The notes beneath the pieces are model-generated. The model was given only the letters and a program-made list of their open reading frames with translations. It did not search any database and had not been told where the DNA came from. Shown piece after piece: positions 1 through 64,000 of a stretch of 64,000 nt of DNA (within the stretch, counting starts at the first letter, position 1; the number at the start of each line of letters is the position of its first letter). A program made the translations under genes and the position numbers. Source of the DNA: Clostridium pasteurianum DSM 525 = ATCC 6013 (GTDB lineage Bacteria; Bacillota; Clostridia; Clostridiales; Clostridiaceae). Where the stretch lies: contig NZ_CP009268.1 of NCBI RefSeq assembly GCF_000807255.1, forward strand, positions 1,394,384-1,458,383. Direction: 5' to 3'.

Positions 1-555
1 GATGTATTAACTTGTATGCTTAGTTTAATTGAATATAACATAGTACACCATAAGCCGCAGCCAGAGGAATTTAATAGATTTCTTTATTGGTTAATACATA
101 ATCATGAAACTCTAAAATCTCAGCATAAATTTCTTATAAGACATAAAATTAACAGTATAATTACAAGAATAATTGATTTTAGGTTGTTACCTGAAGACTT
201 GATAGAAGGAAAAAAAGTAAAAGTTATGAGGACAATAAAAGAGGCTCGGAATAGTGCATATATTGAGTTTGAGGAATATAGAAAGAATAAGAATATTTTA
301 GAGAGTAAAAGAGTTTTTCAAGAAAAAAGCACGTATATTAAAAAGAAAAACACAAAAATTTCCACAAAAAAGCACATTATCATCGATAATGTTATTTCAA
401 TAGCTATAGGACTTGTTCTATACATAATTATTATTTTTATAAATCCATCAATCAATGAAGTGAATTCAATAATAGATATTTTAATCTTTGCAGTTTGTTT
501 TGTAATAGGAGATATGATTTATAAAACAATAAAAAAATATATTAAGAGAGAGTAG
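1..555 (+). CDS. Membrane protein of unknown function, possibly 5'-partial
   Basis: I do not recognise this protein. The reading frame is open through base 1, so the gene may begin outside the window. The first ATG is at 16 and has no clear ribosome site, which favours an upstream start. The N-terminal two thirds is soluble and rich in Lys, Arg and Ile. Two hydrophobic segments lie near the C terminus (about residues 125-143 and 150-167), followed by a basic tail. It is followed 5 bp later by another small membrane protein and then by an ABC transporter and agrBD, all on the same strand with short gaps, so it is probably part of that operon. A role as an accessory subunit of the transporter is inference from position only. 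Confidence 0.6.
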   Translation, partial: DVLTCMLSLIEYNIVHHKPQPEEFNRFLYWLIHNHETLKSQHKFLIRHKINSIITRIIDFRLLPEDLIEGKKVKVMRTIKEARNSAYIEFEEYRKNKNILESKRVFQEKSTYIKKKNTKISTKKHIIIDNVISIAIGLVLYIIIIFINPSINEVNSIIDILIFAVCFVIGDMIYKTIKKYIKRE

Positions 556-560
556 ATGTA

Positions 561-836
561 ATGGAGTTAAAAAGGACAAAGATGCTCATAAAAATAATAA
601 TTAATGATTTAAAAGAAAGCAGTATTTTTTCGAATACAATACTTAACGTAATAATAAAAATTTTCCTATGCCTAGGAGTTTTTTGTGGAGTTTATAATCT
701 GTCTAAAGTATTAAAAAGTAATATGCAATTTAATAAATTTATTACTTTAATTATTTGTGTAAATGTTATTTTAATTTATTTAATAAATTTGATTATTCAT
801 AAAATTATTATACAGGAAATAAAAAGGATTCCATAA
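561..836 (+). CDS. Small membrane protein of the agr-linked ABC transporter operon
   Basis: This 91-residue protein has a basic N terminus and two strongly hydrophobic segments (about residues 25-45 and 60-85). No family is recognised. It starts 5 bp after the preceding gene. Its end is unusual: the next gene's frame is already open at 803 and encodes plausible membrane-protein sequence well before that gene's first ATG at 932. This protein may therefore be a short cytosol-facing subunit, or it and the next frame may be one permease broken by a frameshift near 830-840 or joined by programmed frameshifting. Confidence 0.55.
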   Translation: MELKRTKMLIKIIINDLKESSIFSNTILNVIIKIFLCLGVFCGVYNLSKVLKSNMQFNKFITLIICVNVILIYLINLIIHKIIIQEIKRIP

Positions 837-931
837 TAATATTTTTAAAAAGAGAAAGATTCAACTATATAAAGGCAAGAATAGATTTATTTATAATAAA
901 GATTTTAATTTGTTTTGTAGTACCTTTTATA

Positions 932-2065
932 ATGCCTATTTTTATGATACATGAAAATCTAATAGGGATGACAATACTTTTTATATTAATAATAGCAAGT
1001 TATTATTTCTTGAATGGAATTTTAATATTTGGAATAAATTATATAAGCTTTAGAGCTAAAAGCTCTATTTCTATAAAAATTTTATACTTGTTCATTTCAA
1101 TTATTCTATTGTCAGCTTTTATATTTATTGCATCGTATATGACATTTCTAATGTTATCTATAGTTGTAAAACAAGGTATGGCTGCTATAAATTTTAAAAT
1201 AAGTTTTATTCATATGTTGATTTTGGCAGTAATTTTATGTGTGATATTGATGATTTTATACATATCCATGTGTAATTTTATAAATAAGAATTTATATATA
1301 TTTTTTTATGATGTACAAGCAGAGGACAAATGTGAAAGTGAAGTTGGAAATAGGTTGATTAGCAGCAGATATTTGAAAAATAAAATACTAATAAAGGATT
1401 TAATTGAATTTCACAGAAGAAAATCCATGCTAAAAATTATTGGGTTTATAGTACAGGGACTAGCTTTTGGATTTATGTGTTACATTTATTTAGAAGATCA
1501 AACTAATATATATAATTTTATTAATTCTATTCCAATAATAAATTTAATTATACTTTTTCAAATTATTCCGATTACTCTTATATATATATTAATTAGTTAC
1601 CAGAATATAAAAGTAAAAGATGAGTTGTCTTCTTTAAAACAATTTTCTATAAAAGTAAATATTAAATATATAATAATTGGAAAAAGCAATTATTTATTTT
1701 CAATATCAATTGCTCCTTTACTTATAGGAATGACAATATTGTTTTTCAGAAATATAAGCATAAGATTTTTCATTGAGATGATTTATATTATACTTCCAAT
1801 AACATTTTTTGCAAAATTTTTATCTATATTTACCATAAAATTTATTCTCATGAAAGAAAAATTGAAAGAATTTAAATTAATTATTTTGTTCATAGTTATA
1901 GTGTTTAATACAGCTATATTAATATTTACTATGAATCCTGACAATACAATTATACTAAAAAATGTCTATAATATAATTTTTATTCTCTTCAATATTATTT
2001 TATATTACACAGAGGTACTGGGATTGATTATATTCAGAAAGTGGTGGGAAAGTGCTGAAAATTAG
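932..2065 (+). CDS. Multi-spanning membrane protein, likely ABC transporter permease
   Basis: The protein is very hydrophobic, with roughly ten predicted membrane segments and one soluble loop near residues 135-165. It overlaps the following ATPase gene by 14 bp, which is strong evidence that the two form one transporter. The start is uncertain. ATG 932 has no ribosome site, and the frame is open back to 803 with a convincing hydrophobic extension containing FLKRERFNYIKARIDLFIIK (from about 842). An AAAAGGA sequence at 822-828 precedes in-frame ATA codons at 833-841, so a rare ATA start or a frameshift from the previous gene are both possible. The substrate is unknown; export of a peptide is a guess from the agrBD neighbours. 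Confidence 0.65.
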   Translation: MPIFMIHENLIGMTILFILIIASYYFLNGILIFGINYISFRAKSSISIKILYLFISIILLSAFIFIASYMTFLMLSIVVKQGMAAINFKISFIHMLILAVILCVILMILYISMCNFINKNLYIFFYDVQAEDKCESEVGNRLISSRYLKNKILIKDLIEFHRRKSMLKIIGFIVQGLAFGFMCYIYLEDQTNIYNFINSIPIINLIILFQIIPITLIYILISYQNIKVKDELSSLKQFSIKVNIKYIIIGKSNYLFSISIAPLLIGMTILFFRNISIRFFIEMIYIILPITFFAKFLSIFTIKFILMKEKLKEFKLIILFIVIVFNTAILIFTMNPDNTIILKNVYNIIFILFNIILYYTEVLGLIIFRKWWESAEN

Positions 2066-2720
2066 AGGGTTAAATTATTCCTATGATAATGTTAAAAATG
2101 TTTTGGATAATATAAATTTTACAATTGAAGAGGGAAAGGTATATTGCTTGCTTGGAGAAAATGGATCAGGTAAAACTACTCTATTTAAATGTTTGAATGG
2201 TGAAGTTAAATGCAATCTAAAGAAAATAGTTTGTAATGATGATATATTGTTTATTCATGATGAAATGAAATTTTATTATTATTTAACAGGAAAAGAATAT
2301 ATAAGTCTTATAATGAATTTTAAAAGTAGAAGTTTTAATAAGGAATATTATGAGTATTTGCTATATAAGTTAAAAATGGAGGATAAAATTAACAATAAAA
2401 TATTCAGCTATTCCCTAGGAATGAAACATAAGCTGGTATTAATTACAGCATTTTTACTGAATTATAAATATATTTTAATGGATGAACCTTTTACTGCTCT
2501 AGACTATATTTCATCGGAAATAGTGATAGATATTGTTAGAGAATATGTAAAAAAGAATAGAGCAATTGTCATATCAACTCATATGCTTGATATAGCTCAG
2601 GAAATAGGAGATAAAATTCTTCTTTTAAAGGATGGAAAGATAGTTGAACTGGAAAATTCCTTTGAAAATTCAAAGGAATTAAAGAAAAAAATAAAGGAAA
2701 TAAACGAAAAATTATTGTAA
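2052..2720 (+). CDS. ABC transporter ATP-binding protein
   Basis: This is a cytoplasmic nucleotide-binding subunit of 222 residues. The Walker A motif GENGSGKT is at residues 35-42. The signature region SLGMKHK starts at 121, a divergent form of LSGGQ. Walker B ILMDEP is at 141-146 and the switch histidine lies in STHML near 177. It starts with GTG inside the end of the permease gene (14-bp overlap), which implies translational coupling. It is followed 38 bp later by agrB. The single-domain ATPase with a separate permease resembles the ABC-2 and antimicrobial-peptide efflux or immunity types. The substrate cannot be read from the sequence. Confidence 0.9.
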   Translation: MLKIRGLNYSYDNVKNVLDNINFTIEEGKVYCLLGENGSGKTTLFKCLNGEVKCNLKKIVCNDDILFIHDEMKFYYYLTGKEYISLIMNFKSRSFNKEYYEYLLYKLKMEDKINNKIFSYSLGMKHKLVLITAFLLNYKYILMDEPFTALDYISSEIVIDIVREYVKKNRAIVISTHMLDIAQEIGDKILLLKDGKIVELENSFENSKELKKKIKEINEKLL

Positions 2721-2758
2721 AGAAAATTCAAAATAATAAAAAACAGAGAGCTGATAAA

Positions 2759-3361
2759 ATGAATTTTATAGAAATGTTATCAGAAAGTATTGTCTTGAAA
2801 TTAAATAGAAATTTAAATAAAGAAGGTTTAGAACTTCAGAAAATGAAACTAGGTATAGAAATACTACTAATCAATATATCTAAGTTGATAATAATAATGT
2901 CAGCATCAATATATTTTAATCTAATAAAACAAACAGCATTTATGATAATAATTTTTGCAGTTATGAGAAGAAATGCTTTTGGACTTCATGCTAAAAATAG
3001 TGTTGTATGTACCATAATGTCTCTTACAATGTTTGTTTTTGGAGCTTATTTAAGTTCTTTTATAAAATTAAATAATTATATAGTTTTTATAGCATTTGTA
3101 ATAATGAGTTTTCTCTTTTTCAAATATGCGCCATCTGATACTGAAAAACATCCTTTGTTAGGAAAGAAATTAAGAAATAAACTTAAGAAAAATTCAGTTT
3201 TAAATTGTATTTTATTAATGATAATAGTTTTAGTAATGTCTAGCAAAGAAATAAAGACTTTAAGCGTTTTTACTGTGGCCTTTGAAGTAATAAGTATATT
3301 GCCAGTAACATATAGAATACTAAAAAGGAGTTGGAAAAATTATGAGAAATATGAAAGCTAA
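2759..3361 (+). CDS. agrB: AgrB-family autoinducer-peptide processing membrane protease
   Basis: AgrB is an integral-membrane cysteine protease that cuts the C-terminal tail from AgrD and forms the peptide thiolactone. The protein has the family length (200 residues), several membrane segments, and the catalytic pair His77 and Cys84 in the stretch RRNAFGLHAKNSVVC. The conserved PSDTEKHPL loop follows near residue 126. An AGAGAGCTGATAA stretch precedes ATG 2759. The gene overlaps agrD by 20 bp. It follows the ABC transporter genes closely, suggesting one transcript from transporter to agrD. The receptor pair agrC/agrA lies downstream beyond a transposase remnant. Confidence 0.93.
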   Translation: MNFIEMLSESIVLKLNRNLNKEGLELQKMKLGIEILLINISKLIIIMSASIYFNLIKQTAFMIIIFAVMRRNAFGLHAKNSVVCTIMSLTMFVFGAYLSSFIKLNNYIVFIAFVIMSFLFFKYAPSDTEKHPLLGKKLRNKLKKNSVLNCILLMIIVLVMSSKEIKTLSVFTVAFEVISILPVTYRILKRSWKNYEKYES

Positions 3362-3509
3362 AATTTCTGATTTTACTGAAAAATTTGCTGATGTTATAGG
3401 AGAAGTTTCTATAAAAATAAGTGATAAAACTTGTGAAAAATGTTTTATTCTAGGTATATATGAACCCAATATTCCAATTGAAATATTAAAGGAAAATGCA
3501 AGAAAATAA
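3342..3509 (+). CDS. agrD: AgrD-like cyclic peptide pheromone precursor (55 aa)
   Basis: A short gene inside and beyond the end of agrB, starting at ATG 3342 with AAAAGGAG upstream (3331-3338... region) and ending TAA 3507-3509. The translation has the AgrD layout: an N-terminal amphipathic stretch (residues 1-26), a cysteine-containing core TCEKCFILG (30-38), and an acidic, proline-containing tail IYEPNIPIEI (39-48) like the family's EPxxPxEL recognition tail. By analogy with known precursors the thiolactone would form on Cys34, giving a five-residue ring CFILG, but Cys31 is an alternative. Position directly after agrB is the strongest evidence. The exact mature peptide is inference. Confidence 0.88.
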   Translation: MRNMKAKISDFTEKFADVIGEVSIKISDKTCEKCFILGIYEPNIPIEILKENARK

Positions 3510-3587
3510 GTAAAATAATAATAAAATTTATGAAAAAGTAACTATTCAGCTATGCTTACAGCATAGTCTGAATTTTGATACACAAAA

Positions 3588-3612
3588 AAGGGGTATCTAA
3601 AAAAATACCCCT
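3588..3612. terminator. Hairpin after agrBD / IS66 remnant
   Basis: An inverted repeat with arms AAGGGGTAT and ATACCCCTT around a short A-rich loop. It could end the agrBD transcript or be the edge of the IS66 remnant beside it. There is no long T run on the plus strand, so efficiency as a terminator is uncertain. Confidence 0.45.
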
Positions 3613-3623
3613 TACTAAAAGGT

Positions 3624-3975
3624 TTAAGTTAAAGTAGGATCAATAGGCTTACCTGTAAAAGCAGATTCTAAACATTCAATAGTATTCTTAGAGTGCTTAC
3701 GCACAGTAGATATATAGCCACGAATTCTTGCAAAGAATTTTGATCCAGAGGAACTTCTAAATGTACCAGAAACTTTTTGTTTTACCTTTGTCATGCGAAT
3801 TACTATTTTTATTGACTTGACTTTCTAATGACTTTACACGCTCGTTTAGAGTTTTGTTATCTTTAGAAAGTGTTTCTACTTGAGAATTAAGTGTTTTAAT
3901 TTCATTTGATAACTCTTTAATAACACCTATAACTTCAGATATACCTTTATTATAAATCTCAATAATTTTACCTTA
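3624..3975 (-). pseudogene. IS66-family transposase remnant (internal deletion)
   Basis: On the minus strand the last about 55 codons encode a typical IS66 transposase C terminus, including FFARIRGYISTVRKHSKNT and ending before TAA at 3626-3624. Upstream of it (about 3800-3975) is the family's N-terminal coiled coil, with KELSNEIKTLNSQVETLSKD and ESQVNKNSNS. The two parts are in different frames, and the roughly 400-residue catalytic centre between them is missing, so the gene is dead. It sits between agrD and agrC. No complete terminal inverted repeats were identified. It marks an old insertion that split the agr locus and then shrank. Confidence 0.85.
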
Positions 3976-4314
3976 GCTCACTACGTGTAATCACCTCTAT
4001 CATTAGTTTTTCAAGACATGTTCTATAATATCAAAAATTTATGATAAAGAGAAGAGTTGTTTTTCATTAATCCAATATTATCACGAAAATAAATTAATGT
4101 TAATGCCTGAACAGTTACATGAAAAATATTTAACAAAATTTAAATTGAAGCAATAGTAACAAGAAAAATTTTATACTAGGATAATGAGATTTGTGAAATA
4201 GACTAAATGTAGTTTGTTTCACTTTTATTTTTTATTTATAATTTTAATATTAGATTATTTTGTCATAATGTGTTATAATTTTAAAAAAAGAAATTAAGGA
4301 GTATTTTGTAAAAT
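3976..4314. other. Intergenic region upstream of agrC
   Basis: About 340 bp of AT-rich DNA without a gene. It carries the outer edge of the IS66 remnant and presumably the promoter of agrCA. A TATAAT-like box lies at about 4273-4278, with no good -35. AAGGAG at about 4297 is the ribosome site of agrC. No AgrA-type direct repeats were recognised with confidence. Confidence 0.4.
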
Positions 4315-5652
4315 ATGCAATTATATATTAAGATGATTGGTACAATTTTTCTTGTTTATGTAGGAATGATGAATTTAAACTTATACAAATTTAAAACAAA
4401 ACAAATTTTATTAATGATAGGTATAACAGAAGTAATTTCATCAATTTTAGTAGTACACTTAGGACAATTTATAGCGTTGATACCAGTACTAGCTATTCCA
4501 ATGCTAATACTTTATAAGAATAATATAAATATAGTGAAAAGTACTGTATTACCTATATTTTCGATAATAATTGTTGTAATTTCAGATTATGTACTTACTA
4601 GCATTATTGTTTATTTTTTTAATACTGATATGTATGCTATGAGCAATGACATTAAATCATATTGGAGTTTGTATATATTAGAATTAATTTTGGTATTTAT
4701 CACAAGTAAATTTTTAGGCAGTATAATAAATAAAAAAATGAAAATATCCAATCTGAAGATTAAAGGCAAATTTTCTTTTCTCATTATTATAAGTTCAATA
4801 CTTACCCTTATAATAATGTATGCTAATATAATTTTAGAAGATAAGTTGGGTTTTGAAAGTGACATTATTAGAATAAATGCATTAATGTTTTCTGTATATT
4901 TTATAATGCTATTAGTGATAATGTACATATTATTCACAAGTATAAGAAAAGAATTAGAATTAAAGAATAAGCAGGGGTTATACAATAATTTACATGAGTA
5001 TACCAATAATTTAGAAAAACTATATACAGATATGAGAAAATTTAAGCACGATTATGCTAATATTTTATCTTCTATGCTGGGTTATATGGAGAGTAATGAT
5101 ATGGAAGGTCTTAAAAAGCATTTTAATGAAAATATTGTTCCTTTGGGAAGAAAAATGGAGGCTAATAATTTTAAATTAGGAGTTTTAAAAAATATAAAAA
5201 TTCCAGAGATAAAAGGTATATTATCTTCAAAATTAATTATGGCTCAGGAATTAAGTATTGACACATTTATTGAAATCACAGAACCCATAGATTACATAAA
5301 TATAGATATTATAAATATTAGCAGATGCCTTGGAATTCTACTTGACAATGCAATAGAGGCTGCTGAAAAAAGTGACAAGCCATTCATAAAGCTAGCAATT
5401 ATAAATACAAAAACTTCTGTACTCATAGTTATAAGTAACAGTTGTGCAGAGATAATACCACATATACATAGAATTTACCAAAAAGGTTTTTCAACTAAAG
5501 GGAATAATAGAGGATTGGGACTTAATATATTAAAGGATATAACTAATAAATATGAAAATGTGTATGTTGATACAGCAATACAAAATGGAGAATTTAAGCA
5601 GCAGCTTGAAATTGGAAAGACTATGGAAAGTGCAGGTGTTGTAAATGCTTAA
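4315..5652 (+). CDS. agrC: AgrC-like sensor histidine kinase
   Basis: This is the membrane receptor kinase of an agr-type system. The first about 210 residues form six or seven membrane segments, the pheromone-sensing domain in this family. A coiled region leads to the phospho-acceptor His245 in RKFKHDYANILSSM. The GHKL ATPase domain follows, with N-box LGILLDNAIEAA (Asn345) and G-box FSTKGNNRGLGL (392-403). Length (445 aa) fits AgrC. Its stop overlaps the agrA start by 8 bp, so the pair is translationally coupled. The ligand is expected to be the peptide made by agrBD upstream, although an IS66 remnant now separates the two halves. ATG 4315 is used with AAGGAG about 13 nt upstream. Confidence 0.88.
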   Translation: MQLYIKMIGTIFLVYVGMMNLNLYKFKTKQILLMIGITEVISSILVVHLGQFIALIPVLAIPMLILYKNNINIVKSTVLPIFSIIIVVISDYVLTSIIVYFFNTDMYAMSNDIKSYWSLYILELILVFITSKFLGSIINKKMKISNLKIKGKFSFLIIISSILTLIIMYANIILEDKLGFESDIIRINALMFSVYFIMLLVIMYILFTSIRKELELKNKQGLYNNLHEYTNNLEKLYTDMRKFKHDYANILSSMLGYMESNDMEGLKKHFNENIVPLGRKMEANNFKLGVLKNIKIPEIKGILSSKLIMAQELSIDTFIEITEPIDYINIDIINISRCLGILLDNAIEAAEKSDKPFIKLAIINTKTSVLIVISNSCAEIIPHIHRIYQKGFSTKGNNRGLGLNILKDITNKYENVYVDTAIQNGEFKQQLEIGKTMESAGVVNA

Positions 5653-6403
5653 AATATTCATATGTGAAGATGATGATATACAGAGAAGTAGATTTACTGA
5701 AATAATTGAAGATTTTATAGTAATTAGAAATTTTGATATGGAAGTAGCTTTAGCAGCTAAAAATCCAGAGGATATTATTGATTATTTAAGTAAAAATGAT
5801 ATATCTGGATTATATTTTTTGGACATAGATTTAAGTCATTCTATAAATGGTATTGAGCTGGCTGCTAAAATAAGAGAATATGATCCTAGAGGTTTTATTG
5901 TATTTATAACTACCCATGGGGAAATGGCTCCACTGACCTTTAAATATAAAGTAGAGGCTATGGATTATATAGTAAAGGACAATTATGAAAATTTAAAAGA
6001 TAGCATAAAAAAATGTATAATTGATGCCAATACAAAATATTCAGGTACAATAAATAAACTTCAGAAGAATTTTAATATAAAGATTAATGATAGGATTATA
6101 AATGTGGAATTTAGGAAGATATTATTCTTTGAAACCTCCAGAACTATACATAAGATATTACTTCATGCTGTAGGTAGACAGATTGAATTTTATGCTAAAA
6201 TGAAGGATATTGAGAAGGAATTGGATGAGAGATTCTTTAGGTGTCACAGATCCTATATAGTTAACAGGGACAATATAGAGGAGATTGATGCAAAGAAAAA
6301 AGTTGCTCATATGATAAATGGTGAGAAGTGTCTGGTATCTGCTAGGTCATTGAAGCAAGTTCTTAATTCAGGTGGGGATTTTTTTACCCCATCTGAATTT
6401 TAG
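5645..6403 (+). CDS. agrA: AgrA-like LytTR response regulator with repeat-encoded C-terminal tail
   Basis: A cytoplasmic transcription regulator. The receiver domain (1-125) has acidic residues EDD at 8-10, phospho-acceptor Asp60 in YFLDIDL, and a conserved Lys in IVKD. The LytTR DNA-binding domain (about 140-240) includes FRCHRSYIVNRDNIEEID. Receiver and LytTR spacing match staphylococcal AgrA. The native protein would end soon after SARSLKQ. Here a dispersed repeat begins at 6350 and supplies the last codons, giving the tail [17 protein letters not shown] and the stop codon. The same tail ends two unrelated proteins in this window. Whether the added residues affect DNA binding is unknown. 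Confidence 0.9.
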   Translation: MLKIFICEDDDIQRSRFTEIIEDFIVIRNFDMEVALAAKNPEDIIDYLSKNDISGLYFLDIDLSHSINGIELAAKIREYDPRGFIVFITTHGEMAPLTFKYKVEAMDYIVKDNYENLKDSIKKCIIDANTKYSGTINKLQKNFNIKINDRIINVEFRKILFFETSRTIHKILLHAVGRQIEFYAKMKDIEKELDERFFRCHRSYIVNRDNIEEIDAKKKVAHMINGEKCLVSARSLKQVLNSGGDFFTPSEF

Positions 6404-6447
6404 AACTGCAAATGCATGGCTAACTTGACGTCGAACTTCCCACTTGA
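6350..6447 (+). repeat. Dispersed structured repeat, copy A (3' end of agrA)
   Basis: Begins with TTGAAGCAAGTTCTTAATTC inside agrA. Contains a long hairpin (arms TTCAGGTGGGG and CCCCATCTGAA around a T-rich loop), then GAACTGCAAATGCATGGC and part of the ACTTGGCGT/CTCCCAC segment. It is truncated after CCCACTTGA, losing the 3' half found in copies B, D and F. The first 54 bases are translated as the AgrA tail. Confidence 0.9.
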
Positions 6448-6451
6448 TTTT

Positions 6452-6970
6452 TTATTTAAGTCTTTTTAAATAGTTTTTATTCACATAGGAAATAAACAGA
6501 GTGAGAGCATAGTCATAAAGCAGGAAAACAACCTCCATAGCAATTATTAAAACAGCAACTGGAAATTTTATTGCAGCTATTATGTCTACTACAAATATAA
6601 GTTTGTATATAAGATAGATAACCGCACCACATAGATTTGCAAATATAAGTTTTAATAATATTTCTAAGGGCAGTTTGTTTACTTTTTCTATATAGTATTT
6701 TATGAAACCATAACTTCCAAAGAATATTATATAGGACAATACATTTAATTTTATTCCAAGCAGCAAAAGGGATAATAGTGATGTGGCCGCATAAATAGTT
6801 ATACTGTTTCTGAAATTTGTAGTTATTATGGAAATTGGAATTATGCAGGAAACTATTACAAGAATAAAGAATTTATTTGTAGGTAATATGTTGGAGAGAT
6901 ATATAAACAGCAGAGATAGTGCTGTATATAATCCTCCTTTGGTTATATTACTGGTTCTTGTTTTTGCCAT
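6452..6970 (-). CDS. Conserved multi-spanning membrane protein
   Basis: A 172-residue protein with about five hydrophobic segments and a basic N terminus (MAKTRTSNITKGGLYTALS) resembling small ECF-transporter S-components and other clostridial membrane proteins whose first helix starts with a T-x-x-A-L-x-x-A-like pattern. The match is not firm. It is convergent with agrA, and repeat copy A lies between the stops, only 5 bp from this gene's end. ATG 6970 is the chosen start. A substrate cannot be named. Confidence 0.65.
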   Translation of the reverse strand: MAKTRTSNITKGGLYTALSLLFIYLSNILPTNKFFILVIVSCIIPISIITTNFRNSITIYAATSLLSLLLLGIKLNVLSYIIFFGSYGFIKYYIEKVNKLPLEILLKLIFANLCGAVIYLIYKLIFVVDIIAAIKFPVAVLIIAMEVVFLLYDYALTLFISYVNKNYLKRLK

Positions 6971-7175
6971 AAAATAACCTGGTTAAGAAAAATTGGACAA
7001 ACTTAACCATGCACTCCTTTCTATCTTTATTATATTTTTTATTTCTCCCAACTTTTAAAACATATATACATTATTAAATCTCCATAATAATTTACAAGAT
7101 TTAATTCCATATCTTTTTAATATTTTTCCTTTAATGTATAACTTTGTCTAAGCATTTGATAACTATTTAAAGTTC

Positions 7176-7811
7176 CTAACAGCCTCCGCCCATGCAGTCG
7201 CAAAGCTGATCAGCACACCATATACTTACGCAGATTTTGCAGCAGTCATCTCGGTCATTTCCACCTCTATTGAAATAAGGATCTCTATAGGTATTATTTC
7301 TTTGATTTAGAGCTTGAAAAGCATCTCTATATTCCGGGTTCTGAGGATTAAGGTTATAAGCCATAGTTATATAGGATTGGGCGTTGTCATACCATCCTTT
7401 TCTCATGCACACACTTCCCATAAGAAAATTCCATTCTGCATCTCTGATTTTTACACCAGCCAATTTTTGCTCTGCAGAAGATAAATTACCGTTGTTTATA
7501 TCTACTCTTACAGAATTATATAAGTCAGCATTAGTACCTGAATACTGTGAATTATAATCTTGATTGTAGTTTTGATTACCACTTGTATTGCTATTGTTAT
7601 AACTGCTATTTCTTTTACTGGAATTACTGTTCTTTAAAAGATAATCATAGGCTTCATTTATTTCTCTCATTTTTTCTTCGGCAAGATCCTTTAAAGGGTT
7701 ATTGCCATACTGGTCAGGATGATATTTTTTTGCCAATTCTCTGTAAGCTTTTTTTATTTCTGCTTCAGAAGCACCTTCCTTTATTTCCAGTACTTCATAG
7801 GGATTTCTCAT
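7176..7811 (-). CDS. J-domain (DnaJ-like) protein with cysteine-rich tail
   Basis: Residues 1-62 are a J domain with the HPD motif in KKYHPDQYG (about 31-33) that stimulates Hsp70/DnaK ATPase. A low-complexity Ser/Asn linker follows (about 62-100), then a TPR-like helical segment (about 105-170, including [17 protein letters not shown] and [17 protein letters not shown]). The protein ends with a cysteine-rich tail [17 protein letters not shown]. There is no zinc-finger domain of true DnaJ. A GAGGAGG site precedes ATG 7811. It lies upstream, on the same strand, of the membrane protein at 6452 and near the DUF5685 gene; J-domain and DUF5685 genes often neighbour each other in clostridia as I recall. 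The client is unknown. Confidence 0.9.
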
Positions 7812-7856
7812 GTATTGTTTCCTCCTCGCGTTTCTTGTTAAGTATTAATTATATAA

Positions 7857-8096
7857 ACAGAGTTCTTTGTTTCAGGTGGAGTTTTTTTGTTACGACAGCT
7901 AAAACTTACTAACAGAGTTCTTAGTATCGCTTTGTGATACTTAGAAATCGTTGTCCTTTAGGGTAAATCATTATCCAGGGACGTAGCAACCGTTATCTCC
8001 CACTTTATAGAAAAGTAGAGAACCCAAATTTTAATTTGGTGTGAATCACTGTACAGAGTGCACTGGGAGTATTACGGATGGTAGTCATCGGATAAA
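7857..8096 (+). repeat. Divergent relative of the dispersed structured repeat (H)
   Basis: Non-coding DNA upstream of the J-domain gene. It begins CAGAGTTCTTTGTTTCAGGTGG, like the left end of the main repeat, has a second CAGAGTTCTTAGTATC arm forming a hairpin with GATACTTAGAA (7915-7945), and then shares the core with copies D and F: CTCCCACTT, AGAAAAG, AGAGAACC, a hairpin of AAATTTTAATTT type, GTGTGAATC, CTGTACAGAGTGC and GGGAGTATTACG. The outer stem here is ACCGTTATCTCCCA pairing with TGGGAGTATTACGG, different in sequence from ACTTGGCGT/ACGCCAAGT but at the same place. This looks like compensatory divergence of one RNA or DNA fold. Confidence 0.6.
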
Positions 8097-8328
8097 TTAC
8101 ACATTAAATTTATCTAGATTCAATGAAGAATTAATAAACCTTAGTAATAATGTTTTAAACACACTATAATTAATTTTAACAAATTAATTGTAAAAATACT
8201 ATGTAAGTTGTGTATATTTTTAACTTTTAAATAAATTTGTTCTTTAAACTTTGATATTTGAACTTTTTATTTAATTGATTACTATCAACTTTCCAATAAA
8301 AAACTGCTTATCAATTTTCTAATATGGT
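8097..8328. other. AT-rich intergenic region
   Basis: About 230 bp between the divergent repeat and the stop of the DUF5685 gene. No gene, clear promoter or hairpin terminator was seen in it. Confidence 0.5.
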
Positions 8329-9186
8329 TCATTCTAAAATAAATACTCTATCCATTTTTTCAAGAAGACCAAGTTGTAATATATTATAAAGTATATCTTT
8401 GTTTGTCTTAAGAGGTAATTTATTAAGACATTCAAAGCAGCTTCTTGCACAGGTAACTAATATAAAGTCTATTCTATCCTTAATAAAAATCTTAAATTCT
8501 TTAAAAGGAAGATTATTAGTATTAAAAATGGAAGCTACAGCATTAAATTTACCTTTTTTCATGTCTTCTTCCAAATCATCAAAGGCATCTATTATGTATA
8601 TCCATTTGCCTAGATTGTATCCAAGAGTATAGAGAATATCCTTATGCTCCTTGAGCTTAGGGTAAGAGCTTAGCACAAAGGCAGTAAGTTCGGCAAAGGG
8701 ATGTGAAAGTTCATCTATACTTACTTTTGATTGAGAGTCTTCCAATTTATATAATTCATTTAATTTTTCTCTTATAAAATTACTGTGTACTTTAAGTTTC
8801 TTTGGGAATTTTTTGAAGTAATTCTTTAGAAAAAATGCAGATAAACTACTGACTTTTGATTTATCATCTTTAACATCATCTGTAAGTTTAAAATATGCTA
8901 AAGCTACATTTAAAAAACTGGCATAATCCAAAGCGGAATTATTAATTATAAAATTTTTCTTTTGCAGAGGATGAGCTATGCAATTCCCTGAATGAATTTT
9001 GCAGGGTTCACTTTCCAAAGCATCTAAAAGTATTGCTACAAAAGTCATATCGTAGTTTACTGCCAATCTTGGAATGGTTCCATAGTTCTTTTTTATTGAA
9101 AGGCAGAGACCACAATAATAGGCTTTAAATTTTTCATAGTCTTTTACTTTAAGTTCGCCTTTTAAAGGCAATACATATCCAAACAT
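8329..9186 (-). CDS. DUF5685 family protein with two Asp-rich motifs
   Basis: The N terminus MFGYVLPLKGELKVKDYEK and the CGLC motif (Cys25, Cys28) are typical of the DUF5685 family. Its function is not established. The protein is predicted mostly helical, 285 residues. Two acidic motifs resemble the metal-binding motifs of isoprenoid-synthase-fold enzymes: DDVKDD at 103-108 and DAFDDLEED at 200-208, separated by about 100 residues as in that fold. Further cysteines at 62 and 69 could join CGLC in binding a metal or cluster. AAAAAGGAGTG precedes ATG 9186, though at long spacing. Prenyl-transferase or terpene-cyclase-like chemistry is inference only. Confidence 0.82.
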   Translation of the reverse strand: MFGYVLPLKGELKVKDYEKFKAYYCGLCLSIKKNYGTIPRLAVNYDMTFVAILLDALESEPCKIHSGNCIAHPLQKKNFIINNSALDYASFLNVALAYFKLTDDVKDDKSKVSSLSAFFLKNYFKKFPKKLKVHSNFIREKLNELYKLEDSQSKVSIDELSHPFAELTAFVLSSYPKLKEHKDILYTLGYNLGKWIYIIDAFDDLEEDMKKGKFNAVASIFNTNNLPFKEFKIFIKDRIDFILVTCARSCFECLNKLPLKTNKDILYNILQLGLLEKMDRVFILE

Positions 9187-9324
9187 TATGAAGTTTTAGC
9201 ACTCCTTTTTAATAAAATTTTCAATTGAAAGTTAATAATATATAGAGATATAACTTAAAATATAAGTTTAAAATTCATTTATAATTATATACATTAATAT
9301 CTATAATTAAATATTAACATTATA

Positions 9325-9861
9325 TTATTTTGAATATTCTTTAATTAATTGGTATATGGTTTTTGAAGTAGTATCTTCCATACTGTATCCCAAAAGATTC
9401 ACCACTTCTTCCAATTCCTTTTCATTATCAGTTTCTATTTCAATATAGGGGAAAGGACAAAAAGATTTATCGTTTATATCTATTTCAATGAGAGTATTTT
9501 TATATCTGTAGCTTTCTCGGGATTTTTTTATGCTGCTTTTAAGTATAAGTCCAAGAGATAAAAATATATTACTGCCTGCAGCAGCATCGCTTATTATTAC
9601 TTCATTTTCTTCCATTACTTTATATTTTTCCTGACTTATAAGTTTCTTTGTAGTCATATAATAACGAGTTTCACTTTTTAGTAGATCTTCTACAATTCTT
9701 ATTCGGGCATAGCCTTTATTTTTTAAAAGTCTATTATCTGGAAAATCATACAAGTTATTTATTTGGTTTTCTAGTTTTACTTTTTCAGCATTTATATTCT
9801 TTAATTTAGATCTTATTTCAGATATATTTATATGAGTTATTTTAGTTTCTATTTCCTTCAA
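9325..9861 (-). CDS. CYTH domain protein
   Basis: CYTH proteins bind triphosphate compounds in a beta tunnel and include thiamine triphosphatases and class IV adenylate cyclases. Visible signatures are the N-terminal EIETK (ExExK), RIRI, TTKK, a basic RESYRYKNTLIEID segment and YIEIET near the C terminus. I place the start at TTG 9861, giving a protein that begins with the ExExK motif, because AGAGGTG sits 6 bases upstream; the longer frame to 9888 has no ribosome site. It is a single-gene unit with AT-rich flanks. The actual substrate is unknown. Confidence 0.85.
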   Translation of the reverse strand: MKEIETKITHINISEIRSKLKNINAEKVKLENQINNLYDFPDNRLLKNKGYARIRIVEDLLKSETRYYMTTKKLISQEKYKVMEENEVIISDAAAGSNIFLSLGLILKSSIKKSRESYRYKNTLIEIDINDKSFCPFPYIEIETDNEKELEEVVNLLGYSMEDTTSKTIYQLIKEYSK

Positions 9862-10129
9862 GAAATTCACCTCTTTAGTTTTAAACAATTAATTATGCTA
9901 AATAATATTTATAGATATTATAACATAGTGTAGTTATATAAATAAGAAGGTATGCTAAATATATAATAATTAAAATATACAATTAAAAACATAATTATAT
10001 ATATTAATAGTAAAGAAGTTTGATCTGTTCATTGATTATTAAAAAAGCCGTGATTATTATAAGTTCAGATTAAAAGTCTAATATGTTATAATTAAAATAT
10101 ATTCAAATATTAGGGGGGGACAGAAAAAT

Positions 10130-10624
10130 ATGGACAATTTTTATGAACAATTTGTGGGACGAAAAGATAGCAAATTTTATAATTTTATTAATGTTTTGGT
10201 ATATGGTTTTTGTATTATAGCTTTGCTTTTCTTTGCTATAGCAAAGGTCTTTGCTTTTATTGTATTCCTTATCATTGGATCCGGAATTTTTTTAGCCAAG
10301 AAAAAACTATATACTGAATACGAATATAGTTTTACTAATGGAGAAATAGATATTGATAAAATAACTGACAGGAGTAATAGAAAATCAGTAGCTAATTTTA
10401 ACATAAATGATATTGAAATTATGGCAAAGGCAGATAGTGATATTATAAAGAATGGTAATTTTAGTTACGAGAAAGAACTTAATTTTTATGTTAATCACAA
10501 TAAGGGTGCTGTATACAGCATATATGTTGCCTGTAATAAAGGAAAGTTAAAGATAAATTTTGTACCAGATAAAGAATTTGTGGATTTGTGTTATTTACTT
10601 AATCCTAGAAAAGTAAATAAGTAG
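10130..10624 (+). CDS. DUF6106-like two-helix membrane protein
   Basis: A 164-residue protein starting MDNFYEQFVGRK, followed by two membrane helices (about 20-38 and 40-56) and a soluble C-terminal domain of mixed beta content with YEYSFTNGEIDIDKI. This pattern matches the DUF6106 family as I know it; no function is established. The G-rich ribosome site GGGGGGGA lies at 10112-10119, an unusually long G run. The gene stands alone. Confidence 0.75.
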   Translation: MDNFYEQFVGRKDSKFYNFINVLVYGFCIIALLFFAIAKVFAFIVFLIIGSGIFLAKKKLYTEYEYSFTNGEIDIDKITDRSNRKSVANFNINDIEIMAKADSDIIKNGNFSYEKELNFYVNHNKGAVYSIYVACNKGKLKINFVPDKEFVDLCYLLNPRKVNK

Positions 10625-10714
10625 GCTGTTAAATAAGCATTAAATGCAATAATTTAAAATGAAAATAAAAATGATTGTTTTACTTGATAAAAATTCCTTT
10701 AATAAAGTATAATT

Positions 10715-10748
10715 AGTTCTTGGTGTCTAAAGTAAGATACTGAGAACT
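10715..10748. other. Hairpin upstream of the NdpA-like gene
   Basis: Imperfect inverted repeat AGTTCTTGGTGTCT / AGATACTGAGAACT with a six-base loop. There is no T run after it. It resembles the AGTTCTTAGTATC / GATACTTAGAA hairpin of the divergent repeat at 7915-7945, so it may be a short relative of that family or an operator. Confidence 0.5.
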
Positions 10749-10826
10749 ATATTTGTTCAAGAACTATAATAATTGTTATTCATACTTAAATAAAATTTTA
10801 ACTTAAAATATTTGGAGGTAAAAAGT

Positions 10827-11864
10827 TTGGAGTACGTTAGTGAGGTAAATCTGAATGAAGCTATTATTCACATTCTGGATAATAATGCGGAGGAACCAGT
10901 ATATAATGAATATATACTGGAACTTTCAGATGAAACTTATGAATATATATTGAAACATATACAGAAATCTCTTAAGGATGAGGAATTAAAATATGCAGTG
11001 TTTAACAAAGATAGAAATATTGTCAAGGAACTTTCTCAGGAATATCTAAGTGGTCAGGGAGATTTTATAGCCATATCAAAGGAAATTTCAAAACAGCTTT
11101 TTATATTGATGAAGTCTAATGGTAATATACCTTCTTGTGATTTAATTGTAGTATCTATTTCCACGGAATTTGGACCTATGCTGGCAATTTTAAAAATGGA
11201 TTATATCAAAAATTATACCCATAATGTAGATTTTTTAGAAGATAAAATAGGTATAAGTATAGTACCTCAATTTATAGGTCTTCCTTCAGGGGGACAGAGA
11301 CTGCAAAAATGTGCCTTTATAAAGCTTATTTCTGAGGAAAATAAATTTGATTTAATGGTTATAGACAAGCAAAGCAAGAGTAAAGAGGGAGAGGATTATG
11401 GTTCAAATTATTTTATAAGTAATTTTTTGGGTTGTTCTATAATTGAAAATGAAAGAGATATTACTCGTAATTTTATTAAAAATGCTGAAAAGTGGACAAG
11501 AGATAATTTAAAAGATAATGCAGAAACCGCCGAAGTTGTAAGATCCTCATTGAAAAGAAAGCTCAAGCAGGAAGATAAAATTGATATTAATGAATTTTCA
11601 AAGGATGTCTTTGGAGAAAGCAGGGATGCAGCTGAAAATTTTGTTCAATATATAAAAGATCAGGGAGTAAATGATCAGATAGAAGTAGACAAACAATGGG
11701 TAGAGAATAAGTTAAAGAGAGTAAGGCTTAAGCTGGATAAGGATATTGATATTTATATAAATGAGGAAACCTATGATGACAGTTCCAGATTTGAAATTGT
11801 TAGAAATGGCGATGGAACTATAAACATGGTTATTAAGCATATTAAGAATTATATAGAGAAGTAA
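10827..11864 (+). CDS. Nucleoid-associated protein, NdpA/YejK family
   Basis: The protein matches the NA37/NdpA family of nucleoid-associated proteins, with the N-terminal pattern NLNEAIIHILDNNAEEPVY and a conserved central region around IVVSISTEFGPMLAILKMDY. Function in bacteria is poorly defined beyond DNA association. The start is taken as TTG 10827, because GGAGGT at 10814-10819 lies 7 bases upstream. An in-frame TTG at 10812 overlaps that ribosome site and is less likely. Length is about 345 residues, usual for Gram-positive members. The C-terminal third is highly charged. Confidence 0.85.
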   Translation: MEYVSEVNLNEAIIHILDNNAEEPVYNEYILELSDETYEYILKHIQKSLKDEELKYAVFNKDRNIVKELSQEYLSGQGDFIAISKEISKQLFILMKSNGNIPSCDLIVVSISTEFGPMLAILKMDYIKNYTHNVDFLEDKIGISIVPQFIGLPSGGQRLQKCAFIKLISEENKFDLMVIDKQSKSKEGEDYGSNYFISNFLGCSIIENERDITRNFIKNAEKWTRDNLKDNAETAEVVRSSLKRKLKQEDKIDINEFSKDVFGESRDAAENFVQYIKDQGVNDQIEVDKQWVENKLKRVRLKLDKDIDIYINEETYDDSSRFEIVRNGDGTINMVIKHIKNYIEK

Positions 11865-11945
11865 AGAATCCCTAATTCTTAATTCTTAATTTTTAACTTT
11901 CCACTTTTCACTATCAACTTTCAACTGAAAAAAAGGGGTGATAAT

Positions 11946-13073
11946 ATGAATTTTGATTTTGATTCTATGGTAAATAGAAGAGGTACTAACAGTATTAAAT
12001 GGGATACAGTTCCTGAAGATTATATTCCGCTTTTTATAGCAGATATGGATTTTAAATCTCCACCTGCTGTTATTGAAGCTTTGGGAAAAAGAGTAGCTAA
12101 TGGGTTCTTTGGATATACAAAGCCTGGTGAGGAAGTTTATGATGCTATTTTTAAATGGTTTTATAGAACTTATGGATTTCAGTTAAAGAAATCCTGGATA
12201 ACTTGGCTGCCTGGAGTAGTGCCTGCCCTTAGAGTAGCAAGTGCTATGGGGGGTGGAGATGTAATAACCAATACTCCAAATTATTCTATGCTGCTTTCTG
12301 CACCTATAAAAGCTGGAAGACGTAGAATTGATTCTCCTTTAAAGCTTGGGAGCAGAGGTTATGAAATTGACTTTGAAGATTTGGAAAAGCGAATTACTCC
12401 TGAAACAAGGGTATTTTTACTTTGTAATCCTCATAATCCTGTAGGAAGAATATATACTAGGGAAGAGCTGTTTAAAGTAGCTGAATTCTGCCATAAGCAT
12501 GATTTGATTTTGGTATCGGATGAAATCCATTGTGAATTGGTTTTTGACAGAGCTCATATACCTACGGTAACTACAGGAGATATTGCCCTTGAGCGTTCAA
12601 TTACCCTTATGAGTCCTGGGAAGACTTATAATTTGCCGGGAATTCCTATTGCTTTTGCCATTATTCCAAATAGAAAGCTTAAAAAGGCTTTTGAGGCAGC
12701 AGGCTATGCAATGCCACATCCTGGACCATTGAACTACGAAGTTTGCAGAGCTGCTTATGGAGAGTCAGAGGAGTGGAAGAGAGAATTATTGGGTTATTTA
12801 AAGAATAATCGTGATTATTTGGAAGGTGAATTTGCTAAAAGATTTCCAAAGGTGATTTATAATCATTCAGAGGGAACTTATCTTGTTTGGATTGATTTTA
12901 GGCCCCTTGGAATAGAAAATCCATTTCAATATTTTTACGATAAAGCTAAAATTGTATTTACAGATGGAAAAGACTTTGGTGAGGAAGGTTTTGTAAGACT
13001 TAATTTTGCTTGCCCAAGGAAATTATTAGAGCAGGCCCTTGATAGGATTGAAGAGGCTGTGAAAGAGATATAA
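11946..13073 (+). CDS. patB: PatB/MalY-type PLP-dependent C-S lyase (aminotransferase fold)
   Basis: A fold-type I PLP enzyme of 375 residues. Family motifs are WITWLPGVVPALRVA, CNPHNPVGR (160-168), SDEIHCELVF with PLP-ring Asp192, and the PLP lysine Lys226 in SPGKTYNLPG. The N-terminal FDFDSMVNRRGTNSIKWD is typical of PatB/MalY, which cleave cystathionine or other cysteine S-conjugates to pyruvate, ammonia and a thiol. The distinction from an aminotransferase rests on this subfamily signature. AAAGGGGTG precedes ATG 11946. A bidirectional terminator follows directly and is shared with convergent fba. Confidence 0.88.
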   Translation: MNFDFDSMVNRRGTNSIKWDTVPEDYIPLFIADMDFKSPPAVIEALGKRVANGFFGYTKPGEEVYDAIFKWFYRTYGFQLKKSWITWLPGVVPALRVASAMGGGDVITNTPNYSMLLSAPIKAGRRRIDSPLKLGSRGYEIDFEDLEKRITPETRVFLLCNPHNPVGRIYTREELFKVAEFCHKHDLILVSDEIHCELVFDRAHIPTVTTGDIALERSITLMSPGKTYNLPGIPIAFAIIPNRKLKKAFEAAGYAMPHPGPLNYEVCRAAYGESEEWKRELLGYLKNNRDYLEGEFAKRFPKVIYNHSEGTYLVWIDFRPLGIENPFQYFYDKAKIVFTDGKDFGEEGFVRLNFACPRKLLEQALDRIEEAVKEI

Positions 13074-13078
13074 AAAAA

Positions 13079-13121
13079 TGTCTCACAATGTATGGCTATA
13101 CACATTGTGAGACATTTTTTT
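13079..13121. terminator. Bidirectional terminator between patB and fba
   Basis: Perfect 13-bp stem TGTCTCACAATGT / ACATTGTGAGACA with A tract before and T tract after. It serves the convergent genes on both strands. Confidence 0.92.
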
Positions 13122-13129
13122 ATTTTAAA

Positions 13130-14053
13130 TTATAGAGTGTTTTCTGAACCTAAAACATCTGTAATTTTAGCTTCTACTGTAGCTTGGATTGCTTCTCTTC
13201 CAGCTCCACAGTATTTTCTTGGATCGAATTCTTTTGGAGTATCTCCGAATACTTTTCTTATACCAGCTGTGAAAGCAAGTCTTAGGTCTGTATCCATGTT
13301 GATTTTACATACAGCCATAGATGAAGCTTTTCTTAACATGTCAGTAGGTATTCCCTTTGCACCAGCTATGTTTCCGCCATATTTGTTACAAGTTTCAACA
13401 GCAGCAGGATCAACAGCTGAAGCTCCGTGAAGAACTATTGGGAATCCTGGTAATTTACCTTGGATTTCTTCTAATATGTCAAATCTTAATTTAGCTTCTC
13501 CAGCAAATTTAAATGCACCATGACTTGTTCCAATAGCTATTGCTAATGAATCAACTCCAGTTCTGTTTACGAAATCAACTGCTTGATCTGGTTCAGTGTA
13601 TACATGAACGTCACTTTTAACGTCATCTTCAACTCCAGCAAGTACTCCAAGTTCAGCTTCAACTACAACACCGTGAGCGTGAGCATAATCAACTACTTCT
13701 TTAGTTTTAGCTACATTTTCTTCATATTCATAGTGTGAACCATCGAACATAACAGAAGTGAAACCTGTTTCAATAGCTAATTTAACTGTTTCAAAATCTG
13801 GACCGTGATCTAAGTGAAGAGCAAGATCGATTCCTGTATCAGCTATAGCAGCGTCAACCATTGCTTTTAAATATTTTGGACCAGCATATTTTAAAGCACC
13901 TGAGGATACTTGTAATATAACTGGTGATTTTTTAGCTTTTGCAGCGTTAACAACACCTTGTATTATTTCCATATTATTGATGTTAAAAGCACCTATTGCG
14001 TAATTACCTTCATAAGCTTTTTTAAACATTTCCTTAGTAGTAACTAATGCCAT
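13130..14053 (-). CDS. fba: Class II fructose-1,6-bisphosphate aldolase
   Basis: Zinc-dependent glycolytic aldolase, splitting fructose-1,6-bisphosphate to dihydroxyacetone phosphate and glyceraldehyde-3-phosphate. Signature residues are LHLDHG with Asp82 and zinc ligand His83, VVEAELGVLAG, the zinc ligands in IGTSHGAFK and VLHGASAV, and the phosphate-binding NMDTDLRLAF. Length 307 aa is normal for the clostridial/bacillar type. AAAGGTGG precedes ATG 14053. Codon use is more GC-rich and biased than the neighbours, as expected for a highly expressed gene. It is monocistronic with a strong terminator at 13079-13121. Confidence 0.97.
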   Translation of the reverse strand: MALVTTKEMFKKAYEGNYAIGAFNINNMEIIQGVVNAAKAKKSPVILQVSSGALKYAGPKYLKAMVDAAIADTGIDLALHLDHGPDFETVKLAIETGFTSVMFDGSHYEYEENVAKTKEVVDYAHAHGVVVEAELGVLAGVEDDVKSDVHVYTEPDQAVDFVNRTGVDSLAIAIGTSHGAFKFAGEAKLRFDILEEIQGKLPGFPIVLHGASAVDPAAVETCNKYGGNIAGAKGIPTDMLRKASSMAVCKINMDTDLRLAFTAGIRKVFGDTPKEFDPRKYCGAGREAIQATVEAKITDVLGSENTL

Positions 14054-14173
14054 CTTAAAATTCCACCTTTCAAACTTAAATGGGGACGATTTGAGTCCCA
14101 GTGGGACATTCCCCTAAACTTATTATAATTCAAATGAAGATTATTTTCCATAGTTTAAGCATAATAATTTTCA

Positions 14174-14554
14174 TTAAAATACATTTTGTATGTTAAATTT
14201 CTCTAATTTCCTAATCCTTTCTATTAAAAATTGTATAGTATTAGCAGATGCTAAGGCTTCCTCTTTATTTTTACATTTTATATATTCTTCTAGTTTATGC
14301 TCTTCTATACTTATATCATCAATTAAAGTGTGATTTACAAATAGAGAGAAATTATCAGCATACATGTGCCAATCTTTAGATAGTTTATTAGATAATTTAT
14401 CTGCTTTTTCCCAATTATTATTATATATATACTTTTTAACTGAATTATTAGATGAATACATATTATAAGAAGTTTTATTTAAGTAATTTAAGGAAATAAA
14501 GCAGACAAATATCATGGATATAAATAGAATAAAGGTTATTACAATATTTTTCAT
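14174..14554 (-). CDS. DUF4363 family protein
   Basis: A 126-residue protein with one N-terminal membrane helix or uncleaved signal (residues 4-24) and a helical extracytoplasmic domain with WEKADKLSNKLSKDWHMYAD. This matches DUF4363. The gene lies 30 bp downstream of the DUF421 gene on the same strand, and these two families commonly pair in clostridia, so they probably form one membrane complex. CAAGGAGATAA precedes ATG 14554. Function is unknown. Confidence 0.85.
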   Translation of the reverse strand: MKNIVITFILFISMIFVCFISLNYLNKTSYNMYSSNNSVKKYIYNNNWEKADKLSNKLSKDWHMYADNFSLFVNHTLIDDISIEEHKLEEYIKCKNKEEALASANTIQFLIERIRKLEKFNIQNVF

Positions 14555-14584
14555 TAGATTATCTCCTTGTTTAATATAAGTTTT

Positions 14585-15295
14585 TTATTTATAAAGTTGT
14601 GTATAAAATTTTCCTTGTGAATCTACAAGAGCAATAAATACATCTTTAGATGAATTTATATTTTTACTTCTGAGGGTGGACATGAGCCATTTTTCGTCCC
14701 TATTTATAATTTTTAGATTTTTCTTATTGACCACACCATCCAATATTAAAGTTACTGGAATAGTATCCTGCTTACATTTAATATTAACATCTTCTTTAGT
14801 AGCATTTGAAAGTTCTGTTTTAGGTATTATAGACAGCTGCCCGCTGGTTTCCAGTATGGCAAATTCTATGTCTTGAAGATTATAATATCCTTTAAGTCGC
14901 ACTTCTTCCAGTAAATCATTCATATTTAATCGTTGACTCCTCAGTTCATTTATATCTACTTTACCCTTGTTAATAAGTATACTGGGCTTACCTGATATTA
15001 CTAAACGGGCATTTTGACTTTTTAATTGCAATATAGAAACAATTATTTCTATAAATAATAAGGTTACTATAGGTATAATTCCATGGATAATGGGTATTCT
15101 TGTATCCTGCATTGGAAGTGAAGCTAAATCAGAAATTATTATAGTTATTGCAAGCTCAAAGGGCTGCAATTGACCAATTTGTCTTTTCCCCATTAATCTC
15201 ATTACTATAACCAATAAAATATACAATATAGTGGTTCTTATCATAAGAATAAACATAAAATCTCTGCTACTCAAAATATGGTCAAACGTATCCAT
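14585..15295 (-). CDS. DUF421 (YetF/YcaP-type) membrane protein
   Basis: Three N-terminal membrane helices with the family motif MRLMGKRQIGQLQPFELAIT (about 38-57) are followed by a soluble DUF421 domain with ARLVISGKPSILINKGK and RSQRLNMNDLLEEVRLKGY. Proteins of this family affect membrane or spore germination traits, but a biochemical role is not settled. The gene starts at ATG 15295. No ribosome site is visible because the 3' edge of an IS607-type element lies within about 10-20 bp upstream; ATG at codon 14 is an alternative start. Expression may now depend on transcription out of the element. Confidence 0.87.
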   Translation of the reverse strand: MDTFDHILSSRDFMFILMIRTTILYILLVIVMRLMGKRQIGQLQPFELAITIIISDLASLPMQDTRIPIIHGIIPIVTLLFIEIIVSILQLKSQNARLVISGKPSILINKGKVDINELRSQRLNMNDLLEEVRLKGYYNLQDIEFAILETSGQLSIIPKTELSNATKEDVNIKCKQDTIPVTLILDGVVNKKNLKIINRDEKWLMSTLRSKNINSSKDVFIALVDSQGKFYTQLYK

Positions 15296-15299
15296 ATTG

Positions 15300-15440
15300 A
15301 GATTTTTACTGCTTCGATGTACTCTGCCTTGCCGAGGCTACTACAGTTTGTATAGCACTCCACAGTCGTTAATTCCCCAAATAGCCTTGGGTACACATAT
15401 AAGTGCTTGTTTAATTAAGCTATCTTATATTTTTTAGCAT
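15300..15440 (-). ncRNA. Candidate omega RNA / right end of the IS607-type element
   Basis: Immediately 3' of tnpB and overlapping its last codons on the minus strand is a non-coding segment with several hairpins, such as CCCAAGG..TTTGGGG and GCCTCGGCAAGGC. TnpB effector RNAs are made from exactly this region, with the guide taken from DNA flanking the element. Here the flank is the start of the DUF421 gene. The precise element end and RNA boundaries were not determined; the assignment follows from position and family knowledge. Confidence 0.55.
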
Positions 15441-16587
15441 TAGCTAAATTTATTGAAGCATTTAAATCTCTATCTATTGAAGTGTTACAATTATCACATT
15501 TATATATCCTATCAGATAGTTTTAAATCCTTTTTAGTATATCCACAACAACTACAAATTTTACTACTTGCATAAAATCTATCGGCTAATCTTATTTCAAT
15601 ATCATTATGTTTAGCTTTAGAAATAAGATTAGTTCTAAATTCATAGAATTTTTGTTGTGATACAGCTTTAGCTAAATGTCTGTTCTTCATCATTCCTTTA
15701 ATATTTAAATCTTCAATTGTTATAAAGCTTGGTTTTTGCTTTACTATCTCATTTACCGTCTTATTCACATAGTCGGTTCTTATATTTCCAAGTTTTTGAT
15801 GAAGTTTTTGTACCTTAACTACTTGCTTTTGGATATTTTGACGAGCAGCTTCTCCTTTCTCTTTTTTATTTCTTAATTTTAAACTTTCATATTTTCTTGA
15901 AAGCTTTCTTTGTTCACGTTTTAACTTCTTTTCTAATCTTTTAACTTTTTTTGTCTTATTAATATTTTTCTTAGTTACACCATTACTGCATATAGCAAAA
16001 TCTCTAAGTCCAACATCAATACCTATACCTTTAGAAAATGCTTTATCATTTACTTTAATTTCTTCTTCAACTAATATTGAAACATAATACCTATCTGATT
16101 TTTGACTTATTGTACCACTTTTAACCATTGAATTTACTGGGATATAACCAAATTCTTTAAATCTAACCCATCCTAATGTTGGCACTTTAACTCTATGTCT
16201 TTCAATTGTCCAATCTGTTTTATTGTTTTTAGGAAAGTACGATTTTACGTCTTGTTTTTTCTTCTTCTTGAATTTAGGAAATCTGCTTTGGCCCTTAAAA
16301 AACTTTTTAAAGGCTTTCTCACCATTCATAATAGCTTGTTTTGTAGCTTTGGAAGATACTTCTTTAATCCAAACTTTGTCTTGATTATTAGGGACATACT
16401 CATTGTTAAGCCATTTAGAAAAGTCTATGCCACTAACAAACTTCTCTTCTTTTTCATAAACTTCTTTATTACGAGCAATGTAAAAATTATATATAAACCT
16501 GCTTACACCAATAGTTTGATGAATTTTTTGTTTTTGTTCATTAGTTGGTTTAATCTCTATTTTGTATGCTTTTTTCAACTTCTTCAT
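15415..16587 (-). CDS. tnpB: TnpB RNA-guided nuclease of an IS607-type element
   Basis: A 390-residue transposon-encoded nuclease. The RuvC catalytic triad is intact by motif: Asp191 in GIGIDVGLRDFAI, Glu292 in ITIEDLNIKGM and Asp374 in DRDLNASINLANA. The zinc-binding pairs are Cys345/Cys348 and Cys364/Cys367. The N-terminal KAYKIEIKPTNEQKQKIHQT is the usual start of the family. A long basic coiled segment spans 205-265. The partner tnpA upstream is broken, so the element should not move by itself, but the nuclease looks functional. The start is ATG 16587. It lies on the minus strand between the DUF421 gene and the serine dehydratase genes. Confidence 0.93.
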   Translation of the reverse strand: MKKLKKAYKIEIKPTNEQKQKIHQTIGVSRFIYNFYIARNKEVYEKEEKFVSGIDFSKWLNNEYVPNNQDKVWIKEVSSKATKQAIMNGEKAFKKFFKGQSRFPKFKKKKKQDVKSYFPKNNKTDWTIERHRVKVPTLGWVRFKEFGYIPVNSMVKSGTISQKSDRYYVSILVEEEIKVNDKAFSKGIGIDVGLRDFAICSNGVTKKNINKTKKVKRLEKKLKREQRKLSRKYESLKLRNKKEKGEAARQNIQKQVVKVQKLHQKLGNIRTDYVNKTVNEIVKQKPSFITIEDLNIKGMMKNRHLAKAVSQQKFYEFRTNLISKAKHNDIEIRLADRFYASSKICSCCGYTKKDLKLSDRIYKCDNCNTSIDRDLNASINLANAKKYKIA

Positions 16588-16922
16588 CTTCCTTTATCTT
16601 TTTCTTATATTTTCTTAAACCATAAATTCTACAACTAAAAACATGAAGTATGGAAATTTCTATTATTTCATCTACAATAATACTGTTTAAGAAACTCAAC
16701 TTGATTTTTCAAATCATCTTTTTGATTAGAAGTTGAAACCCTTGTGTATATAACTATTCTTTTTTCAGAGGATGTTATCCATTTAAATTCTCTATATTGC
16801 TCATAAGTGTAATATCTTCTATTTGTTGGTATTCTAAAACCTGCATTATCCCATCTTTGTAGAGTTAAAACTGACACATTTAACAACTCTGCAAATTCCT
16901 TTGGTTTATGATTCTTATACAA
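16588..16922 (-). pseudogene. tnpA: IS607-type serine recombinase TnpA, internally deleted
   Basis: An 84-codon frame (16922-16668, TTG start) encodes a MerR-like helix-turn-helix (1-45) and the beginning of the serine resolvase domain, including the nucleophile Ser63 in IYTRVSTSNQKDDL. It stops after KQYYCR. The DNA after this stop, up to tnpB, encodes the family's C terminus in another frame (SILHVFSCRIYGLRKYKKKI, about 16660-16590). About 100 residues between are missing. The gene is therefore a deletion remnant, although the first part could still make a DNA-binding peptide that retains the HTH. Confidence 0.87.
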
Positions 16923-16957
16923 ATATAATCACTTCCTCTTGTGATTATATTTGTATA
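16916..16957. promoter_or_regulatory. Long inverted repeat over the tnpA translation start
   Basis: Two 17-base arms, TATACAAATATAATCAC and its complement, enclose the 8-base loop TTCCTCTT (AAGAGGAA on the minus strand, the ribosome site of tnpA). In RNA the ribosome site would sit in the loop and the start codon in the stem. In DNA it is a candidate operator for the MerR-like domain of TnpA. Confidence 0.7.
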
Positions 16958-17147
16958 TATTCTTACGAACTAACGATATCCTCCTTGCTGCTTAAATCTT
17001 TTAAATAATAATACGATTTTTGTTATATAAGTTCTATTCAATCTATAATGTTTGCATATTTATAAAATTTAATACAAAATATATTTTTATAATTAATAAT
17101 TGTTGTTTTATGGCTAAATGTAATTTATTATGTTTGTATATAGGTAT
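16958..17147. other. Intergenic region: left flank of IS607-type element
   Basis: AT-rich DNA without a gene. It must contain the left end of the IS607-type element (CGATATCCTCC at about 16974 is near it), but the exact boundary cannot be fixed without an empty-site comparison. Confidence 0.4.
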
Positions 17148-17282
17148 TTGAAGCAAGTTCTTAATTCAGGTGGGGATTCTTTTACCCCACCTGAATTTTA
17201 GAACTGCAAATGCATGGCTTACTTGGCGTCGAACTCCCACTTGAAGAACTGGGAGACTTACGCCAAGTTAGTCAGGTGAAAA
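17148..17282 (+). repeat. Dispersed structured repeat, copy B (compact full-length)
   Basis: The shortest copy with both ends. Left end TTGAAGCAAGTTCTTAATTC, hairpin GGTGGGG/CCCCACC, GAACTGCAAATGCATGGC, then ACTTGGCGT..CTCCCAC pairing with GGGAG..ACGCCAAGT, and right end AGTTAGTCAGGTGAAAA. The internal module found in D and F is absent. It lies in the gap before sdaAB, and its right end is 33 bp from that gene. Confidence 0.9.
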
Positions 17283-17314
17283 TAAATTATAGATAAAAAA
17301 GCAGGTGAAATATT

Positions 17315-17998
17315 ATGAAAGAATTTAGCTGTTTTGATATAATAGGTCCAATAATGATAGGTCCTTCCAGTTCCCATACAGCGGGGGCGGCAAGACTTGG
17401 AAAAATTGCAGCTATAATAGCTGGAGAAAAAGATATAGTTAAAGTTAAGTTTTTGCTTCATGGATCCTTTGCCAAAACCTATAAAGGTCATGGAACGGAT
17501 AAGGCATTAATGGCTGGTATACTTGGAATGAATCCCTGGGATGAACGCCTTAAAAATTCCTTTGAAATCGCAGAAGAAAGGGATATTAAATTTGATTTTA
17601 TAGAAGCGAATCTAGGTATAGAACATCCCAATACCGTTAAGTTCATAATTATAAGAAGAGATGGAAGTGAAGTTACAGTGAAGGGATCTTCTATAGGAGG
17701 CGGAAGTATTAAAATAAGTGAAATAGATGATCAAAAAGTAGAATTCAATGGGGATTATCCAACACTTATAATAAAGCACAAAGATGTTCCAGGAATGATA
17801 TCTAAGGTAAGTACAGTTATATCACAGGCGGGAATAAATATAGCCTTTCTTAAGGTATATAGAAAAAGCAGAGGACTTACTGCAGCTATGATATTTGAGA
17901 CTGATGAGATTATACCAGATGGTTTATTACCATTAATAAAAAATCTAGGGAATATAGAGAGTATAAGATGTATAAATCCACTTACGGAGGGAAAATAG
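17315..17998 (+). CDS. sdaAB: L-serine dehydratase, iron-sulfur-dependent, beta subunit
   Basis: The beta subunit of the two-chain enzyme that deaminates L-serine to pyruvate and ammonia. The N-terminal FDIIGPIMIGPSSSHTAGAARLG is the family signature, with SSSHTAG near residues 18-24. The C-terminal ACT domain (about 148-225) contains HKDVPGMISKVSTVISQAGINIAF. Length is 227 residues, as in Bacillus SdaAB. AGCAGGTG precedes ATG 17315. The alpha subunit starts at the base after this gene's stop, so the two are co-translated. Confidence 0.96.
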   Translation: MKEFSCFDIIGPIMIGPSSSHTAGAARLGKIAAIIAGEKDIVKVKFLLHGSFAKTYKGHGTDKALMAGILGMNPWDERLKNSFEIAEERDIKFDFIEANLGIEHPNTVKFIIIRRDGSEVTVKGSSIGGGSIKISEIDDQKVEFNGDYPTLIIKHKDVPGMISKVSTVISQAGINIAFLKVYRKSRGLTAAMIFETDEIIPDGLLPLIKNLGNIESIRCINPLTEGK

Positions 17999-18868
17999 AT
18001 GTTTGTAAATACTGGAAAAGAACTTATGGATATTTGCAGTAAAGAAAATATGCCTATATATAAATATGTACTCTTACAGGAAATGGAAGAAAATAACAAA
18101 ACAGAGAAAGTCATATTGGATAAGATGAACAGAAATTTAAAAGTAATGAGAGCTTCAGCAGAATATGGACTGACTCATGAAGTTACTTCTGTAAGTGGAT
18201 TAATTGGCAGGGATGCTGTAAAAGTATATAAATATGCTAAAAGTAAAAATACTATATGCGGAGAATTTCTTGTAAAAGCCATGGCAAGAGCTCTTTCATC
18301 TTCAGAAGTAAATGCAGCCATGGGAAAAATTGTAGCGGCACCTACAGCAGGTTCCTGTGGAATTTTACCAGCAGTTATAATAAGCACTGGAGAAAAGTAT
18401 GATAAGACAGATGAAGATTTAATAAAAGCATTGTTAACAGCCGCAGGAGTAGGAATAATAATAGCTAAAAATGCCACTTTAGCAGGAGCAGAAGGAGGAT
18501 GTCAAGCTGAGTGCGGTTCTGCTGCAGCTATGGCTTCTGCTGCAGTAGTGGAGATGCTTGGAGGAACTCCTAAACAAGCTTTAGATGCAGCAGCTATAGT
18601 TATAAAAAATATATTGGGACTTGTATGTGATCCCATTGCAGGACTTGTAGAAATACCCTGTGCAAAGAGAAATATAGGCGGCACCGTCAGTGCACTGTCC
18701 ACGGCAGATTTAGTACTCAGCGGAGTAGAAAGTAAAATACCTTTTGATGACTGTGTGGCGGCTATGTATACAATAGGGAAACAGATGCCTTGTGAATTGA
18801 GAGAAACAGCAATGGGAGGATTAGCTGTAACCAAAACAGGTTTAAAACTTAAAAATAGTATAAAATAA
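17999..18868 (+). CDS. sdaAA: L-serine dehydratase, iron-sulfur-dependent, alpha subunit
   Basis: Catalytic subunit carrying the [4Fe-4S] cluster. Conserved cysteines lie in PTAGSCGILPAV, GCQAECGSA and LVCDPIAGLVEIPCAKRN. Length 289 aa is typical. It begins directly after the beta-subunit stop, with GGAGGG about 8 bases upstream of ATG 17999. Together the pair gives pyruvate from serine for fermentation. No independent promoter is visible between the subunits. Confidence 0.96.
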   Translation: MFVNTGKELMDICSKENMPIYKYVLLQEMEENNKTEKVILDKMNRNLKVMRASAEYGLTHEVTSVSGLIGRDAVKVYKYAKSKNTICGEFLVKAMARALSSSEVNAAMGKIVAAPTAGSCGILPAVIISTGEKYDKTDEDLIKALLTAAGVGIIIAKNATLAGAEGGCQAECGSAAAMASAAVVEMLGGTPKQALDAAAIVIKNILGLVCDPIAGLVEIPCAKRNIGGTVSALSTADLVLSGVESKIPFDDCVAAMYTIGKQMPCELRETAMGGLAVTKTGLKLKNSIK

Positions 18869-18920
18869 CAGCATAGAGCATATAATACTAGTGATATTTA
18901 TCTTAAAGGTGGATTTAATT

Positions 18921-19250
18921 TTGTCAAAACGAAAAGTCATAGAAAAATATTATTCTGATGTAAGTAATCTTGCAGATTTACTAGGACGACTTGTAAATTC
19001 TTATAGACTTTTGATTGGTGGAGTTGGGGAACTTAATCAGATAGCATTGTCTACCAAGAATGATGTGAAAAATGCCATTAAGAGAGTTGATAAATTAGGG
19101 GAGGTTATTGATAAAATATTGGACAATATGGAAGATACTAATAAGGATTATATTAATTATTGCAAACTTAAAAGTGAAGTATTGAAAAAAAGCATAAATA
19201 TAGACAGTATTCGTACGGAAATTGAGGAAGAGCTTAAATCCTCAAATTAA
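18921..19250 (+). CDS. Small coiled-coil protein of unknown function
   Basis: A soluble, strongly helical protein of about 109 residues with no recognised family. Heptad-like patterns run through LADLLGRLVNSYRLLIGGVGEL and VDKLGEVIDKILDNMEDTN. I choose TTG 18921 as start because AAAGGTGG (18905-18912) lies 8 bases upstream. The longer frame from GTG 18891 would put the ribosome site inside the gene. A terminator shared with convergent pssA follows. Confidence 0.65.
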   Translation: MSKRKVIEKYYSDVSNLADLLGRLVNSYRLLIGGVGELNQIALSTKNDVKNAIKRVDKLGEVIDKILDNMEDTNKDYINYCKLKSEVLKKSINIDSIRTEIEEELKSSN

Positions 19251-19253
19251 AAG

Positions 19254-19284
19254 AACTCCATAAGTAATTTATGGAGTCTGTTTT
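19254..19284. terminator. Bidirectional terminator
   Basis: Stem ACTCCATAA / TTTATGGAGT with short loop followed by CTGTTTTTTT on the plus strand, and A-rich start giving T residues on the minus strand. It separates the convergent coiled-coil gene and pssA. Confidence 0.85.
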
Positions 19285-19285
19285 T

Positions 19286-19822
19286 TTAAACCTTTTTAAT
19301 TTTTAATTTGCTTACCATTAAATATGACAGCATAAGTATTAGAAAAATAGTTACTAAGAGATTTGGAATTGCATTTAATAAGATCAAAATAAGAGAATAA
19401 AATGCAATAATGATTCCAGCTGCAGTTATTGGTATTCCCATAAAGTTTCCATCAAAGCTAGTGGTATTGTATCTTGCTAGTCTGTAGGCTCCTGCAATTG
19501 GCATTAATAAAACTAATACATAACCAATAAGACCCAATCTTGCAAAATCATATAGATTAAAAATTAATATTGAGGGAGCAACACCAAAAGAAACCAAGTC
19601 AGCTAAAGAGTCAAGTTCTTTTCCCAGTTCACTTGATACATTTAAATATCTAGCAACTCTACCATCATACCTATCTATAAGTGCTGCAAATATAATAAAA
19701 AGACAAGCCCATTTATAAGCATTTAAATTTTGTGATGAAGCCTCAAATGTCATCAAAAGAGATAATACCCCGCAAGCCAAATTACTCAGTGTGAAAAAAT
19801 TTGGTACAGAATTTTTAGCCAT
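19286..19822 (-). CDS. pssA: CDP-diacylglycerol-serine O-phosphatidyltransferase
   Basis: Membrane enzyme making phosphatidylserine from CDP-diacylglycerol and serine, the first step to phosphatidylethanolamine. The CDP-alcohol phosphotransferase motif is complete: DRYDGRVARYLNVSSELG followed by KELDSLAD. Six hydrophobic segments are seen. I start at ATG 19822 (MAKNSVPNFFTLSNLACG), with AGGAGTG 9 bases upstream; the longer GTG start at 19834 overlaps the ribosome site. PssA of the Bacillus type is about 175-180 residues, which fits. No psd decarboxylase gene follows here. Confidence 0.93.
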   Translation of the reverse strand: MAKNSVPNFFTLSNLACGVLSLLMTFEASSQNLNAYKWACLFIIFAALIDRYDGRVARYLNVSSELGKELDSLADLVSFGVAPSILIFNLYDFARLGLIGYVLVLLMPIAGAYRLARYNTTSFDGNFMGIPITAAGIIIAFYSLILILLNAIPNLLVTIFLILMLSYLMVSKLKIKKV

Positions 19823-20064
19823 TTTAAAAATCACTCCTATGTTTTTATAATTGCATAATGAGTTTGCATATAACTTAGTAATTATAACATATTAATTGGA
19901 AGTTATTAAGTATAAATAATAATACAATATATTATAACTCATTTATTTGAAATAGTTAATAGTTTATTAATAATTTTACATGTTAGGAAGTATAGTTTTT
20001 GTAAATACTAGAAATGAATTTATTACAATGTTATTATATATAGTATATTGGAGATGAGAAAAAT

Positions 20065-20757
20065 ATGAGAAGAGCTCATTATAATAGAATTAAATATGTT
20101 CTTATTATTTGTCTTGCACTTATTATTTTTTATATGTTTTTTAAATTTGGATACATATTTAAATACATTGATTTAGTAAATTTAAAAAGACATATATCTA
20201 TAGTGCATCTAAAAAACTATATATTGAGTTATGGAAGTTTTGCAGCAGTTATTTTTGTTGTAATATATTCAATTAAACCTGTTGTATTAGTGATTCCAAC
20301 TTCTTTGTTGTCTATATTGGCAGGAAATGTGTTTGGTCCCATGTATGCCTTTTTATTGAGTATGACAGGATGTTTTTTTTCTGCTTCATTAGCTTTTTGG
20401 CTTGCACATATTCTGGGAAAACCCTTTGTTGATAAAATACTTAGAGGTAAGGCTTTTAAACTTGATAGTGGAATAGAAAAACATGGGTTCTTAATAATGC
20501 TTCTTATGCGTTTGTCTTTTGTATTTCCCTATGATCCTCTTAGTTATGCAGCAGGGCTTACTAAAATGAAGTATACAGACTTTATTTTAGGGACTATGCT
20601 TGGTATAATACCAGAGATGCTGTCCTATTCATTTATGGGAAAACATTTAAATAGACCTTTTTCCATTAAAATGCTGCTGCCTATTGCTATAATAATGGCA
20701 GTTGCTGTTACATCTTCCTATATATACAGAAGATACAAAAAAATAAAAATCAATTAA
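20065..20757 (+). CDS. TVP38/TMEM64 (VTT-domain) family membrane protein
   Basis: A 230-residue integral membrane protein. The VTT/SNARE-associated domain is seen in VLVIPTSLLSILAGNVFGP, the glycine-rich FSASLAFWLAHILGKP and RLSFVFPYDPLSYAAGLTKM. Members act in lipid handling or membrane homeostasis; bacterial function is loosely defined. An N-terminal helix (12-30) is followed by four or five more segments. GGAGATGAG precedes ATG 20065. It is followed 54 bp later by a CBS protein, possibly in the same transcript. Confidence 0.88.
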   Translation: MRRAHYNRIKYVLIICLALIIFYMFFKFGYIFKYIDLVNLKRHISIVHLKNYILSYGSFAAVIFVVIYSIKPVVLVIPTSLLSILAGNVFGPMYAFLLSMTGCFFSASLAFWLAHILGKPFVDKILRGKAFKLDSGIEKHGFLIMLLMRLSFVFPYDPLSYAAGLTKMKYTDFILGTMLGIIPEMLSYSFMGKHLNRPFSIKMLLPIAIIMAVAVTSSYIYRRYKKIKIN

Positions 20758-20811
20758 AGATTATATAAAAACTACTCTTGGTTAAAATACAATCAGGAGG
20801 TGTTTTTTATT

Positions 20812-21240
20812 ATGAAAGTTAGTAAAATAATGACGGAAAGTGTAGCCAGTTTGAATGTTGAAGATACTATTGAAAGGGCAGCCCAGTTAATGAGAGAGCA
20901 TAATATAGGGTCCATTCCTGTGTGCAGAGGTGAAAAAGTAGTTGGAATTATTACTGATAGGGATATAACGCTTAGATCCGTAGCTAACGGAGAAAACGCA
21001 AAAGTACAAACAGTTAAGGAAGTTATGTCATCTAATCCTGTAATTATACAACCTGATATGGAAGCAAATGAAGCAGCAAGAATAATGTGTGAAAGACAGG
21101 TAAGACGACTTCCTGTAGTAGAAAATGACAATTTAGTTGGTATAATTGCCCTTGGAGACATAGCAACTAATCCTACAATGCAGAATATATCAGAAAAGGT
21201 GTTGTGTGAAGTTTCTGAACCTTGTACACCTGAAATTTAA
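20812..21240 (+). CDS. CBS-domain pair protein
   Basis: A small cytoplasmic protein made of two CBS domains: residues 1-60 (SKIMTESVASLNVEDTIERAA, VVGIITDRDITLR) and 70-130 (VKEVMSSNPVIIQPDMEAN, LVGIIALGDIA). CBS pairs bind adenine nucleotides and sense energy state. No catalytic domain is attached. The perfect AGGAGGTG at 20795-20802 fixes the start at ATG 20812; the longer frame from 20800 overlaps it. It ends before a strong hairpin. The partner or target is unknown. Confidence 0.92.
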   Translation: MKVSKIMTESVASLNVEDTIERAAQLMREHNIGSIPVCRGEKVVGIITDRDITLRSVANGENAKVQTVKEVMSSNPVIIQPDMEANEAARIMCERQVRRLPVVENDNLVGIIALGDIATNPTMQNISEKVLCEVSEPCTPEI

Positions 21241-21258
21241 ATATTATAATTACCATAA

Positions 21259-21310
21259 AAGTAAGTAACAAGTCAAAATACTATATGACTTGTTACTTAC
21301 TTAATTTTAT
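21259..21310 (+). terminator. Intrinsic terminator after the CBS gene
   Basis: Perfect 17-bp stem AAGTAAGTAACAAGTCA / TGACTTGTTACTTACTT with 10-base loop, followed by AATTTTATT. Confidence 0.85.
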
Positions 21311-21429
21311 TATGTGAAATTTTTGTATTTCCATGGGGAAGATGAATAGGGATAACTTAATTGAAAATAGAGAAAATAACCAATCGTTAGTATATAATTA
21401 ATAATTTTATATTATAATATATAAAGAAT

Positions 21430-21602
21430 GTAATTAGGCATGTGAAAATAAATAGTAAGTCAAAGATGCGACGAATATTTTGAATCTAACAAGGAAGTAG
21501 GTTCCGAGGATAGTGGGCTATCTGAGGGTTCTGCTGACGTAGTAGGATTCAAAATAGGCTAGCATACTGACTAGTTATTTATTTGAATATGCCTTAGTAT
21601 AG
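21430..21602 (+). ncRNA. ssrS: Long rod-shaped RNA, candidate 6S RNA
   Basis: No reading frame is present. The sequence folds end to end: AGGCAT (21436) pairs with ATGCCT (21589), AAATAAATA..AGTCA with TGACTAGTTATTTATTT, then a large open bubble (AAGATGCGACGAATA opposite TAGGCTAGCATAC), then TTTTGAATC with GATTCAAAA, and an apical arm AGTAGGTTCC with GGGTTCTGCT capped by GATAG/CTATC. A closing stem, a central bubble and an interrupted apical stem of about 170 nt is the architecture of 6S RNA. TATAAT at 21413-21418 is a plausible -10. Sequence identity to known 6S RNA was not tested, so another structured RNA is possible. Confidence 0.6.
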
Positions 21603-21810
21603 AATAAATTGCTGAGTACCTACCTTAAAAACTTTAATTAACAACTGGTTTTAAATATAGATAAACAACTTCAATGATTAATTTTTATAAATAAAAGCGT
21701 TTAAAATATTGTATTTTATTAATGTGTAAATTAAGTTTTCATATTGTTTATCTATAATTGTTAGTAATGGAAATATATATTATAAAATTTGTTGATAGGA
21801 GATTTTTAGC

Positions 21811-22692
21811 ATGAATAAAGTAAAATTTATTTATAATCCTTATTCAGGGGAAAATTCTATTTTAAATAATATAGATAAGGTTATAAAAATACACCAGAAA
21901 AAGGGATATACAATAATACCCTATAGAATAAGCATGGAATTTAACATAGATAGAGCTTTTGAGGATATAGATGATAATTATAAATACATACTTATAGCTG
22001 GCGGTGATGGCACTGTAGATACAGTGGTTAACTGTATGAAAAATAGAGGATTAGATATTCCAATAGCTATTTTACCAGTGGGAACAGCTAATGATTTTGC
22101 AAAGTTTATTGGTATGCCAAGTAATATTGAAAAGGCATGCAAACAGATATTGAGCACAGAAGTTAAAAAAATTGATTTGGGAAAAATAAATGATAAGTAT
22201 TTTTTAAATGTAGCTAGTATGGGTTTATTTACAGATATATCTCAGAAAACTGATGTTAATTTAAAAAATACTATGGGAAAATTGGCCTATTATATTAAGG
22301 GTATAGAGCAATTGCCCAATTTTAGAAAATTAAAAGTTAAAGTAAGATCTGAAAAGAGTTATTTTGATGGAGATATATATTTAATGTTTATATTTAATGG
22401 ACAAACTGCGGGAAATCTGAATTTTGCCTATAAAGCTCAAGTAGATGACGGACTTTTAGATGTAATTATAATTAAAGCTATTAATCCTGTAGATTTTTTT
22501 GGCTTATTTATAAATATGCTCAAAGGTGACCATTTAAACAACAGTTCTATAATTTATTTTAAAACAGATAAACTAGAGATTGAATGCCATGAAGACATAA
22601 CTACAGATATAGATGGAGAAAAAGGGCCAGATTTTCCTCTTAGAATTACTTGTATAAAGCATGGACTAAAAATTTTGGGAATGGAAGAATAA
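21811..22692 (+). CDS. YegS/DgkB-type lipid (diacylglycerol) kinase family protein
   Basis: Soluble lipid kinase family. N-terminal KVKFIYNPYSG, the nucleotide motif AGGDGTVD (63-70) and PVGTANDFAKFI (89-100) are the DAGK catalytic signatures. The C-terminal half holds the beta-rich domain with VDDGLLDVIIIK. Length 293 aa is usual. It probably phosphorylates diacylglycerol or a related lipid with ATP; the exact substrate cannot be told. TAGGAGATTTTTAGC precedes ATG 21811. It follows the rod-like RNA by about 210 bp. Confidence 0.9.
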   Translation: MNKVKFIYNPYSGENSILNNIDKVIKIHQKKGYTIIPYRISMEFNIDRAFEDIDDNYKYILIAGGDGTVDTVVNCMKNRGLDIPIAILPVGTANDFAKFIGMPSNIEKACKQILSTEVKKIDLGKINDKYFLNVASMGLFTDISQKTDVNLKNTMGKLAYYIKGIEQLPNFRKLKVKVRSEKSYFDGDIYLMFIFNGQTAGNLNFAYKAQVDDGLLDVIIIKAINPVDFFGLFINMLKGDHLNNSSIIYFKTDKLEIECHEDITTDIDGEKGPDFPLRITCIKHGLKILGMEE

Positions 22693-22745
22693 ATATAATT
22701 TTTTACTAATATTAATAAGTAATAATAAGTTTTGGGAGAAAGTAA

Positions 22746-23399
22746 ATGATAGTGTATATATATTTAATTTTATTATTACTTGTTTTATTATCTGTTTTAT
22801 CTGGGATAAATCTGTGCTTAAGGTGCCCTAAAAGAATTAGGATTCTCAGCTTTACTATTCTAATTTTGTTATTCCTAAGATATGTATCTTTATTTATAAT
22901 GTACATAAATAATAATATTGGTTATATGTACATAATGAAATCTATTTATTTTGTATATTTAGCATGTATACCAATAAGTGGAATTATAATATTATATATT
23001 TTATCTAGGAAAGACAATATAAAATTCCTACATATTACAATAGGTTCTTTTACATTTTTAATAATGTATTTTTTGTTGTTTTCAAAGGTTTCAGTATCTA
23101 TAGGCATTATAAAAGATGCTGCATTAGGTTATAGTATGAATTTACAAAATAACTTTTTATATATAGGAATAGTTTATTTTGCTTTAAATATAGTGTTACT
23201 TATGTTCTATATTGACATTATAAATAGTTCTAATACAAATAGGACTGGAATAATATTGGCAGTATGTTCTTCATTAAGTACTGTTACATCAGTGATACTT
23301 CCCTATATTGGTATTGAAATTATGCCTCAATATTTGTGGGGAGAATTTATGTGGATAATTACTTTAAATTATTGTTTAAGTAAAGTAAAGAAAAAATAA
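22746..23399 (+). CDS. Seven-segment membrane protein of unknown function
   Basis: A 217-residue protein made almost entirely of about seven membrane helices, with short basic loops. The layout recalls the 7TM sensor half of some histidine kinases, but there is no kinase domain. It is followed 37 bp later by an OmpR-type response regulator and a HAMP histidine kinase on the same strand, so it may be a separate sensor input or target of that system. This is inference from context. GGGAGAAAG precedes ATG 22746. No family is recognised. Confidence 0.65.
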   Translation: MIVYIYLILLLLVLLSVLSGINLCLRCPKRIRILSFTILILLFLRYVSLFIMYINNNIGYMYIMKSIYFVYLACIPISGIIILYILSRKDNIKFLHITIGSFTFLIMYFLLFSKVSVSIGIIKDAALGYSMNLQNNFLYIGIVYFALNIVLLMFYIDIINSSNTNRTGIILAVCSSLSTVTSVILPYIGIEIMPQYLWGEFMWIITLNYCLSKVKKK

Positions 23400-23436
23400 A
23401 ATTAGAGAATACATAAACAAAAGGGAGATAAATATC

Positions 23437-24123
23437 ATGAATATGATAAATAAAAATAAGATAAATATTCTTGTTGTAGATGATGAGGATAGTATAACTT
23501 CATTTATAAAAATGGGGCTTGAAGCTGAAGGATATAATGTATATACAGCTTCTGACGGTATAGGGGCTATGGCTTTAGCGAGAAAATTGAAACCTGAAAT
23601 AATAATACTGGATATTATGATGCCTGGAATGGATGGCTATGAGGTATGTGATGAAATAAAAAAACTTATGAAAACATCAATTATTATGCTTACTGCTAAG
23701 GATGAAATAGATGCTAGAGTGAAAGGATTGAATTCAGGAGCAGATGATTACATGATAAAACCCTTTAGTTTTAAAGAATTATTGGCAAGAATCAATGCAA
23801 GGCTTCGGAATATATTCCCAGAGTTAAATAGTTTGATTCCTATAGGAGATTTTTTAATAGATAATGGTGCTCATGAAATTTCTTTTAGGGATAAAACATT
23901 AAAACTTTCTGTAACAGAGTATAATTTACTGAAATATCTATTGATTAATAATGGACTAGTACTGAGTAAAGCTTCAATAATTGAAAATGTTTGGTGTAAT
24001 GATTTTAATGGTGAAGAAAATATAGTAGAGGTATATATAAGATACCTAAGAGATAAGCTTGGAGATAAAGAACACAAAATAATTTTCACCGTGCGGGGTG
24101 TAGGATATAGGATGACAATATAG
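23437..24123 (+). CDS. OmpR/PhoB-family response regulator
   Basis: Receiver domain (8-122) with acidic VVDDED (13-18), phospho-acceptor Asp59 in IIILDIMMPGMDGYEV, Thr in IIMLTAKD and Lys in DDYMIKPFSFKELLAR. The C-terminal winged helix (about 130-228) includes LKLSVTEYNLLKYLLINNG and EVYIRYLRDKLGD, ending HKIIFTVRGVGYRM. The kinase gene begins at the next base after the stop, so the pair is one unit. AAGGGAGATAA precedes ATG 23437. The regulon is unknown. Confidence 0.95.
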   Translation: MNMINKNKINILVVDDEDSITSFIKMGLEAEGYNVYTASDGIGAMALARKLKPEIIILDIMMPGMDGYEVCDEIKKLMKTSIIMLTAKDEIDARVKGLNSGADDYMIKPFSFKELLARINARLRNIFPELNSLIPIGDFLIDNGAHEISFRDKTLKLSVTEYNLLKYLLINNGLVLSKASIIENVWCNDFNGEENIVEVYIRYLRDKLGDKEHKIIFTVRGVGYRMTI

Positions 24124-25632
24124 ATGAAAAAATTAAAGAATATATTGAAAATTAATAGTCTAAAATATCAATTGTTGTCTCGTTTTTTTTTAATATTAAT
24201 ACTGCTTTTGATTATAATCGGGATACTTCAATATATAACTATGAAGGAATATTTGTATGGAGGTAAAGAGCAGGTTTTAGATGCCAGATTTCATAATCTT
24301 GATGAACACAAATTACAGAAAATACAAAGTACGGAGGAAGTAATAGAAGAATCAAATGATCTTTTAGATGAAACCGTTGATTCAAATATGAGTGGAGCAA
24401 TTATTGATATAAATGGTAATATTATAACAAGTATGAGCAAAGGGCCAAATAATCGAAAGTCTAATGATATCATTAAATCAGAAAATATAGATAGTTTTTC
24501 CAAAAATCCTATTTTAAAATTATCACAAGATTACTATACAAAATTATTTAAACAAAGAGGGAATCTAGAAGGTTATAAATTATTTAAAGACGAGAATAAG
24601 AATTTACAAATAGTAGCCTTTCGTAAAATTGGAGATTTGCATTCACCTTCAGGGCTTATACAGTTAAATATTTCAGCAAAGCCTATACAGGATATACTTT
24701 ATAAACAATTTTATATTTATCTAACAATATCTATTATAGTATTAATTATAGGAGGAATGTTTACTTTAACAGTATTTAAATACACTTTAAAACCACTTTA
24801 CAACATGACTAATACTATAGAGGACATTAGTGTAGGACATTTAAATACTCGTTTACCTATAAATAATGGACAGTTAGAAATAAATAAATTGTCCAGTGCA
24901 TTTAATACTATGTTGGAGAAGATTGAGTTGTCTTTTAAAGAAGAACAGTATATCAAAGAAAAGATGAGGCAGTTTATTTCTGATGCTTCTCATGAACTGA
25001 GGACTCCTCTTACTTCTATTCACGGTTTTGTAGAGGTTCTGCTTAGAGGAGCAGCAAAAAATGAGCAGCAGCTGGATTTAGCATTGAATAGTATTTTAAT
25101 TGAGAGTGAGAGACTTAATAAACTGGTTAATGATCTATTATTACTGACCAGACTAGATAGGCACATAAGGGTAGAAATGAAAAGAGAAGATATTAATGAT
25201 ATTATAAATGAAATGTATCCTCAGCTGAAGATACTTTCTAGAGGGAGGAGAATAGAGTTAAAATTAAAAGAAAGCATTTTAGTTTATGCCAATAGAGATC
25301 AAATTAAACAGGTAGTATATAACTTGGTGCAAAATGCCATAAACTATACAGATGGACACAATGGTGCAATAAGTATAAGTACGGATTATGATAATAATTT
25401 TATGATTTTAAAAATTAAAGATAATGGAATTGGTATATCTAAAGAAAATATTCATAAGATATTTGACAGGTTTTTCCGCAGCGAGGCTCATAGATCGCGT
25501 AAATATGGAGGATACGGATTAGGTCTTTCAATAGTTAAATCTATAATAGATGATCATCATGGGAAAATTGCGGTAAGTAGTGAGGTTGGAGTGGGAACTA
25601 TATTTTCTATATATCTAAAAAGAATATCTTAA
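24124..25632 (+). CDS. HAMP-domain sensor histidine kinase
   Basis: Membrane sensor of 502 residues. Helix 1 at about 17-38, extracytoplasmic sensor domain 40-195, helix 2 at 197-218, HAMP 219-272, dimerization/phosphoacceptor domain with His290 in SDASHELRTPLTSIHGF, and HATPase with VVYNLVQNAINYT, KDNGIGI and YGGYGLGLSIVK. It directly follows its response regulator with no gap. The signal is unknown. Repeat copy C starts 3 bp after the stop codon, so here the repeat lies just outside the gene. Confidence 0.95.
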   Translation: MKKLKNILKINSLKYQLLSRFFLILILLLIIIGILQYITMKEYLYGGKEQVLDARFHNLDEHKLQKIQSTEEVIEESNDLLDETVDSNMSGAIIDINGNIITSMSKGPNNRKSNDIIKSENIDSFSKNPILKLSQDYYTKLFKQRGNLEGYKLFKDENKNLQIVAFRKIGDLHSPSGLIQLNISAKPIQDILYKQFYIYLTISIIVLIIGGMFTLTVFKYTLKPLYNMTNTIEDISVGHLNTRLPINNGQLEINKLSSAFNTMLEKIELSFKEEQYIKEKMRQFISDASHELRTPLTSIHGFVEVLLRGAAKNEQQLDLALNSILIESERLNKLVNDLLLLTRLDRHIRVEMKREDINDIINEMYPQLKILSRGRRIELKLKESILVYANRDQIKQVVYNLVQNAINYTDGHNGAISISTDYDNNFMILKIKDNGIGISKENIHKIFDRFFRSEAHRSRKYGGYGLGLSIVKSIIDDHHGKIAVSSEVGVGTIFSIYLKRIS

Positions 25633-25634
25633 AA

Positions 25635-25713
25635 TTGAAGCAAGTTCTTAATTCAGGTGGGAATTCTTTTATCCCATCTGAATTTTAGAACTTCAAATGT
25701 ATGGCTTACTTGG
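25635..25713 (+). repeat. Dispersed structured repeat, copy C (truncated)
   Basis: Left end TTGAAGCAAGTTCTTAATTC and first hairpin (GGTGGGA / TCCCATC), GAACTTCAAATGTATGGC, ending at ACTTGG. It lacks everything 3' of that. It begins right after the histidine kinase stop and ends a few bases before the stop of the convergent Fe-S/FMN protein gene. Confidence 0.88.
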
Positions 25714-25720
25714 GGAATAA

Positions 25721-27337
25721 CTATGATTTAGCTTTACTTAATGCATCTTCAACGGCAGAAATAATTCCATTACTGCTGTAGGTAGCCCCAGAAACCACAT
25801 CTACCTGGGCAGATTGAGATGAAATGATTTCATTTTGTATTGAATTGTAAGCTCCCTCATAATAGTCTGGCGTGTCTTCATCGGATACAGTTTTAATATC
25901 TGTAATTTTACCATTCTTTACTATAACTGAAATCTCGGTTGTACCTCCTCTAAAACCAGTGCCAGTCCCAGTATAAGTACCATCTCTATATTTACTTTCA
26001 GCAGTTGTAGTATTTTCAGTATTAGAATCTGTGCTGGCAGTACCCGTTGTTGAACTAATATTGGTGGATTTATCATTATTTGTTATAGTACTATTTTCAG
26101 ATGATGCAGTATTGTCTAAAGAAGAATTATTATCTGATGATGAAGCAGTATTACTTTGTGATGAATTGTCTGCTGTTGCATTGTTCAGTGCATTTTTTAC
26201 AGCAGAAATAATTCCATTACTGCTGTAGGTAGCACCAGAAACCACATCTACTTCAGTAGATTGAGCGGAAATTATTTCGCTTTGTATTGTACTATATGCT
26301 CTTTCGTAATAGTCTGGTGTATCCCCATTGGATACAGTTTCAATATTAGCGATTTTTCCACTTTTTACTGTAACTGAAATTTCAGTTGAGCCTCCTCTAA
26401 ATCCAGTACCAGTGCCACTATATGTTCCATCTGTATATTTTACTTTTGGCATAGAGCTGCTGGTGTTAGAGGATACAGATACTGGTAAATTCCTACTTAC
26501 AACTTTTCCCGCCACATTGTTGGCAGAGTAGAGACCTGTAAAAGCAACTATGGCAATGGAACTGGCTAATGCTGGATTGATATTTTCATCACAGATAGTA
26601 GTCTTAGTATTATTTCTAGGACATTTTTCTATGCATCTTAAACAATTTATGCATTCTCCACCCCTAACTTTTTGCAGCTTATAAAGTTCTATTCCCATGG
26701 AACAGTTATTTGTACATGCTCTGCATTTACCGCATTTGTCGGAAGGCTTGTTTATTTTAAATATACTAAGCTTGGATATTATTGAAAATATGGCACCTAA
26801 AGGACAGAGATACCTACAGAAAAATCTTTCGATAAATACAGCACCTAAAGCTATTAATATCAGTATAATGAGTCCAACTGGATAATTTAATATAACTTGA
26901 GGAAGATCGCTTATCTGTGCAAAGGCATTCCAAGGACTAAAAGTGTCGAAGGACTTGCTGCCAATTGTCCATATGAAAATTATTATAAATAGTAAAACTG
27001 CATATTTTAAGTATTTTAATATATTATCTATATTTTTATTAATCTTGAAATTTGTTTTAAATACTTTATTCACTATAATATATATGAAATCATTAAAGGC
27101 TCCGAAAGCACAAATCCAACCACAGAAAAATCTACTTAGTATTAGGGTCAGAATAAAAATTGTTAAAAATCCTGCTAGATTAGGGAAAATTTCAACAAAA
27201 TTGAATTTGCCATTAATTATCATTGAATATATTTGACCTAATTGACTAAAGGTTAAAGCAAAGAGACCTGGGAGTAAAAATAAAAATATAATCTGAATAA
27301 AGACTCTGAATATTTGTATTTTAGGTATTCTTTTCAT
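25721..27337 (-). CDS. Membrane ferredoxin-type protein with two tandem FMN-binding domains
   Basis: A 538-residue multidomain redox protein. Membrane part (1-195) has NapH/NosR-like cysteine motifs FFCGWICAFG (72, 76) and FFCRYLCPLG (174, 178). Two [4Fe-4S] motifs follow: Cys202/205/208/212 and Cys229/232/235/239. After another membrane helix (255-272) come two FMN-binding domains at about 301-386 and 450-538, each beginning Y-x-DGTY-x-GTGTGFRGG and ending with VVSGATYSSNGI, the Thr site where ApbE attaches FMN covalently. They are joined by a Ser/Thr/Asn-rich linker. The arrangement suggests electron transfer from cytosolic Fe-S clusters to extracytoplasmic flavin. AAGGAGTTG precedes ATG 27337. 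The partner and acceptor are unknown. Confidence 0.9.
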   Translation of the reverse strand: MKRIPKIQIFRVFIQIIFLFLLPGLFALTFSQLGQIYSMIINGKFNFVEIFPNLAGFLTIFILTLILSRFFCGWICAFGAFNDFIYIIVNKVFKTNFKINKNIDNILKYLKYAVLLFIIIFIWTIGSKSFDTFSPWNAFAQISDLPQVILNYPVGLIILILIALGAVFIERFFCRYLCPLGAIFSIISKLSIFKINKPSDKCGKCRACTNNCSMGIELYKLQKVRGGECINCLRCIEKCPRNNTKTTICDENINPALASSIAIVAFTGLYSANNVAGKVVSRNLPVSVSSNTSSSMPKVKYTDGTYSGTGTGFRGGSTEISVTVKSGKIANIETVSNGDTPDYYERAYSTIQSEIISAQSTEVDVVSGATYSSNGIISAVKNALNNATADNSSQSNTASSSDNNSSLDNTASSENSTITNNDKSTNISSTTGTASTDSNTENTTTAESKYRDGTYTGTGTGFRGGTTEISVIVKNGKITDIKTVSDEDTPDYYEGAYNSIQNEIISSQSAQVDVVSGATYSSNGIISAVEDALSKAKS

Positions 27338-27566
27338 GGTGTCAACTCCTTATTTCTATTTGGGACTTCAAATAAATAGATAGAGGGTATTCAATAATAT
27401 TTTGGTTTCTATTTATTTTACTGTCTCCTATCATTAAAATTTACTACAGGTATAACTATACAATACTTTTATTAATAAAGGTTTAAAGATTACTTAGAGT
27501 TTCCTGAGAAATTAGTAACCATATTGTTAATATTTGCGTCAAATCATTACCTATATGAACGCAATA

Positions 27567-27620
27567 AGAAAATAACTGCAGTTAATATCTCGCTAAAAGT
27601 ATATTAACTGCAGTTATTTA
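27567..27620. terminator. Strong palindromic terminator after ygiQ
   Basis: Arms AAATAACTGCAGTTAATAT and its near-perfect complement around a 14-base loop, with T-rich DNA on both sides. It serves ygiQ on the minus strand. The rest of 27338-27628 holds no gene. Confidence 0.85.
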
Positions 27621-27628
27621 AATTATCT

Positions 27629-29581
27629 TCATCTATTTCTGGACTTATGATTTTTTGAATTATTTTTGTTCAATTTTTTACTGTGCTTATGTTTAGCATT
27701 AAAAGAATTTTTTGATCTAATACTTGAGGATTTAGAAGTCCTGTTTTCAGATTTAGAGGATGATCTATTAAATTTTACTCTTGGAGAAGCTGGTATAAGA
27801 CAATTAGCGCCGCCGCCTATTAAATCCTCTCTATGAGCTTTTATCAATGCTTCTTTTACAATTTTATAATTTTCAGGTTTAGCAAATTGGAGTAGTGCTC
27901 TTTGCATATTTTTTTCCTGTTGGGTCTTAGGAACATATACTTTTTCATTTGTAAAAGGATCTATTCCAGTGTAGTACATAGTGGTGGAAAGACTTCCTGG
28001 TGTAGGGTAAAAATCCTGTACCTGTTCTGGAATGTAGTTCATCTTTTTTATATATAAAGCTAATTCTATGGCTGCCTTTAAATCACTTCCAGGATGACTT
28101 GACATAAGGTATGGTACAAGATATTGTTTTGTACCTAGACGATTATTTATATCATGGTATTTTTTTACAAAGCTATCGTAGACTTCTCTTGTGGGTTTGC
28201 CCATTTTCCTTAGTACTTTATCACTTATGTGTTCAGGTGCCACTTTTAATTGACCACTTATATGATATTTGCAAAGTTCTTCAAAAAATTTTGTGTTTTT
28301 ATCGTGAATAAGATAGTCATATCTTATTCCAGAGCGTATAAATACCTTTTTTATTTTTGGCAGTGATCTTAGCTTTCTTAGAAGACTTAGATATTCAGTA
28401 TGATCTATTTTAAGATTCTTGCAGGGATTTGGGAAAAGACACTGTTTTGTCTTACATACTCCTCTTTCCAATTGATCTTTACAAGATACATGTCTGAAGT
28501 TAGCTGTGGGACCTCCTACATCATGAATATAACCTTTAAAATCATCAAAATCAGTCATTGCCTTGGCTTCATCAATAATGGAATTTTGACTTCTGTGCTG
28601 AATGGTTCTGCCTTGATGAAAGGTAAGTGCACAAAAGGAACAACCTCCATAACAGCCTCTATGGCTTGTAATTGAAAATTTAACCTCTTTAAGAGCTGGT
28701 ATACCGCCTTTATCTTCATAGGATGGATGATAAGTTCTTGTATAGGGAAGATTATACACCACATCCATCTCTTCTTCTGACAGAGGATATTGAGGGGGAT
28801 TTTGTACTACATATCTGTCACCATGTTTTTGAATAATAGTCTTACCTCTAAAGGCATCTTGTTCCATAGATTGAAGTTTGAAGGCTTCAGCATAAGCATT
28901 TTTGTTTGAAGAAACTTCTTCATAGGAAGGTGTTTCAACATAGTCCCTTAGATTACTTATATCTGAAGTTATATATTCAGTACCCCTTATATCTGCCATG
29001 TCCTTTATATTCATTCCATATTTACACAAATTTGCTATTTGAATTGTAATTTTCTCCCCCATACCATAAGCTAATAAATCAGCATTAGAATCAATAAGTA
29101 TACTTCTTCTAACTTTATCGTCCCAATAATCATAGTGAGCAAATCTTCTAAGGCTTGCTTCAATTCCACCTATAACTATGGGTACATCTTTATAGGCTTC
29201 ACGAGCTCTATTACAGTATACTATGAGAGCTCTATCAGGTCTATAGCCTGATTTGCCACCAGGAGAGTAAAAGTCATCATGTCTTTTTTTCTTTGCAGCG
29301 GTATAGTGATTTACCATAGAATCTATATTTCCAGAGTTTATAAAAAAAGCATATTTAGGCTTTCCTAATTTCATAAAATCTTTTGTATTCTTCCAATCGG
29401 GCTGTGCTATTATTCCCACAGAAAAACCTTCACTTTCAAGAACTCTGCCAATTATTGCACTGCCAAAAGAAGGATGATCTACATAAGCATCTCCCGTTAT
29501 TATTATAAAATCAAGCTGATCTATTTTTCTTTCTATTAAATCATTTTTACATACAGGTAAAAATTTGTTGTTTTTTTTCAT
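27629..29581 (-). CDS. YgiQ-family radical SAM protein
   Basis: A large radical-SAM protein with the cluster motif [16 protein letters not shown] (three cysteines, CxxxCxxC). The N terminus [20 protein letters not shown], the [19 protein letters not shown] region and the late [19 protein letters not shown] are hallmarks of YgiQ (DUF3362-containing) proteins. The C-terminal tail is very basic, rich in Lys, Ser and Asn, and probably disordered. Start taken as ATG 29581, because TAGGAG lies 8 bases upstream; the frame to 29614 lacks such a site. The reaction is not known. Confidence 0.92.
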
Positions 29582-29920
29582 TGATTTTTCTCCTAATTTG
29601 TTAATATGAATCAATTAATAATATTAACATAATATAAGATAAATATAAATATGCAATAATTTTATGTTTGATTTATAGAATAAATATAAATTAAAAAATT
29701 TCCTGTAAAATAAAAGTATTTTTTTTGATAGTTCAGTAAAAAATAGAATTAGTTCTTATTATAAAAAGGGAGGTGAACTGTTTCAAAACGTATAATAATA
29801 TCTATAGATACTTTATATTGTTCCTTTATAGTGTAATTATGTAAAGCAAAGCTAGAATACCTTGAACAGTAATTTAAAGAAATTTATAGAGTTTTATAAT
29901 GTTTTGACAACGGTCTTGAT
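29582..29920. other. Intergenic region upstream of sleB
   Basis: About 340 bp of AT-rich DNA. A good ribosome site (GGGAGGTG at about 29769) is present but no frame longer than about two dozen codons follows it. The region should hold the sporulation-type promoter of sleB; no convincing sigma-G sequence was identified by eye. Confidence 0.4.
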
Positions 29921-30622
29921 ATGAATGCTATAAAAAATAAAAAAATAACATTTACTTTAATAGCTGTATTATTAGTTACATACTTTGGCACTTCTATTAT
30001 CTTTTCACCTTATAGCAATGCAATTAGTGCTATTGCATATAAATATGGATCAAAGGGAAGTGTGGTAACTCAAATTCAAACAAAATTAAAAAATTGGGGA
30101 TATTATAAGGGAAGTGTAGATGGAAAATTCGGATATCAAACCTACTTAGCAGTAAAAAATTTTCAAAGTAAAAATGGATTGACAGCAGATGGGGTTGCAG
30201 GAGATAGCACTTTAGCAGCTTTGGGTATAAATAATCCATCACAATCTAATAATGCCCAGTATTCCAGTAATAGTGAAGATTTGATGCTTTTAGCAAGACT
30301 TATTAATGGTGAAGCAAGGGGAGAACCTTATGAAGGTCAAGTGGCTGTTGGTGCTGTAGTTCTCAATAGAGTGAGAGATTCAAGATTTCCTTCCACTGTA
30401 GCTGGAGTAATATACGAGCCTCGTGCATTTACAGCAACAGTAGATGGTCAAATTGATGCTGAATTAGAGCAAACTTCTATTAATGCTGCCAGAGATGCAT
30501 TAAATGGCTGGGATCCTTCTGGCGGTGCAGTATACTATTTCAATCCAGCTAAAGCCACTAGTGCGTGGATATGGTCCAGACCACTAATTAAAATCATCGG
30601 AGAACATAGATTTTGCAGTTAA
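29921..30622 (+). CDS. sleB: Spore cortex-lytic enzyme (SleB-type)
   Basis: Cell-wall hydrolase that degrades the cortex during spore germination. An N-terminal signal or anchor (9-30), a peptidoglycan-binding domain (about 42-102, KGSVVTQIQTKLKNWGYYKG, DGVAGDSTLAALG), a short linker and the SleB catalytic domain (118-233) with Glu131 in LINGEARGEPYEGQ are visible. The C terminus GEHRFCS is typical. It is a lytic transglycosylase acting on muramic lactam cortex in this family. It stands alone, with no ypeB partner in the window. ATG 29921 has no good ribosome site. Confidence 0.93.
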   Translation: MNAIKNKKITFTLIAVLLVTYFGTSIIFSPYSNAISAIAYKYGSKGSVVTQIQTKLKNWGYYKGSVDGKFGYQTYLAVKNFQSKNGLTADGVAGDSTLAALGINNPSQSNNAQYSSNSEDLMLLARLINGEARGEPYEGQVAVGAVVLNRVRDSRFPSTVAGVIYEPRAFTATVDGQIDAELEQTSINAARDALNGWDPSGGAVYYFNPAKATSAWIWSRPLIKIIGEHRFCS

Positions 30623-30673
30623 TATATCAGATTAATATTACTTAGTTTATTGTGACAATAATAGATTAAGAAT

Positions 30674-30724
30674 AAGTTATCTTCAGTGCATGAAAACAAT
30701 TAATGTATTGAAGATAACTTTTTA
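30674..30724 (+). terminator. Terminator after sleB
   Basis: Stem AAGTTATCTTCA / TGAAGATAACTT with a long loop, followed by TTTTT. Confidence 0.75.
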
Positions 30725-30926
30725 AATTATATTTAAATATATTATAATTGTCTGCAAAAGATATTTATACATATTAATATTAAAACATATATAGATATTT
30801 TTTACTTTGATAGTGTATTAAAAAATTATTTTTTATATCAATATGCTTGCTTGTACTATTAATAAAATATATAATAATTCAATAGATATATTGATAGAAT
30901 TTAAAAAATTATTTGTTAAAATATAG

Positions 30927-30954
30927 TTGACAAAAAATTTTTTTAGAATATAAT
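30927..30954 (+). promoter_or_regulatory. Sigma-A promoter of the T-box/cysE unit
   Basis: TTGACA (30927-30932) and TATAAT (30949-30954) separated by 16 bp, just upstream of the T-box leader. Confidence 0.85.
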
Positions 30955-30964
30955 AATATATGAA

Positions 30965-31220
30965 AACATACTCAAACACTTGGAAATATGTTGAAGAAGG
31001 AAAGTATTTTAAATAGAATTTTTAGAGAGAGAACTGGAAGCTGAAAAGGTTCTTAAAGGAAATTTAAAAGAAGTGCCCTTTGGAATAGTGTCTTTGAATT
31101 ATAGTAAAAGGCAACGGGGAAGCCCGTTATAGCTTTAGAGCATGTCTGTGCTTGAATATGTAGCTTTTAGAGTGGATATCGGCTATCAACTTCGTCTCTA
31201 TAATGAGGGGGAGTTTTTTA
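30965..31220 (+). promoter_or_regulatory. T-box leader, cysteine-specific, upstream of cysE
   Basis: The leader has AGAGAGAGAAC pairing with GGTTCT in stem I, a specifier loop GAAGTGCCC containing TGC (31074-31076, Cys), and a T-box-like bulge GTGGATATCGG. The UGGA at 31173-31176 complements the UCCA end of tRNA-Cys, matching the specifier. It ends in a terminator with arms CTTCGTCTC / GAGGGGGAG (31190-31213) and six T residues. Uncharged tRNA-Cys should prevent termination and raise cysE expression. The bulge deviates from the usual UGGNACC, so exact fold was not confirmed. Confidence 0.82.
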
Positions 31221-31274
31221 TTTTATATAAAAAAATATATGAATGAATCTACTCTTGTTGAAGTTGTTATTTTG

Positions 31275-31310
31275 CCACCAAGGTTAGATAAATTATCTAA
31301 AATCTTGTGG
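31275..31310 (+). other. Hairpin between T-box terminator and cysE
   Basis: Stem CCACCAAGGTTAGAT / ATCTAAAATCTTGTGG around AAATT, located after the T-box terminator and 80 bp before cysE. There is no T run. Its role is unclear; it might be a second regulatory or RNA-stability element. Confidence 0.45.
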
Positions 31311-31392
31311 TTGTTAACGTGTCTATAAGAATAGAGCACTATAGTAACTATTAATCAAATAAATTTTATATATTTATTGAGGTGAGAAATTA

Positions 31393-31950
31393 ATGTTTAA
31401 TAAACTAAAATATGATTTAGACAAAATAATGGAAAACGACCCTGCTGCTAGAAATAGGATTGAAGTATTTTTACTTTATCCTTGTGTACACGCTGTATTA
31501 TGGAGTAGAATAGCTCATTTCTTTTATAAATCAAAAATGTTTTTTTTAGCAAGATTAATTTCACAATTAGCAAGATTTTTTACAGGAATAGAAATACATC
31601 CTGGTGCAAAAATCGGAAAAGGACTTTTTATAGATCATGGAATGGGAGTTGTAATTGGTGAAACCGCAGAAGTTGGAGATAATGTAGTATTATATCACGG
31701 AGTTACTCTAGGCGGAACTGGTAAGCATAAAGGTAAGAGACATCCTACAGTTGGAAATAATGTGCTTATAGGCAGTGGAGCTAAGGTGCTTGGGCCTGTA
31801 AAGATTGGAGATAATGTTAAAATAGGAGCTAATGCAGTAGTTTTAACGGATATTCCTGATAATTGCACAGCAGTTGGGGTACCTGCAAGGATAATTCCTC
31901 CCAGGATTGGAGAAAAAAATATAATTGATATGAAGGATTATATGAAATAG
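31393..31950 (+). CDS. cysE: Serine O-acetyltransferase
   Basis: First committed enzyme of cysteine synthesis, making O-acetylserine from serine and acetyl-CoA. The 185-residue protein has the short CysE/EpsC form: an N-terminal helical part with [20 protein letters not shown], then left-handed hexapeptide repeats with [30 protein letters not shown] and [17 protein letters not shown]. Catalytic His residues lie in these two motifs. TGAGGTGAG precedes ATG 31393. Upstream is a Cys T-box, which supports the assignment and explains regulation. No cysK follows. Confidence 0.95.
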
Positions 31951-32015
31951 TTTATTTATAGTCATTATTTTTAAATCATTAATTATTATTAAAATATCTT
32001 CTCTATCTTAATTAA

Positions 32016-32043
32016 TTGACAAAATGTATAATTTAGTTATAAA
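32016..32043 (+). promoter_or_regulatory. Sigma-A promoter of the queG leader
   Basis: TTGACA (32016-32021) and TATAAA (32038-32043), 16-bp spacing. Transcription would start near 32050, so the following 200 nt are an untranslated leader of queG. Confidence 0.75.
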
Positions 32044-32069
32044 ATTATGGATAATATAAATAGATTTTT

Positions 32070-32208
32070 TAATTAACGGGGGGGTATATCCCGGTTAAGT
32101 TTAGATAAATTAGCTAAAAAGTCATTATTGTCGGCTGCATTTACTGAAGATGCAGCCCTGCAATGAATAATTATAGTAAAAACTGCTTTTGTGAAAGCAG
32201 TTTTTTTA
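32070..32208 (+). promoter_or_regulatory. Structured leader with terminator upstream of queG
   Basis: After its own promoter the leader has a G-rich hairpin CGGGGGGGTATATCCCG (32077-32093), the A-rich TTTAGATAAATTAGCTAAAAAG, a perfect hairpin GGCTGCAT/ATGCAGCC (32133-32157), and an intrinsic terminator AACTGCTTT/AAAGCAGTT plus seven T (32180-32207), 45 bp before the queG start. This is the layout of a riboswitch or attenuator. A preQ1-sensing element would suit a queuosine gene, but the sequence does not clearly match the preQ1-I pattern, so the class is unassigned. Confidence 0.55.
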
Positions 32209-32252
32209 TATAAAAATTAATTATTATATTTAAAATAAATGGAGAAAAGAAC

Positions 32253-33233
32253 ATGGATAATAAAACTCATATAATAAATTTCTGCAAAGAATTAGGTATT
32301 TCAGAAGTGGGTTTTTGTAGATGTGAGAATTTTTATGAACTAGAAAGATATCTTAATAAAAGAAAAAATGAAGGAGTGGAAAATGAATTTGAAGAAAAAG
32401 ATATAAATAAGAGAATAAATCCCAATTACTATATGGAAGAAGGGAAAACTATTATATCTATAGCTTTTCCCTATAGCTTTTATTTACACAAAGATGAGGA
32501 AATGTATTTTTCTTTATATACAAGAGGAAAAGATTATCATAAAGTTGTGTCCAATTATCTTGAAAAGGTATGTGAATTTATAATAAAAATAGGAGGAAAA
32601 GCAAAATATTTTGTGGATAGTAATGCTCTTCCAGAAAGATATATTGCCTGTAAAAGCGGAATAGGATTTATAGGTAAAAATAACATGCTCATCAATAAAA
32701 AATATGGATCTTATATATTCTTAGGAGAAATTATAACAAATTTGTCTATAGAGCCAGATGAACCCTGTAAAAATCAATGTGGCGAATGTGAAAGATGTAT
32801 AAAAGCATGCCCTACGAAATCTATAAATAAATATTTTAATAATCCTAATATATGTTTATCTTATATAACACAAAAAAAAGACATAGAGGATAAGTGGTTT
32901 GAAAAGTTTAATGGAAGACTATTTGGCTGTGATACCTGTCAATTGGTATGCCCTTTTAATTATGAAGTAAAATACTCAGAAATAGATGATTTTAAACCTT
33001 TGGAATTTATGAATAATGTAAATCTATATGAACTTATAAGTATAGATAATAAAATTTTTAGAGAAAAATATAAAATAACTTCCTGTGGCTGGAGAGGTAA
33101 AAATATAATTCAAAGAAATGCACTTATAAATTTTATTATGAAGAAGAATGAAAATAAAATGCATAATTTGGAAATAGTTTCGCCTTATGTAAGAGAATAC
33201 TTTAATAGACTTTTAAATTTTAATAAATTATAA
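32253..33233 (+). CDS. queG: Epoxyqueuosine reductase
   Basis: Cobalamin- and Fe-S-dependent enzyme that reduces epoxyqueuosine to queuosine in tRNA. Family sequences include AFPYSFYLH, YTRGKDYHKVV, FVDSNALPERYIACKSGIGFIGKNN (split over 121-144). Ferredoxin-like cysteines are Cys176/179/182/186 and Cys226/229/233 in CDTCQLVCPFN. The length (326) lacks the HEAT-repeat extension of longer QueG proteins, as is common in clostridia. TGGAGAAAAG precedes ATG 32253. Regulation by the leader upstream is likely. Confidence 0.9.
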   Translation: MDNKTHIINFCKELGISEVGFCRCENFYELERYLNKRKNEGVENEFEEKDINKRINPNYYMEEGKTIISIAFPYSFYLHKDEEMYFSLYTRGKDYHKVVSNYLEKVCEFIIKIGGKAKYFVDSNALPERYIACKSGIGFIGKNNMLINKKYGSYIFLGEIITNLSIEPDEPCKNQCGECERCIKACPTKSINKYFNNPNICLSYITQKKDIEDKWFEKFNGRLFGCDTCQLVCPFNYEVKYSEIDDFKPLEFMNNVNLYELISIDNKIFREKYKITSCGWRGKNIIQRNALINFIMKKNENKMHNLEIVSPYVREYFNRLLNFNKL

Positions 33234-33436
33234 TATAATAAAGTATCTGAAAATAATTAGCATATTTGTTAGTTTATTTTCAATTTTAAATGTAAGCTGT
33301 AATAATTTATGAATAAATTTTATTCTGTATTCTATAGTTATAATAACTATTCAGGGGATAAAATTTATTTCATATGGAATCTATAGCTTAAAATCTGGAA
33401 TTATATATTTTTATTGATTTGAAAGGTGTGGTTTGA

Positions 33437-34141
33437 TTGATTATTTCTCCTAAAATATTGAAACTATTAGAACTTCTTCCTACAAGTGTTCTTAGAATTT
33501 TTGCCGTTAAATTTCTATCAGGAATTATGGACAAGTACGCTGATATAAGTATATCAGGGATGGAAAATTTAGATGGAGAAGAAGGTCCTTTTTTATTTAT
33601 AGGAAATCATCTCAGTAATTCTGATGGAATAGTTTTATGGAAAGTTATGAAGAAATGGGATCCTACTTTTGTAGCGGGAGTAAAATTACAGAAGGATGCT
33701 TTAACATATTTAGGTACAATAGCTGTTAAAAATACACCTATAGTACCTAATACCGCAGATAAAGCAGGTATATCTAATATAATAAAATTGATTAAAAGTG
33801 GTGAAAATATAGTTATGTTTCCTGAAGGAACAAGAAGTCGAGTGGGAGCTATGATAAAAGCTAGAAAGGGGCTTAATTTGATTGTAAAGCTCAGTAAAGC
33901 CAGACTTGTTCCCATAGGAATATATGGTTCTGAAAAACTTTTGCCAATAGGTAAGGATGCAGATATGAATAGAGAAACTCTTCACAAGGCAAAGGTGTAT
34001 ATAAAAATAGGTAAACCGTTTGAAATGGTTAAAAGAAATGCAGGAGAAGATAGAAAAGAATATGAAGAAAGGGCTACTGATGAGGCTATGAGAAAGATTG
34101 CAGAACTTTTACCAGAAGAATATAGGGGAGTATACAAGTAA
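33437..34141 (+). CDS. plsC: 1-acyl-sn-glycerol-3-phosphate acyltransferase family protein
   Basis: PlsC-type acyltransferase of 234 residues, placing the second acyl chain in phosphatidic acid synthesis. Block I NHLSNSD has the catalytic His58 and Asp63 (Hx4D). Block III FPEGTRSR lies near 132-139, followed by KARKGLNLIVKLS. The start is TTG 33437, supported by AAAGGTG 8 bases upstream. The gene is 44 bp before nth on the same strand. Which acyl donor is used cannot be seen. Confidence 0.9.
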   Translation: MIISPKILKLLELLPTSVLRIFAVKFLSGIMDKYADISISGMENLDGEEGPFLFIGNHLSNSDGIVLWKVMKKWDPTFVAGVKLQKDALTYLGTIAVKNTPIVPNTADKAGISNIIKLIKSGENIVMFPEGTRSRVGAMIKARKGLNLIVKLSKARLVPIGIYGSEKLLPIGKDADMNRETLHKAKVYIKIGKPFEMVKRNAGEDRKEYEERATDEAMRKIAELLPEEYRGVYK

Positions 34142-34184
34142 AAAATGTGTAAACTAACACTATCAAACTAGAGGTGGTAATAAG

Positions 34185-34823
34185 TTGAATAAAAAAGATA
34201 TTGATAATACTCTTAAAATTTTAAGTAAAGTTTATAATGAAGCAAAATGTGCACTAAATTTTAATAGTGCTTATGAACTGCTAATTGCTACAATTTTATC
34301 AGCTCAATGTACAGATGTAAGAGTTAATATAGTAACTGAAAAATTATTTAGTAAATATAATACTCCAGAAAAAATGGTGGAATTAACAGATACAGAACTT
34401 CAAGAAATAATTAAACCCTGTGGATTCTATAAAAATAAAAGTAAGAATATTTTAGCTACATCAAGGGAATTATTATTTAATTATAATAGTCAGGTTCCAA
34501 AGACTATGGAAGAGCTTACTAAATTACCCGGGGTTGGAAGAAAAACTGCCAATGTAGTAATGTCAAATGCCTTTAATATACCTGCTATAGCAGTAGATAC
34601 TCATGTCTTCAGGGTATCTAAAAGAATAGGATTTGCATCAGGAGATAATCCTCTTGAAGTAGAACAAGAACTTAGAAAGGTTATTCCTAAAAATATGTGG
34701 AGTAATGCTCATCATTATTTAATATGGCATGGAAGAAAAATATGTAAAGCTAGAAAGCCACAATGTGAAATTTGTCCTATAAGTGAATATTGCAATTATT
34801 ATAAGGAAAACTTTAAGTTGTAA
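34185..34823 (+). CDS. nth: Endonuclease III
   Basis: DNA glycosylase/AP lyase for oxidized pyrimidines. The helix-hairpin-helix LPGVGRKTANVV contains catalytic Lys120, and Asp138 lies in VDTHVFRVSKR. The C-terminal [4Fe-4S] ligands Cys186, 193, 196 and 202 have the canonical C-x6-C-x2-C-x5-C spacing. TTG 34185 is the start, with GAGGTGG 8 bases upstream. Length 212 aa is standard. A strong hairpin terminator follows. Confidence 0.96.
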   Translation: MNKKDIDNTLKILSKVYNEAKCALNFNSAYELLIATILSAQCTDVRVNIVTEKLFSKYNTPEKMVELTDTELQEIIKPCGFYKNKSKNILATSRELLFNYNSQVPKTMEELTKLPGVGRKTANVVMSNAFNIPAIAVDTHVFRVSKRIGFASGDNPLEVEQELRKVIPKNMWSNAHHYLIWHGRKICKARKPQCEICPISEYCNYYKENFKL

Positions 34824-34837
34824 TTTAGTTTTAAAAG

Positions 34838-34886
34838 AAGAGAAAATAGGAGAAAAGAACGAAACTTTTCTCCTATTTTCTCTTTG
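34838..34886 (+). terminator. Terminator after nth
   Basis: Nearly perfect stem AGAGAAAATAGGAGAAAAG / CTTTTCTCCTATTTTCTCT with a 7-base loop, then TT. The remaining 34890-35000 is AT-rich with no gene. Confidence 0.8.
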
Positions 34887-35002
34887 TACTTTAATGTTTA
34901 TTTAGGATTTTCCCAATAATGAGAACATTAAGTTATATATAACAGTTATCTTATTTGATAGATATTTTGTCTGGATTATAGTAGATAATTCAAAAAAATA
35001 AA

Positions 35003-35034
35003 TACAGCTAAAAGGGTTCAGCTTTTAGCTGTAA
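35003..35034 (-). terminator. Terminator of the STAS-like gene
   Basis: Stem ACAGCTAAAA / TTTTAGCTGT; on the minus strand it is followed by TTTATTTTTTT. It ends the gene at 35064-35336. Confidence 0.8.
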
Positions 35035-35063
35035 TATAAGGAAAGGGAAAGTATATATAATAA

Positions 35064-35336
35064 TTACATAATAGCTGTTCCTTGAACAACTCTATTGTAA
35101 TTGTATATATCTGATAAATTTTTAACTTTAATGTGTTGAAAGGATTTATTCCTATCTTCAGTGTATAATAAATCAGAAAATAGATTGTAGAAAAAAGTTG
35201 TAGGCACCTCATCAATACCAGTAAAATCAAGCACTACAGCATCATTGTTATTAGAAATTTTACTCTTTAATAAAATAGCGTCCTCACAGGTAAATTGACC
35301 ACCAATAATATTTTTTACATTCAAAACTTTTTCCAT
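35064..35336 (-). CDS. STAS-like DUF4325 domain protein
   Basis: A 90-residue protein with the pattern of the STAS-like DUF4325 family: GGQFTCEDAILLKSKI, then AVVLDFTGIDEVPTTFFYNLFSDL (about 34-57). STAS-like domains bind partner proteins or nucleotides, and members often sit with phage, toxin or regulatory genes. Here it stands alone, in opposite orientation to its neighbours. GGAGGAATA precedes ATG 35336. Function unknown. Confidence 0.8.
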   Translation of the reverse strand: MEKVLNVKNIIGGQFTCEDAILLKSKISNNNDAVVLDFTGIDEVPTTFFYNLFSDLLYTEDRNKSFQHIKVKNLSDIYNYNRVVQGTAIM

Positions 35337-35797
35337 TTTTATATTCCTCCTATCAACTTAAAGAAATTATCATTAATTTGTGTACTAATCTTATGGTTCT
35401 ATTATATAACAGTCTTTTGTACTTGTCAAATTTTTAACAATAAATTTTAAAAAAATATTTTAAATCGTTATATTAAATTAATTTATCAATAGAATTGCAT
35501 ATTTTATTAATAAATTATGGTATTAAACTATAATTTGTTATTGATATAAAAATAATATTTGTAGAATTTATATATATAATCAATAAAAAAATTGAAAAAA
35601 ATTCATGGACTTGATTTATTTATATATATAATTTAAAATTTTGCTTATATATAAAGAACGCTTATTTCAAATTATAGATATCTAATTTTTGAAAATAAAT
35701 TTTAATATATAAACTTTAAAATTTATTTTCAAGTTATAACATTTAATTATACATCAGATATCTGCAATAAATTATGAATATGAAAGGATTTTTTAAT
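35337..35797. other. Long AT-rich intergenic region
   Basis: About 440 bp between divergent genes with extremely high AT content and runs of TATATA. No gene or clear hairpin is seen. It presumably carries promoters for both flanking genes. Such a stretch could be intrinsically curved, but this was not computed. Confidence 0.45.
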
Positions 35798-36241
35798 TTG
35801 AGAATAATAGTAGATGCAGATGCTTGCCCTGGGAGAAATATAATAGAAAAAGCAGCAATAGAAAATTATATAGATGTTTTTATGTATTGTGATATAAATC
35901 ATATTTTAAAAAGTAATTATAGTAAAATTATTTATGTAGACAGTGGTTTTCAAAGTGTAGACATGAAAATTGTAAATGAAGCTAAAAAAGAGGATATAGT
36001 TATAACTCAGGATTTTGGGGTGGCAGCAATGGTGCTTGGTAAAGGTGCCTATGCTATAAGTCCTAAAGGAAGAATATACAGCAATGATAATATTGAAAGA
36101 CTTTTATTTGAAAGGCATTTGGGGCAGAAAATAAGGAGAGGAGGAGGGAGGACTTTAAATCATAAGAAAAGAAATATTGAAGATGATGAGAGATTATATA
36201 ATAGTCTTATAAAGATTATAAATTCCCAAAAAGGTGAATAG
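35798..36241 (+). CDS. YaiI/YqxD family (DUF188) protein
   Basis: A conserved PIN-like-fold family of unknown function. Diagnostic sequences are IIVDADACPGRNIIEKAA, YVDSGFQSVDMKIVNEAKKEDIVITQDFG, and the late RRGGGRTLNHKKR. Aspartates in VDADACP and TQDFG are possible metal ligands by analogy with PIN nucleases; activity is unproven. I use TTG 35798, 10 bases after AAAGGA, giving LRIIVDAD as the N terminus like other members. An ATG at 35774 would add eight residues and lacks a ribosome site. Confidence 0.88.
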   Translation: MRIIVDADACPGRNIIEKAAIENYIDVFMYCDINHILKSNYSKIIYVDSGFQSVDMKIVNEAKKEDIVITQDFGVAAMVLGKGAYAISPKGRIYSNDNIERLLFERHLGQKIRRGGGRTLNHKKRNIEDDERLYNSLIKIINSQKGE

Positions 36242-36402
36242 CCACAAGGTCTTAAGGGTATAAGAATATTATAATTTGAAGGTAAATAATATTAATGATA
36301 ATTGCGAAAAAGTAAGACCTTGAAGGCTTTTATTAAGTAAACTTAAACAGCTATTAATAAATCTGAATTAATTATTTTAATAACTATAAAACTATGAATT
36401 CA

Positions 36403-38556
36403 TTACAAATTATTGTAAAGTATATTTATACTTATACCGTCAATATGATAAGAATCATTTATATTATAGGTATGAATGGTTTTTTCATTGATAGTATGCC
36501 TATCTACTACTAGGTTCCAGTAGCTATATTTTGGTAATTTTATTTCAGCAGAATCATTATTTGCATTATATATTACTAAGATATTTTTCCATGTATCATT
36601 ATTTGCATTATTCTTTAGAATAAAAGCCACTGTATTTTTAGGTAGATCCTCTAAAAATTCTAAATTATTTTTTATATCTGTCAAAGAAGTCATCCTAAAA
36701 GCTGGGTGATTTTTTCTTAAGATTATTAGATTTTTAATATAATTTACCATATACATATATTTATCTCTTCTGTTCCAATCAATCCAATTTATATAATCCG
36801 GTGAATTGTAGCTGTTTTCAATGCCTTCTTTTGTTCTTAAAAACTCACAGCCAGAGTGTATAAAGGGAATTCCTTGACTGGTAAGAATAATTCCTAAAGC
36901 TAATTTTACCCTATATGCTCTTATTTCATCGGATTCATTTCTATTGGTAAATTGCAGTTTATCCCAAAGTGTATTATTGTCATGGCAAGATACGTAATTT
37001 ATTGATTGAACGGGAGAATAGAAAATTCCATTTAAAGTTTCAGAGTATTTTGTGCATCCTGTAACACACAAACGTATAGAATTTTCTAGATTTTTTTCTC
37101 CACTGATAAAGCCTTTAGCATTTTTATCAAAAGTACTTCCTTTTAAAGTATCTCTTATTATATCGTTGAAAAATCCTATTTGTGGAAGATGCAGAGCGTT
37201 GGATATAGCTGCTCTTTTACTGCTATCCAATGCTGTTTTCAGATTCCAACCTTCCCCATAGAGCATTATCTTTCTTTTGAAGGTATCTAATTTGTGACGA
37301 AGAATATTTATTGTATCAGTATCATGTATACCCATGAGATCTATTCTAAAGCCATCTATATGGTATTCACTGCACCAGTATAATACTGAATCAATTATAA
37401 ATTTTTTCATCATCAGATTTTCAGAAGCAGTATCATTGCCGCAGCCGCTTCCATCAGAAAGGGTGTTATCATCATTATATCTAAAATAATAGCCGGGAAA
37501 TATTTTTTGAAAACAATTATTTTTGTAGTCGAATATATGATTATATACTATGTCCATATTAATGGATATTCCATTTTTATGAATAGAATAAATCATTTTT
37601 TTTAATTCTTTAATTCTGCACACTGAGTCATATGGATCTGTAGAATAAAGACCTTCCGGCACATTATAATTTTCTGGATCATATCCCCAGTTGTATCCAA
37701 TAGGATTAGTTTCATCTATACTAATATAGGAAAAGTCAAATATAGGCATTATTTGTATATGAGTTATACCAAGAGATTTTAAATAATCTATACCTGTAGG
37801 CTGATTATTTAAGGTTTTGCAATTTTCTTCAGCAAGACCTAAAAATTTACCTTTATTTGGAATACCGCTGTTAGGATTTATACTTATATCCCTAATATTA
37901 ATTTCATATACAATTGCATCAGTATAATTAGATAAATTATCTGGAGAAATATCTTTTTCAAAATCCTGTGGGTCTGTTTCTTTAATATCCATTATATAGC
38001 CTCTATAACCATTAATGCCTACTAATTTTGCATAGGGATCGACAGTTTCATTGATATTTCCGTATACATTTACTCTGTAAGTATAAAAACAGTTTTTTAA
38101 GTCTTCATTTACAGTTACAGACCAAAGTCCTTTACTTTCTATCATAGGGAATTCTCTTGGAGTTTCATCTATAGAAGGATCTCCATTTTTGTAAATTAAC
38201 AAATTTATTGAGGTTGCAACTGGTGACCATACTCTAAAATCTGAAAAGTTTTTTTTATATATAAGACCAAGTTCCTCTAATGTAAAAAATCGTCCATTAA
38301 ATTCTTCTGAGGAGAATAACTTAAAATAGCTGCAACCCTTAGTGATGTTGTCATAGATTAAAAAACATTCACTTTTTATATCTATTTCTTCTAATAATAT
38401 TATGGTTATAGTATTATTATCAATATAGCGTGTTTTTATATCTAAAAATTCAGCTCTATTTTTTATACTGAACTTTGATAAGTTAATTCCAGTAGAATTG
38501 TCAATTATTATTTCCAGTTCTTTAAAACCTTTGACGGATGCACTAATAATATTCAT
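36403..38556 (-). CDS. pulA: Type I pullulanase
   Basis: Cytoplasmic alpha-1,6-glucan debranching enzyme of the GH13 family, 717 residues. The type I signature YNWGYDPENYNVPEGLYS is present. An N-terminal CBM48-like region has FSDFRVWSPVATSINLLIY. The GH13 catalytic motifs are MDIVYNH, GFRIDLMG (nucleophile Asp), MLYGEGWN (acid Glu) and NYVSCHDNNTLWDK (Asp). No signal peptide is seen, so it acts inside the cell, probably on glycogen or imported dextrins. GGAGGG precedes ATG 38556. It is divergent from the triple-tyrosine protein gene. No glycogen synthesis genes are adjacent. Confidence 0.95.
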   Translation of the reverse strand: MNIISASVKGFKELEIIIDNSTGINLSKFSIKNRAEFLDIKTRYIDNNTITIILLEEIDIKSECFLIYDNITKGCSYFKLFSSEEFNGRFFTLEELGLIYKKNFSDFRVWSPVATSINLLIYKNGDPSIDETPREFPMIESKGLWSVTVNEDLKNCFYTYRVNVYGNINETVDPYAKLVGINGYRGYIMDIKETDPQDFEKDISPDNLSNYTDAIVYEINIRDISINPNSGIPNKGKFLGLAEENCKTLNNQPTGIDYLKSLGITHIQIMPIFDFSYISIDETNPIGYNWGYDPENYNVPEGLYSTDPYDSVCRIKELKKMIYSIHKNGISINMDIVYNHIFDYKNNCFQKIFPGYYFRYNDDNTLSDGSGCGNDTASENLMMKKFIIDSVLYWCSEYHIDGFRIDLMGIHDTDTINILRHKLDTFKRKIMLYGEGWNLKTALDSSKRAAISNALHLPQIGFFNDIIRDTLKGSTFDKNAKGFISGEKNLENSIRLCVTGCTKYSETLNGIFYSPVQSINYVSCHDNNTLWDKLQFTNRNESDEIRAYRVKLALGIILTSQGIPFIHSGCEFLRTKEGIENSYNSPDYINWIDWNRRDKYMYMVNYIKNLIILRKNHPAFRMTSLTDIKNNLEFLEDLPKNTVAFILKNNANNDTWKNILVIYNANNDSAEIKLPKYSYWNLVVDRHTINEKTIHTYNINDSYHIDGISINILYNNL

Positions 38557-38719
38557 CTTAGCCCTCCATAAAATTTATAAAAATAAATTAATAAATTTAT
38601 TTATATTATTAATTTATAATATTAGATAATTAGAAAAATGTAAATAAAAACCTTGTTACAAATAATGGAATCATAGTATAATGTAAAAAGGATATTCTTA
38701 AAACAGGGGATGAAGATAT

Positions 38720-40726
38720 ATGAATGAACTTGAAATTAATTTTAGTAATGAAAGCCCTCAAAAAGTAAATAGTGAGATAATCATTTCCATAAAAAACAAA
38801 ATAGAAGAAAATTTATTATATAAATATTGTATAGGTTTAAACGGCAAATGGACAACCTTGAAAGAATTTTCCAGAGATACTAGCGCTATTTGGAAACCAG
38901 CAGAAGATGGTATATATACTATTATAGTTCAAGCAAAGGTAGAAAATGAAAAAAAACCTTTTAGTTATTTAGGAAAAGCTGATTATGTCATTGGAGAAGT
39001 TGAAAAAAATATTATAAAATCTGTAACTTTGGACAGAAGAGAGTTAACAGTGGGAGAGAAAATAACAGCTAAGGTTGAAACCGTAAGAACGGGAATTTTA
39101 TTTAGATATTCTATTGTTGAAAATGGAAAATGGCGTCTTTTAAAAGATTATAGTGCAGAAAACATGATAACTTGGACTGTTACAAAGATAGGAAGACAGG
39201 AAATTGTAGTTAATTGCAAGCTTATAGATTCAAAGGAAAAATTTGATGATATGAAAAGTGTTGAGTTTAATGTGCTGCCTATAAAAGACATACATATTAA
39301 GGATTTTAGATGTCTTACAGAAGAGCTTTTTATGGATAATGAAATGATATTTCAAGTGGATGTTGAACATGATGACAGTAGATTGATATTATATAAATTT
39401 GTAAAAATAAATTCAGAGGGAAAGGCAGAGTGTATACAGAATTATTCTACAAAGAGAGTAGTAAGTTACATAGAAAAAGATTATGGAGAATTCAAGCTTC
39501 TATGTCTGGTTAAAGATATGTATTCACCAAAGGAATATGATGATAGAGCCTTAATTTTATATAAAATAAAAAAATATAAACCTGTAATAATTAAAAATTT
39601 CACTTGTGATGTGATATCTCCTCAAACAGTAGGCCAGGAAATAAACTTCAAAGTTTTAGCTGAAGGAGGCAAAGAGCTTTTGTATAGATTTACAATAAAT
39701 GGTAATTTTAATCAGGATACAGGATACATAAGAAATAATAACTTTAGTTGGAAACCTAAAGTAGCAGGTGAGTACAAAATAACTTTATTTGTAAAAGATG
39801 CTTCCTTTGAAGAAAATTATGAAGATAAGGCTGAAATTGAATTTTTAATAGATGAAGAACGCAGAGATCCTGTAACTATTAAGGAAGTAATCACTGACAA
39901 AAAGACTAAAATGCTCATTGGAGATACAATAAATATAGAGGTTATAGCAGAAGGAGGAATAGAACTTAAATATGCTTTTATTGTAAGAAGTGGAGATAAA
40001 GAACTTGAAAGGATAGAATATGGCCACTGTAATTGGGTAAACTACACTCCAGAAAAGTCAGGAGTGTATGAAATAGAGGTAAGGGTAAAGGATAAATTTT
40101 CAGAGAAGGAATATGATTGTTCTTATATTGTCTATGTAGAAGCCTTTGATTATATACCTGCCAATATAGACTATATACTGATACCTGCCAATGATTATTA
40201 TATGGTTGGCAATAAGATAGAAATTACAGTTATAGCGGAAAATACCAGAGATATTTTGAATAAATATGTACTGAGAATTAATAATCGTAAAGTAGAAGAA
40301 ACAAATTATGAACAAGTATCTCAGTATACATTAAATCCTAAATGTGCAGGAATTTATAATATTGATATATTTGCTAAAAATAGAAAAAGCGATAGAAAAT
40401 TTGATTGTAAAAAATCTATAAAGATTATAATACATGATAGTCTACCTGTAACTAATACTACAATAGAGTGCGACAAGCTTCATCCAAAAATTAATGAAGG
40501 AGTTACTTTTAATGTAAGCAGTGAAGGTGGGGAGGAAGTAGCCTATGAATTCTATTTAATGGAACAGGGAGAATGGAGTTTGGTACAAAAATATAGTAGA
40601 AAAAATTTTTATACTTTTATGCCATTTATGGAAGGAAATTATAAGCTATTGGTTTTAAGTAAAAGTCAGCTTAATAAATCTTCTTATGAAGATTATGCTA
40701 TATTAGGATTTGATGTAGAAAAATAA
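38720..40726 (+). CDS. Triple-tyrosine-motif repeat protein
   Basis: A 668-residue protein built from about seven beta-sandwich modules of 90-95 residues. Each contains sequences like YKYCIGLNGKWTTLKEFS, WKPAEDGIYTIIVQAKV, and ends near a Tyr, as in the Y_Y_Y (triple tyrosine motif) domain found beside propellers in sensor kinases. Here the modules stand alone, with no signal peptide, membrane helix or catalytic domain. The protein may be a cytoplasmic scaffold or leave by an unknown route. The next gene is a lytic transglycosylase, also without a signal peptide. AGGGGATG precedes ATG 38720. Confidence 0.85.
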   Translation: MNELEINFSNESPQKVNSEIIISIKNKIEENLLYKYCIGLNGKWTTLKEFSRDTSAIWKPAEDGIYTIIVQAKVENEKKPFSYLGKADYVIGEVEKNIIKSVTLDRRELTVGEKITAKVETVRTGILFRYSIVENGKWRLLKDYSAENMITWTVTKIGRQEIVVNCKLIDSKEKFDDMKSVEFNVLPIKDIHIKDFRCLTEELFMDNEMIFQVDVEHDDSRLILYKFVKINSEGKAECIQNYSTKRVVSYIEKDYGEFKLLCLVKDMYSPKEYDDRALILYKIKKYKPVIIKNFTCDVISPQTVGQEINFKVLAEGGKELLYRFTINGNFNQDTGYIRNNNFSWKPKVAGEYKITLFVKDASFEENYEDKAEIEFLIDEERRDPVTIKEVITDKKTKMLIGDTINIEVIAEGGIELKYAFIVRSGDKELERIEYGHCNWVNYTPEKSGVYEIEVRVKDKFSEKEYDCSYIVYVEAFDYIPANIDYILIPANDYYMVGNKIEITVIAENTRDILNKYVLRINNRKVEETNYEQVSQYTLNPKCAGIYNIDIFAKNRKSDRKFDCKKSIKIIIHDSLPVTNTTIECDKLHPKINEGVTFNVSSEGGEEVAYEFYLMEQGEWSLVQKYSRKNFYTFMPFMEGNYKLLVLSKSQLNKSSYEDYAILGFDVEK

Positions 40727-40770
40727 TAATATTATTAGTATAATGGAAGAGTAATTAAAAATGTTAAAAT

Positions 40771-40802
40771 AAATAACTAGCATACAGGCTAGTTATTTTA
40801 TT
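40771..40802 (+). terminator. Terminator after the triple-tyrosine gene
   Basis: Stem AAATAACTAGC / GCTAGTTATTT with a 6-base loop followed by TATTA. Confidence 0.75.
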
Positions 40803-40903
40803 AAATAAACTGTTAATTGTATGAAGATTTATATATTCTATATAGATGATAGTGAACTACTTAGATAATAGTTATAGTACAAATTAATTTTGAGGGTGGT
40901 AGT

Positions 40904-41605
40904 ATGCAAACAAATGATATTACTGGTATGTTACAATATGAACTTATGAATCAAATGCTTAAAAGCATAGCTCAGAGCAATTCTATAGATGGCGAAGATA
41001 GTACTCAGCAGAGTATGTTTGATATACTTATGCAAAGTATGCTGGATTCAACTAAAGATAATACCGGAAAAATTGATATCAATAAATTGAATTTTTTAGG
41101 TGATAGTGATTTGAGTAAACTAGGCTATGGTGCTGGTACAAAATTGGATAATTCAAATATATCATCAATTCCCTATAACAGCATTATAAGTGAAGATGTG
41201 AAGAAAGATGTGAGTAATAATAATTTAACTATAGATGAAGCAGTGGATAGAGCTTCTAAAAAATATGGAGTTGATAAAAAACTTATATTAGCAGTTATAA
41301 AACAAGAATCATCTTTTAATCCAAGTTCTACATCAAATGCAGGAGCTATGGGACTTATGCAGCTTATGCCTGGTACTGCACGGGAACTGGGAGTTGAAAA
41401 TGCCTATGATGTAGGTGAGAATGTAGATGGAGGTACAAAATATCTAAAACAAATGTTAGATACTTTTGGAAATTATAAAATGGCACTTGCGGCCTATAAT
41501 GCAGGTCCTGGGGCGGTACAAAAAAGTGGAGAAAATATAAATAAACTCCCAAGTGAAACTCAGAATTATGTAGCTAAGGTTTCGCAATATTACAAAAATG
41601 CTTAG
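40904..41605 (+). CDS. Lytic transglycosylase (SLT domain)
   Basis: The C-terminal part (about 113-233) is a goose-lysozyme-like SLT domain with catalytic Glu135 in AVIKQESSFNP, GAMGLMQLMPGTARELG and MALAAYNAGPGAV. It cleaves peptidoglycan to 1,6-anhydromuropeptides. The first about 100 residues are low complexity, Gln/Asp/Ser-rich, without a classical signal peptide, a pattern seen in many clostridial members. GAGGGTGG precedes ATG 40904. It lies 16 bp before the pseudouridine synthase gene, so the two may share a transcript. Confidence 0.9.
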   Translation: MQTNDITGMLQYELMNQMLKSIAQSNSIDGEDSTQQSMFDILMQSMLDSTKDNTGKIDINKLNFLGDSDLSKLGYGAGTKLDNSNISSIPYNSIISEDVKKDVSNNNLTIDEAVDRASKKYGVDKKLILAVIKQESSFNPSSTSNAGAMGLMQLMPGTARELGVENAYDVGENVDGGTKYLKQMLDTFGNYKMALAAYNAGPGAVQKSGENINKLPSETQNYVAKVSQYYKNA

Positions 41606-41621
41606 GACGTGAATTTTTATA

Positions 41622-42368
41622 ATGGAAAGATTAGATAAGATATTGGCTAATTCTGGATATGGTTCTAGAAAAGATGTGAAAAAGTTAATTAAAAGTGGTC
41701 TCATAGAAGTAGACGGAAAAAAAGTAAAATCATCTAATATACAAGTAGATGTAAAAGAAAATAATATAACTGTTAAGGGAGAGACTCTGATATATAAAAA
41801 GCATATTTACTTAATGATGAATAAGCCTGCTGGAGTAGTTTCTGCTACTTTTGACAATTATGATGAGACTGTGATAGATCTTCTTGAAGAATATCATGCT
41901 TCATTTAATCCTTTTCCTGTAGGAAGACTTGATAAGGATACTGTAGGACTCCTTATTTTAACCAATGATGGTGATTTAAATCATAAAATGATTTCACCTA
42001 AGTGGCATGTGAATAAGGTATACTATGCAGAAATTGATAAAGTTGTTGACGAAGAGGATATAAGGGCTTTTGAAGATGGAATAGAGATAGATGATGGATA
42101 TAAGTGCATGCCTGCAAAACTTGATATACTTAATGTAGATTCCAATGGCTCTAGAGTTATGGTAACTATTCAGGAAGGAAAATTTCATCAGGTTAAACGA
42201 ATGTTTTTAGCAAGAAATAAAAAAGTTGTATATTTAAAGAGAGTTAGTTTTGGTAGAATTCATTTAGATGAAAGTATAAAAGAAGGAGACTATAGAGAAC
42301 TAACTGAAGGAGAATTGAAGCAAGTTCTTAATTCAGGTGGGGATTCTTTTACCCCATCTGAATTTTAG
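41622..42368 (+). CDS. rluB: RsuA/RluB-family pseudouridine synthase with repeat-encoded tail
   Basis: An rRNA pseudouridine synthase. The N-terminal S4 RNA-binding domain (1-48) has RLDKILANSGYGSRKDVKKL, and the catalytic motif GRLDKDTVGLLILTNDGDL carries Asp104. Whether it is RluB, RsuA or RluF type is not fixed; the length fits small-subunit or 16S types as well. The last 17 residues [17 protein letters not shown] and the stop come from repeat copy D, which starts at 42315. The native protein would have ended near TEGELK. The tail matches those of AgrA and RdgB in this window. Confidence 0.9.
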   Translation: MERLDKILANSGYGSRKDVKKLIKSGLIEVDGKKVKSSNIQVDVKENNITVKGETLIYKKHIYLMMNKPAGVVSATFDNYDETVIDLLEEYHASFNPFPVGRLDKDTVGLLILTNDGDLNHKMISPKWHVNKVYYAEIDKVVDEEDIRAFEDGIEIDDGYKCMPAKLDILNVDSNGSRVMVTIQEGKFHQVKRMFLARNKKVVYLKRVSFGRIHLDESIKEGDYRELTEGELKQVLNSGGDSFTPSEF

Positions 42369-42553
42369 AACTGCAAATGCATGACTTACTTGGCGTTGAA
42401 CTTCCACTTGAAGAAAAGCAGACAAAACAAAATTTATTTTGTATTTGGTCGCTTTCGCAGCGTGCAAGCAGAGAACCAAAATCTTGTTTTTGATTTTGTG
42501 TGAATCGCTGTATAGAGTGCGAGGGAGACTTACGCTAAGTTAGTCAGGTGAAA
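42315..42553 (+). repeat. Dispersed structured repeat, copy D (longest, with internal module)
   Basis: Full-length copy. It shares left end and first hairpin with the others, ACTTGGCGT and CTTCCAC pairing with GAGGGAG and ACGCTAAGT, and right end AGTCAGGTGAAAA. Between the stem arms it has an added module: hairpin ACAAAACAAAAT/ATTTTGTATTTGGT, CGCTTTCGCAGCG, then AGAGAACCAAAATC..GATTTTGTGTGAATCGC as in F and H. Its first 54 bases are read as the tail of the pseudouridine synthase. Confidence 0.92.
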
Positions 42554-42605
42554 AATTTTAAAAGAAATTTGATTTATTTAATGTCTTTCTGGAGAGGTGA
42601 ATTAA

Positions 42606-42944
42606 ATGACAAAGTATGAATCAAAACTTGAAAGTGAAAATATGAATTTCCTTTGTGATGCTATTTTAAGTTTGGAAACAAGAGAAGATTGTTACAGATT
42701 TTTTGAAGACATATGTACAATCAATGAAGTTAAAGCTATTGAGCAAAGGCTTCAGGTTGCTAAAAGGCTGGTACAAAAGCAAACCTATACAAATATAGGG
42801 GAAGCTACAGGAGCCAGTACTGCTACTATAAGCCGGGTTAACAGATGTCTTAATTATGGTAGTGATGGATATGCATTAGTACTAAAAAAACTAGGAATAA
42901 TAGAATCAGAAAAGCAGGGCAATAATGATAAAGGTGAAGAGTAA
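42606..42944 (+). CDS. yerC: YerC/YecD-family TrpR-like regulator
   Basis: A 112-residue TrpR-superfamily DNA-binding protein. The helix-turn-helix is visible in VQKQTYTNIGEATGASTATISRVNRCLNYG (split: 58-77 and 78-87). The family has the length and N-terminal pattern LCDAILSLETREDCYRFFEDI. It is probably a repressor, but no target is known. GGAGAGGTG precedes ATG 42606. It is 50 bp downstream of repeat copy D, and the pcrA-ligA genes follow 250 bp later. Confidence 0.92.
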   Translation: MTKYESKLESENMNFLCDAILSLETREDCYRFFEDICTINEVKAIEQRLQVAKRLVQKQTYTNIGEATGASTATISRVNRCLNYGSDGYALVLKKLGIIESEKQGNNDKGEE

Positions 42945-43199
42945 TTTTACATAGTAAAGGGGTTTGCTGAAGAAGTATGCAGTGGACCTTTTCTTTGTGT
43001 TGGAAAGGTGTATACCTTTCTTGATTAATAGGTTTCATATTTATATGAATTGAATGTTTAAATACATATTCTAAATGATATAATAAATAATAGTCAATTA
43101 AATATTCTCAATAATTTACAATTATATGAGATCTTTTAGGAGTTAAGTGCTTTATAATAAATAAATTTATTATGAGTATTAGAAACGGGAGGAAGCAAA

Positions 43200-45491
43200 A
43201 TGGATTTAAAAAAACTATTAAATAAAGAACAATATGAGGCGGCAACAGCAGTAGATGGACCTGTACTGGTATTAGCAGGAGCAGGATCAGGTAAAACTAG
43301 AGTTCTTACTTATAGAATTGCTAATATGATTGAAAATTTGAATGTCTATCCATCACAAATATTAGCTATAACTTTTACTAATAAGGCGGCTCAGGAAATG
43401 AAGGAAAGAGTCCGCGCTCTTGTGGGCAGTGAAGCTGATAATATGTGGGTATCAACATTTCATTCCACCTGTGTGAGAATACTTAGAAGAGAAATAGATA
43501 AAATTGGATACAATAAAAATTTTACAATATATGATAGTGCAGATCAAAAAACTTTAATAAATCAATGCATAAAAGAAGTTGGTATCAACGATAAGGATAT
43601 AACTGATAAAGAAATAATATCTAAAATAGGAGCTCAGAAGGACAATTTAGTATCTGCACAAGAATACAAAAGAAAGAATGAGAATAACTTTAAATTAAAT
43701 AGGATTGCAGAGGTTTATCTTTTGTATCAGAAGAAACTTAAAGAAAACAATGCTTTAGACTTTGATGATTTAATATTTAAAACTGTTGAATTATTTAAGA
43801 AACAAGAAGACGTACTGCAATTTTACCAGAGAAAATTTAGATACATAATGATAGATGAATATCAAGATACAAATAAAGCTCAGTATGAATTGGCAAGACT
43901 ACTAGCAAAAGAACATAAGAATATATGCGTGGTGGGAGATGATGATCAATGCATATACGGATGGAGAGGAGCAGATATAAGAAATATACTTGACTTTGAA
44001 AAGGACTATAGGGATGCTAAAGTAATAAAACTGGAAGAAAACTATAGATCAAAGGCAAATATACTAAAAGCAGCCAATGGGGTCATTAAAAACAATCCTC
44101 ATGAGCATTTTAAACTACTTAGAACCAGAAATGAAGATGGAAGTAAGATAAAACTGTATAGAAGTTACTCGGATATGGAAGAAGTGGAATTTGTGGCTAA
44201 CGAGATAAAAAAGGCTATGGATTCAGGAGATAGAACCTATAAGGACTTTGCTGTACTCTATAGAACTAATGCTCAATCAAGATTATTTGAAGACATATTT
44301 ATGAAAAGGCATATTCCCTATAGAATAATTGGTGGATTAAAATTCTATGATAGAAAAGAAATTAAAGATATAATGGCTTATCTTAAGCTTATATCCAATC
44401 CACTAGATAATATAAGTTTAAAGAGAATTATAAATGTACCTAAAAGAGGTATAGGAGCTACTACTGTAGACAAAATTGAAAAGTTTGCCAATGAAATTGA
44501 AGAATGCCTTTATAGTTGTCTATTAGATATACAAAATATACCAGGACTTACTGCACGAAATGTCTCTTCTATAAATAAATTTATAAGTATAATAAATAGC
44601 TTTGTTATAAGAAAAGATGAGATAAAAGTTTCTACGTTAATTGAAGAACTTCTTGGACAAACAGGATATCTGCAGGAATTGAAGAAATCCAATGATTTGC
44701 AAGATGAAACAAGAATAGAGAATCTTCAAGAATTGGTTTCTGCTGCTGTGGATTTTGAAAATAACTCAGAGGATAAGTCTCTTTCGGCTTTTCTGGAAAA
44801 GACAGCTTTAGTTGCAGATGTGGATAATTATGATGAAGAATCAGACTCTGTTGTGATGATGACGGTTCACAGTGCTAAAGGACTAGAATTTCCAGTAGTG
44901 TTTATGGTGGGAATGGAAAATGGTATTTTCCCTGGAGCAGCATCTTTGTCAGACTTTACTGAAATGGAAGAATCAAGAAGACTAGCCTATGTAGGTATTA
45001 CAAGAGCCAAGGAAGAATTATATATGACTTCAGCACAGACGAGAAAAATTTTTGGAAGGACTGTTGGCTATGCTGAATCTGATTTTATAGCAGAAATTCC
45101 AAAAGAATTAAAGGAATATGTGAATATAGATGTAAGAAAAGGAAATGCCTTTAACAAGTTTTTAGGAAGTAATAATTTAAACAAAAATGATAACAGCAGA
45201 TTTTCCTTTAACAAGGATATACCACCAAAAAATAGAGTGTTTGACAAGGGATTTTCTACACAATATACTGAAAGTATATTGAAATCTAATGGAATTTCAG
45301 AAAAGAAAGAGATAAAAGTACTTAGTGAAGATGAAGCTACAGCAGGCAGAAAAGTAAAACATTCTAAATTTGGAGAAGGAACCATTGTAGCCGTCAGCAA
45401 GAAAGATGGAAACGTAAATTTAACTATAGCTTTTAAAAATATGGGGATAAAAAATCTAAGATTGGACTTAGCACCTTTACAAATAATATAA
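43200..45491 (+). CDS. pcrA: ATP-dependent DNA helicase PcrA/UvrD
   Basis: SF1A 3'-5' helicase for repair and plasmid or replication restart. N-terminal LNKEQYEAA (Q motif) and Walker A GAGSGKT (27-33) are followed by FTNKAAQEMKERV, motif II IDEYQDTN, motif III VVGDDDQCIYGWRGAD, motif IV and VVMMTVHSAKGLEFP (motif V) with RLAYVGITRAKEEL (motif VI). Length 763 aa is typical of Firmicutes PcrA. The C-terminal region holds a basic segment and a Tudor-like domain with RKVKHSKFGEGTIVAV. GGGAGG precedes ATG 43200. ligA follows 110 bp later, an arrangement widespread in Firmicutes. Confidence 0.97.
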   Translation: MDLKKLLNKEQYEAATAVDGPVLVLAGAGSGKTRVLTYRIANMIENLNVYPSQILAITFTNKAAQEMKERVRALVGSEADNMWVSTFHSTCVRILRREIDKIGYNKNFTIYDSADQKTLINQCIKEVGINDKDITDKEIISKIGAQKDNLVSAQEYKRKNENNFKLNRIAEVYLLYQKKLKENNALDFDDLIFKTVELFKKQEDVLQFYQRKFRYIMIDEYQDTNKAQYELARLLAKEHKNICVVGDDDQCIYGWRGADIRNILDFEKDYRDAKVIKLEENYRSKANILKAANGVIKNNPHEHFKLLRTRNEDGSKIKLYRSYSDMEEVEFVANEIKKAMDSGDRTYKDFAVLYRTNAQSRLFEDIFMKRHIPYRIIGGLKFYDRKEIKDIMAYLKLISNPLDNISLKRIINVPKRGIGATTVDKIEKFANEIEECLYSCLLDIQNIPGLTARNVSSINKFISIINSFVIRKDEIKVSTLIEELLGQTGYLQELKKSNDLQDETRIENLQELVSAAVDFENNSEDKSLSAFLEKTALVADVDNYDEESDSVVMMTVHSAKGLEFPVVFMVGMENGIFPGAASLSDFTEMEESRRLAYVGITRAKEELYMTSAQTRKIFGRTVGYAESDFIAEIPKELKEYVNIDVRKGNAFNKFLGSNNLNKNDNSRFSFNKDIPPKNRVFDKGFSTQYTESILKSNGISEKKEIKVLSEDEATAGRKVKHSKFGEGTIVAVSKKDGNVNLTIAFKNMGIKNLRLDLAPLQII

Positions 45492-45592
45492 AAAATTAAC
45501 AAGATTTCTTTAAATTAAGCATATATTTTATTGTAATATAGCTTTTGCAGATTATACTTATTTTTTTCTGCTAAATAACATGAATGGAGTAA

Positions 45593-47596
<2,004 letters not shown>

Positions 47597-47679
47597 TAAC
47601 TGTATATTGATAAAAAAACATTTACAATAATAAAAAAATCAATTAATATTATGGTGATAGTAAAATAGGAGGAAATAAA

Positions 47680-47955
47680 ATGAAGAAAGCAATAAACCTT
47701 ATTGGTTGGGTGTTTGTTTTATTAACAATGCTTACTTTAACCTTTACATTACTTACAACATATTTATTTGTTCGCCAGATAAGCTATTTTGATTCCTATA
47801 GTACATTTCAGCTATGCATGGCATTGACAATGATAATTTGGGCAATTAGAATGTTTATTGACAAGAAAGAGAGAACACAAAATCTTCTATATTCAGTTTC
47901 TTGTACACTTATTGCAATGGGAGCTGTATATTTTATGTACATAGGAGTATTTTAA
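47680..47955 (+). CDS. Small three-helix membrane protein
   Basis: A 91-residue protein with three hydrophobic segments (about 7-31, 44-58, 67-88) and few charged residues. No family is recognised. GGAGGAA precedes ATG 47680, so it is probably translated. It lies after ligA on the same strand, and repeat copy E begins 32 bp after its stop. Function unknown. Confidence 0.65.
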   Translation: MKKAINLIGWVFVLLTMLTLTFTLLTTYLFVRQISYFDSYSTFQLCMALTMIIWAIRMFIDKKERTQNLLYSVSCTLIAMGAVYFMYIGVF

Positions 47956-47987
47956 ATATGTAAAAATTTATTCTACATAAGCTGTAA

Positions 47988-48083
47988 TTGAAGCAAGTTC
48001 TTAATTCAGGTGAAGATTCTTTTACCCCATCTGAATTTTAGAACTGCAAATGCATGGCTTACTTGGCGTAAGTCAGGTTAAAA
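47988..48083 (+). repeat. Dispersed structured repeat, copy E (3' deleted)
   Basis: Left end, first hairpin (GGTGAAG / CCCCATC, here mispaired) and GAACTGCAAATGCATGGC are intact. The rest of the copy runs ACTTGGCGTAAGTCAGGTTAAAA, joining the ACTTGGCGT arm straight to the right end. This looks like a deletion between the two arms of the second stem. Confidence 0.88.
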
Positions 48084-48461
48084 TTTATTTTATGCCGAAT
48101 ACATTTAGTTGTAAATAGATTTTAATTACAGCCTGTGTAGGCTTTTTTATTTTCTTAGAAAAAATAATTTGAATTTTTAAACTTTCTAGTATATAATAGT
48201 TACAAGTTTTAAGATAATTTTACCTAAAATAATAAATTTATCAGTTTTGAAATTAAGGGTTACCTGTAAGGTAACCTTATTTGTTATTAATAATTTTGTT
48301 TAAAATATTTGAGATTATACAATAATATATTGTATAATTTAATTTGGTAATATGGTAAGATAAATGGAAACATTAAATTACAGAGTATCTGGCTGCTTCA
48401 GCTTAAAGATATTAGTCATTGTATAAAAAGTAATTAAAGCTTTAAGAAAGAGAGGGGTACC
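48084..48461. other. Intergenic region upstream of gatC
   Basis: About 380 bp. It has a terminator AGCCT/AGGCT plus T run (48130-48149) and a hairpin AAGGGTTACC/GGTAACCTT (48255-48278) without T run. The remaining 180 bp presumably holds the gatCAB promoter. No gene is seen. Confidence 0.6.
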
Positions 48462-48749
48462 ATGTCAGTTTCAAAAAAAGATGTAGAATATGTTGCAGAA
48501 CTTGCAAGACTTAGTTTTAATGAAGAAGAAAAAGAAGAATTAATAAAAGACCTAAATAAAGTTTTAGAGTATGTAGAGAAGTTAAATGAATTAGATACAG
48601 AAAACACAGATATAATTGTTAATCCTTATTATATTGAGAATAAATTTAGAGAAGATGAAATAGAAGCTTCAATGGAACTTAAAGAAGTTTTAAATAATGC
48701 GCCTCAAAAATTAGAAGAATATATAATGGTTCCTAAGATAATAGAATAG
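48462..48749 (+). CDS. gatC: Asp-tRNA(Asn)/Glu-tRNA(Gln) amidotransferase subunit C
   Basis: Small subunit stabilising GatA in the amidotransferase that makes Gln-tRNA and Asn-tRNA from mischarged precursors. The 95-residue protein has the family pattern [23 protein letters not shown] and the late [28 protein letters not shown] precedes ATG 48462. It starts the gatCAB operon. Confidence 0.96.
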
Positions 48750-48812
48750 TATGGTGTTTAATTATTGTATTATTTTTAGATGTAGCTTAAAGATAATAAT
48801 GGAGGTAAAAAT

Positions 48813-50273
48813 ATGGAATTACATAAACTTAAGGCCCATGAGTTAAAAGATTTAATAAAAAATAAAGAAGTCAAGGTGGAGGAAGTAACTAATTCCTTTT
48901 TAAATAGAATAGACGAGACTGATGATAAAATAGGAGCGTATTTATACAAGGCAGAAGAAGAGGCATTAAGTGAAGCTAAAAAGCTGGATGAGAGAATTGC
49001 AAAGGGAGAAGTACTTGATGGATTAGGAGGAGTTCCAGTAGCTGTAAAGGATAATATAAGTGTAAAGGGTATGCAAAATACCTGTGCATCAAAAATATTA
49101 GAAGGGTATATATCTCCGTATGATTCTACAGTTACACAAAAGATAAAGGAAGCAAATGGAATAATACTTGGGAAACTCAATATGGATGAGTTTGCCATGG
49201 GATCTTCAAATGAAAACAGTGGATATAAGAAAGTGGTAAATCCTTGGAATAATGAATTTGTTCCAGGTGGTTCCTCAGGAGCATCGGCAGCCTCTGTTGC
49301 AGCTTTTGAAGCACCTATATCCTTGGGTACTGAAACCGGTGGTTCAGTGAGACAGCCTTCTTCCTTTTGTGGAGTGGTTGGACTTAAGCCTACTTATGGA
49401 AGAATATCAAGATATGGCGTGGTAGCTTTTGGATCAACTTTGGATCAGGTTGGAACTATAGGAAGAGATGTAGAAGACTGTGCACTTTTAACTCAGAATA
49501 TTGCAGGAGTGGATAACAGAGATTTTACTACAGTTAATATAGCTGTACAGAATTATAAAAAAAGTCTGGTAAAAGATATAAAGGGAAAGAAGATAGGCAT
49601 ACCTGAAGAATATTTTGGTGATGGACTTGATGACAATGTAAGAAAGAGCATAGAAGAAGCAATAAAAGTTTTAGAGGACAATGGTGCTGAAGTTAAAAGA
49701 TGTTCACTTCCATTGACAGAATATGCACTGGCAGCTTATTATATAATATCCTCTGCAGAAGCTTCATCAAATTTAGCTAGATTTGATGGTATAAGATTTG
49801 GTCATAGATCCAAAGAGGCACAAGATGCTGTAGATATATATTCTAAATCAAGAAGTGAAGGTTTTGGTAAAGAAGTTAAAAGAAGAATAATGTTAGGTAC
49901 ATATGCACTATCAGCAGGTTATTATGATGCTTACTATAAAAAAGCTTTAAAGGTTAGAAATCTTATAAAGCAGGAATTTGAAAAAACATTTAAGGAATTT
50001 GATGTATTAGTTTCGCCTACATCACCCACAACTGCATTCAGATTTGGAGAAAAGACTAAAGATGTAGTTTCCATGTATCTGTCAGATGTTTATACAGTTC
50101 CAGTAAATATAGCAGGACTTCCAGCTATATCTGTGCCTTGCGGATTTGTAAATGATTTGCCAGTAGGATTGCAATTTATAGGAAATTATTTCAGAGAAGA
50201 TGTTTTATTTAATTTTGCCTATAGCTATGAAGCATCTGCACAGTGGAATGAGAAAAAGGCTTTAGTTGAATAA
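48813..50273 (+). CDS. gatA: Asp-tRNA(Asn)/Glu-tRNA(Gln) amidotransferase subunit A
   Basis: Glutaminase subunit of GatCAB, amidase-signature family. The catalytic triad lies in VPVAVKDN (Lys79), [10 protein letters not shown] (Ser154) and [10 protein letters not shown] (Ser178). Length 486 is typical. It releases ammonia that is channelled to GatB. TAATGGAGG precedes ATG 48813. The gap from gatC is about 60 bp, and gatB starts 14 bp after its stop. Confidence 0.97.
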
Positions 50274-50287
50274 GGAAGGTGAATAAA

Positions 50288-51718
50288 ATGGAATATGAAG
50301 TTGTAATAGGGCTTGAAGTTCATACGGAACTTTCAACAAAAACTAAAATATATTGTGGATGTACAACAGAATTTGGAGGACAGCCTAATACCCATGTTTG
50401 TCCTGTATGTTTGGGACTTCCTGGTGCACTTCCACATTTAAATAAGAAAGTAGTGGAGTATGGGATTAAAGCAGGTCTTGCTTTAAATTGCTCCATAACA
50501 AAATATGGAAGAATGGATAGAAAAAATTATTTTTATCCTGATTGTCCTAAAAATTATCAGATAACTCAAGATGAATTACCACTTTGTACAGAGGGATATA
50601 TTGAAATTGAATTGGAAGATGAAAGCATTAAAAAAATAGGAATAGAGAGAATACACATAGAAGAAGATGCAGGTAAGCTTTTACATACTGGCGTAGGTAC
50701 TTTAGTTGATTTTAACAGAGCGGGGGTACCTCTAGCTGAAATAGTATCTAAACCAGATCTTAGAAGTCCAAAAGAAGCAGTTCAATATCTTGAAAAACTA
50801 AAGAGTATACTTTCATGTATAGGGGTTTCTGATTGTAAAATGGAAGAAGGATCTTTAAGATGTGATGCCAATATATCTGTTATGGAAAAGGGATCAGATA
50901 AATTTGGTGTTAGGACAGAAATAAAGAATATGAACTCCTTTAAAGCATTAGAAAAGGCATTAAACTATGAAACTGAAAGGCAGATAGTTGCCCTAGAAAA
51001 GGGAGAGAAGCTTACTCAGGACACAAGAAGATGGGATGATAATAACAATATAACTACTATAATGAGAAGTAAAGAATTTGCCAATGATTATAGATATTTT
51101 CCAGAAGGAGATCTTGTTACATTAAATATAGATGATAAATGGATAGAAGAAATCAGAGAGACAATACCTGAGCTTCCTTATGAGAAAGAAGTAAGATTTG
51201 TTAATGAGTTTAAAATTCCTAAATATGATGCCAAGGTTCTTACCCTTACAATGTCTATGGCAGAATTCTTTGAAGAAACTGCTGTATTAAGTGAAGATGC
51301 AAAAGCTTCATCAAATTGGCTTATGGGTGATATATCCAAAATAATGAAGGAAAATGCTGTATGGGTAGAAAATTTGAAATTTACTCCAAAGCAATTAGCT
51401 GAGCTTATAAAACTTATAAATGGGGGAACTATATCTAACGCTATAGGTAAAAAAATTATAGTTGACATGTTTAATACAGGTAAAAATCCTAAAGTTATTA
51501 TTGAGGAAAAGGGATTGATTCAAAATAGTAATGAAGATGAGATTTTTAAAGTAGTTAAAAGCGTATTAGATAATAATGGTAAAACTATAGAGGATTATAA
51601 AAATGGAAGAAAGAGAGTTTTAGGATTTCTTGTAGGTCTTGTTATGAAAGAAACTAAAGGGAAGGCAAATCCTCAAATTGTAAATAAACTTATAAATGAA
51701 GAGATAAAAAAATATTAG
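50288..51718 (+). CDS. gatB: Asp-tRNA(Asn)/Glu-tRNA(Gln) amidotransferase subunit B
   Basis: Kinase/amidotransferase subunit that activates the misacylated tRNA. N-terminal GLEVHTELSTKTKIYCGCTTEFG and the zinc-related CPVCLGLPGALP are conserved. The YqeY-like C-terminal domain (about 330-476) ends NPQIVNKLINEEI. I start at ATG 50288 (MEYEVVIGLEVH); the GTG at 50279 forms part of the ribosome site AAGGAAGGTG. It closes the gatCAB operon and is followed by a terminator. Confidence 0.97.
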   Translation: MEYEVVIGLEVHTELSTKTKIYCGCTTEFGGQPNTHVCPVCLGLPGALPHLNKKVVEYGIKAGLALNCSITKYGRMDRKNYFYPDCPKNYQITQDELPLCTEGYIEIELEDESIKKIGIERIHIEEDAGKLLHTGVGTLVDFNRAGVPLAEIVSKPDLRSPKEAVQYLEKLKSILSCIGVSDCKMEEGSLRCDANISVMEKGSDKFGVRTEIKNMNSFKALEKALNYETERQIVALEKGEKLTQDTRRWDDNNNITTIMRSKEFANDYRYFPEGDLVTLNIDDKWIEEIRETIPELPYEKEVRFVNEFKIPKYDAKVLTLTMSMAEFFEETAVLSEDAKASSNWLMGDISKIMKENAVWVENLKFTPKQLAELIKLINGGTISNAIGKKIIVDMFNTGKNPKVIIEEKGLIQNSNEDEIFKVVKSVLDNNGKTIEDYKNGRKRVLGFLVGLVMKETKGKANPQIVNKLINEEIKKY

Positions 51719-51753
51719 TTAAAAAATAATAAAATTTAATATAATATACTAAA

Positions 51754-51800
51754 AAGTCCTGAGAATAAGATTTATAAAAATTTTCAGGACTATTTTTGTC
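51754..51800 (+). terminator. Terminator after gatB
   Basis: Stem AGTCCTGA / TCAGGACT with a long loop followed by ATTTTTG. Confidence 0.82.
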
Positions 51801-51917
51801 TGCTTTTCTATAAGGTGGGAATAGCAGCTACAGGTTCCTGGATAATTCATCTAAAAAATTGTTTACTATAGGCAATAAATGTTAATAATCATTAATATGA
51901 TATGTTTTAGTTATGAA

Positions 51918-51945
51918 TTTCACCTGAATTAAGAGCTTGCTTCAA
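51918..51945 (-). repeat. Solo end of the dispersed repeat (G)
   Basis: On the minus strand this reads TTGAAGCAAGCTCTTAATTC then AGGTGAAA. The first 25 bases are the left end of the main repeat, and AGGTGAAA matches the right end. The whole interior is absent. It is the only copy in this orientation and lies about 45 bp upstream of the next gene. Confidence 0.8.
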
Positions 51946-51992
51946 ATGTGCTATTAAATCAATTAAAAATATGTTTATAAGGGTACGTGTGT

Positions 51993-53633
51993 ATGAAAAT
52001 TTTAAAGAGATATTTAAGTATAATTTTGATTATCATCATAATTTCAATAATATTTTCTGGATGTGTAGAAAAAAAAGAGGATATAAATACAATTAATCAA
52101 AATAATAGATATTTAATGTACGATATAGGAAGTTTGCCAGAGGATTTAAGCAAGACAGATATGGATGTTTTAAGAGTTAGAGATATTGAGAGAGTGTTAT
52201 TTCAAGGATTAGTATATGAAAAGGAAAATAGCAAGGATGGTATAGGTTATGCACTAGCAAAAAGCTGTGATATTTCAAAGGATGGACTTGTATATACCTT
52301 TGCATTAAAAGATAATATAAAATGGAATGATGGCAGCCCTATTACAGCTCAGGACTTTGTAGATTTTTTTAAAGATATATTGTCACAGGATTATGATAGT
52401 GTATACAGGTATGAGCTCAAATGTATTTATGGAGTTTCGGATTTTATAGATCATAATAAGGACTTTTCAGCAGTTGCCATTACGGCACCGAAAGATAATA
52501 TACTTCAAATAAGATTGAACTATCCAAGTCCACATTTTTTACAATTATTAACTCAGCCTATGTATGGTCTTAGAAAAATTGATAGTAATATTATAAATTG
52601 GAAAAAGAATTATAAATATATAAAGTATTCAGGAGCCTTTTTCATTAAAAATATAGAAGGCAATGGTAATATACTTTTAAATAAAAATAAGAATTATGTA
52701 TTTAAGAGTGACGTTAAAAGTAATCAGATTGTACTGACTACAAATAAAAATGGAAGTGCATATTCCTTGGCTGATTTTGAAACTTATAACAATTTGGATA
52801 TATTCTTGAATCCACCTTCAACAGAGGTAGATAGATTAAAATCTAAAGGAGAAGCTGCTATTTTTCCAAAGCTTTCGGTTAAAGGATTATTTTTTAATTT
52901 TAATAGCAATACTGCAGTTTCAAATTATAATTTTAGAAAAGCCGTGCAGTTATCTATGGATAGAAATGAATTAATAGATAATGTAGTAGGGGATTATGGG
53001 GAAGCTTTGACATCATATTTACCTAGAGAAATGAACTCTTCACCAATAGATAACAGTAAAGTTGATAATTACAATAAAAGTGAAGCCTTAAAATATTTTA
53101 AAGAGAGCAATTATAATAAAAATAATGTAATAAGATTTGTATATGTGGATAATGATACCAATAAAAAAGTATGCGAGAATATTATTAAGATGATAAATTA
53201 TACTATATCTAATGAAGGAAGTAACAGTGATACGGGAGCAATAGGTAATGTGAAATTTCAACTTAAAGGTTATAGCTTAAAGGATATAAATGAAGTTATA
53301 AAGAATAATAATTATGATATGTATTTAGGTGATTACAATATAAATTATAATAATATTATGTCCTTTCTAGAAATATGGAAGTCTAATTCTCCTTATAATA
53401 TATATGGATTTAAAGATATTGCCTATGATGATCTAATATATACTGGAAATGTTGCTGAAGACTTAAATAAAAAATATGAGGTATATAATAAATGTATAGA
53501 GGAATTAAAAAATAGAATACCTGTAATTCCTCTATATTCTAAAAATACTATAGCATGTTCTAAAACCTCTGTACAGAGCTTAAATTTAAATGAATTTGGG
53601 AATGTGTTAATAGAAAAGCTTCAGGAAAAATAG
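51993..53633 (+). CDS. Oligopeptide-type ABC transporter substrate-binding lipoprotein
   Basis: An extracytoplasmic solute-binding protein of family 5 (OppA/DppA type). The signal peptide has a lipobox FSGC at the end of a long hydrophobic stretch, so the Cys near residue 24 should be lipidated and anchor the protein to the membrane. Family motifs are SKDGLVYTFALKDNIKWNDG and TAQDFVDFF. The C terminus is PVIPLYSKNTIACS. No permease or ATPase genes are adjacent, so it must work with components elsewhere or act as a peptide receptor. I use ATG 51993; GTG 51987 is an alternative. The ribosome site is weak. Confidence 0.88.
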   Translation: MKILKRYLSIILIIIIISIIFSGCVEKKEDINTINQNNRYLMYDIGSLPEDLSKTDMDVLRVRDIERVLFQGLVYEKENSKDGIGYALAKSCDISKDGLVYTFALKDNIKWNDGSPITAQDFVDFFKDILSQDYDSVYRYELKCIYGVSDFIDHNKDFSAVAITAPKDNILQIRLNYPSPHFLQLLTQPMYGLRKIDSNIINWKKNYKYIKYSGAFFIKNIEGNGNILLNKNKNYVFKSDVKSNQIVLTTNKNGSAYSLADFETYNNLDIFLNPPSTEVDRLKSKGEAAIFPKLSVKGLFFNFNSNTAVSNYNFRKAVQLSMDRNELIDNVVGDYGEALTSYLPREMNSSPIDNSKVDNYNKSEALKYFKESNYNKNNVIRFVYVDNDTNKKVCENIIKMINYTISNEGSNSDTGAIGNVKFQLKGYSLKDINEVIKNNNYDMYLGDYNINYNNIMSFLEIWKSNSPYNIYGFKDIAYDDLIYTGNVAEDLNKKYEVYNKCIEELKNRIPVIPLYSKNTIACSKTSVQSLNLNEFGNVLIEKLQEK

Positions 53634-53645
53634 ATTAATAAGTAA

Positions 53646-53702
53646 TAAAAGAGCTGCGTTACACTGCATTTTTATGCAATACAGCGTAGCCTCTTTTATA
53701 TA
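53646..53702. terminator. Bidirectional terminator
   Basis: Arms AAAGAGCTGCGTTACACTGC and GCAATACAGCGTAGCCTCTTTT (shown by their ends) form an imperfect 18-bp stem. It lies between convergent genes. Confidence 0.75.
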
Positions 53703-53783
53703 ATAAGTGAATATTGTCTAAATTTTTTATTAGTTTTATTAGAGATATCTATGTTATGAAAATAGGATACTCAAAAGATTATA

Positions 53784-55355
53784 CTAAGAAGTTTTTAAAT
53801 TAGAATTATTTTCCTTTGGCATATTGTTGTTCTTAGTATGCTTATTTTTATTGTTTTTGTTATGATGAGAATTGTTATTTTCATTAAATTTAACATATTG
53901 TTTATTAGAATTTTTAGAAGATGTTTTAGAACTATATTTAATGGATTCTTCTTTAGATGATCTAACTGAAGCTATTTTATAAGTAGGTTTAAAAAGATAT
54001 ATAAATAAAAAGAATAAAAACATGTTTTGATTACTGTAAAAGCTATTTTTAGATTTAGTAAAGGTATTCTTTTTTTTATTATAAGTTATAGATTTTAAAA
54101 ATACAGGGGCTGTTTCTGAGGTTTCCGGTGTTGGTATAGTAGGCATTTTAAAGTTCTGTTCATTCAACAAATCTTCGGAATTAAGAGAAAAATTTTTATA
54201 TCTTTCAGGATTGCCTAAACTAGGAACATCAGGCCAGCTGTTAATAATTCCAGATTCAATAATTTGACGTTTAAATATGTTAGAAATAATATTATCATTT
54301 TCATCCTCAGCAGAAGATACTAATGTACTTACAACATACAATAGTATTTCTTCAGAACTATAGTTTGTTTCCTTTTTATCTTTATCTTTTACAAATATAT
54401 GATTTTCAGAATTATATGTTTGCTTAAGCCTTTCCAAAATTTCTCTAACATTCTTTTTGTAATTAAAAAATCCGGTATGTTTATATATAAGTGATGAGTT
54501 TATACAGCATAGACATTGTATATTTATGTCTGGAGTTTCTTCCTCATCCTCTGCTTTAGATTCTAGTTTTTCTAATACATAATCATATAAATCCAGAAGA
54601 AGAGCTAGAGAACTTTTATTACGAGAGTAATCATAAAATACATTTAAAGCTAAACAAACCTTTAAAATTTCTTCTGAAGATAAATTATATATATCCCCTT
54701 TGTATCCCTCAAGCATATTTAATATATCTAATGAAAAATTCTTAAATTGGATGGAATCTTTATCATTAGAAAGCTGAGAACAGCTGTAAAAAGCAGACAT
54801 TAATAATGCTTGATCTGAAAAATTGAATTTAGAAGACTTTTCTTCAAGTTTTAATTCAGAATCAGATGAATCAGATATATCTTTTTTATCTACAAAAACA
54901 CCCTCAAAATTTCTAAGATTGGTTGCATAGAATTCCAATTGTTTTCTTCCAAGCTCTGTGTATATAGAGCCTAAATTCGATTTATCTGAATGAATAGTTT
55001 CAAGGCCTCTATAATATTTAGATAATTCAAGTATAGATAATGTCATAAAGGCATTGCTGGATATGGGTATTTCTCTCTTAAATTTGTCTTCCATCCATCT
55101 TGCTTTGTTATCGGAAAATTCCAGTTCACAATCTCCTTTTTTATATACACATAAAAGTGGAGAAAATGAATTAAATGTGCTAATATCATTATTGGGAATA
55201 ATTTTGTGCCTAAATTCTTTAGTATAAGTTGAGATACCAAATTTAGAATAAAACACAATTATTTTTTCACTTTCTTTAGCAAGGTGAAACAATTGATTTT
55301 TTATATTTTCTTTATTTAAAGAATTAATTTTTAAAAATGGTCCTATATATCTCAA
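53784..55355 (-). CDS. Hypothetical protein with helical repeats and basic disordered tail
   Basis: I do not recognise the family. The protein of about 523 residues is acidic and helical through most of its length, with patterns such as SNAFMTLSILELSKYYRGLE and ALLMSAFYSCSQLSN that recall alpha/alpha-toroid repeats. One hydrophobic segment (MFLFFLFIYLFKPTY) lies near residue 450. The last about 65 residues are a Lys/Asn/Ser/His-rich disordered tail. TTG 55355 is chosen, because GGCGGTG lies 6 bases upstream; GTG 55364 is the alternative. It is convergent with the lipoprotein gene and divergent from the AIR-synthase-like gene. Similar genes in other clostridia seem likely. Confidence 0.75.
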   Translation of the reverse strand: MRYIGPFLKINSLNKENIKNQLFHLAKESEKIIVFYSKFGISTYTKEFRHKIIPNNDISTFNSFSPLLCVYKKGDCELEFSDNKARWMEDKFKREIPISSNAFMTLSILELSKYYRGLETIHSDKSNLGSIYTELGRKQLEFYATNLRNFEGVFVDKKDISDSSDSELKLEEKSSKFNFSDQALLMSAFYSCSQLSNDKDSIQFKNFSLDILNMLEGYKGDIYNLSSEEILKVCLALNVFYDYSRNKSSLALLLDLYDYVLEKLESKAEDEEETPDINIQCLCCINSSLIYKHTGFFNYKKNVREILERLKQTYNSENHIFVKDKDKKETNYSSEEILLYVVSTLVSSAEDENDNIISNIFKRQIIESGIINSWPDVPSLGNPERYKNFSLNSEDLLNEQNFKMPTIPTPETSETAPVFLKSITYNKKKNTFTKSKNSFYSNQNMFLFFLFIYLFKPTYKIASVRSSKEESIKYSSKTSSKNSNKQYVKFNENNNSHHNKNNKNKHTKNNNMPKENNSNLKTS

Positions 55356-55443
55356 AATAAACACCGCCTAAAAGTAATCCTATATAGCATTATATGAAAT
55401 ACTGATTATGATTGTGTATATTTTTTTAGAAAGGAAGATTTTT

Positions 55444-56424
55444 ATGAAGGTTGGAAAGCTGGATTCTTATGAATTGCAGAAGATAATCGATAACAATAGA
55501 GGAATAAAGAGAGAAGACGTAAGAATTAGAGGGGGCATTGGTGAAGATTGCAGTGTTATAGAATTTGGAGACTTTGAATGTGTAGTATCTACAGATCCCA
55601 TAACTGGAGCGGAAAAGGGACTTGGGAAACTTGCAGTACACATTAATTGTAATGATATTGCTTCTGCTGGAGTTGAACCTCTAGGAATACTTGTAACTAT
55701 AATGGCTCCAGAAAGTTCAACACTTATAGATATAAAGAATGTTATGGAGGAAATAAGTGAAGAGTGCAAAAAACTAAATTTAGAGATACTAGGGGGACAT
55801 ACAGAAGTAACTAGTGCTGTAAATAGAATGATAGTATCCTGTACAGTTTTAGGAAAGGGAAGGAAAAATTCTTCTGTATCTACAGCTGATGCAAAGCCTG
55901 GAGATGATATAATTATCACTAAAAAACTTGGAATGGAAGGTACTTTTATAGCTGTAAGTCATAAAGAAGATGAATTAATAAATATACTTACAGAGGAAGA
56001 AATAAAAGAGGCTAGAGGTTATATAGAAAGTATAAGTGTAGTAGATGAGGGAAGAATTTGCGGAAGAGCTGGAGTCAACAGTATGCATGACATAACAGAA
56101 GGTGGAGTTTTAGGAGCACTTTGGGAAGTGTCTAAAGCCAGTAATTGTGGCTTTAAAATTTGTTATGATTTTATGCCTATAAGTGAAGTAACCAGAAAAG
56201 TGTGCAAGAAATTTAATATAGATCCTTTAAGATTTATATCTTCAGGAAGTATGCTTGTAACTTGTAAAGATGGAAATAAATTGGTGGATTTATTGAAGAA
56301 AAACAACATAGAATCTGTAATAATTGGCAATATTACTGAGGATAAAAATATCATTATAAAAGATGGAAAAGAGGAAGAAGTTGATCCTCCAGATAGTGAT
56401 GAATTATTTAAAATAATGAAATAA
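55444..56424 (+). CDS. AIR synthase-related (PurM/HypE-fold) protein
   Basis: An ATP-binding PurM-fold protein of about 326 residues. N-terminal GGIGEDCSVIEFGD and VSTDPITGAEKGLGKLAVHI, then NCNDIASAGVEPLG and GGHTEVT, are the AIRS motifs; MHDITEGGVLGALWEVSK is the C-terminal domain hallmark. The family includes HypE, SelD, PurM and ThiL, but hydrogenase or selenium genes are not nearby and there is no C-terminal PRICA-like HypE tail, so a specific reaction is not assigned. ATG 55444 follows GAAAGGAAG. It lies just upstream of rph and rdgB. Confidence 0.88.
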   Translation: MKVGKLDSYELQKIIDNNRGIKREDVRIRGGIGEDCSVIEFGDFECVVSTDPITGAEKGLGKLAVHINCNDIASAGVEPLGILVTIMAPESSTLIDIKNVMEEISEECKKLNLEILGGHTEVTSAVNRMIVSCTVLGKGRKNSSVSTADAKPGDDIIITKKLGMEGTFIAVSHKEDELINILTEEEIKEARGYIESISVVDEGRICGRAGVNSMHDITEGGVLGALWEVSKASNCGFKICYDFMPISEVTRKVCKKFNIDPLRFISSGSMLVTCKDGNKLVDLLKKNNIESVIIGNITEDKNIIIKDGKEEEVDPPDSDELFKIMK

Positions 56425-56459
56425 CAGATTAATTGACAACTGATATTGTGGAGGTTTTT

Positions 56460-57209
56460 ATGCGTTTTGACGGAAGGAAATTTGATCAAATAAGACCAGT
56501 TAATATAGTAAGAAACTATACTAAATATGCTGATGGATCAGTATATATTGAGGTAGGAGATACTAAGGTTATATGTAATGTTTCTATTGAGGAAAAGGTA
56601 CCTTTGTTTTTAAGAGGTAAAGGAGAAGGATGGATTACCTGTGAGTACAGTATGCTGCCAAGGGCAACTCAAATTCGTAAAATGAGAGATATAACTAAGG
56701 GGAAAATAGATGGAAGAACTGTGGAGATACAGAGGCTTATAGGGCGAACTTTAAGGTCTGTGGTGGATCTTAAGGCTCTTGGAGAAAAGACACTTTGGGT
56801 TGATTGTGATGTTATTCAGGCAGATGGAGGTACTAGAACTACAGCTATTACAGGGGCTTTTATAGCTATAGTAGAAGCGATTAATAAATTACATAAAAAA
56901 AAGGATTTTAAGATTTATCCTATAAGAAAATATTTAAGTGCTGTAAGTGTTGGAATAGTAAACAATGAAAAACTTTTAGATTTGTGTTATGAAGAAGATT
57001 CCAATGCTCAGGTAGATATGAATATCATAATGACTGATGATGGACAGTTCGTGGAGATACAGGGGACTGGAGAGCAGAATCCCTTTTCAAGAAAAGATAT
57101 GAATGAATTAATTGATTTAGCTGAAATTGGTGTAAAGAAAATGATTCAAATACAAAAACGAAGTTTAAAAAACGATGCACTTTGGATTGGAACAGGAGGG
57201 GAAATATAA
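56460..57209 (+). CDS. rph: Ribonuclease PH
   Basis: Phosphorolytic 3'-5' exoribonuclease trimming tRNA ends. The family N terminus [14 protein letters not shown], the RNA-binding [10 protein letters not shown] and the phosphate-binding [12 protein letters not shown] are seen. Length about 249 residues is standard. The perfect ribosome site TGGAGG fixes ATG 56460. It is 4 bp before rdgB, as in most Firmicutes. A dense tRNA array starts 1.4 kb downstream. Confidence 0.96.
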
Positions 57210-57212
57210 AAT

Positions 57213-57833
57213 ATGAATAAACTTATAGTTGCAAGCAATAATCAAGGTAAAATAAAAGAAATAAAAGAAATTCTTAAGAACTTTCAATTAGAAGTATTTT
57301 CATTAAAAGATCTCCAGATAGATATTGATGTAGTAGAAGATGGCAGCACTTTTATGGAAAATGCCTATAAAAAAGCTAAAGAAATATATAATATTACTAA
57401 AGGTTATATGGTACTTGCGGATGATTCAGGGCTCATGGTAGATGCTTTAAATGGAGCTCCTGGAGTATTATCCGCAAGATTTTCAGGAGAACATGGAAAT
57501 GATGAAAAGAACAATGAAAAATTAATTAGTATGTTAAAGGGAAAAGGTAAAGGAGATAGAAAGGCAAGATTTGTATGTGCCTTAGTACTTATCATGGATA
57601 ATTATGAAGAAATTAAGGTACAGGAGCAGGTAGAGGGGATTATACTTGAAGATAGGAGGGGAAAAGATGGATTTGGATATGATCCATTGTTTTACATACC
57701 TGAAATAAAAAAAACTTTTGCCGAAATGACTAGCAGCGAAAAAAATAGTATAAGTCATAGAGGAAGAGCATTAAATCAGTTGAAGCAAGTTCTTAATTCA
57801 GGTGGGTATTCTTTTACGCCATCTGAATTTTAG
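57213..57833 (+). CDS. rdgB: XTP/dITP diphosphatase (RdgB/HAM1) with repeat-encoded tail
   Basis: Hydrolyses non-canonical purine triphosphates such as dITP and XTP. Motifs [38 protein letters not shown] and [20 protein letters not shown] are conserved. The family usually ends shortly after SHRGRAL. Here the C terminus [17 protein letters not shown] and the stop codon come from repeat copy F, which starts at 57780. The tail is the same as in AgrA and the pseudouridine synthase, with two changes. AGGAGGGG lies upstream of ATG 57213. A phosphodiesterase gene follows. Confidence 0.95.
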
Positions 57834-57968
57834 AACTACAAATGCATGGTTTACTTGGCGTCGAACTCCCACTTGAAGAAAAGCAGAGAACCAAAATCTT
57901 TTTTTGATTTTGTGTGAGGGCTGTACAGAGTGCGTGGGAGACTTACGCCAAGTTAGTCAGGTGAAAAT
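57780..57968 (+). repeat. Dispersed structured repeat, copy F (full-length)
   Basis: Left end, first hairpin, ACTTGGCGT..CTCCCAC and the matching GTGGGAG..ACGCCAAGT arms, and right end AGTCAGGTGAAAA are all present. The internal module is shorter than in D: GAAGAAAAGCAGAGAACC, hairpin AAAATC/GATTTTG, CTGTACAGAGTGC. The first 54 bases encode the RdgB tail. Confidence 0.92.
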
Positions 57969-58003
57969 ATAAATTAAAAAATCAGTTATAAAAGGAGTTC
58001 TTT

Positions 58004-58471
58004 ATGTTAATAGGAGTATTAAGCGATACACATAGAATAAATGGATATATAAAAGAGGCCTGTAAGTATACAAAAGATTGTGATATTATAATGCATTTAG
58101 GAGATAATGTAGAGGATGTAGGGGAAATAAAACAGTATTACAAAGGCAAAATAATAAATGTAAGCGGTAATTGTGACTATACTGATGTACCTAGTGAAAA
58201 AATTGAAATAATAGAAGGGAAAAAGTTTTTTTTGACACATGGACATAGGTATAATGTAAAAAGCAGTTTAATGAATCTTAAATATAAGGCCTTGGAAACA
58301 GGAGCAGATATCGTCTTATTCGGGCATACTCATATAGCTATATCTGCTGAAGAGGATGGTATATTGTTTATTAATCCTGGAAGTGTTTCCATGCCGAGAA
58401 ATGGCAAGAATAGCATAGCATTTATAGAGATTGTTGATGGAAATATAAAGTATAATATAAAAAACTTATAA
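58004..58471 (+). CDS. YfcE/MJ0936-type metallophosphoesterase
   Basis: A 155-residue calcineurin-like phosphodiesterase. Metal ligands are visible in LSDTH (Asp8, His10), HLGDN, SGNCDY, THGH and FGHTH. It probably hydrolyses phosphodiesters such as 2',3'- or other small substrates; the physiological one is unknown. AAAGGAG precedes ATG 58004. It often follows rdgB in Firmicutes, as here with repeat F between. Confidence 0.92.
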   Translation: MLIGVLSDTHRINGYIKEACKYTKDCDIIMHLGDNVEDVGEIKQYYKGKIINVSGNCDYTDVPSEKIEIIEGKKFFLTHGHRYNVKSSLMNLKYKALETGADIVLFGHTHIAISAEEDGILFINPGSVSMPRNGKNSIAFIEIVDGNIKYNIKNL

Positions 58472-58489
58472 AAAAAAATGAAAAAACTC

Positions 58490-58518
58490 TTGACGAATAC
58501 TTCATCTTAGTGTAGAAT
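58490..58518 (+). promoter_or_regulatory. Sigma-A promoter of the tRNA array
   Basis: TTGACG (58490-58495) and TAGAAT (58513-58518) with a 17-bp spacer, about 50 bp before the first tRNA. Confidence 0.85.
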
Positions 58519-58525
58519 AATTTTT

Positions 58526-58540
58526 GTCGTCAAGCGGTGA
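58526..58540 (+). other. tRNA-Gln fragment upstream of the array
   Basis: TGTCGTCAAGCGGT is identical to bases 6-19 of the two tRNA-Gln genes in the array (from 58990 and 59697). It sits between the promoter and the first tRNA, suggesting a deleted tRNA-Gln at the former array start. Confidence 0.6.
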
Positions 58541-58572
58541 CATGATAAATTTACTAAAATACATTAGCTTAT

Positions 58573-58648
58573 CGGGGTGTGGCGCAGATGGGAGCGCGCG
58601 TGGTTTGGGACCATGAGGTCGCAGGTTCAATCCCTGTCACCCCGACCA
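58573..58648 (+). tRNA. tRNA-Pro(TGG)
   Basis: Cloverleaf with acceptor CGGGGTG/CACCCCG, anticodon TGG, encoded CCA. First gene of the array; an identical copy is at 60246. Confidence 0.96.
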
Positions 58649-58652
58649 CCAA

Positions 58653-58726
58653 GCGGGTGTAACTCAATGGTAGAGTGCCAGCCTTCCAAGCTGGTTACGA
58701 GGGTTCGATTCCCTTCACCCGCTCCA
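58653..58726 (+). tRNA. tRNA-Gly(TCC)
   Basis: Acceptor GCGGGTG, anticodon TCC in CTTCCAA, encoded CCA. Identical copies at 59449 and 60326. Confidence 0.96.
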
Positions 58727-58732
58727 AAAGAT

Positions 58733-58809
<77 letters not shown>

Positions 58810-58822
58810 TTAAAAAGAAAAT

Positions 58823-58898
58823 GCGCTTTTAGCTCAGTTGGTAGAGCACCTGACTCTTAATCAGGGTGCCCAGGGTTCGAGTCCCTGAAGGCGCACCA
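58823..58898 (+). tRNA. tRNA-Lys(CTT)
   Basis: Acceptor GCGCTTT/AAGGCGC, anticodon CTT, CCA encoded. The second copy at 60154 differs in the acceptor stem (GCGTTTT). Confidence 0.96.
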
Positions 58899-58901
58899 TA
58901 T

Positions 58902-58978
58902 GGTGAATATAGTTCAGTTGGTAGAGCGCCAGTTTGTGGTACTGGTTGTCAAGGGTTCGAGTCCCTTTATTCACCCCA
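58902..58978 (+). tRNA. tRNA-His(GTG)
   Basis: Acceptor GTGAATA/TATTCAC with extra 5' G (G-1 opposite C73), anticodon GTG, CCA encoded. Identical copy at 59609. Confidence 0.96.
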
Positions 58979-58984
58979 TAATCT

Positions 58985-59059
58985 TGGGATGTCGTCAAGC
59001 GGTAAGACACAGCACTTTGACTGCTGCATTCGTAGGTTCGAATCCTGCCATCCCAGCCA
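58985..59059 (+). tRNA. tRNA-Gln(TTG)
   Basis: Acceptor TGGGATG/CATCCCA, anticodon TTG, CCA encoded. Identical copy at 59692. Confidence 0.96.
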
Positions 59060-59073
59060 ATTTAATTAAATAT

Positions 59074-59149
59074 GGTTTACTAGCTCAGTTGGTAGAGCAC
59101 ATGACTTTTAATCATGTTGTCCGGGGTTCGATTCCCCGGTAAGCCACCA
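59074..59149 (+). tRNA. tRNA-Lys(TTT)
   Basis: Acceptor GGTTTAC/GTAAGCC, anticodon TTT, CCA encoded. Identical copy at 59781. Confidence 0.96.
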
Positions 59150-59154
59150 ATGAT

Positions 59155-59238
59155 GCAGGTGTGGCGGAATTGGCAGACGCACTAGACTTAGGATCTAGCG
59201 CCTACGGCATGGGGGTTCGACTCCCTTCACCTGCACCA
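59155..59238 (+). tRNA. tRNA-Leu(TAG)
   Basis: 84 bases with a long variable arm, acceptor GCAGGTG, anticodon TAG, CCA encoded. Identical copy at 59862. Confidence 0.96.
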
Positions 59239-59367
59239 ATTTTAGTTGGTATATATTAATAATTATATTATGAAGAAGTTTATTTATTACACAATAATTT
59301 AAATTATTAAGTATTTAGTTAGAAAATTATTTGGATTTATGATTTAAGTAATCTTATTAGTTTGTAA

Positions 59368-59442
59368 GCGGGAGTGGCTCAGTGGTAGAGCGTCACCTTG
59401 CCAAGGTGAACGTCGCGAGTTCGAATCTCGTCTTCCGCTCCA
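59368..59442 (+). tRNA. tRNA-Gly(GCC)
   Basis: Acceptor GCGGGAG, anticodon GCC, CCA encoded. Preceded by a 130-bp AT-rich gap in which no further gene is seen. Identical copy at 60011. Confidence 0.96.
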
Positions 59443-59448
59443 ATATAT

Positions 59449-59522
59449 GCGGGTGTAACTCAATGGTAGAGTGCCAGCCTTCCAAGCTGGTTACGAGGGT
59501 TCGATTCCCTTCACCCGCTCCA
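59449..59522 (+). tRNA. tRNA-Gly(TCC), second copy
   Basis: Same sequence as 58653-58726. Starts the duplicated block (to about 59960). Confidence 0.96.
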
Positions 59523-59528
59523 AAAGAT

Positions 59529-59605
<77 letters not shown>

Positions 59606-59608
59606 TAT

Positions 59609-59685
59609 GGTGAATATAGTTCAGTTGGTAGAGCGCCAGTTTGTGGTACTGGTTGTCAAGGGTTCGAGTCCCTTTATTCACCCCA
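59609..59685 (+). tRNA. tRNA-His(GTG), second copy
   Basis: Same sequence as 58902-58978, including G-1. Confidence 0.96.
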
Positions 59686-59691
59686 TAATCT

Positions 59692-59766
59692 TGGGATGTC
59701 GTCAAGCGGTAAGACACAGCACTTTGACTGCTGCATTCGTAGGTTCGAATCCTGCCATCCCAGCCA
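59692..59766 (+). tRNA. tRNA-Gln(TTG), second copy
   Basis: Same sequence and flanks as 58985-59059. Confidence 0.96.
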
Positions 59767-59780
59767 ATTTAATTAAATAT

Positions 59781-59856
59781 GGTTTACTAGCTCAGTTGGT
59801 AGAGCACATGACTTTTAATCATGTTGTCCGGGGTTCGATTCCCCGGTAAGCCACCA
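59781..59856 (+). tRNA. tRNA-Lys(TTT), second copy
   Basis: Same sequence and flanks as 59074-59149. Confidence 0.96.
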
Positions 59857-59861
59857 ATGAT

Positions 59862-59945
59862 GCAGGTGTGGCGGAATTGGCAGACGCACTAGACTTAGGA
59901 TCTAGCGCCTACGGCATGGGGGTTCGACTCCCTTCACCTGCACCA
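59862..59945 (+). tRNA. tRNA-Leu(TAG), second copy
   Basis: Same sequence as 59155-59238; the identity continues about 18 bases beyond the CCA. Confidence 0.96.
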
Positions 59946-60010
59946 ATTTTAGTTGGTATACATTGTTAATAACTATGATTGATTTTAGATTCTAGTGAAG
60001 TTTATCATAA

Positions 60011-60085
60011 GCGGGAGTGGCTCAGTGGTAGAGCGTCACCTTGCCAAGGTGAACGTCGCGAGTTCGAATCTCGTCTTCCGCTCCA
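60011..60085 (+). tRNA. tRNA-Gly(GCC), second copy
   Basis: Same sequence as 59368-59442. Confidence 0.96.
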
Positions 60086-60153
60086 TAATTAAGTTTTTGT
60101 ATGAAGTTTGGACATGAATTAATCATATTGAATTTTTGCTTGATAAATAAAAT

Positions 60154-60229
60154 GCGTTTTTAGCTCAGTTGGTAGAGCACCTGACTCTTAATCAGGGTGC
60201 CCAGGGTTCGAGTCCCTGAAGACGCACCA
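60154..60229 (+). tRNA. tRNA-Lys(CTT), second copy
   Basis: Acceptor GCGTTTT/AAGACGC, differing from the first copy in paired and wobble positions, anticodon CTT, CCA encoded. Confidence 0.96.
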
Positions 60230-60245
60230 ATTTAATTTTAAATAT

Positions 60246-60321
60246 CGGGGTGTGGCGCAGATGGGAGCGCGCGTGGTTTGGGACCATGAGGTCGCAGGTT
60301 CAATCCCTGTCACCCCGACCA
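60246..60321 (+). tRNA. tRNA-Pro(TGG), second copy
   Basis: Same sequence as 58573-58648, followed by the same 4-bp spacer and tRNA-Gly(TCC). Confidence 0.96.
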
Positions 60322-60325
60322 CCAA

Positions 60326-60399
60326 GCGGGTGTAACTCAATGGTAGAGTGCCAGCCTTCCAAGCTGGTTACGAGGGTTCGATTCCCTTCACCCGCTCCA
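60326..60399 (+). tRNA. tRNA-Gly(TCC), third copy
   Basis: Same sequence as 58653-58726. Confidence 0.96.
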
Positions 60400-60473
60400 A
60401 ATAAAACTATTTGATTAAAAAAGCTCTTACTTTAAACTCTTGTTTTTAAGTTTGAGTTTTATTTTTATTTTAT

Positions 60474-60550
60474 GCACCCATAGCTCAGTTGGATAGAGTT
60501 GCAGACTTCGAATCTGAAGGTCGAGGGTTCGACTCCCCCTGGGTGCACCA
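60474..60550 (+). tRNA. tRNA-Arg(TCG)
   Basis: Acceptor GCACCCA/TGGGTGC, anticodon TCG in CTTCGAA, CCA encoded. Last gene of the array and present once here. Confidence 0.94.
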
Positions 60551-60552
60551 CT

Positions 60553-60592
60553 AAAGCCTTACAAATACTAAGTTTGTGAGGCTTTTAATTTT
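60553..60592 (+). terminator. Terminator of the tRNA array
   Basis: Stem AAAGCCTTACAAA / TTTGTGAGGCTTT with a short loop followed by TAATTTTG. Confidence 0.85.
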
Positions 60593-60693
60593 GCCACCAT
60601 GTAATCATATAAATCATTTAATATTTCAAAATACTCATTAGTACTGAATATTCTTTCTCTCTAAGTGTGATATTATAAATATTTGTTTAGTAA

Positions 60694-61272
60694 CTACAAA
60701 TTCAAGCTATTAAAATCAATTTCTAAATTATCATATATGTTTACTTTTATTTTATCTTTGAATGTATAGCTGTCAGGAGCTGCATATTTATTGTTTTCAT
60801 CAAGAGTGTAAGCAAATATAGTTTCCTTCATAGGGTTTATTATCCAGTATTCACGTACTTTAAATTCCTCATACAGGCTCAATTTCCTTACATAATCATT
60901 AGATGGGTTGAATGGTGACACCACTTCTATAATCATGTCAGGAGAACCAGTACAGCCCTTATCTGTTAGCTTGTTTTTATCACATATCACTGATATATCA
61001 GGCTGAACAATATTTTTGCTATTAGACAATTCTTCATCATCATTTTTTAATATTACATCAAAGGGAGCAGGATATACCTCACAATCTCCTTTATTAGTTT
61101 TGATATAATTTCCTATTTCAATTAATAATTGTGATATGATTTTCTGGTGGATTCTTGATGGAGCAGCAGCCATATTGTATATGTGGCCGTCTATAATTTC
61201 TATTCTTTCACCTTCAGGGTATTTCATATAGTCCGTGTAAGTATAGGTTTTATTTTTTGCGGCATTATCCAT
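60694..61272 (-). CDS. Uma2-family (DUF820) putative restriction-like endonuclease
   Basis: A 192-residue member of the Uma2 family with PD-(D/E)xK nuclease fold. Features are YTDYMKYPEGERIEIIDGHI, VQPDISVICDKNKL, PDMIIEVVSP and the lysine in VRKLSLYEEFKVREYWIINP. Members are abundant in cyanobacteria and scattered in clostridia; function is uncertain and some are mobile-element linked. AAAGGAG precedes ATG 61272. It lies just after the tRNA array on the opposite strand. Confidence 0.9.
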   Translation of the reverse strand: MDNAAKNKTYTYTDYMKYPEGERIEIIDGHIYNMAAAPSRIHQKIISQLLIEIGNYIKTNKGDCEVYPAPFDVILKNDDEELSNSKNIVQPDISVICDKNKLTDKGCTGSPDMIIEVVSPFNPSNDYVRKLSLYEEFKVREYWIINPMKETIFAYTLDENNKYAAPDSYTFKDKIKVNIYDNLEIDFNSLNL

Positions 61273-61440
61273 AGTGGTTAGCTCCTTTCTTATTTTTTTT
61301 ATATTTTACCCAATGTTCAAATTAAACTTCCATATATTAATATTATCTCTTATTCTTTCTCTATGCAAGAATAAGAGAATAATGGGTCAGCAACTATTAA
61401 ACATGCTAAAGTTTTAGAAATAGTATCAATTGTAAGTTTA

Positions 61441-61690
61441 AAATAAAGTTTAATCGTTTGGAACAAAGATTGATCATTTGTAATAAAGTTTAATCAGAAT
61501 TAAGGATTAAACTCCTTGTAAATGGCTTAACTTCGTAATAAATATGAGTTTTGCTCAAACTTTATTACAAAAACTTGTCATAAATTGCTTATTAAAATGA
61601 TACTTTTGATTAAACTTTGTTTCAAAAATTAATTTTCAAATTAACGGTTTTAAGCTATTTCTAAAGTATATTTTGATCAAACTTTTTTAC
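61441..61690. promoter_or_regulatory. Cluster of repeated GTAAyAAAGTTTRATC sites
   Basis: Six related 14-16-bp sites: plus orientation at 61441, 61462 and 61481; minus orientation at 61553, 61608 and 61675 (read as GATTAAACTTTGTTTC and similar). A seventh partial, GGATTAAACTCC, is at 61504. The first three point one way and the last three the other, enclosing about 60 bp. They fill the gap upstream of the small gene at 61823. They could be an operator array or a replication-like iteron set; no protein is known to bind them. Confidence 0.6.
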
Positions 61691-61822
61691 AAACCCACAT
61701 CAATTAAAATGCTTGTTCAAATATAAGATAATGTAAAATATTGTTGTAGAAATTTGATGAACAAAAATTAAAGGATATTACTTTTATTTATGGTAAAATT
61801 ATGTAGAAAGGAGATGGCTTAC

Positions 61823-62104
61823 ATGATTAACAAACAAGATATAAAAATAGCTATAATAGCAAGTGGAAGCAAAATTAGCAAAGAAGATTTAATTAAAAAA
61901 GTAAATAGTTTGGATGAGAATACTAAGCATATGATTTACTTAAAATTAAAGGATATGCTAACAGAAAAAATATATAAATTGATTAATGAATTGTCATTGA
62001 TACCTAAAGAAGTTAGTAGAATTGCTAGTAATCTTAAAATAGATTCTGCAGTTATATATTATGTTTATATGGAAAAATTAAATAATAATAAAAGCCATAA
62101 ATAA
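61823..62104 (+). CDS. Small helical protein of unknown function, HTH-like
   Basis: About 93 residues, basic and helical. The segment LSLIPKEVSRIASNLKIDSAVIYYVYM resembles a helix-turn-helix, so DNA binding is possible (inference, shown here as the parts LIPKEVSRIASNLKI and DSAVIYYVYM). I choose ATG 61823, with AAAGGAG 9 bases upstream. The longer frame from 61790 lacks a ribosome site. The gene lies directly behind a cluster of six repeated sites, which suggests autoregulation. It is followed by a terminator. Confidence 0.7.
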   Translation: MINKQDIKIAIIASGSKISKEDLIKKVNSLDENTKHMIYLKLKDMLTEKIYKLINELSLIPKEVSRIASNLKIDSAVIYYVYMEKLNNNKSHK

Positions 62105-62156
62105 AAAAGAACCCTTAACAGAGATTATTTTAAAAGGTATGTGTTATATCTGTAAA

Positions 62157-62188
62157 AAAAGTATGTATAAATTAATACATACTTTCTT
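62157..62188 (+). terminator. Terminator after the small regulator-like gene
   Basis: Stem AAAGTATGTAT / ATACATACTTT with an 6-base loop followed by CTTG. Confidence 0.75.
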
Positions 62189-62390
62189 GAAGAGTTTATT
62201 AATTGCAAAATACAATACTATTATAGTGTAAATGATTTCTTGATTCAATACTACTCTATAAATTTAAAAATATATTGGATAATATAAATTAGATTAAATA
62301 ATATTTACAATAATTAAGATGTTATTTAACAATCATATGTTAATATGATTGTGTTAGAATAAACTTCCCTTCTTATTAGTAAACTTATTT

Positions 62391-62418
62391 TTTACGCCAG
62401 TTAAATACTGGTGTTTTT
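62391..62418 (+). terminator. Terminator-like hairpin
   Basis: ACGCCAGT / ATACTGGTGT with a TAA loop followed by TTTTTTG, in the otherwise featureless AT-rich gap 62190-62536. No gene precedes it on this strand within 280 bp, so it may end a short untranslated RNA or be a leader attenuator of the next gene. Confidence 0.55.
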
Positions 62419-62536
62419 TGTTGAATAATACTAATAAGATAAGTGGAATTTAATAAAAAATATCTCCTTCAATACTAATTTTAATAAAAAAAGAATAAAA
62501 ATAAATTAGAGTAGTTTTAGTATTTAAGGAGAGTCT

Positions 62537-62962
62537 ATGATAAAAAATAAATTTTATAGGTACAGATTTAATAATAGGTATAGATTAGCTCGCAGGAGTA
62601 AAATTCCTAATTTTAGGATATCTAAATTTAAACTTATAATATTAGGAATTTGCATAATTATCATGTTAAATACAATTCTATTTTTTCCTCACTTTTTTAG
62701 AAGTACTTATATAGTAACTATTGCCAATAAACAGATAAAAACAGTTGATGATAAAAAGATATATTTAATTTATACTCAAATGGAAAATGGAGATACCAGG
62801 GTATTTAAAAATACTAACAGTTTATTGGAATTTAAATTTGACTCTGAAGATATATATGGGGGACTCAGAATTAATAGAACCTATGAGATTAAGGCTTATG
62901 GGTTTAGAATACCTTTAACGGAAAAATATGAAAATATTGTAAAAATAAAAGGCGTAAAATAA
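62537..62962 (+). CDS. DUF1523-like membrane-anchored protein
   Basis: A 141-residue protein with a very basic N terminus rich in Arg and Tyr (1-30), one membrane helix (about 35-53), and an outer domain with VTIANKQIKTVDDKKIYLIY, FKNTNSLLEFKFDSEDIYG and a repeated turn to GFRIPLTEKYENI. This matches DUF1523-type proteins, sometimes encoded by phages. Function unknown. AAGGAGAG precedes ATG 62537. Confidence 0.75.
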   Translation: MIKNKFYRYRFNNRYRLARRSKIPNFRISKFKLIILGICIIIMLNTILFFPHFFRSTYIVTIANKQIKTVDDKKIYLIYTQMENGDTRVFKNTNSLLEFKFDSEDIYGGLRINRTYEIKAYGFRIPLTEKYENIVKIKGVK

Positions 62963-63149
62963 AATTTTACACTCTTTATTTTCTGCATTTCATTAAAGGA
63001 TTAATACTATCAACAAAACTTGAAATGATCGCAATAATTATCTAACTCCAAAGTGAAAAAATTATTATAGTTACTTGCTATCCTATAAAAGAATAAATAA
63101 AGTAAAAACTGCAAATATTTAAGGTATTAAAGTAAATAGGGGTGATTAT

Positions 63150-63998
63150 ATGCTTTTAGAAGTACCTAAAATTAAAAAAATCCAATTTGATGGAGGAAGT
63201 GCAAAGATTAAGCTAGATGAATTTAATCAAAAGATTAAAATTGTAAACTTTGAAGGTGATGTTAAAAGATTATTAAAGGAATTAATGATACTTTCAGATG
63301 AGAATAAAGTAGGAAAAATATTTTACGTTGCACCTAAAGAAAGAATTAAGGAGTTCAAAGATGAAGGATTTATAATGGAAGCAAAAGTTTACAATTTTTT
63401 AAAGGGTAAACCAGGATATTTTTTATCTAAATTCGTTACAGATAAGAGAAAAATGAGTATAGTTATTCCAGAAGAAGAAGAAGTTTTAATAATATCAAGG
63501 GAATATTCAGATGAAAATTATAAATATGATAAATACAACAAATATTTAATAAGAAATGCAGGTAAAGAAGATGCAGAGCAGTTGGCTAAACTTTATGATA
63601 GTGTATTTGAAACTTATCCATCACCTATGAATAATTCTGATTATATTAAATTTGTAATGGATAATGATGTTTTTTTTAAAGTAGCAATTTATGAAAATAG
63701 GATTGTAAGTGCTGCATCGGCAGATATGGATCCCATTAATTTAAATGTTGAAATGACTGATTGTGCCACGGATAAGTTACATAGAGGTAAAGGATTAGTG
63801 GGAAGATTAATTTTTGAACTGGAAAAAGAATTAAAGCATAAAGAATATAAAGTACTCTATAGTATGGCAAGATCTATTTCTACAGGTATGAATATTGTTT
63901 TTTCTAAACATGATTATGAGTATAGCGGGAGGCTTGTAAACCATTGTCATATATGCGGCAGCTTTGAGGATATGAATATTTGGGTAAAAGTATTATGA
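63150..63998 (+). CDS. ablB: Putative beta-lysine N-acetyltransferase
   Basis: A GNAT-family acetyltransferase of 282 residues, matching AblB, which acetylates L-beta-lysine to the osmolyte N-epsilon-acetyl-beta-lysine. The N-terminal part carries GKIFYVAPKERIKEFKDEGF and EAKVYNFLKGKPGYFLSKF; the GNAT core (about 130-270) includes RNAGKEDAEQLAKLYDSVFETYPSP, HRGKGLVGRLIFELEKE and SMARSISTGMNIVFSKHDY (quoted in parts). The partner lysine 2,3-aminomutase gene (ablA) is not in the window but may follow at the right edge. GGGGTGAT precedes ATG 63150. The stop TGA is at 63996-63998. Confidence 0.88.
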   Translation: MLLEVPKIKKIQFDGGSAKIKLDEFNQKIKIVNFEGDVKRLLKELMILSDENKVGKIFYVAPKERIKEFKDEGFIMEAKVYNFLKGKPGYFLSKFVTDKRKMSIVIPEEEEVLIISREYSDENYKYDKYNKYLIRNAGKEDAEQLAKLYDSVFETYPSPMNNSDYIKFVMDNDVFFKVAIYENRIVSAASADMDPINLNVEMTDCATDKLHRGKGLVGRLIFELEKELKHKEYKVLYSMARSISTGMNIVFSKHDYEYSGRLVNHCHICGSFEDMNIWVKVL

Positions 63999-64000
63999 TT

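Follow-up and report, generated by a model that had tools for sequence, protein, structure and literature searches.

A modular double-hairpin repeat of Clostridium pasteurianum that ends proteins and has relatives across Firmicutes

A repeat dispersed through the genome of Clostridium pasteurianum DSM 525 is very probably a high-copy, non-coding, modular mobile element, built of two hairpins and inserted at AT-rich targets. As neither an ORF-bearing copy nor a transposase linked to its ends was found, we infer that it moves in trans. The C-terminus shared by several unrelated proteins is an incidental side effect of this mobile folded repeat at gene ends.

The repeat, referred to here as F1, is a double hairpin of about 134 nt with the two hairpins adjacent to each other. 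No terminal inverted repeats were seen when both ends of F1 and of the related families F2 and F3 were read by eye. The apical loop of the second hairpin holds 0 to 4 tandem modules of about 53 nt, each itself a hairpin; by length class, 0, 1, 2, 3 and 4 modules are present in 44, 26, 37, 5 and 2 of the 114 three-anchor copies among the matches listed. F1 starts with (A)TTGAAG and finishes with TKAAA, and the corresponding ends of F2 and F3 are mostly ATAAA and GGATAA. The left end of F1 is nearly invariant, whereas the right end varies (70 TTAAA, 54 TGAAA and 3 other among 127 matches listed). The fold is far more stable than expected on either strand (z about -9), and two-sided changes occur in 22 of 31 pairs, as judged against a shuffle control that ignores sequence kinship.

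The window, that is, the whole 64,000-nt stretch of DNA analysed, carries the F1 left end as an exact 20-mer at 6350, 17148, 25635, 42315, 47988 and 57780 (window scan), where shuffled sequence predicts 0.02 matches. These are the six positions at which the initial annotation had placed copies with one common left end. Its remark that all copies lie on the plus strand is true for these six but overlooks a seventh left end, with 1 mismatch, that runs from 51945 to 51926 on the minus strand, and it does not extend to the genome, where left ends are divided 71 plus and 65 minus with no preference. Two copies had also been placed just past stop codons, and the upstream ORFs indeed stop 3 bp (25635) and 32 bp (47988) before them. 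A separate MITE-like repeat of 165 nt, with terminal inverted repeats, is present at 21432-21597.

Table 1. Copies of the repeat, related matches and the genes they end within the window
Feature	Position	Strand	Remarks
agrA-like ORF	5645-6403		final 17 residues and TAG from F1 copy 6350..6447
F1 copy, right part missing	6350..6447	+	first hairpin and left end intact; 3' limit by eye
F2 copy (ATAAACAGAG…CGGATAA)	7853..8095	+	nested hairpin module and F1-kind inner module
F1 copy, complete	17148..17281	+	0 inner modules, 134 nt
F1 copy without right part	25635..25712	+	3 bp downstream of histidine kinase stop; 3' limit by eye
Pan-family model match, weak	32056..32180	+	E 1.4e-5
rsuA/rluB-type gene	41622-42368		end and TAG from F1 copy 42315..42553
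F1 copy, complete	42315..42553	+	two inner modules, 239 nt
F1 copy, second hairpin collapsed	47988..48082	+	95 nt; 32 bp past a stop
Short F1 form	51918..51945	-	28 nt; left arm joined to right end
rdgB	57213-57833		end and TAG from F1 copy 57780..57966; former rdgB end directly downstream
F1 copy, complete	57780..57966	+	one inner module, 187 nt

The family is not confined to the window. In a genome search left ends numbered 136, and right ends and middles 131 each, with 0 matches in reversed controls, which corresponds to roughly 136 copies. The original description of a dispersed structured repeat is upheld. The copy set joins the listed matches of several searches, so that diverged copies may be missing from it, and two weak chance matches (314244 and 1125049) were dropped, which reduced the sets from 115 to 113 and from 146 to 144 copies. 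Among the matches listed, 0 of 144 copies lie within ORFs, which were called mechanically at 80 aa or more. Along the chromosome the strands of the copies are clustered (53 runs vs 72.7, 0.0009).

The evidence of mobility comes from comparing occupied sites with empty ones in other species and in a paralogue. At rdgB and rluB the element is absent in all four same-genus relatives, and the former gene ends can still be read from the DNA downstream of the element (Y-K-L-K-N-Q-L and stop at rdgB, I-L-K-E-I and stop at rluB). For agrA, the gene side had no match in the relatives' genomes. At the 17148 site, relative G003 has a different repeat. Across five window sites compared with G003 by eye over diverged flanks, TTNAA itself was found in three (rluB, 47988 and 51945), with CTAAA at the rdgB site and ATTTTAA at the F2 site. 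The clearest junction comes from genome G216, in which an F3-type copy (L291) interrupts tnpB; the occupied site reads ATAA-element-ACAA, and a tnpB paralogue with flanks 96-98% identical has ATAA alone. Insertion into a gene body thus does occur. These comparisons show insertion at short AT-rich motifs, namely ATAA for this one F3-type copy at base level and TTNAA-like sequences for F1, with the motif present singly where the site is empty and on either side of the element where it is filled. A occupies position -1 in 99 of 133 F1 copies among the matches listed. Flanking repeats of at least 5 bases occur in no more than 3 of 93 copies, but a fixed motif of 4-5 bases stands on both sides (TTGAA / TKAAA in F1, ATAA / ACAA at the tnpB site). 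This flanking motif could be a target duplication of fixed sequence, or it could be carried by the element.

This architecture, strongly covarying, was found in 41 of 398 genomes and 34 of 267 genera across Firmicutes, and F1, F2, F3 and other related families form one larger superfamily. Searches of extrachromosomal sequences were negative: the exact 20-mer had 0 matches in IMG/VR, F1 and F3 were unmatched in phage records, and all three families were unmatched in plasmid records. In Rfam 15 the window copies had no match at the gathering score. With looser limits, one F1 copy hit only chance microRNA models (E 0.95 and 2.3) and F2/F3 copies of seven loci remained unmatched; the F1 region of locus L174 matched GABA3 at E 7e-5, under the gathering score. 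No published description of the repeat was found in the literature searched, in which the stem-loop families listed for C. perfringens and C. tetani were considered by their description only (PMC2267715).

It is rather unlikely that F1 is a non-autonomous derivative, either a PATE or a REP pair, of an IS200/IS605 or RAYT system, whose Y1 transposase would cut and join a folded single strand at both hairpins beside a fixed target motif. Hairpins adjoining both ends, the lack of terminal inverted repeats, and a short fixed motif found a single time where the site is empty, as expected for a retained left target, are all consistent with this, and Y1 genes are present in 18 of 24 chosen element-bearing genomes. 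However, six of these 24 have no Y1 match (E 0.001), five of them being at least 98% complete; none of the six Y1 matches of the C. pasteurianum genome lies beside an element end, and the ends are without a GTAG or CGTC tag. Near one Y1 match a single weak end-like string with 3 errors (L102) was taken as chance. The ends of an IS605 TnpB gene or its guide RNA were also tried as the parent and rejected: ten genomes gave 25 TnpB loci, and R2 matches (E<=1e-6) adjoin three. Two of these were read closely: L291 is an insertion inside tnpB, and L273 seems to be one at a tnpB stop. The third, L287, lies against the same point of tnpB as L291.

A DDE-type transposase with duplication of a fixed AT-rich target of 4-5 bases is an improbable mover. 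The single base-level junction, with ATAA once when empty and on both sides when occupied (one mutated), and the alike F1 ends TTGAA and TKAAA argue for it, but terminal inverted repeats were not seen by eye, and a near-invariant left end beside a variable right end is unexpected for true duplication. Spread by way of an RNA copy, reverse transcribed in trans by a group II intron or another reverse transcriptase, is given similarly little credence. It would suit the strong single-strand structure with compensatory changes and the at least eight copies that retain the right end without the 5' part, yet six copies instead lack the 3' part, and in F1 copies among the matches listed no A-run extends more than one base beyond the right end.

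Very improbable is a cis-acting RNA element (3' UTR, terminator or regulator) maintained by selection. The very stable, covarying fold and the many copies near gene ends point in that direction, whereas copies lie in about equal numbers in either orientation with respect to neighbouring genes (++49, --50, -+23 and +-22 of 144 copies among the matches listed), module number and length vary, and the rdgB and rluB sites are empty in relatives. A 3' UTR or terminator role was rejected as the main cause on the absence of orientation bias.

ORF translations agree with the initial annotation that the repeat enters three unrelated genes in frame and supplies a common C-terminus and stop: three ORFs, with ends at 6403, 42368 and 57833, all finish LKQVLNSGG…SEF, with the TAG at repeat nt 52-54. 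The products, a LytTR response regulator, an RsuA/RluB-type pseudouridine synthase and RdgB/Ham1, match the names first given at the family level, AgrA being the best match of the first with a score under that model's cut-off. The F1 left end contains a stop in every forward frame within 54 nt (TGA at nt 2-4, TAA at 15-17 and the TAG), and hence a protein is terminated wherever a copy hits its last codons. Among the matches listed, a stop comes from 23 of the 133 copies whose left end is intact, in frames used 9/7/7 (p = 0.84; 7/6/6 in an earlier count on the 113-copy set). The shared tail arises in one frame, and the other two give EASS or no tail. The suggestion that the tail was selected is not supported, and the likeness of the repeat's first codons to native L-K endings can be read more simply: the element starts with TTGAA and inserts at TTNAA-like sites, and these read Leu-Lys in that frame. 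It is scarcely credible that the tail is a selected protein feature, such as a degron or targeting tag: seven ORFs genome-wide among the matches listed, three of them in the window, carry it or a near variant at their end, but the even frame use led to its rejection, and the RdgB and synthase of relatives are without it.

In the favored explanation, a non-autonomous mobile element would be moved in trans by an enzyme recognising the folded strand. A copy that falls in last codons ends the protein, with LKQVLNSGG…SEF in one frame of three, and copies within useful genes would be purged, so that intergenic and gene-end copies remain. Slippage, or nested insertion at the hairpins, may add or remove modules. 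A bolder extension is possible but tentative: a phylum-wide superfamily of double-hairpin elements of about 130 nt, akin to neither REPs nor the IS-derived MITEs already known, whose folded strand (DNA or RNA) might be moved in trans at ATAA / TTNAA-like sites by some enzyme, perhaps one of the host's core enzymes, that no repeat has so far been linked to, with the second hairpin as a landing pad on which smaller hairpin modules build tandem arrays.

A covarying structured repeat without an Rfam match is present, often in many copies, in about a tenth of the Firmicutes genomes sampled. It terminates proteins, separates genes and harbors other repeats, and offers a clean system in which to ask how elements that lack both inverted repeats and a cognate transposase gene come to spread across bacterial classes.

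Several known systems resemble the element in part. MITEs are likewise short, non-coding, transposase-free and of high copy, and are presumably moved in trans, but F1 has no terminal inverted repeat. Rickettsia palindromic elements are inserted in frame within unrelated genes, so that there too a repeat is read as protein, internally rather than at gene ends. REP / REPIN sequences with RAYT (Y1) are also intergenic hairpins, often after genes and some within (PMC3733652); in contrast, F1 lacks their GTAG/CGTC tags, is far longer than 20-40 bp and flanks no RAYT in this genome, and several element-bearing genomes have no Y1 match. BOX of Streptococcus pneumoniae and S. suis, described as boxA-boxBn-boxC with about 125 copies per genome, shares fixed end modules, variable inner modules, high copy number, an RNA-like fold and the giving of stops to genes (PMC3049150). 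The giving of a common protein tail by a repeat was initially regarded as unusual; the supply of stop codons is not new, as BOX repeats terminate 36 genes in one pneumococcal genome (PMC3049150). By its description, BOX has terminal inverted repeats and target duplications and occurs in few streptococci (PMC3049150), and F1 is set apart from it by lacking inverted repeats and by a phylum-wide superfamily. Repeats that give stop codons are already known from BOX, and what is new, as far as the literature searched extends, is the element family itself.

The 20-base left end of the F1 repeat (TTGAAGCAAGTTCTTAATTC) is matched exactly on the plus strand at 6350, 17148, 25635, 42315, 47988 and 57780 (chance expectation 0.02), as the initial annotation had described for six plus-strand copies with a common left end. 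Its statement that all copies are on the plus strand holds for these six but not for a seventh, a 28-nt short form with one mismatch at 51945 on the minus strand, nor for the 4.35-Mb contig of which the window covers 64 kb. The proposed genome search for further copies, run here with the left 25-mer and tolerating as many as 3 mismatches, gave 136 left ends, 71 plus and 65 minus, against none for the reversed control; right ends and middles numbered 131 each (controls 0). The in-frame entry into three genes is also borne out, the upstream ORFs ending at 6403, 42368 and 57833 with the tail LKQVLNSGG…SEF*, and family searches uphold the labels agrA, RsuA/RluB-type synthase and rdgB at the family level.

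The shared tail had been regarded as unusual and possibly selected. Rather, it is incidental to F1 insertion. The left end is intact in 133 copies, of which 23 provide the stop codon for an upstream ORF on the same strand. These stops are spread over three frames: TGA at nt 2-4 with no residue added (nine copies), TAA at nt 15-17 adding EASS* (seven), and TAG at nt 52-54 giving the shared tail with small variations (seven), consistent with equal use (p = 0.84). The right ends contain the stop of an antisense ORF in 12/127 (frames 7/3/2). The orientations of flanking genes relative to the element are balanced (++49, --50, -+23, +-22; 144 copies), and by simple ORF calling none of the 144 copies is within an ORF. 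These counts are what random insertion gives when copies in gene bodies are then purged. In a relative (L273, genome G252), the first base of an F2-like element coincides with the TAA stop codon of tnpB, so here too a stop is supplied or shared by an element.

Among the matches listed, 146 copies were anchored, 144 remained after two chance hits were dropped, and 114 of these have left, middle and right anchors. The lengths of the 114 rise in steps of about 53 nt, set by the number of inner modules (three main types) in the second-hairpin loop: zero in 44 copies, one in 26, two in 37, three in 5 and four in 2. Across 22 copies without a module, pairwise identity averages 89.5%. In nine short forms of 28 nt the left arm runs straight into the right end, as deletion between TCAGGT repeats would produce. 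The left anchor is missing in 11 copies (by eye, six begin at TTTTAGAAC, two deeper, and three retain part of the first hairpin), and the 3' part in six. Orientation is clustered along the chromosome (144 copies; 53 runs vs 72.7 shuffled, p = 0.0009), and density peaks at 0.5-1.5 Mb among the matches listed, the listing biasing density and, to a lesser extent, runs.

Empty sites were read through synteny with four same-genus genomes. The suggested check on orthologues, run for rdgB and the rsuA/rluB-type gene, found the element absent in all four relatives. The old gene ends are still present 3' of the element, that of rdgB (TATAAATTAAAAAATCAGTTATAA) matching …AAATTGGAGGAAGAGTTATAG and that of the synthase (ATTTTAAAAGAAATTTGA) matching …CTAAAAGAAATTTAA in the relative G003. 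The base preceding F1 is A in 99/133 copies (p = 2e-19 vs an assumed 36%), and positions -2 to -15 have A in 28 to 41 of 93. The Leu-Lys codons of the native ends, pointed out in the initial annotation, suit the insertion motif; a selected tail is not supported by the 9/7/7 frames.

Insertion points read in the relative G003, and an Rfam match, in the window
Feature	Position	Strand	Detail
rluB insertion point			TTAAA in G003; by eye, flanks diverged
F1 copy insertion point	47988		TTTAA in G003; by eye, flanks diverged
F1 copy insertion point	51945		TTTAAA in G003; by eye, flanks diverged
rdgB insertion point			CTAAA in G003; by eye, flanks diverged
F2 copy insertion point	7853		ATTTTAA in G003; by eye, flanks diverged
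RAGATH-18 match	15306-15366	-	3' of tnpB 15415-16587 (-); Rfam

A copy of the F3 type (L291) interrupts a tnpB gene in genome G216, whose paralogue L282 has flanks 96-98% identical. The empty site reads …ATTATTG-ATAA-ATGGTATCC… and the occupied one …ATTATTG-ATAAAGG…CGGACAA-ATGGTATCC…, with ATAA at the same place in three more tnpB paralogues. On this comparison the single ATAA has become one on each side of the element, the right one changed (ACAA). The ends of F1 are alike (TTGAA / TKAAA). The second copy of the motif may be a duplicate of the target or may have been brought by the element; any other repeat of at least 5 bases common to both sides occurs in no more than 3/93 F1 copies. A copy in a related genome (L287, G391) has the same right junction inside tnpB as L291; its left side is not tnpB, so this copy is rearranged or truncated.

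Y1 transposases (IS200/IS605-type) were the prime suspect for moving the element. They have matches in 18 of 24 chosen element-bearing genomes and none in six, where drafts can miss genes. This genome has six Y1 matches, none with an element beside it, and the TnpB loci read closely carry the element as target only. The RAGATH-18 match lies about 50 nt after the stop at 5/5 TnpB matches found in this genome and at 0/8 TnpB loci scanned in other genomes; here it appears to represent the end, or the guide RNA, of these elements of IS605 type.

One complete F1 copy is predicted to fold as a pair of neighbouring hairpins, with z near -9 for RNA and for DNA on either strand. The structure model R1, built on 36 F1 sequences (22 of the 43 distinct short copies in this genome, plus 14 from other genomes), matches 31/206 family genomes, own genome included, and its search added the diverged families F2 (ATAAACAGAGTTCTT…GGATAA) and F3 (ATAAAGTGAAACTT…GGATAA). 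In the alignment of all three families (32 sequences), 94.3% of cells pair, falling to 34-51% in slid versions, and 22/31 pairs carry two-sided changes (21 by the RNAalifold count). None of 500 shuffles, which ignore relatedness, reaches any of five measures of this alignment. On the strand written, G-T pairs number 59 vs 14 C-A mismatches, a bias favoured by predicting the structure on that strand.

The pan-family model R2 matches 41/398 genomes drawn evenly from the phylum (34/267 genera; E<=1e-5), including the own genome and one that supplied training sequence; 19 of the 41 have at least 8 scored places. GC ranges over 31-55% at 28 loci from other genomes. The exact F1 20-mer recurs in Candidatus Formimonas warabiya, Sporotomaculum syntrophicum, Desulfoscipio geothermicus bins and another Bacillota bin (36 stretches), and the best own-to-outside identity is 91% (11 longer outside copies). 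Either the family is transferred between classes, or its sequence is under constraint from a common factor. No match was found for the exact 20-mer in viral contigs, for F1 and F3 probes in phage records, or for F1, F2 and F3 probes in plasmid records. In Formimonas (L081, L086, L089, L090, L093, L094), smaller hairpin modules of the GACGC…GCGTG and GAAGC…ACAGAG types have fixed nesting points within F1 copies; a further repeat (…GGGGACATTCC…) occupies the second-hairpin loop of several copies.

The window also holds a distinct repeat of about 165 nt with imperfect terminal inverted repeats (21432-21597), which has no Rfam match. Among the matches listed, this genome and G003 carry tens of copies of it at about 85-96%, with about 76-80% in G002; a collapsed copy is present in G003 at the site corresponding to 17148. 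Twenty clustered tRNA matches, with duplicated blocks among them, span 58573-60550.

REPs differ from F1 in tag and length (PMC3733652). The nearest to F1 in design and consequence is the pneumococcal BOX (PMC3049150), a modular repeat of 125 copies that supplies 36 genes with their stop codon. F1 is without the inverted repeats reported for BOX, and is for that reason not classed as BOX.
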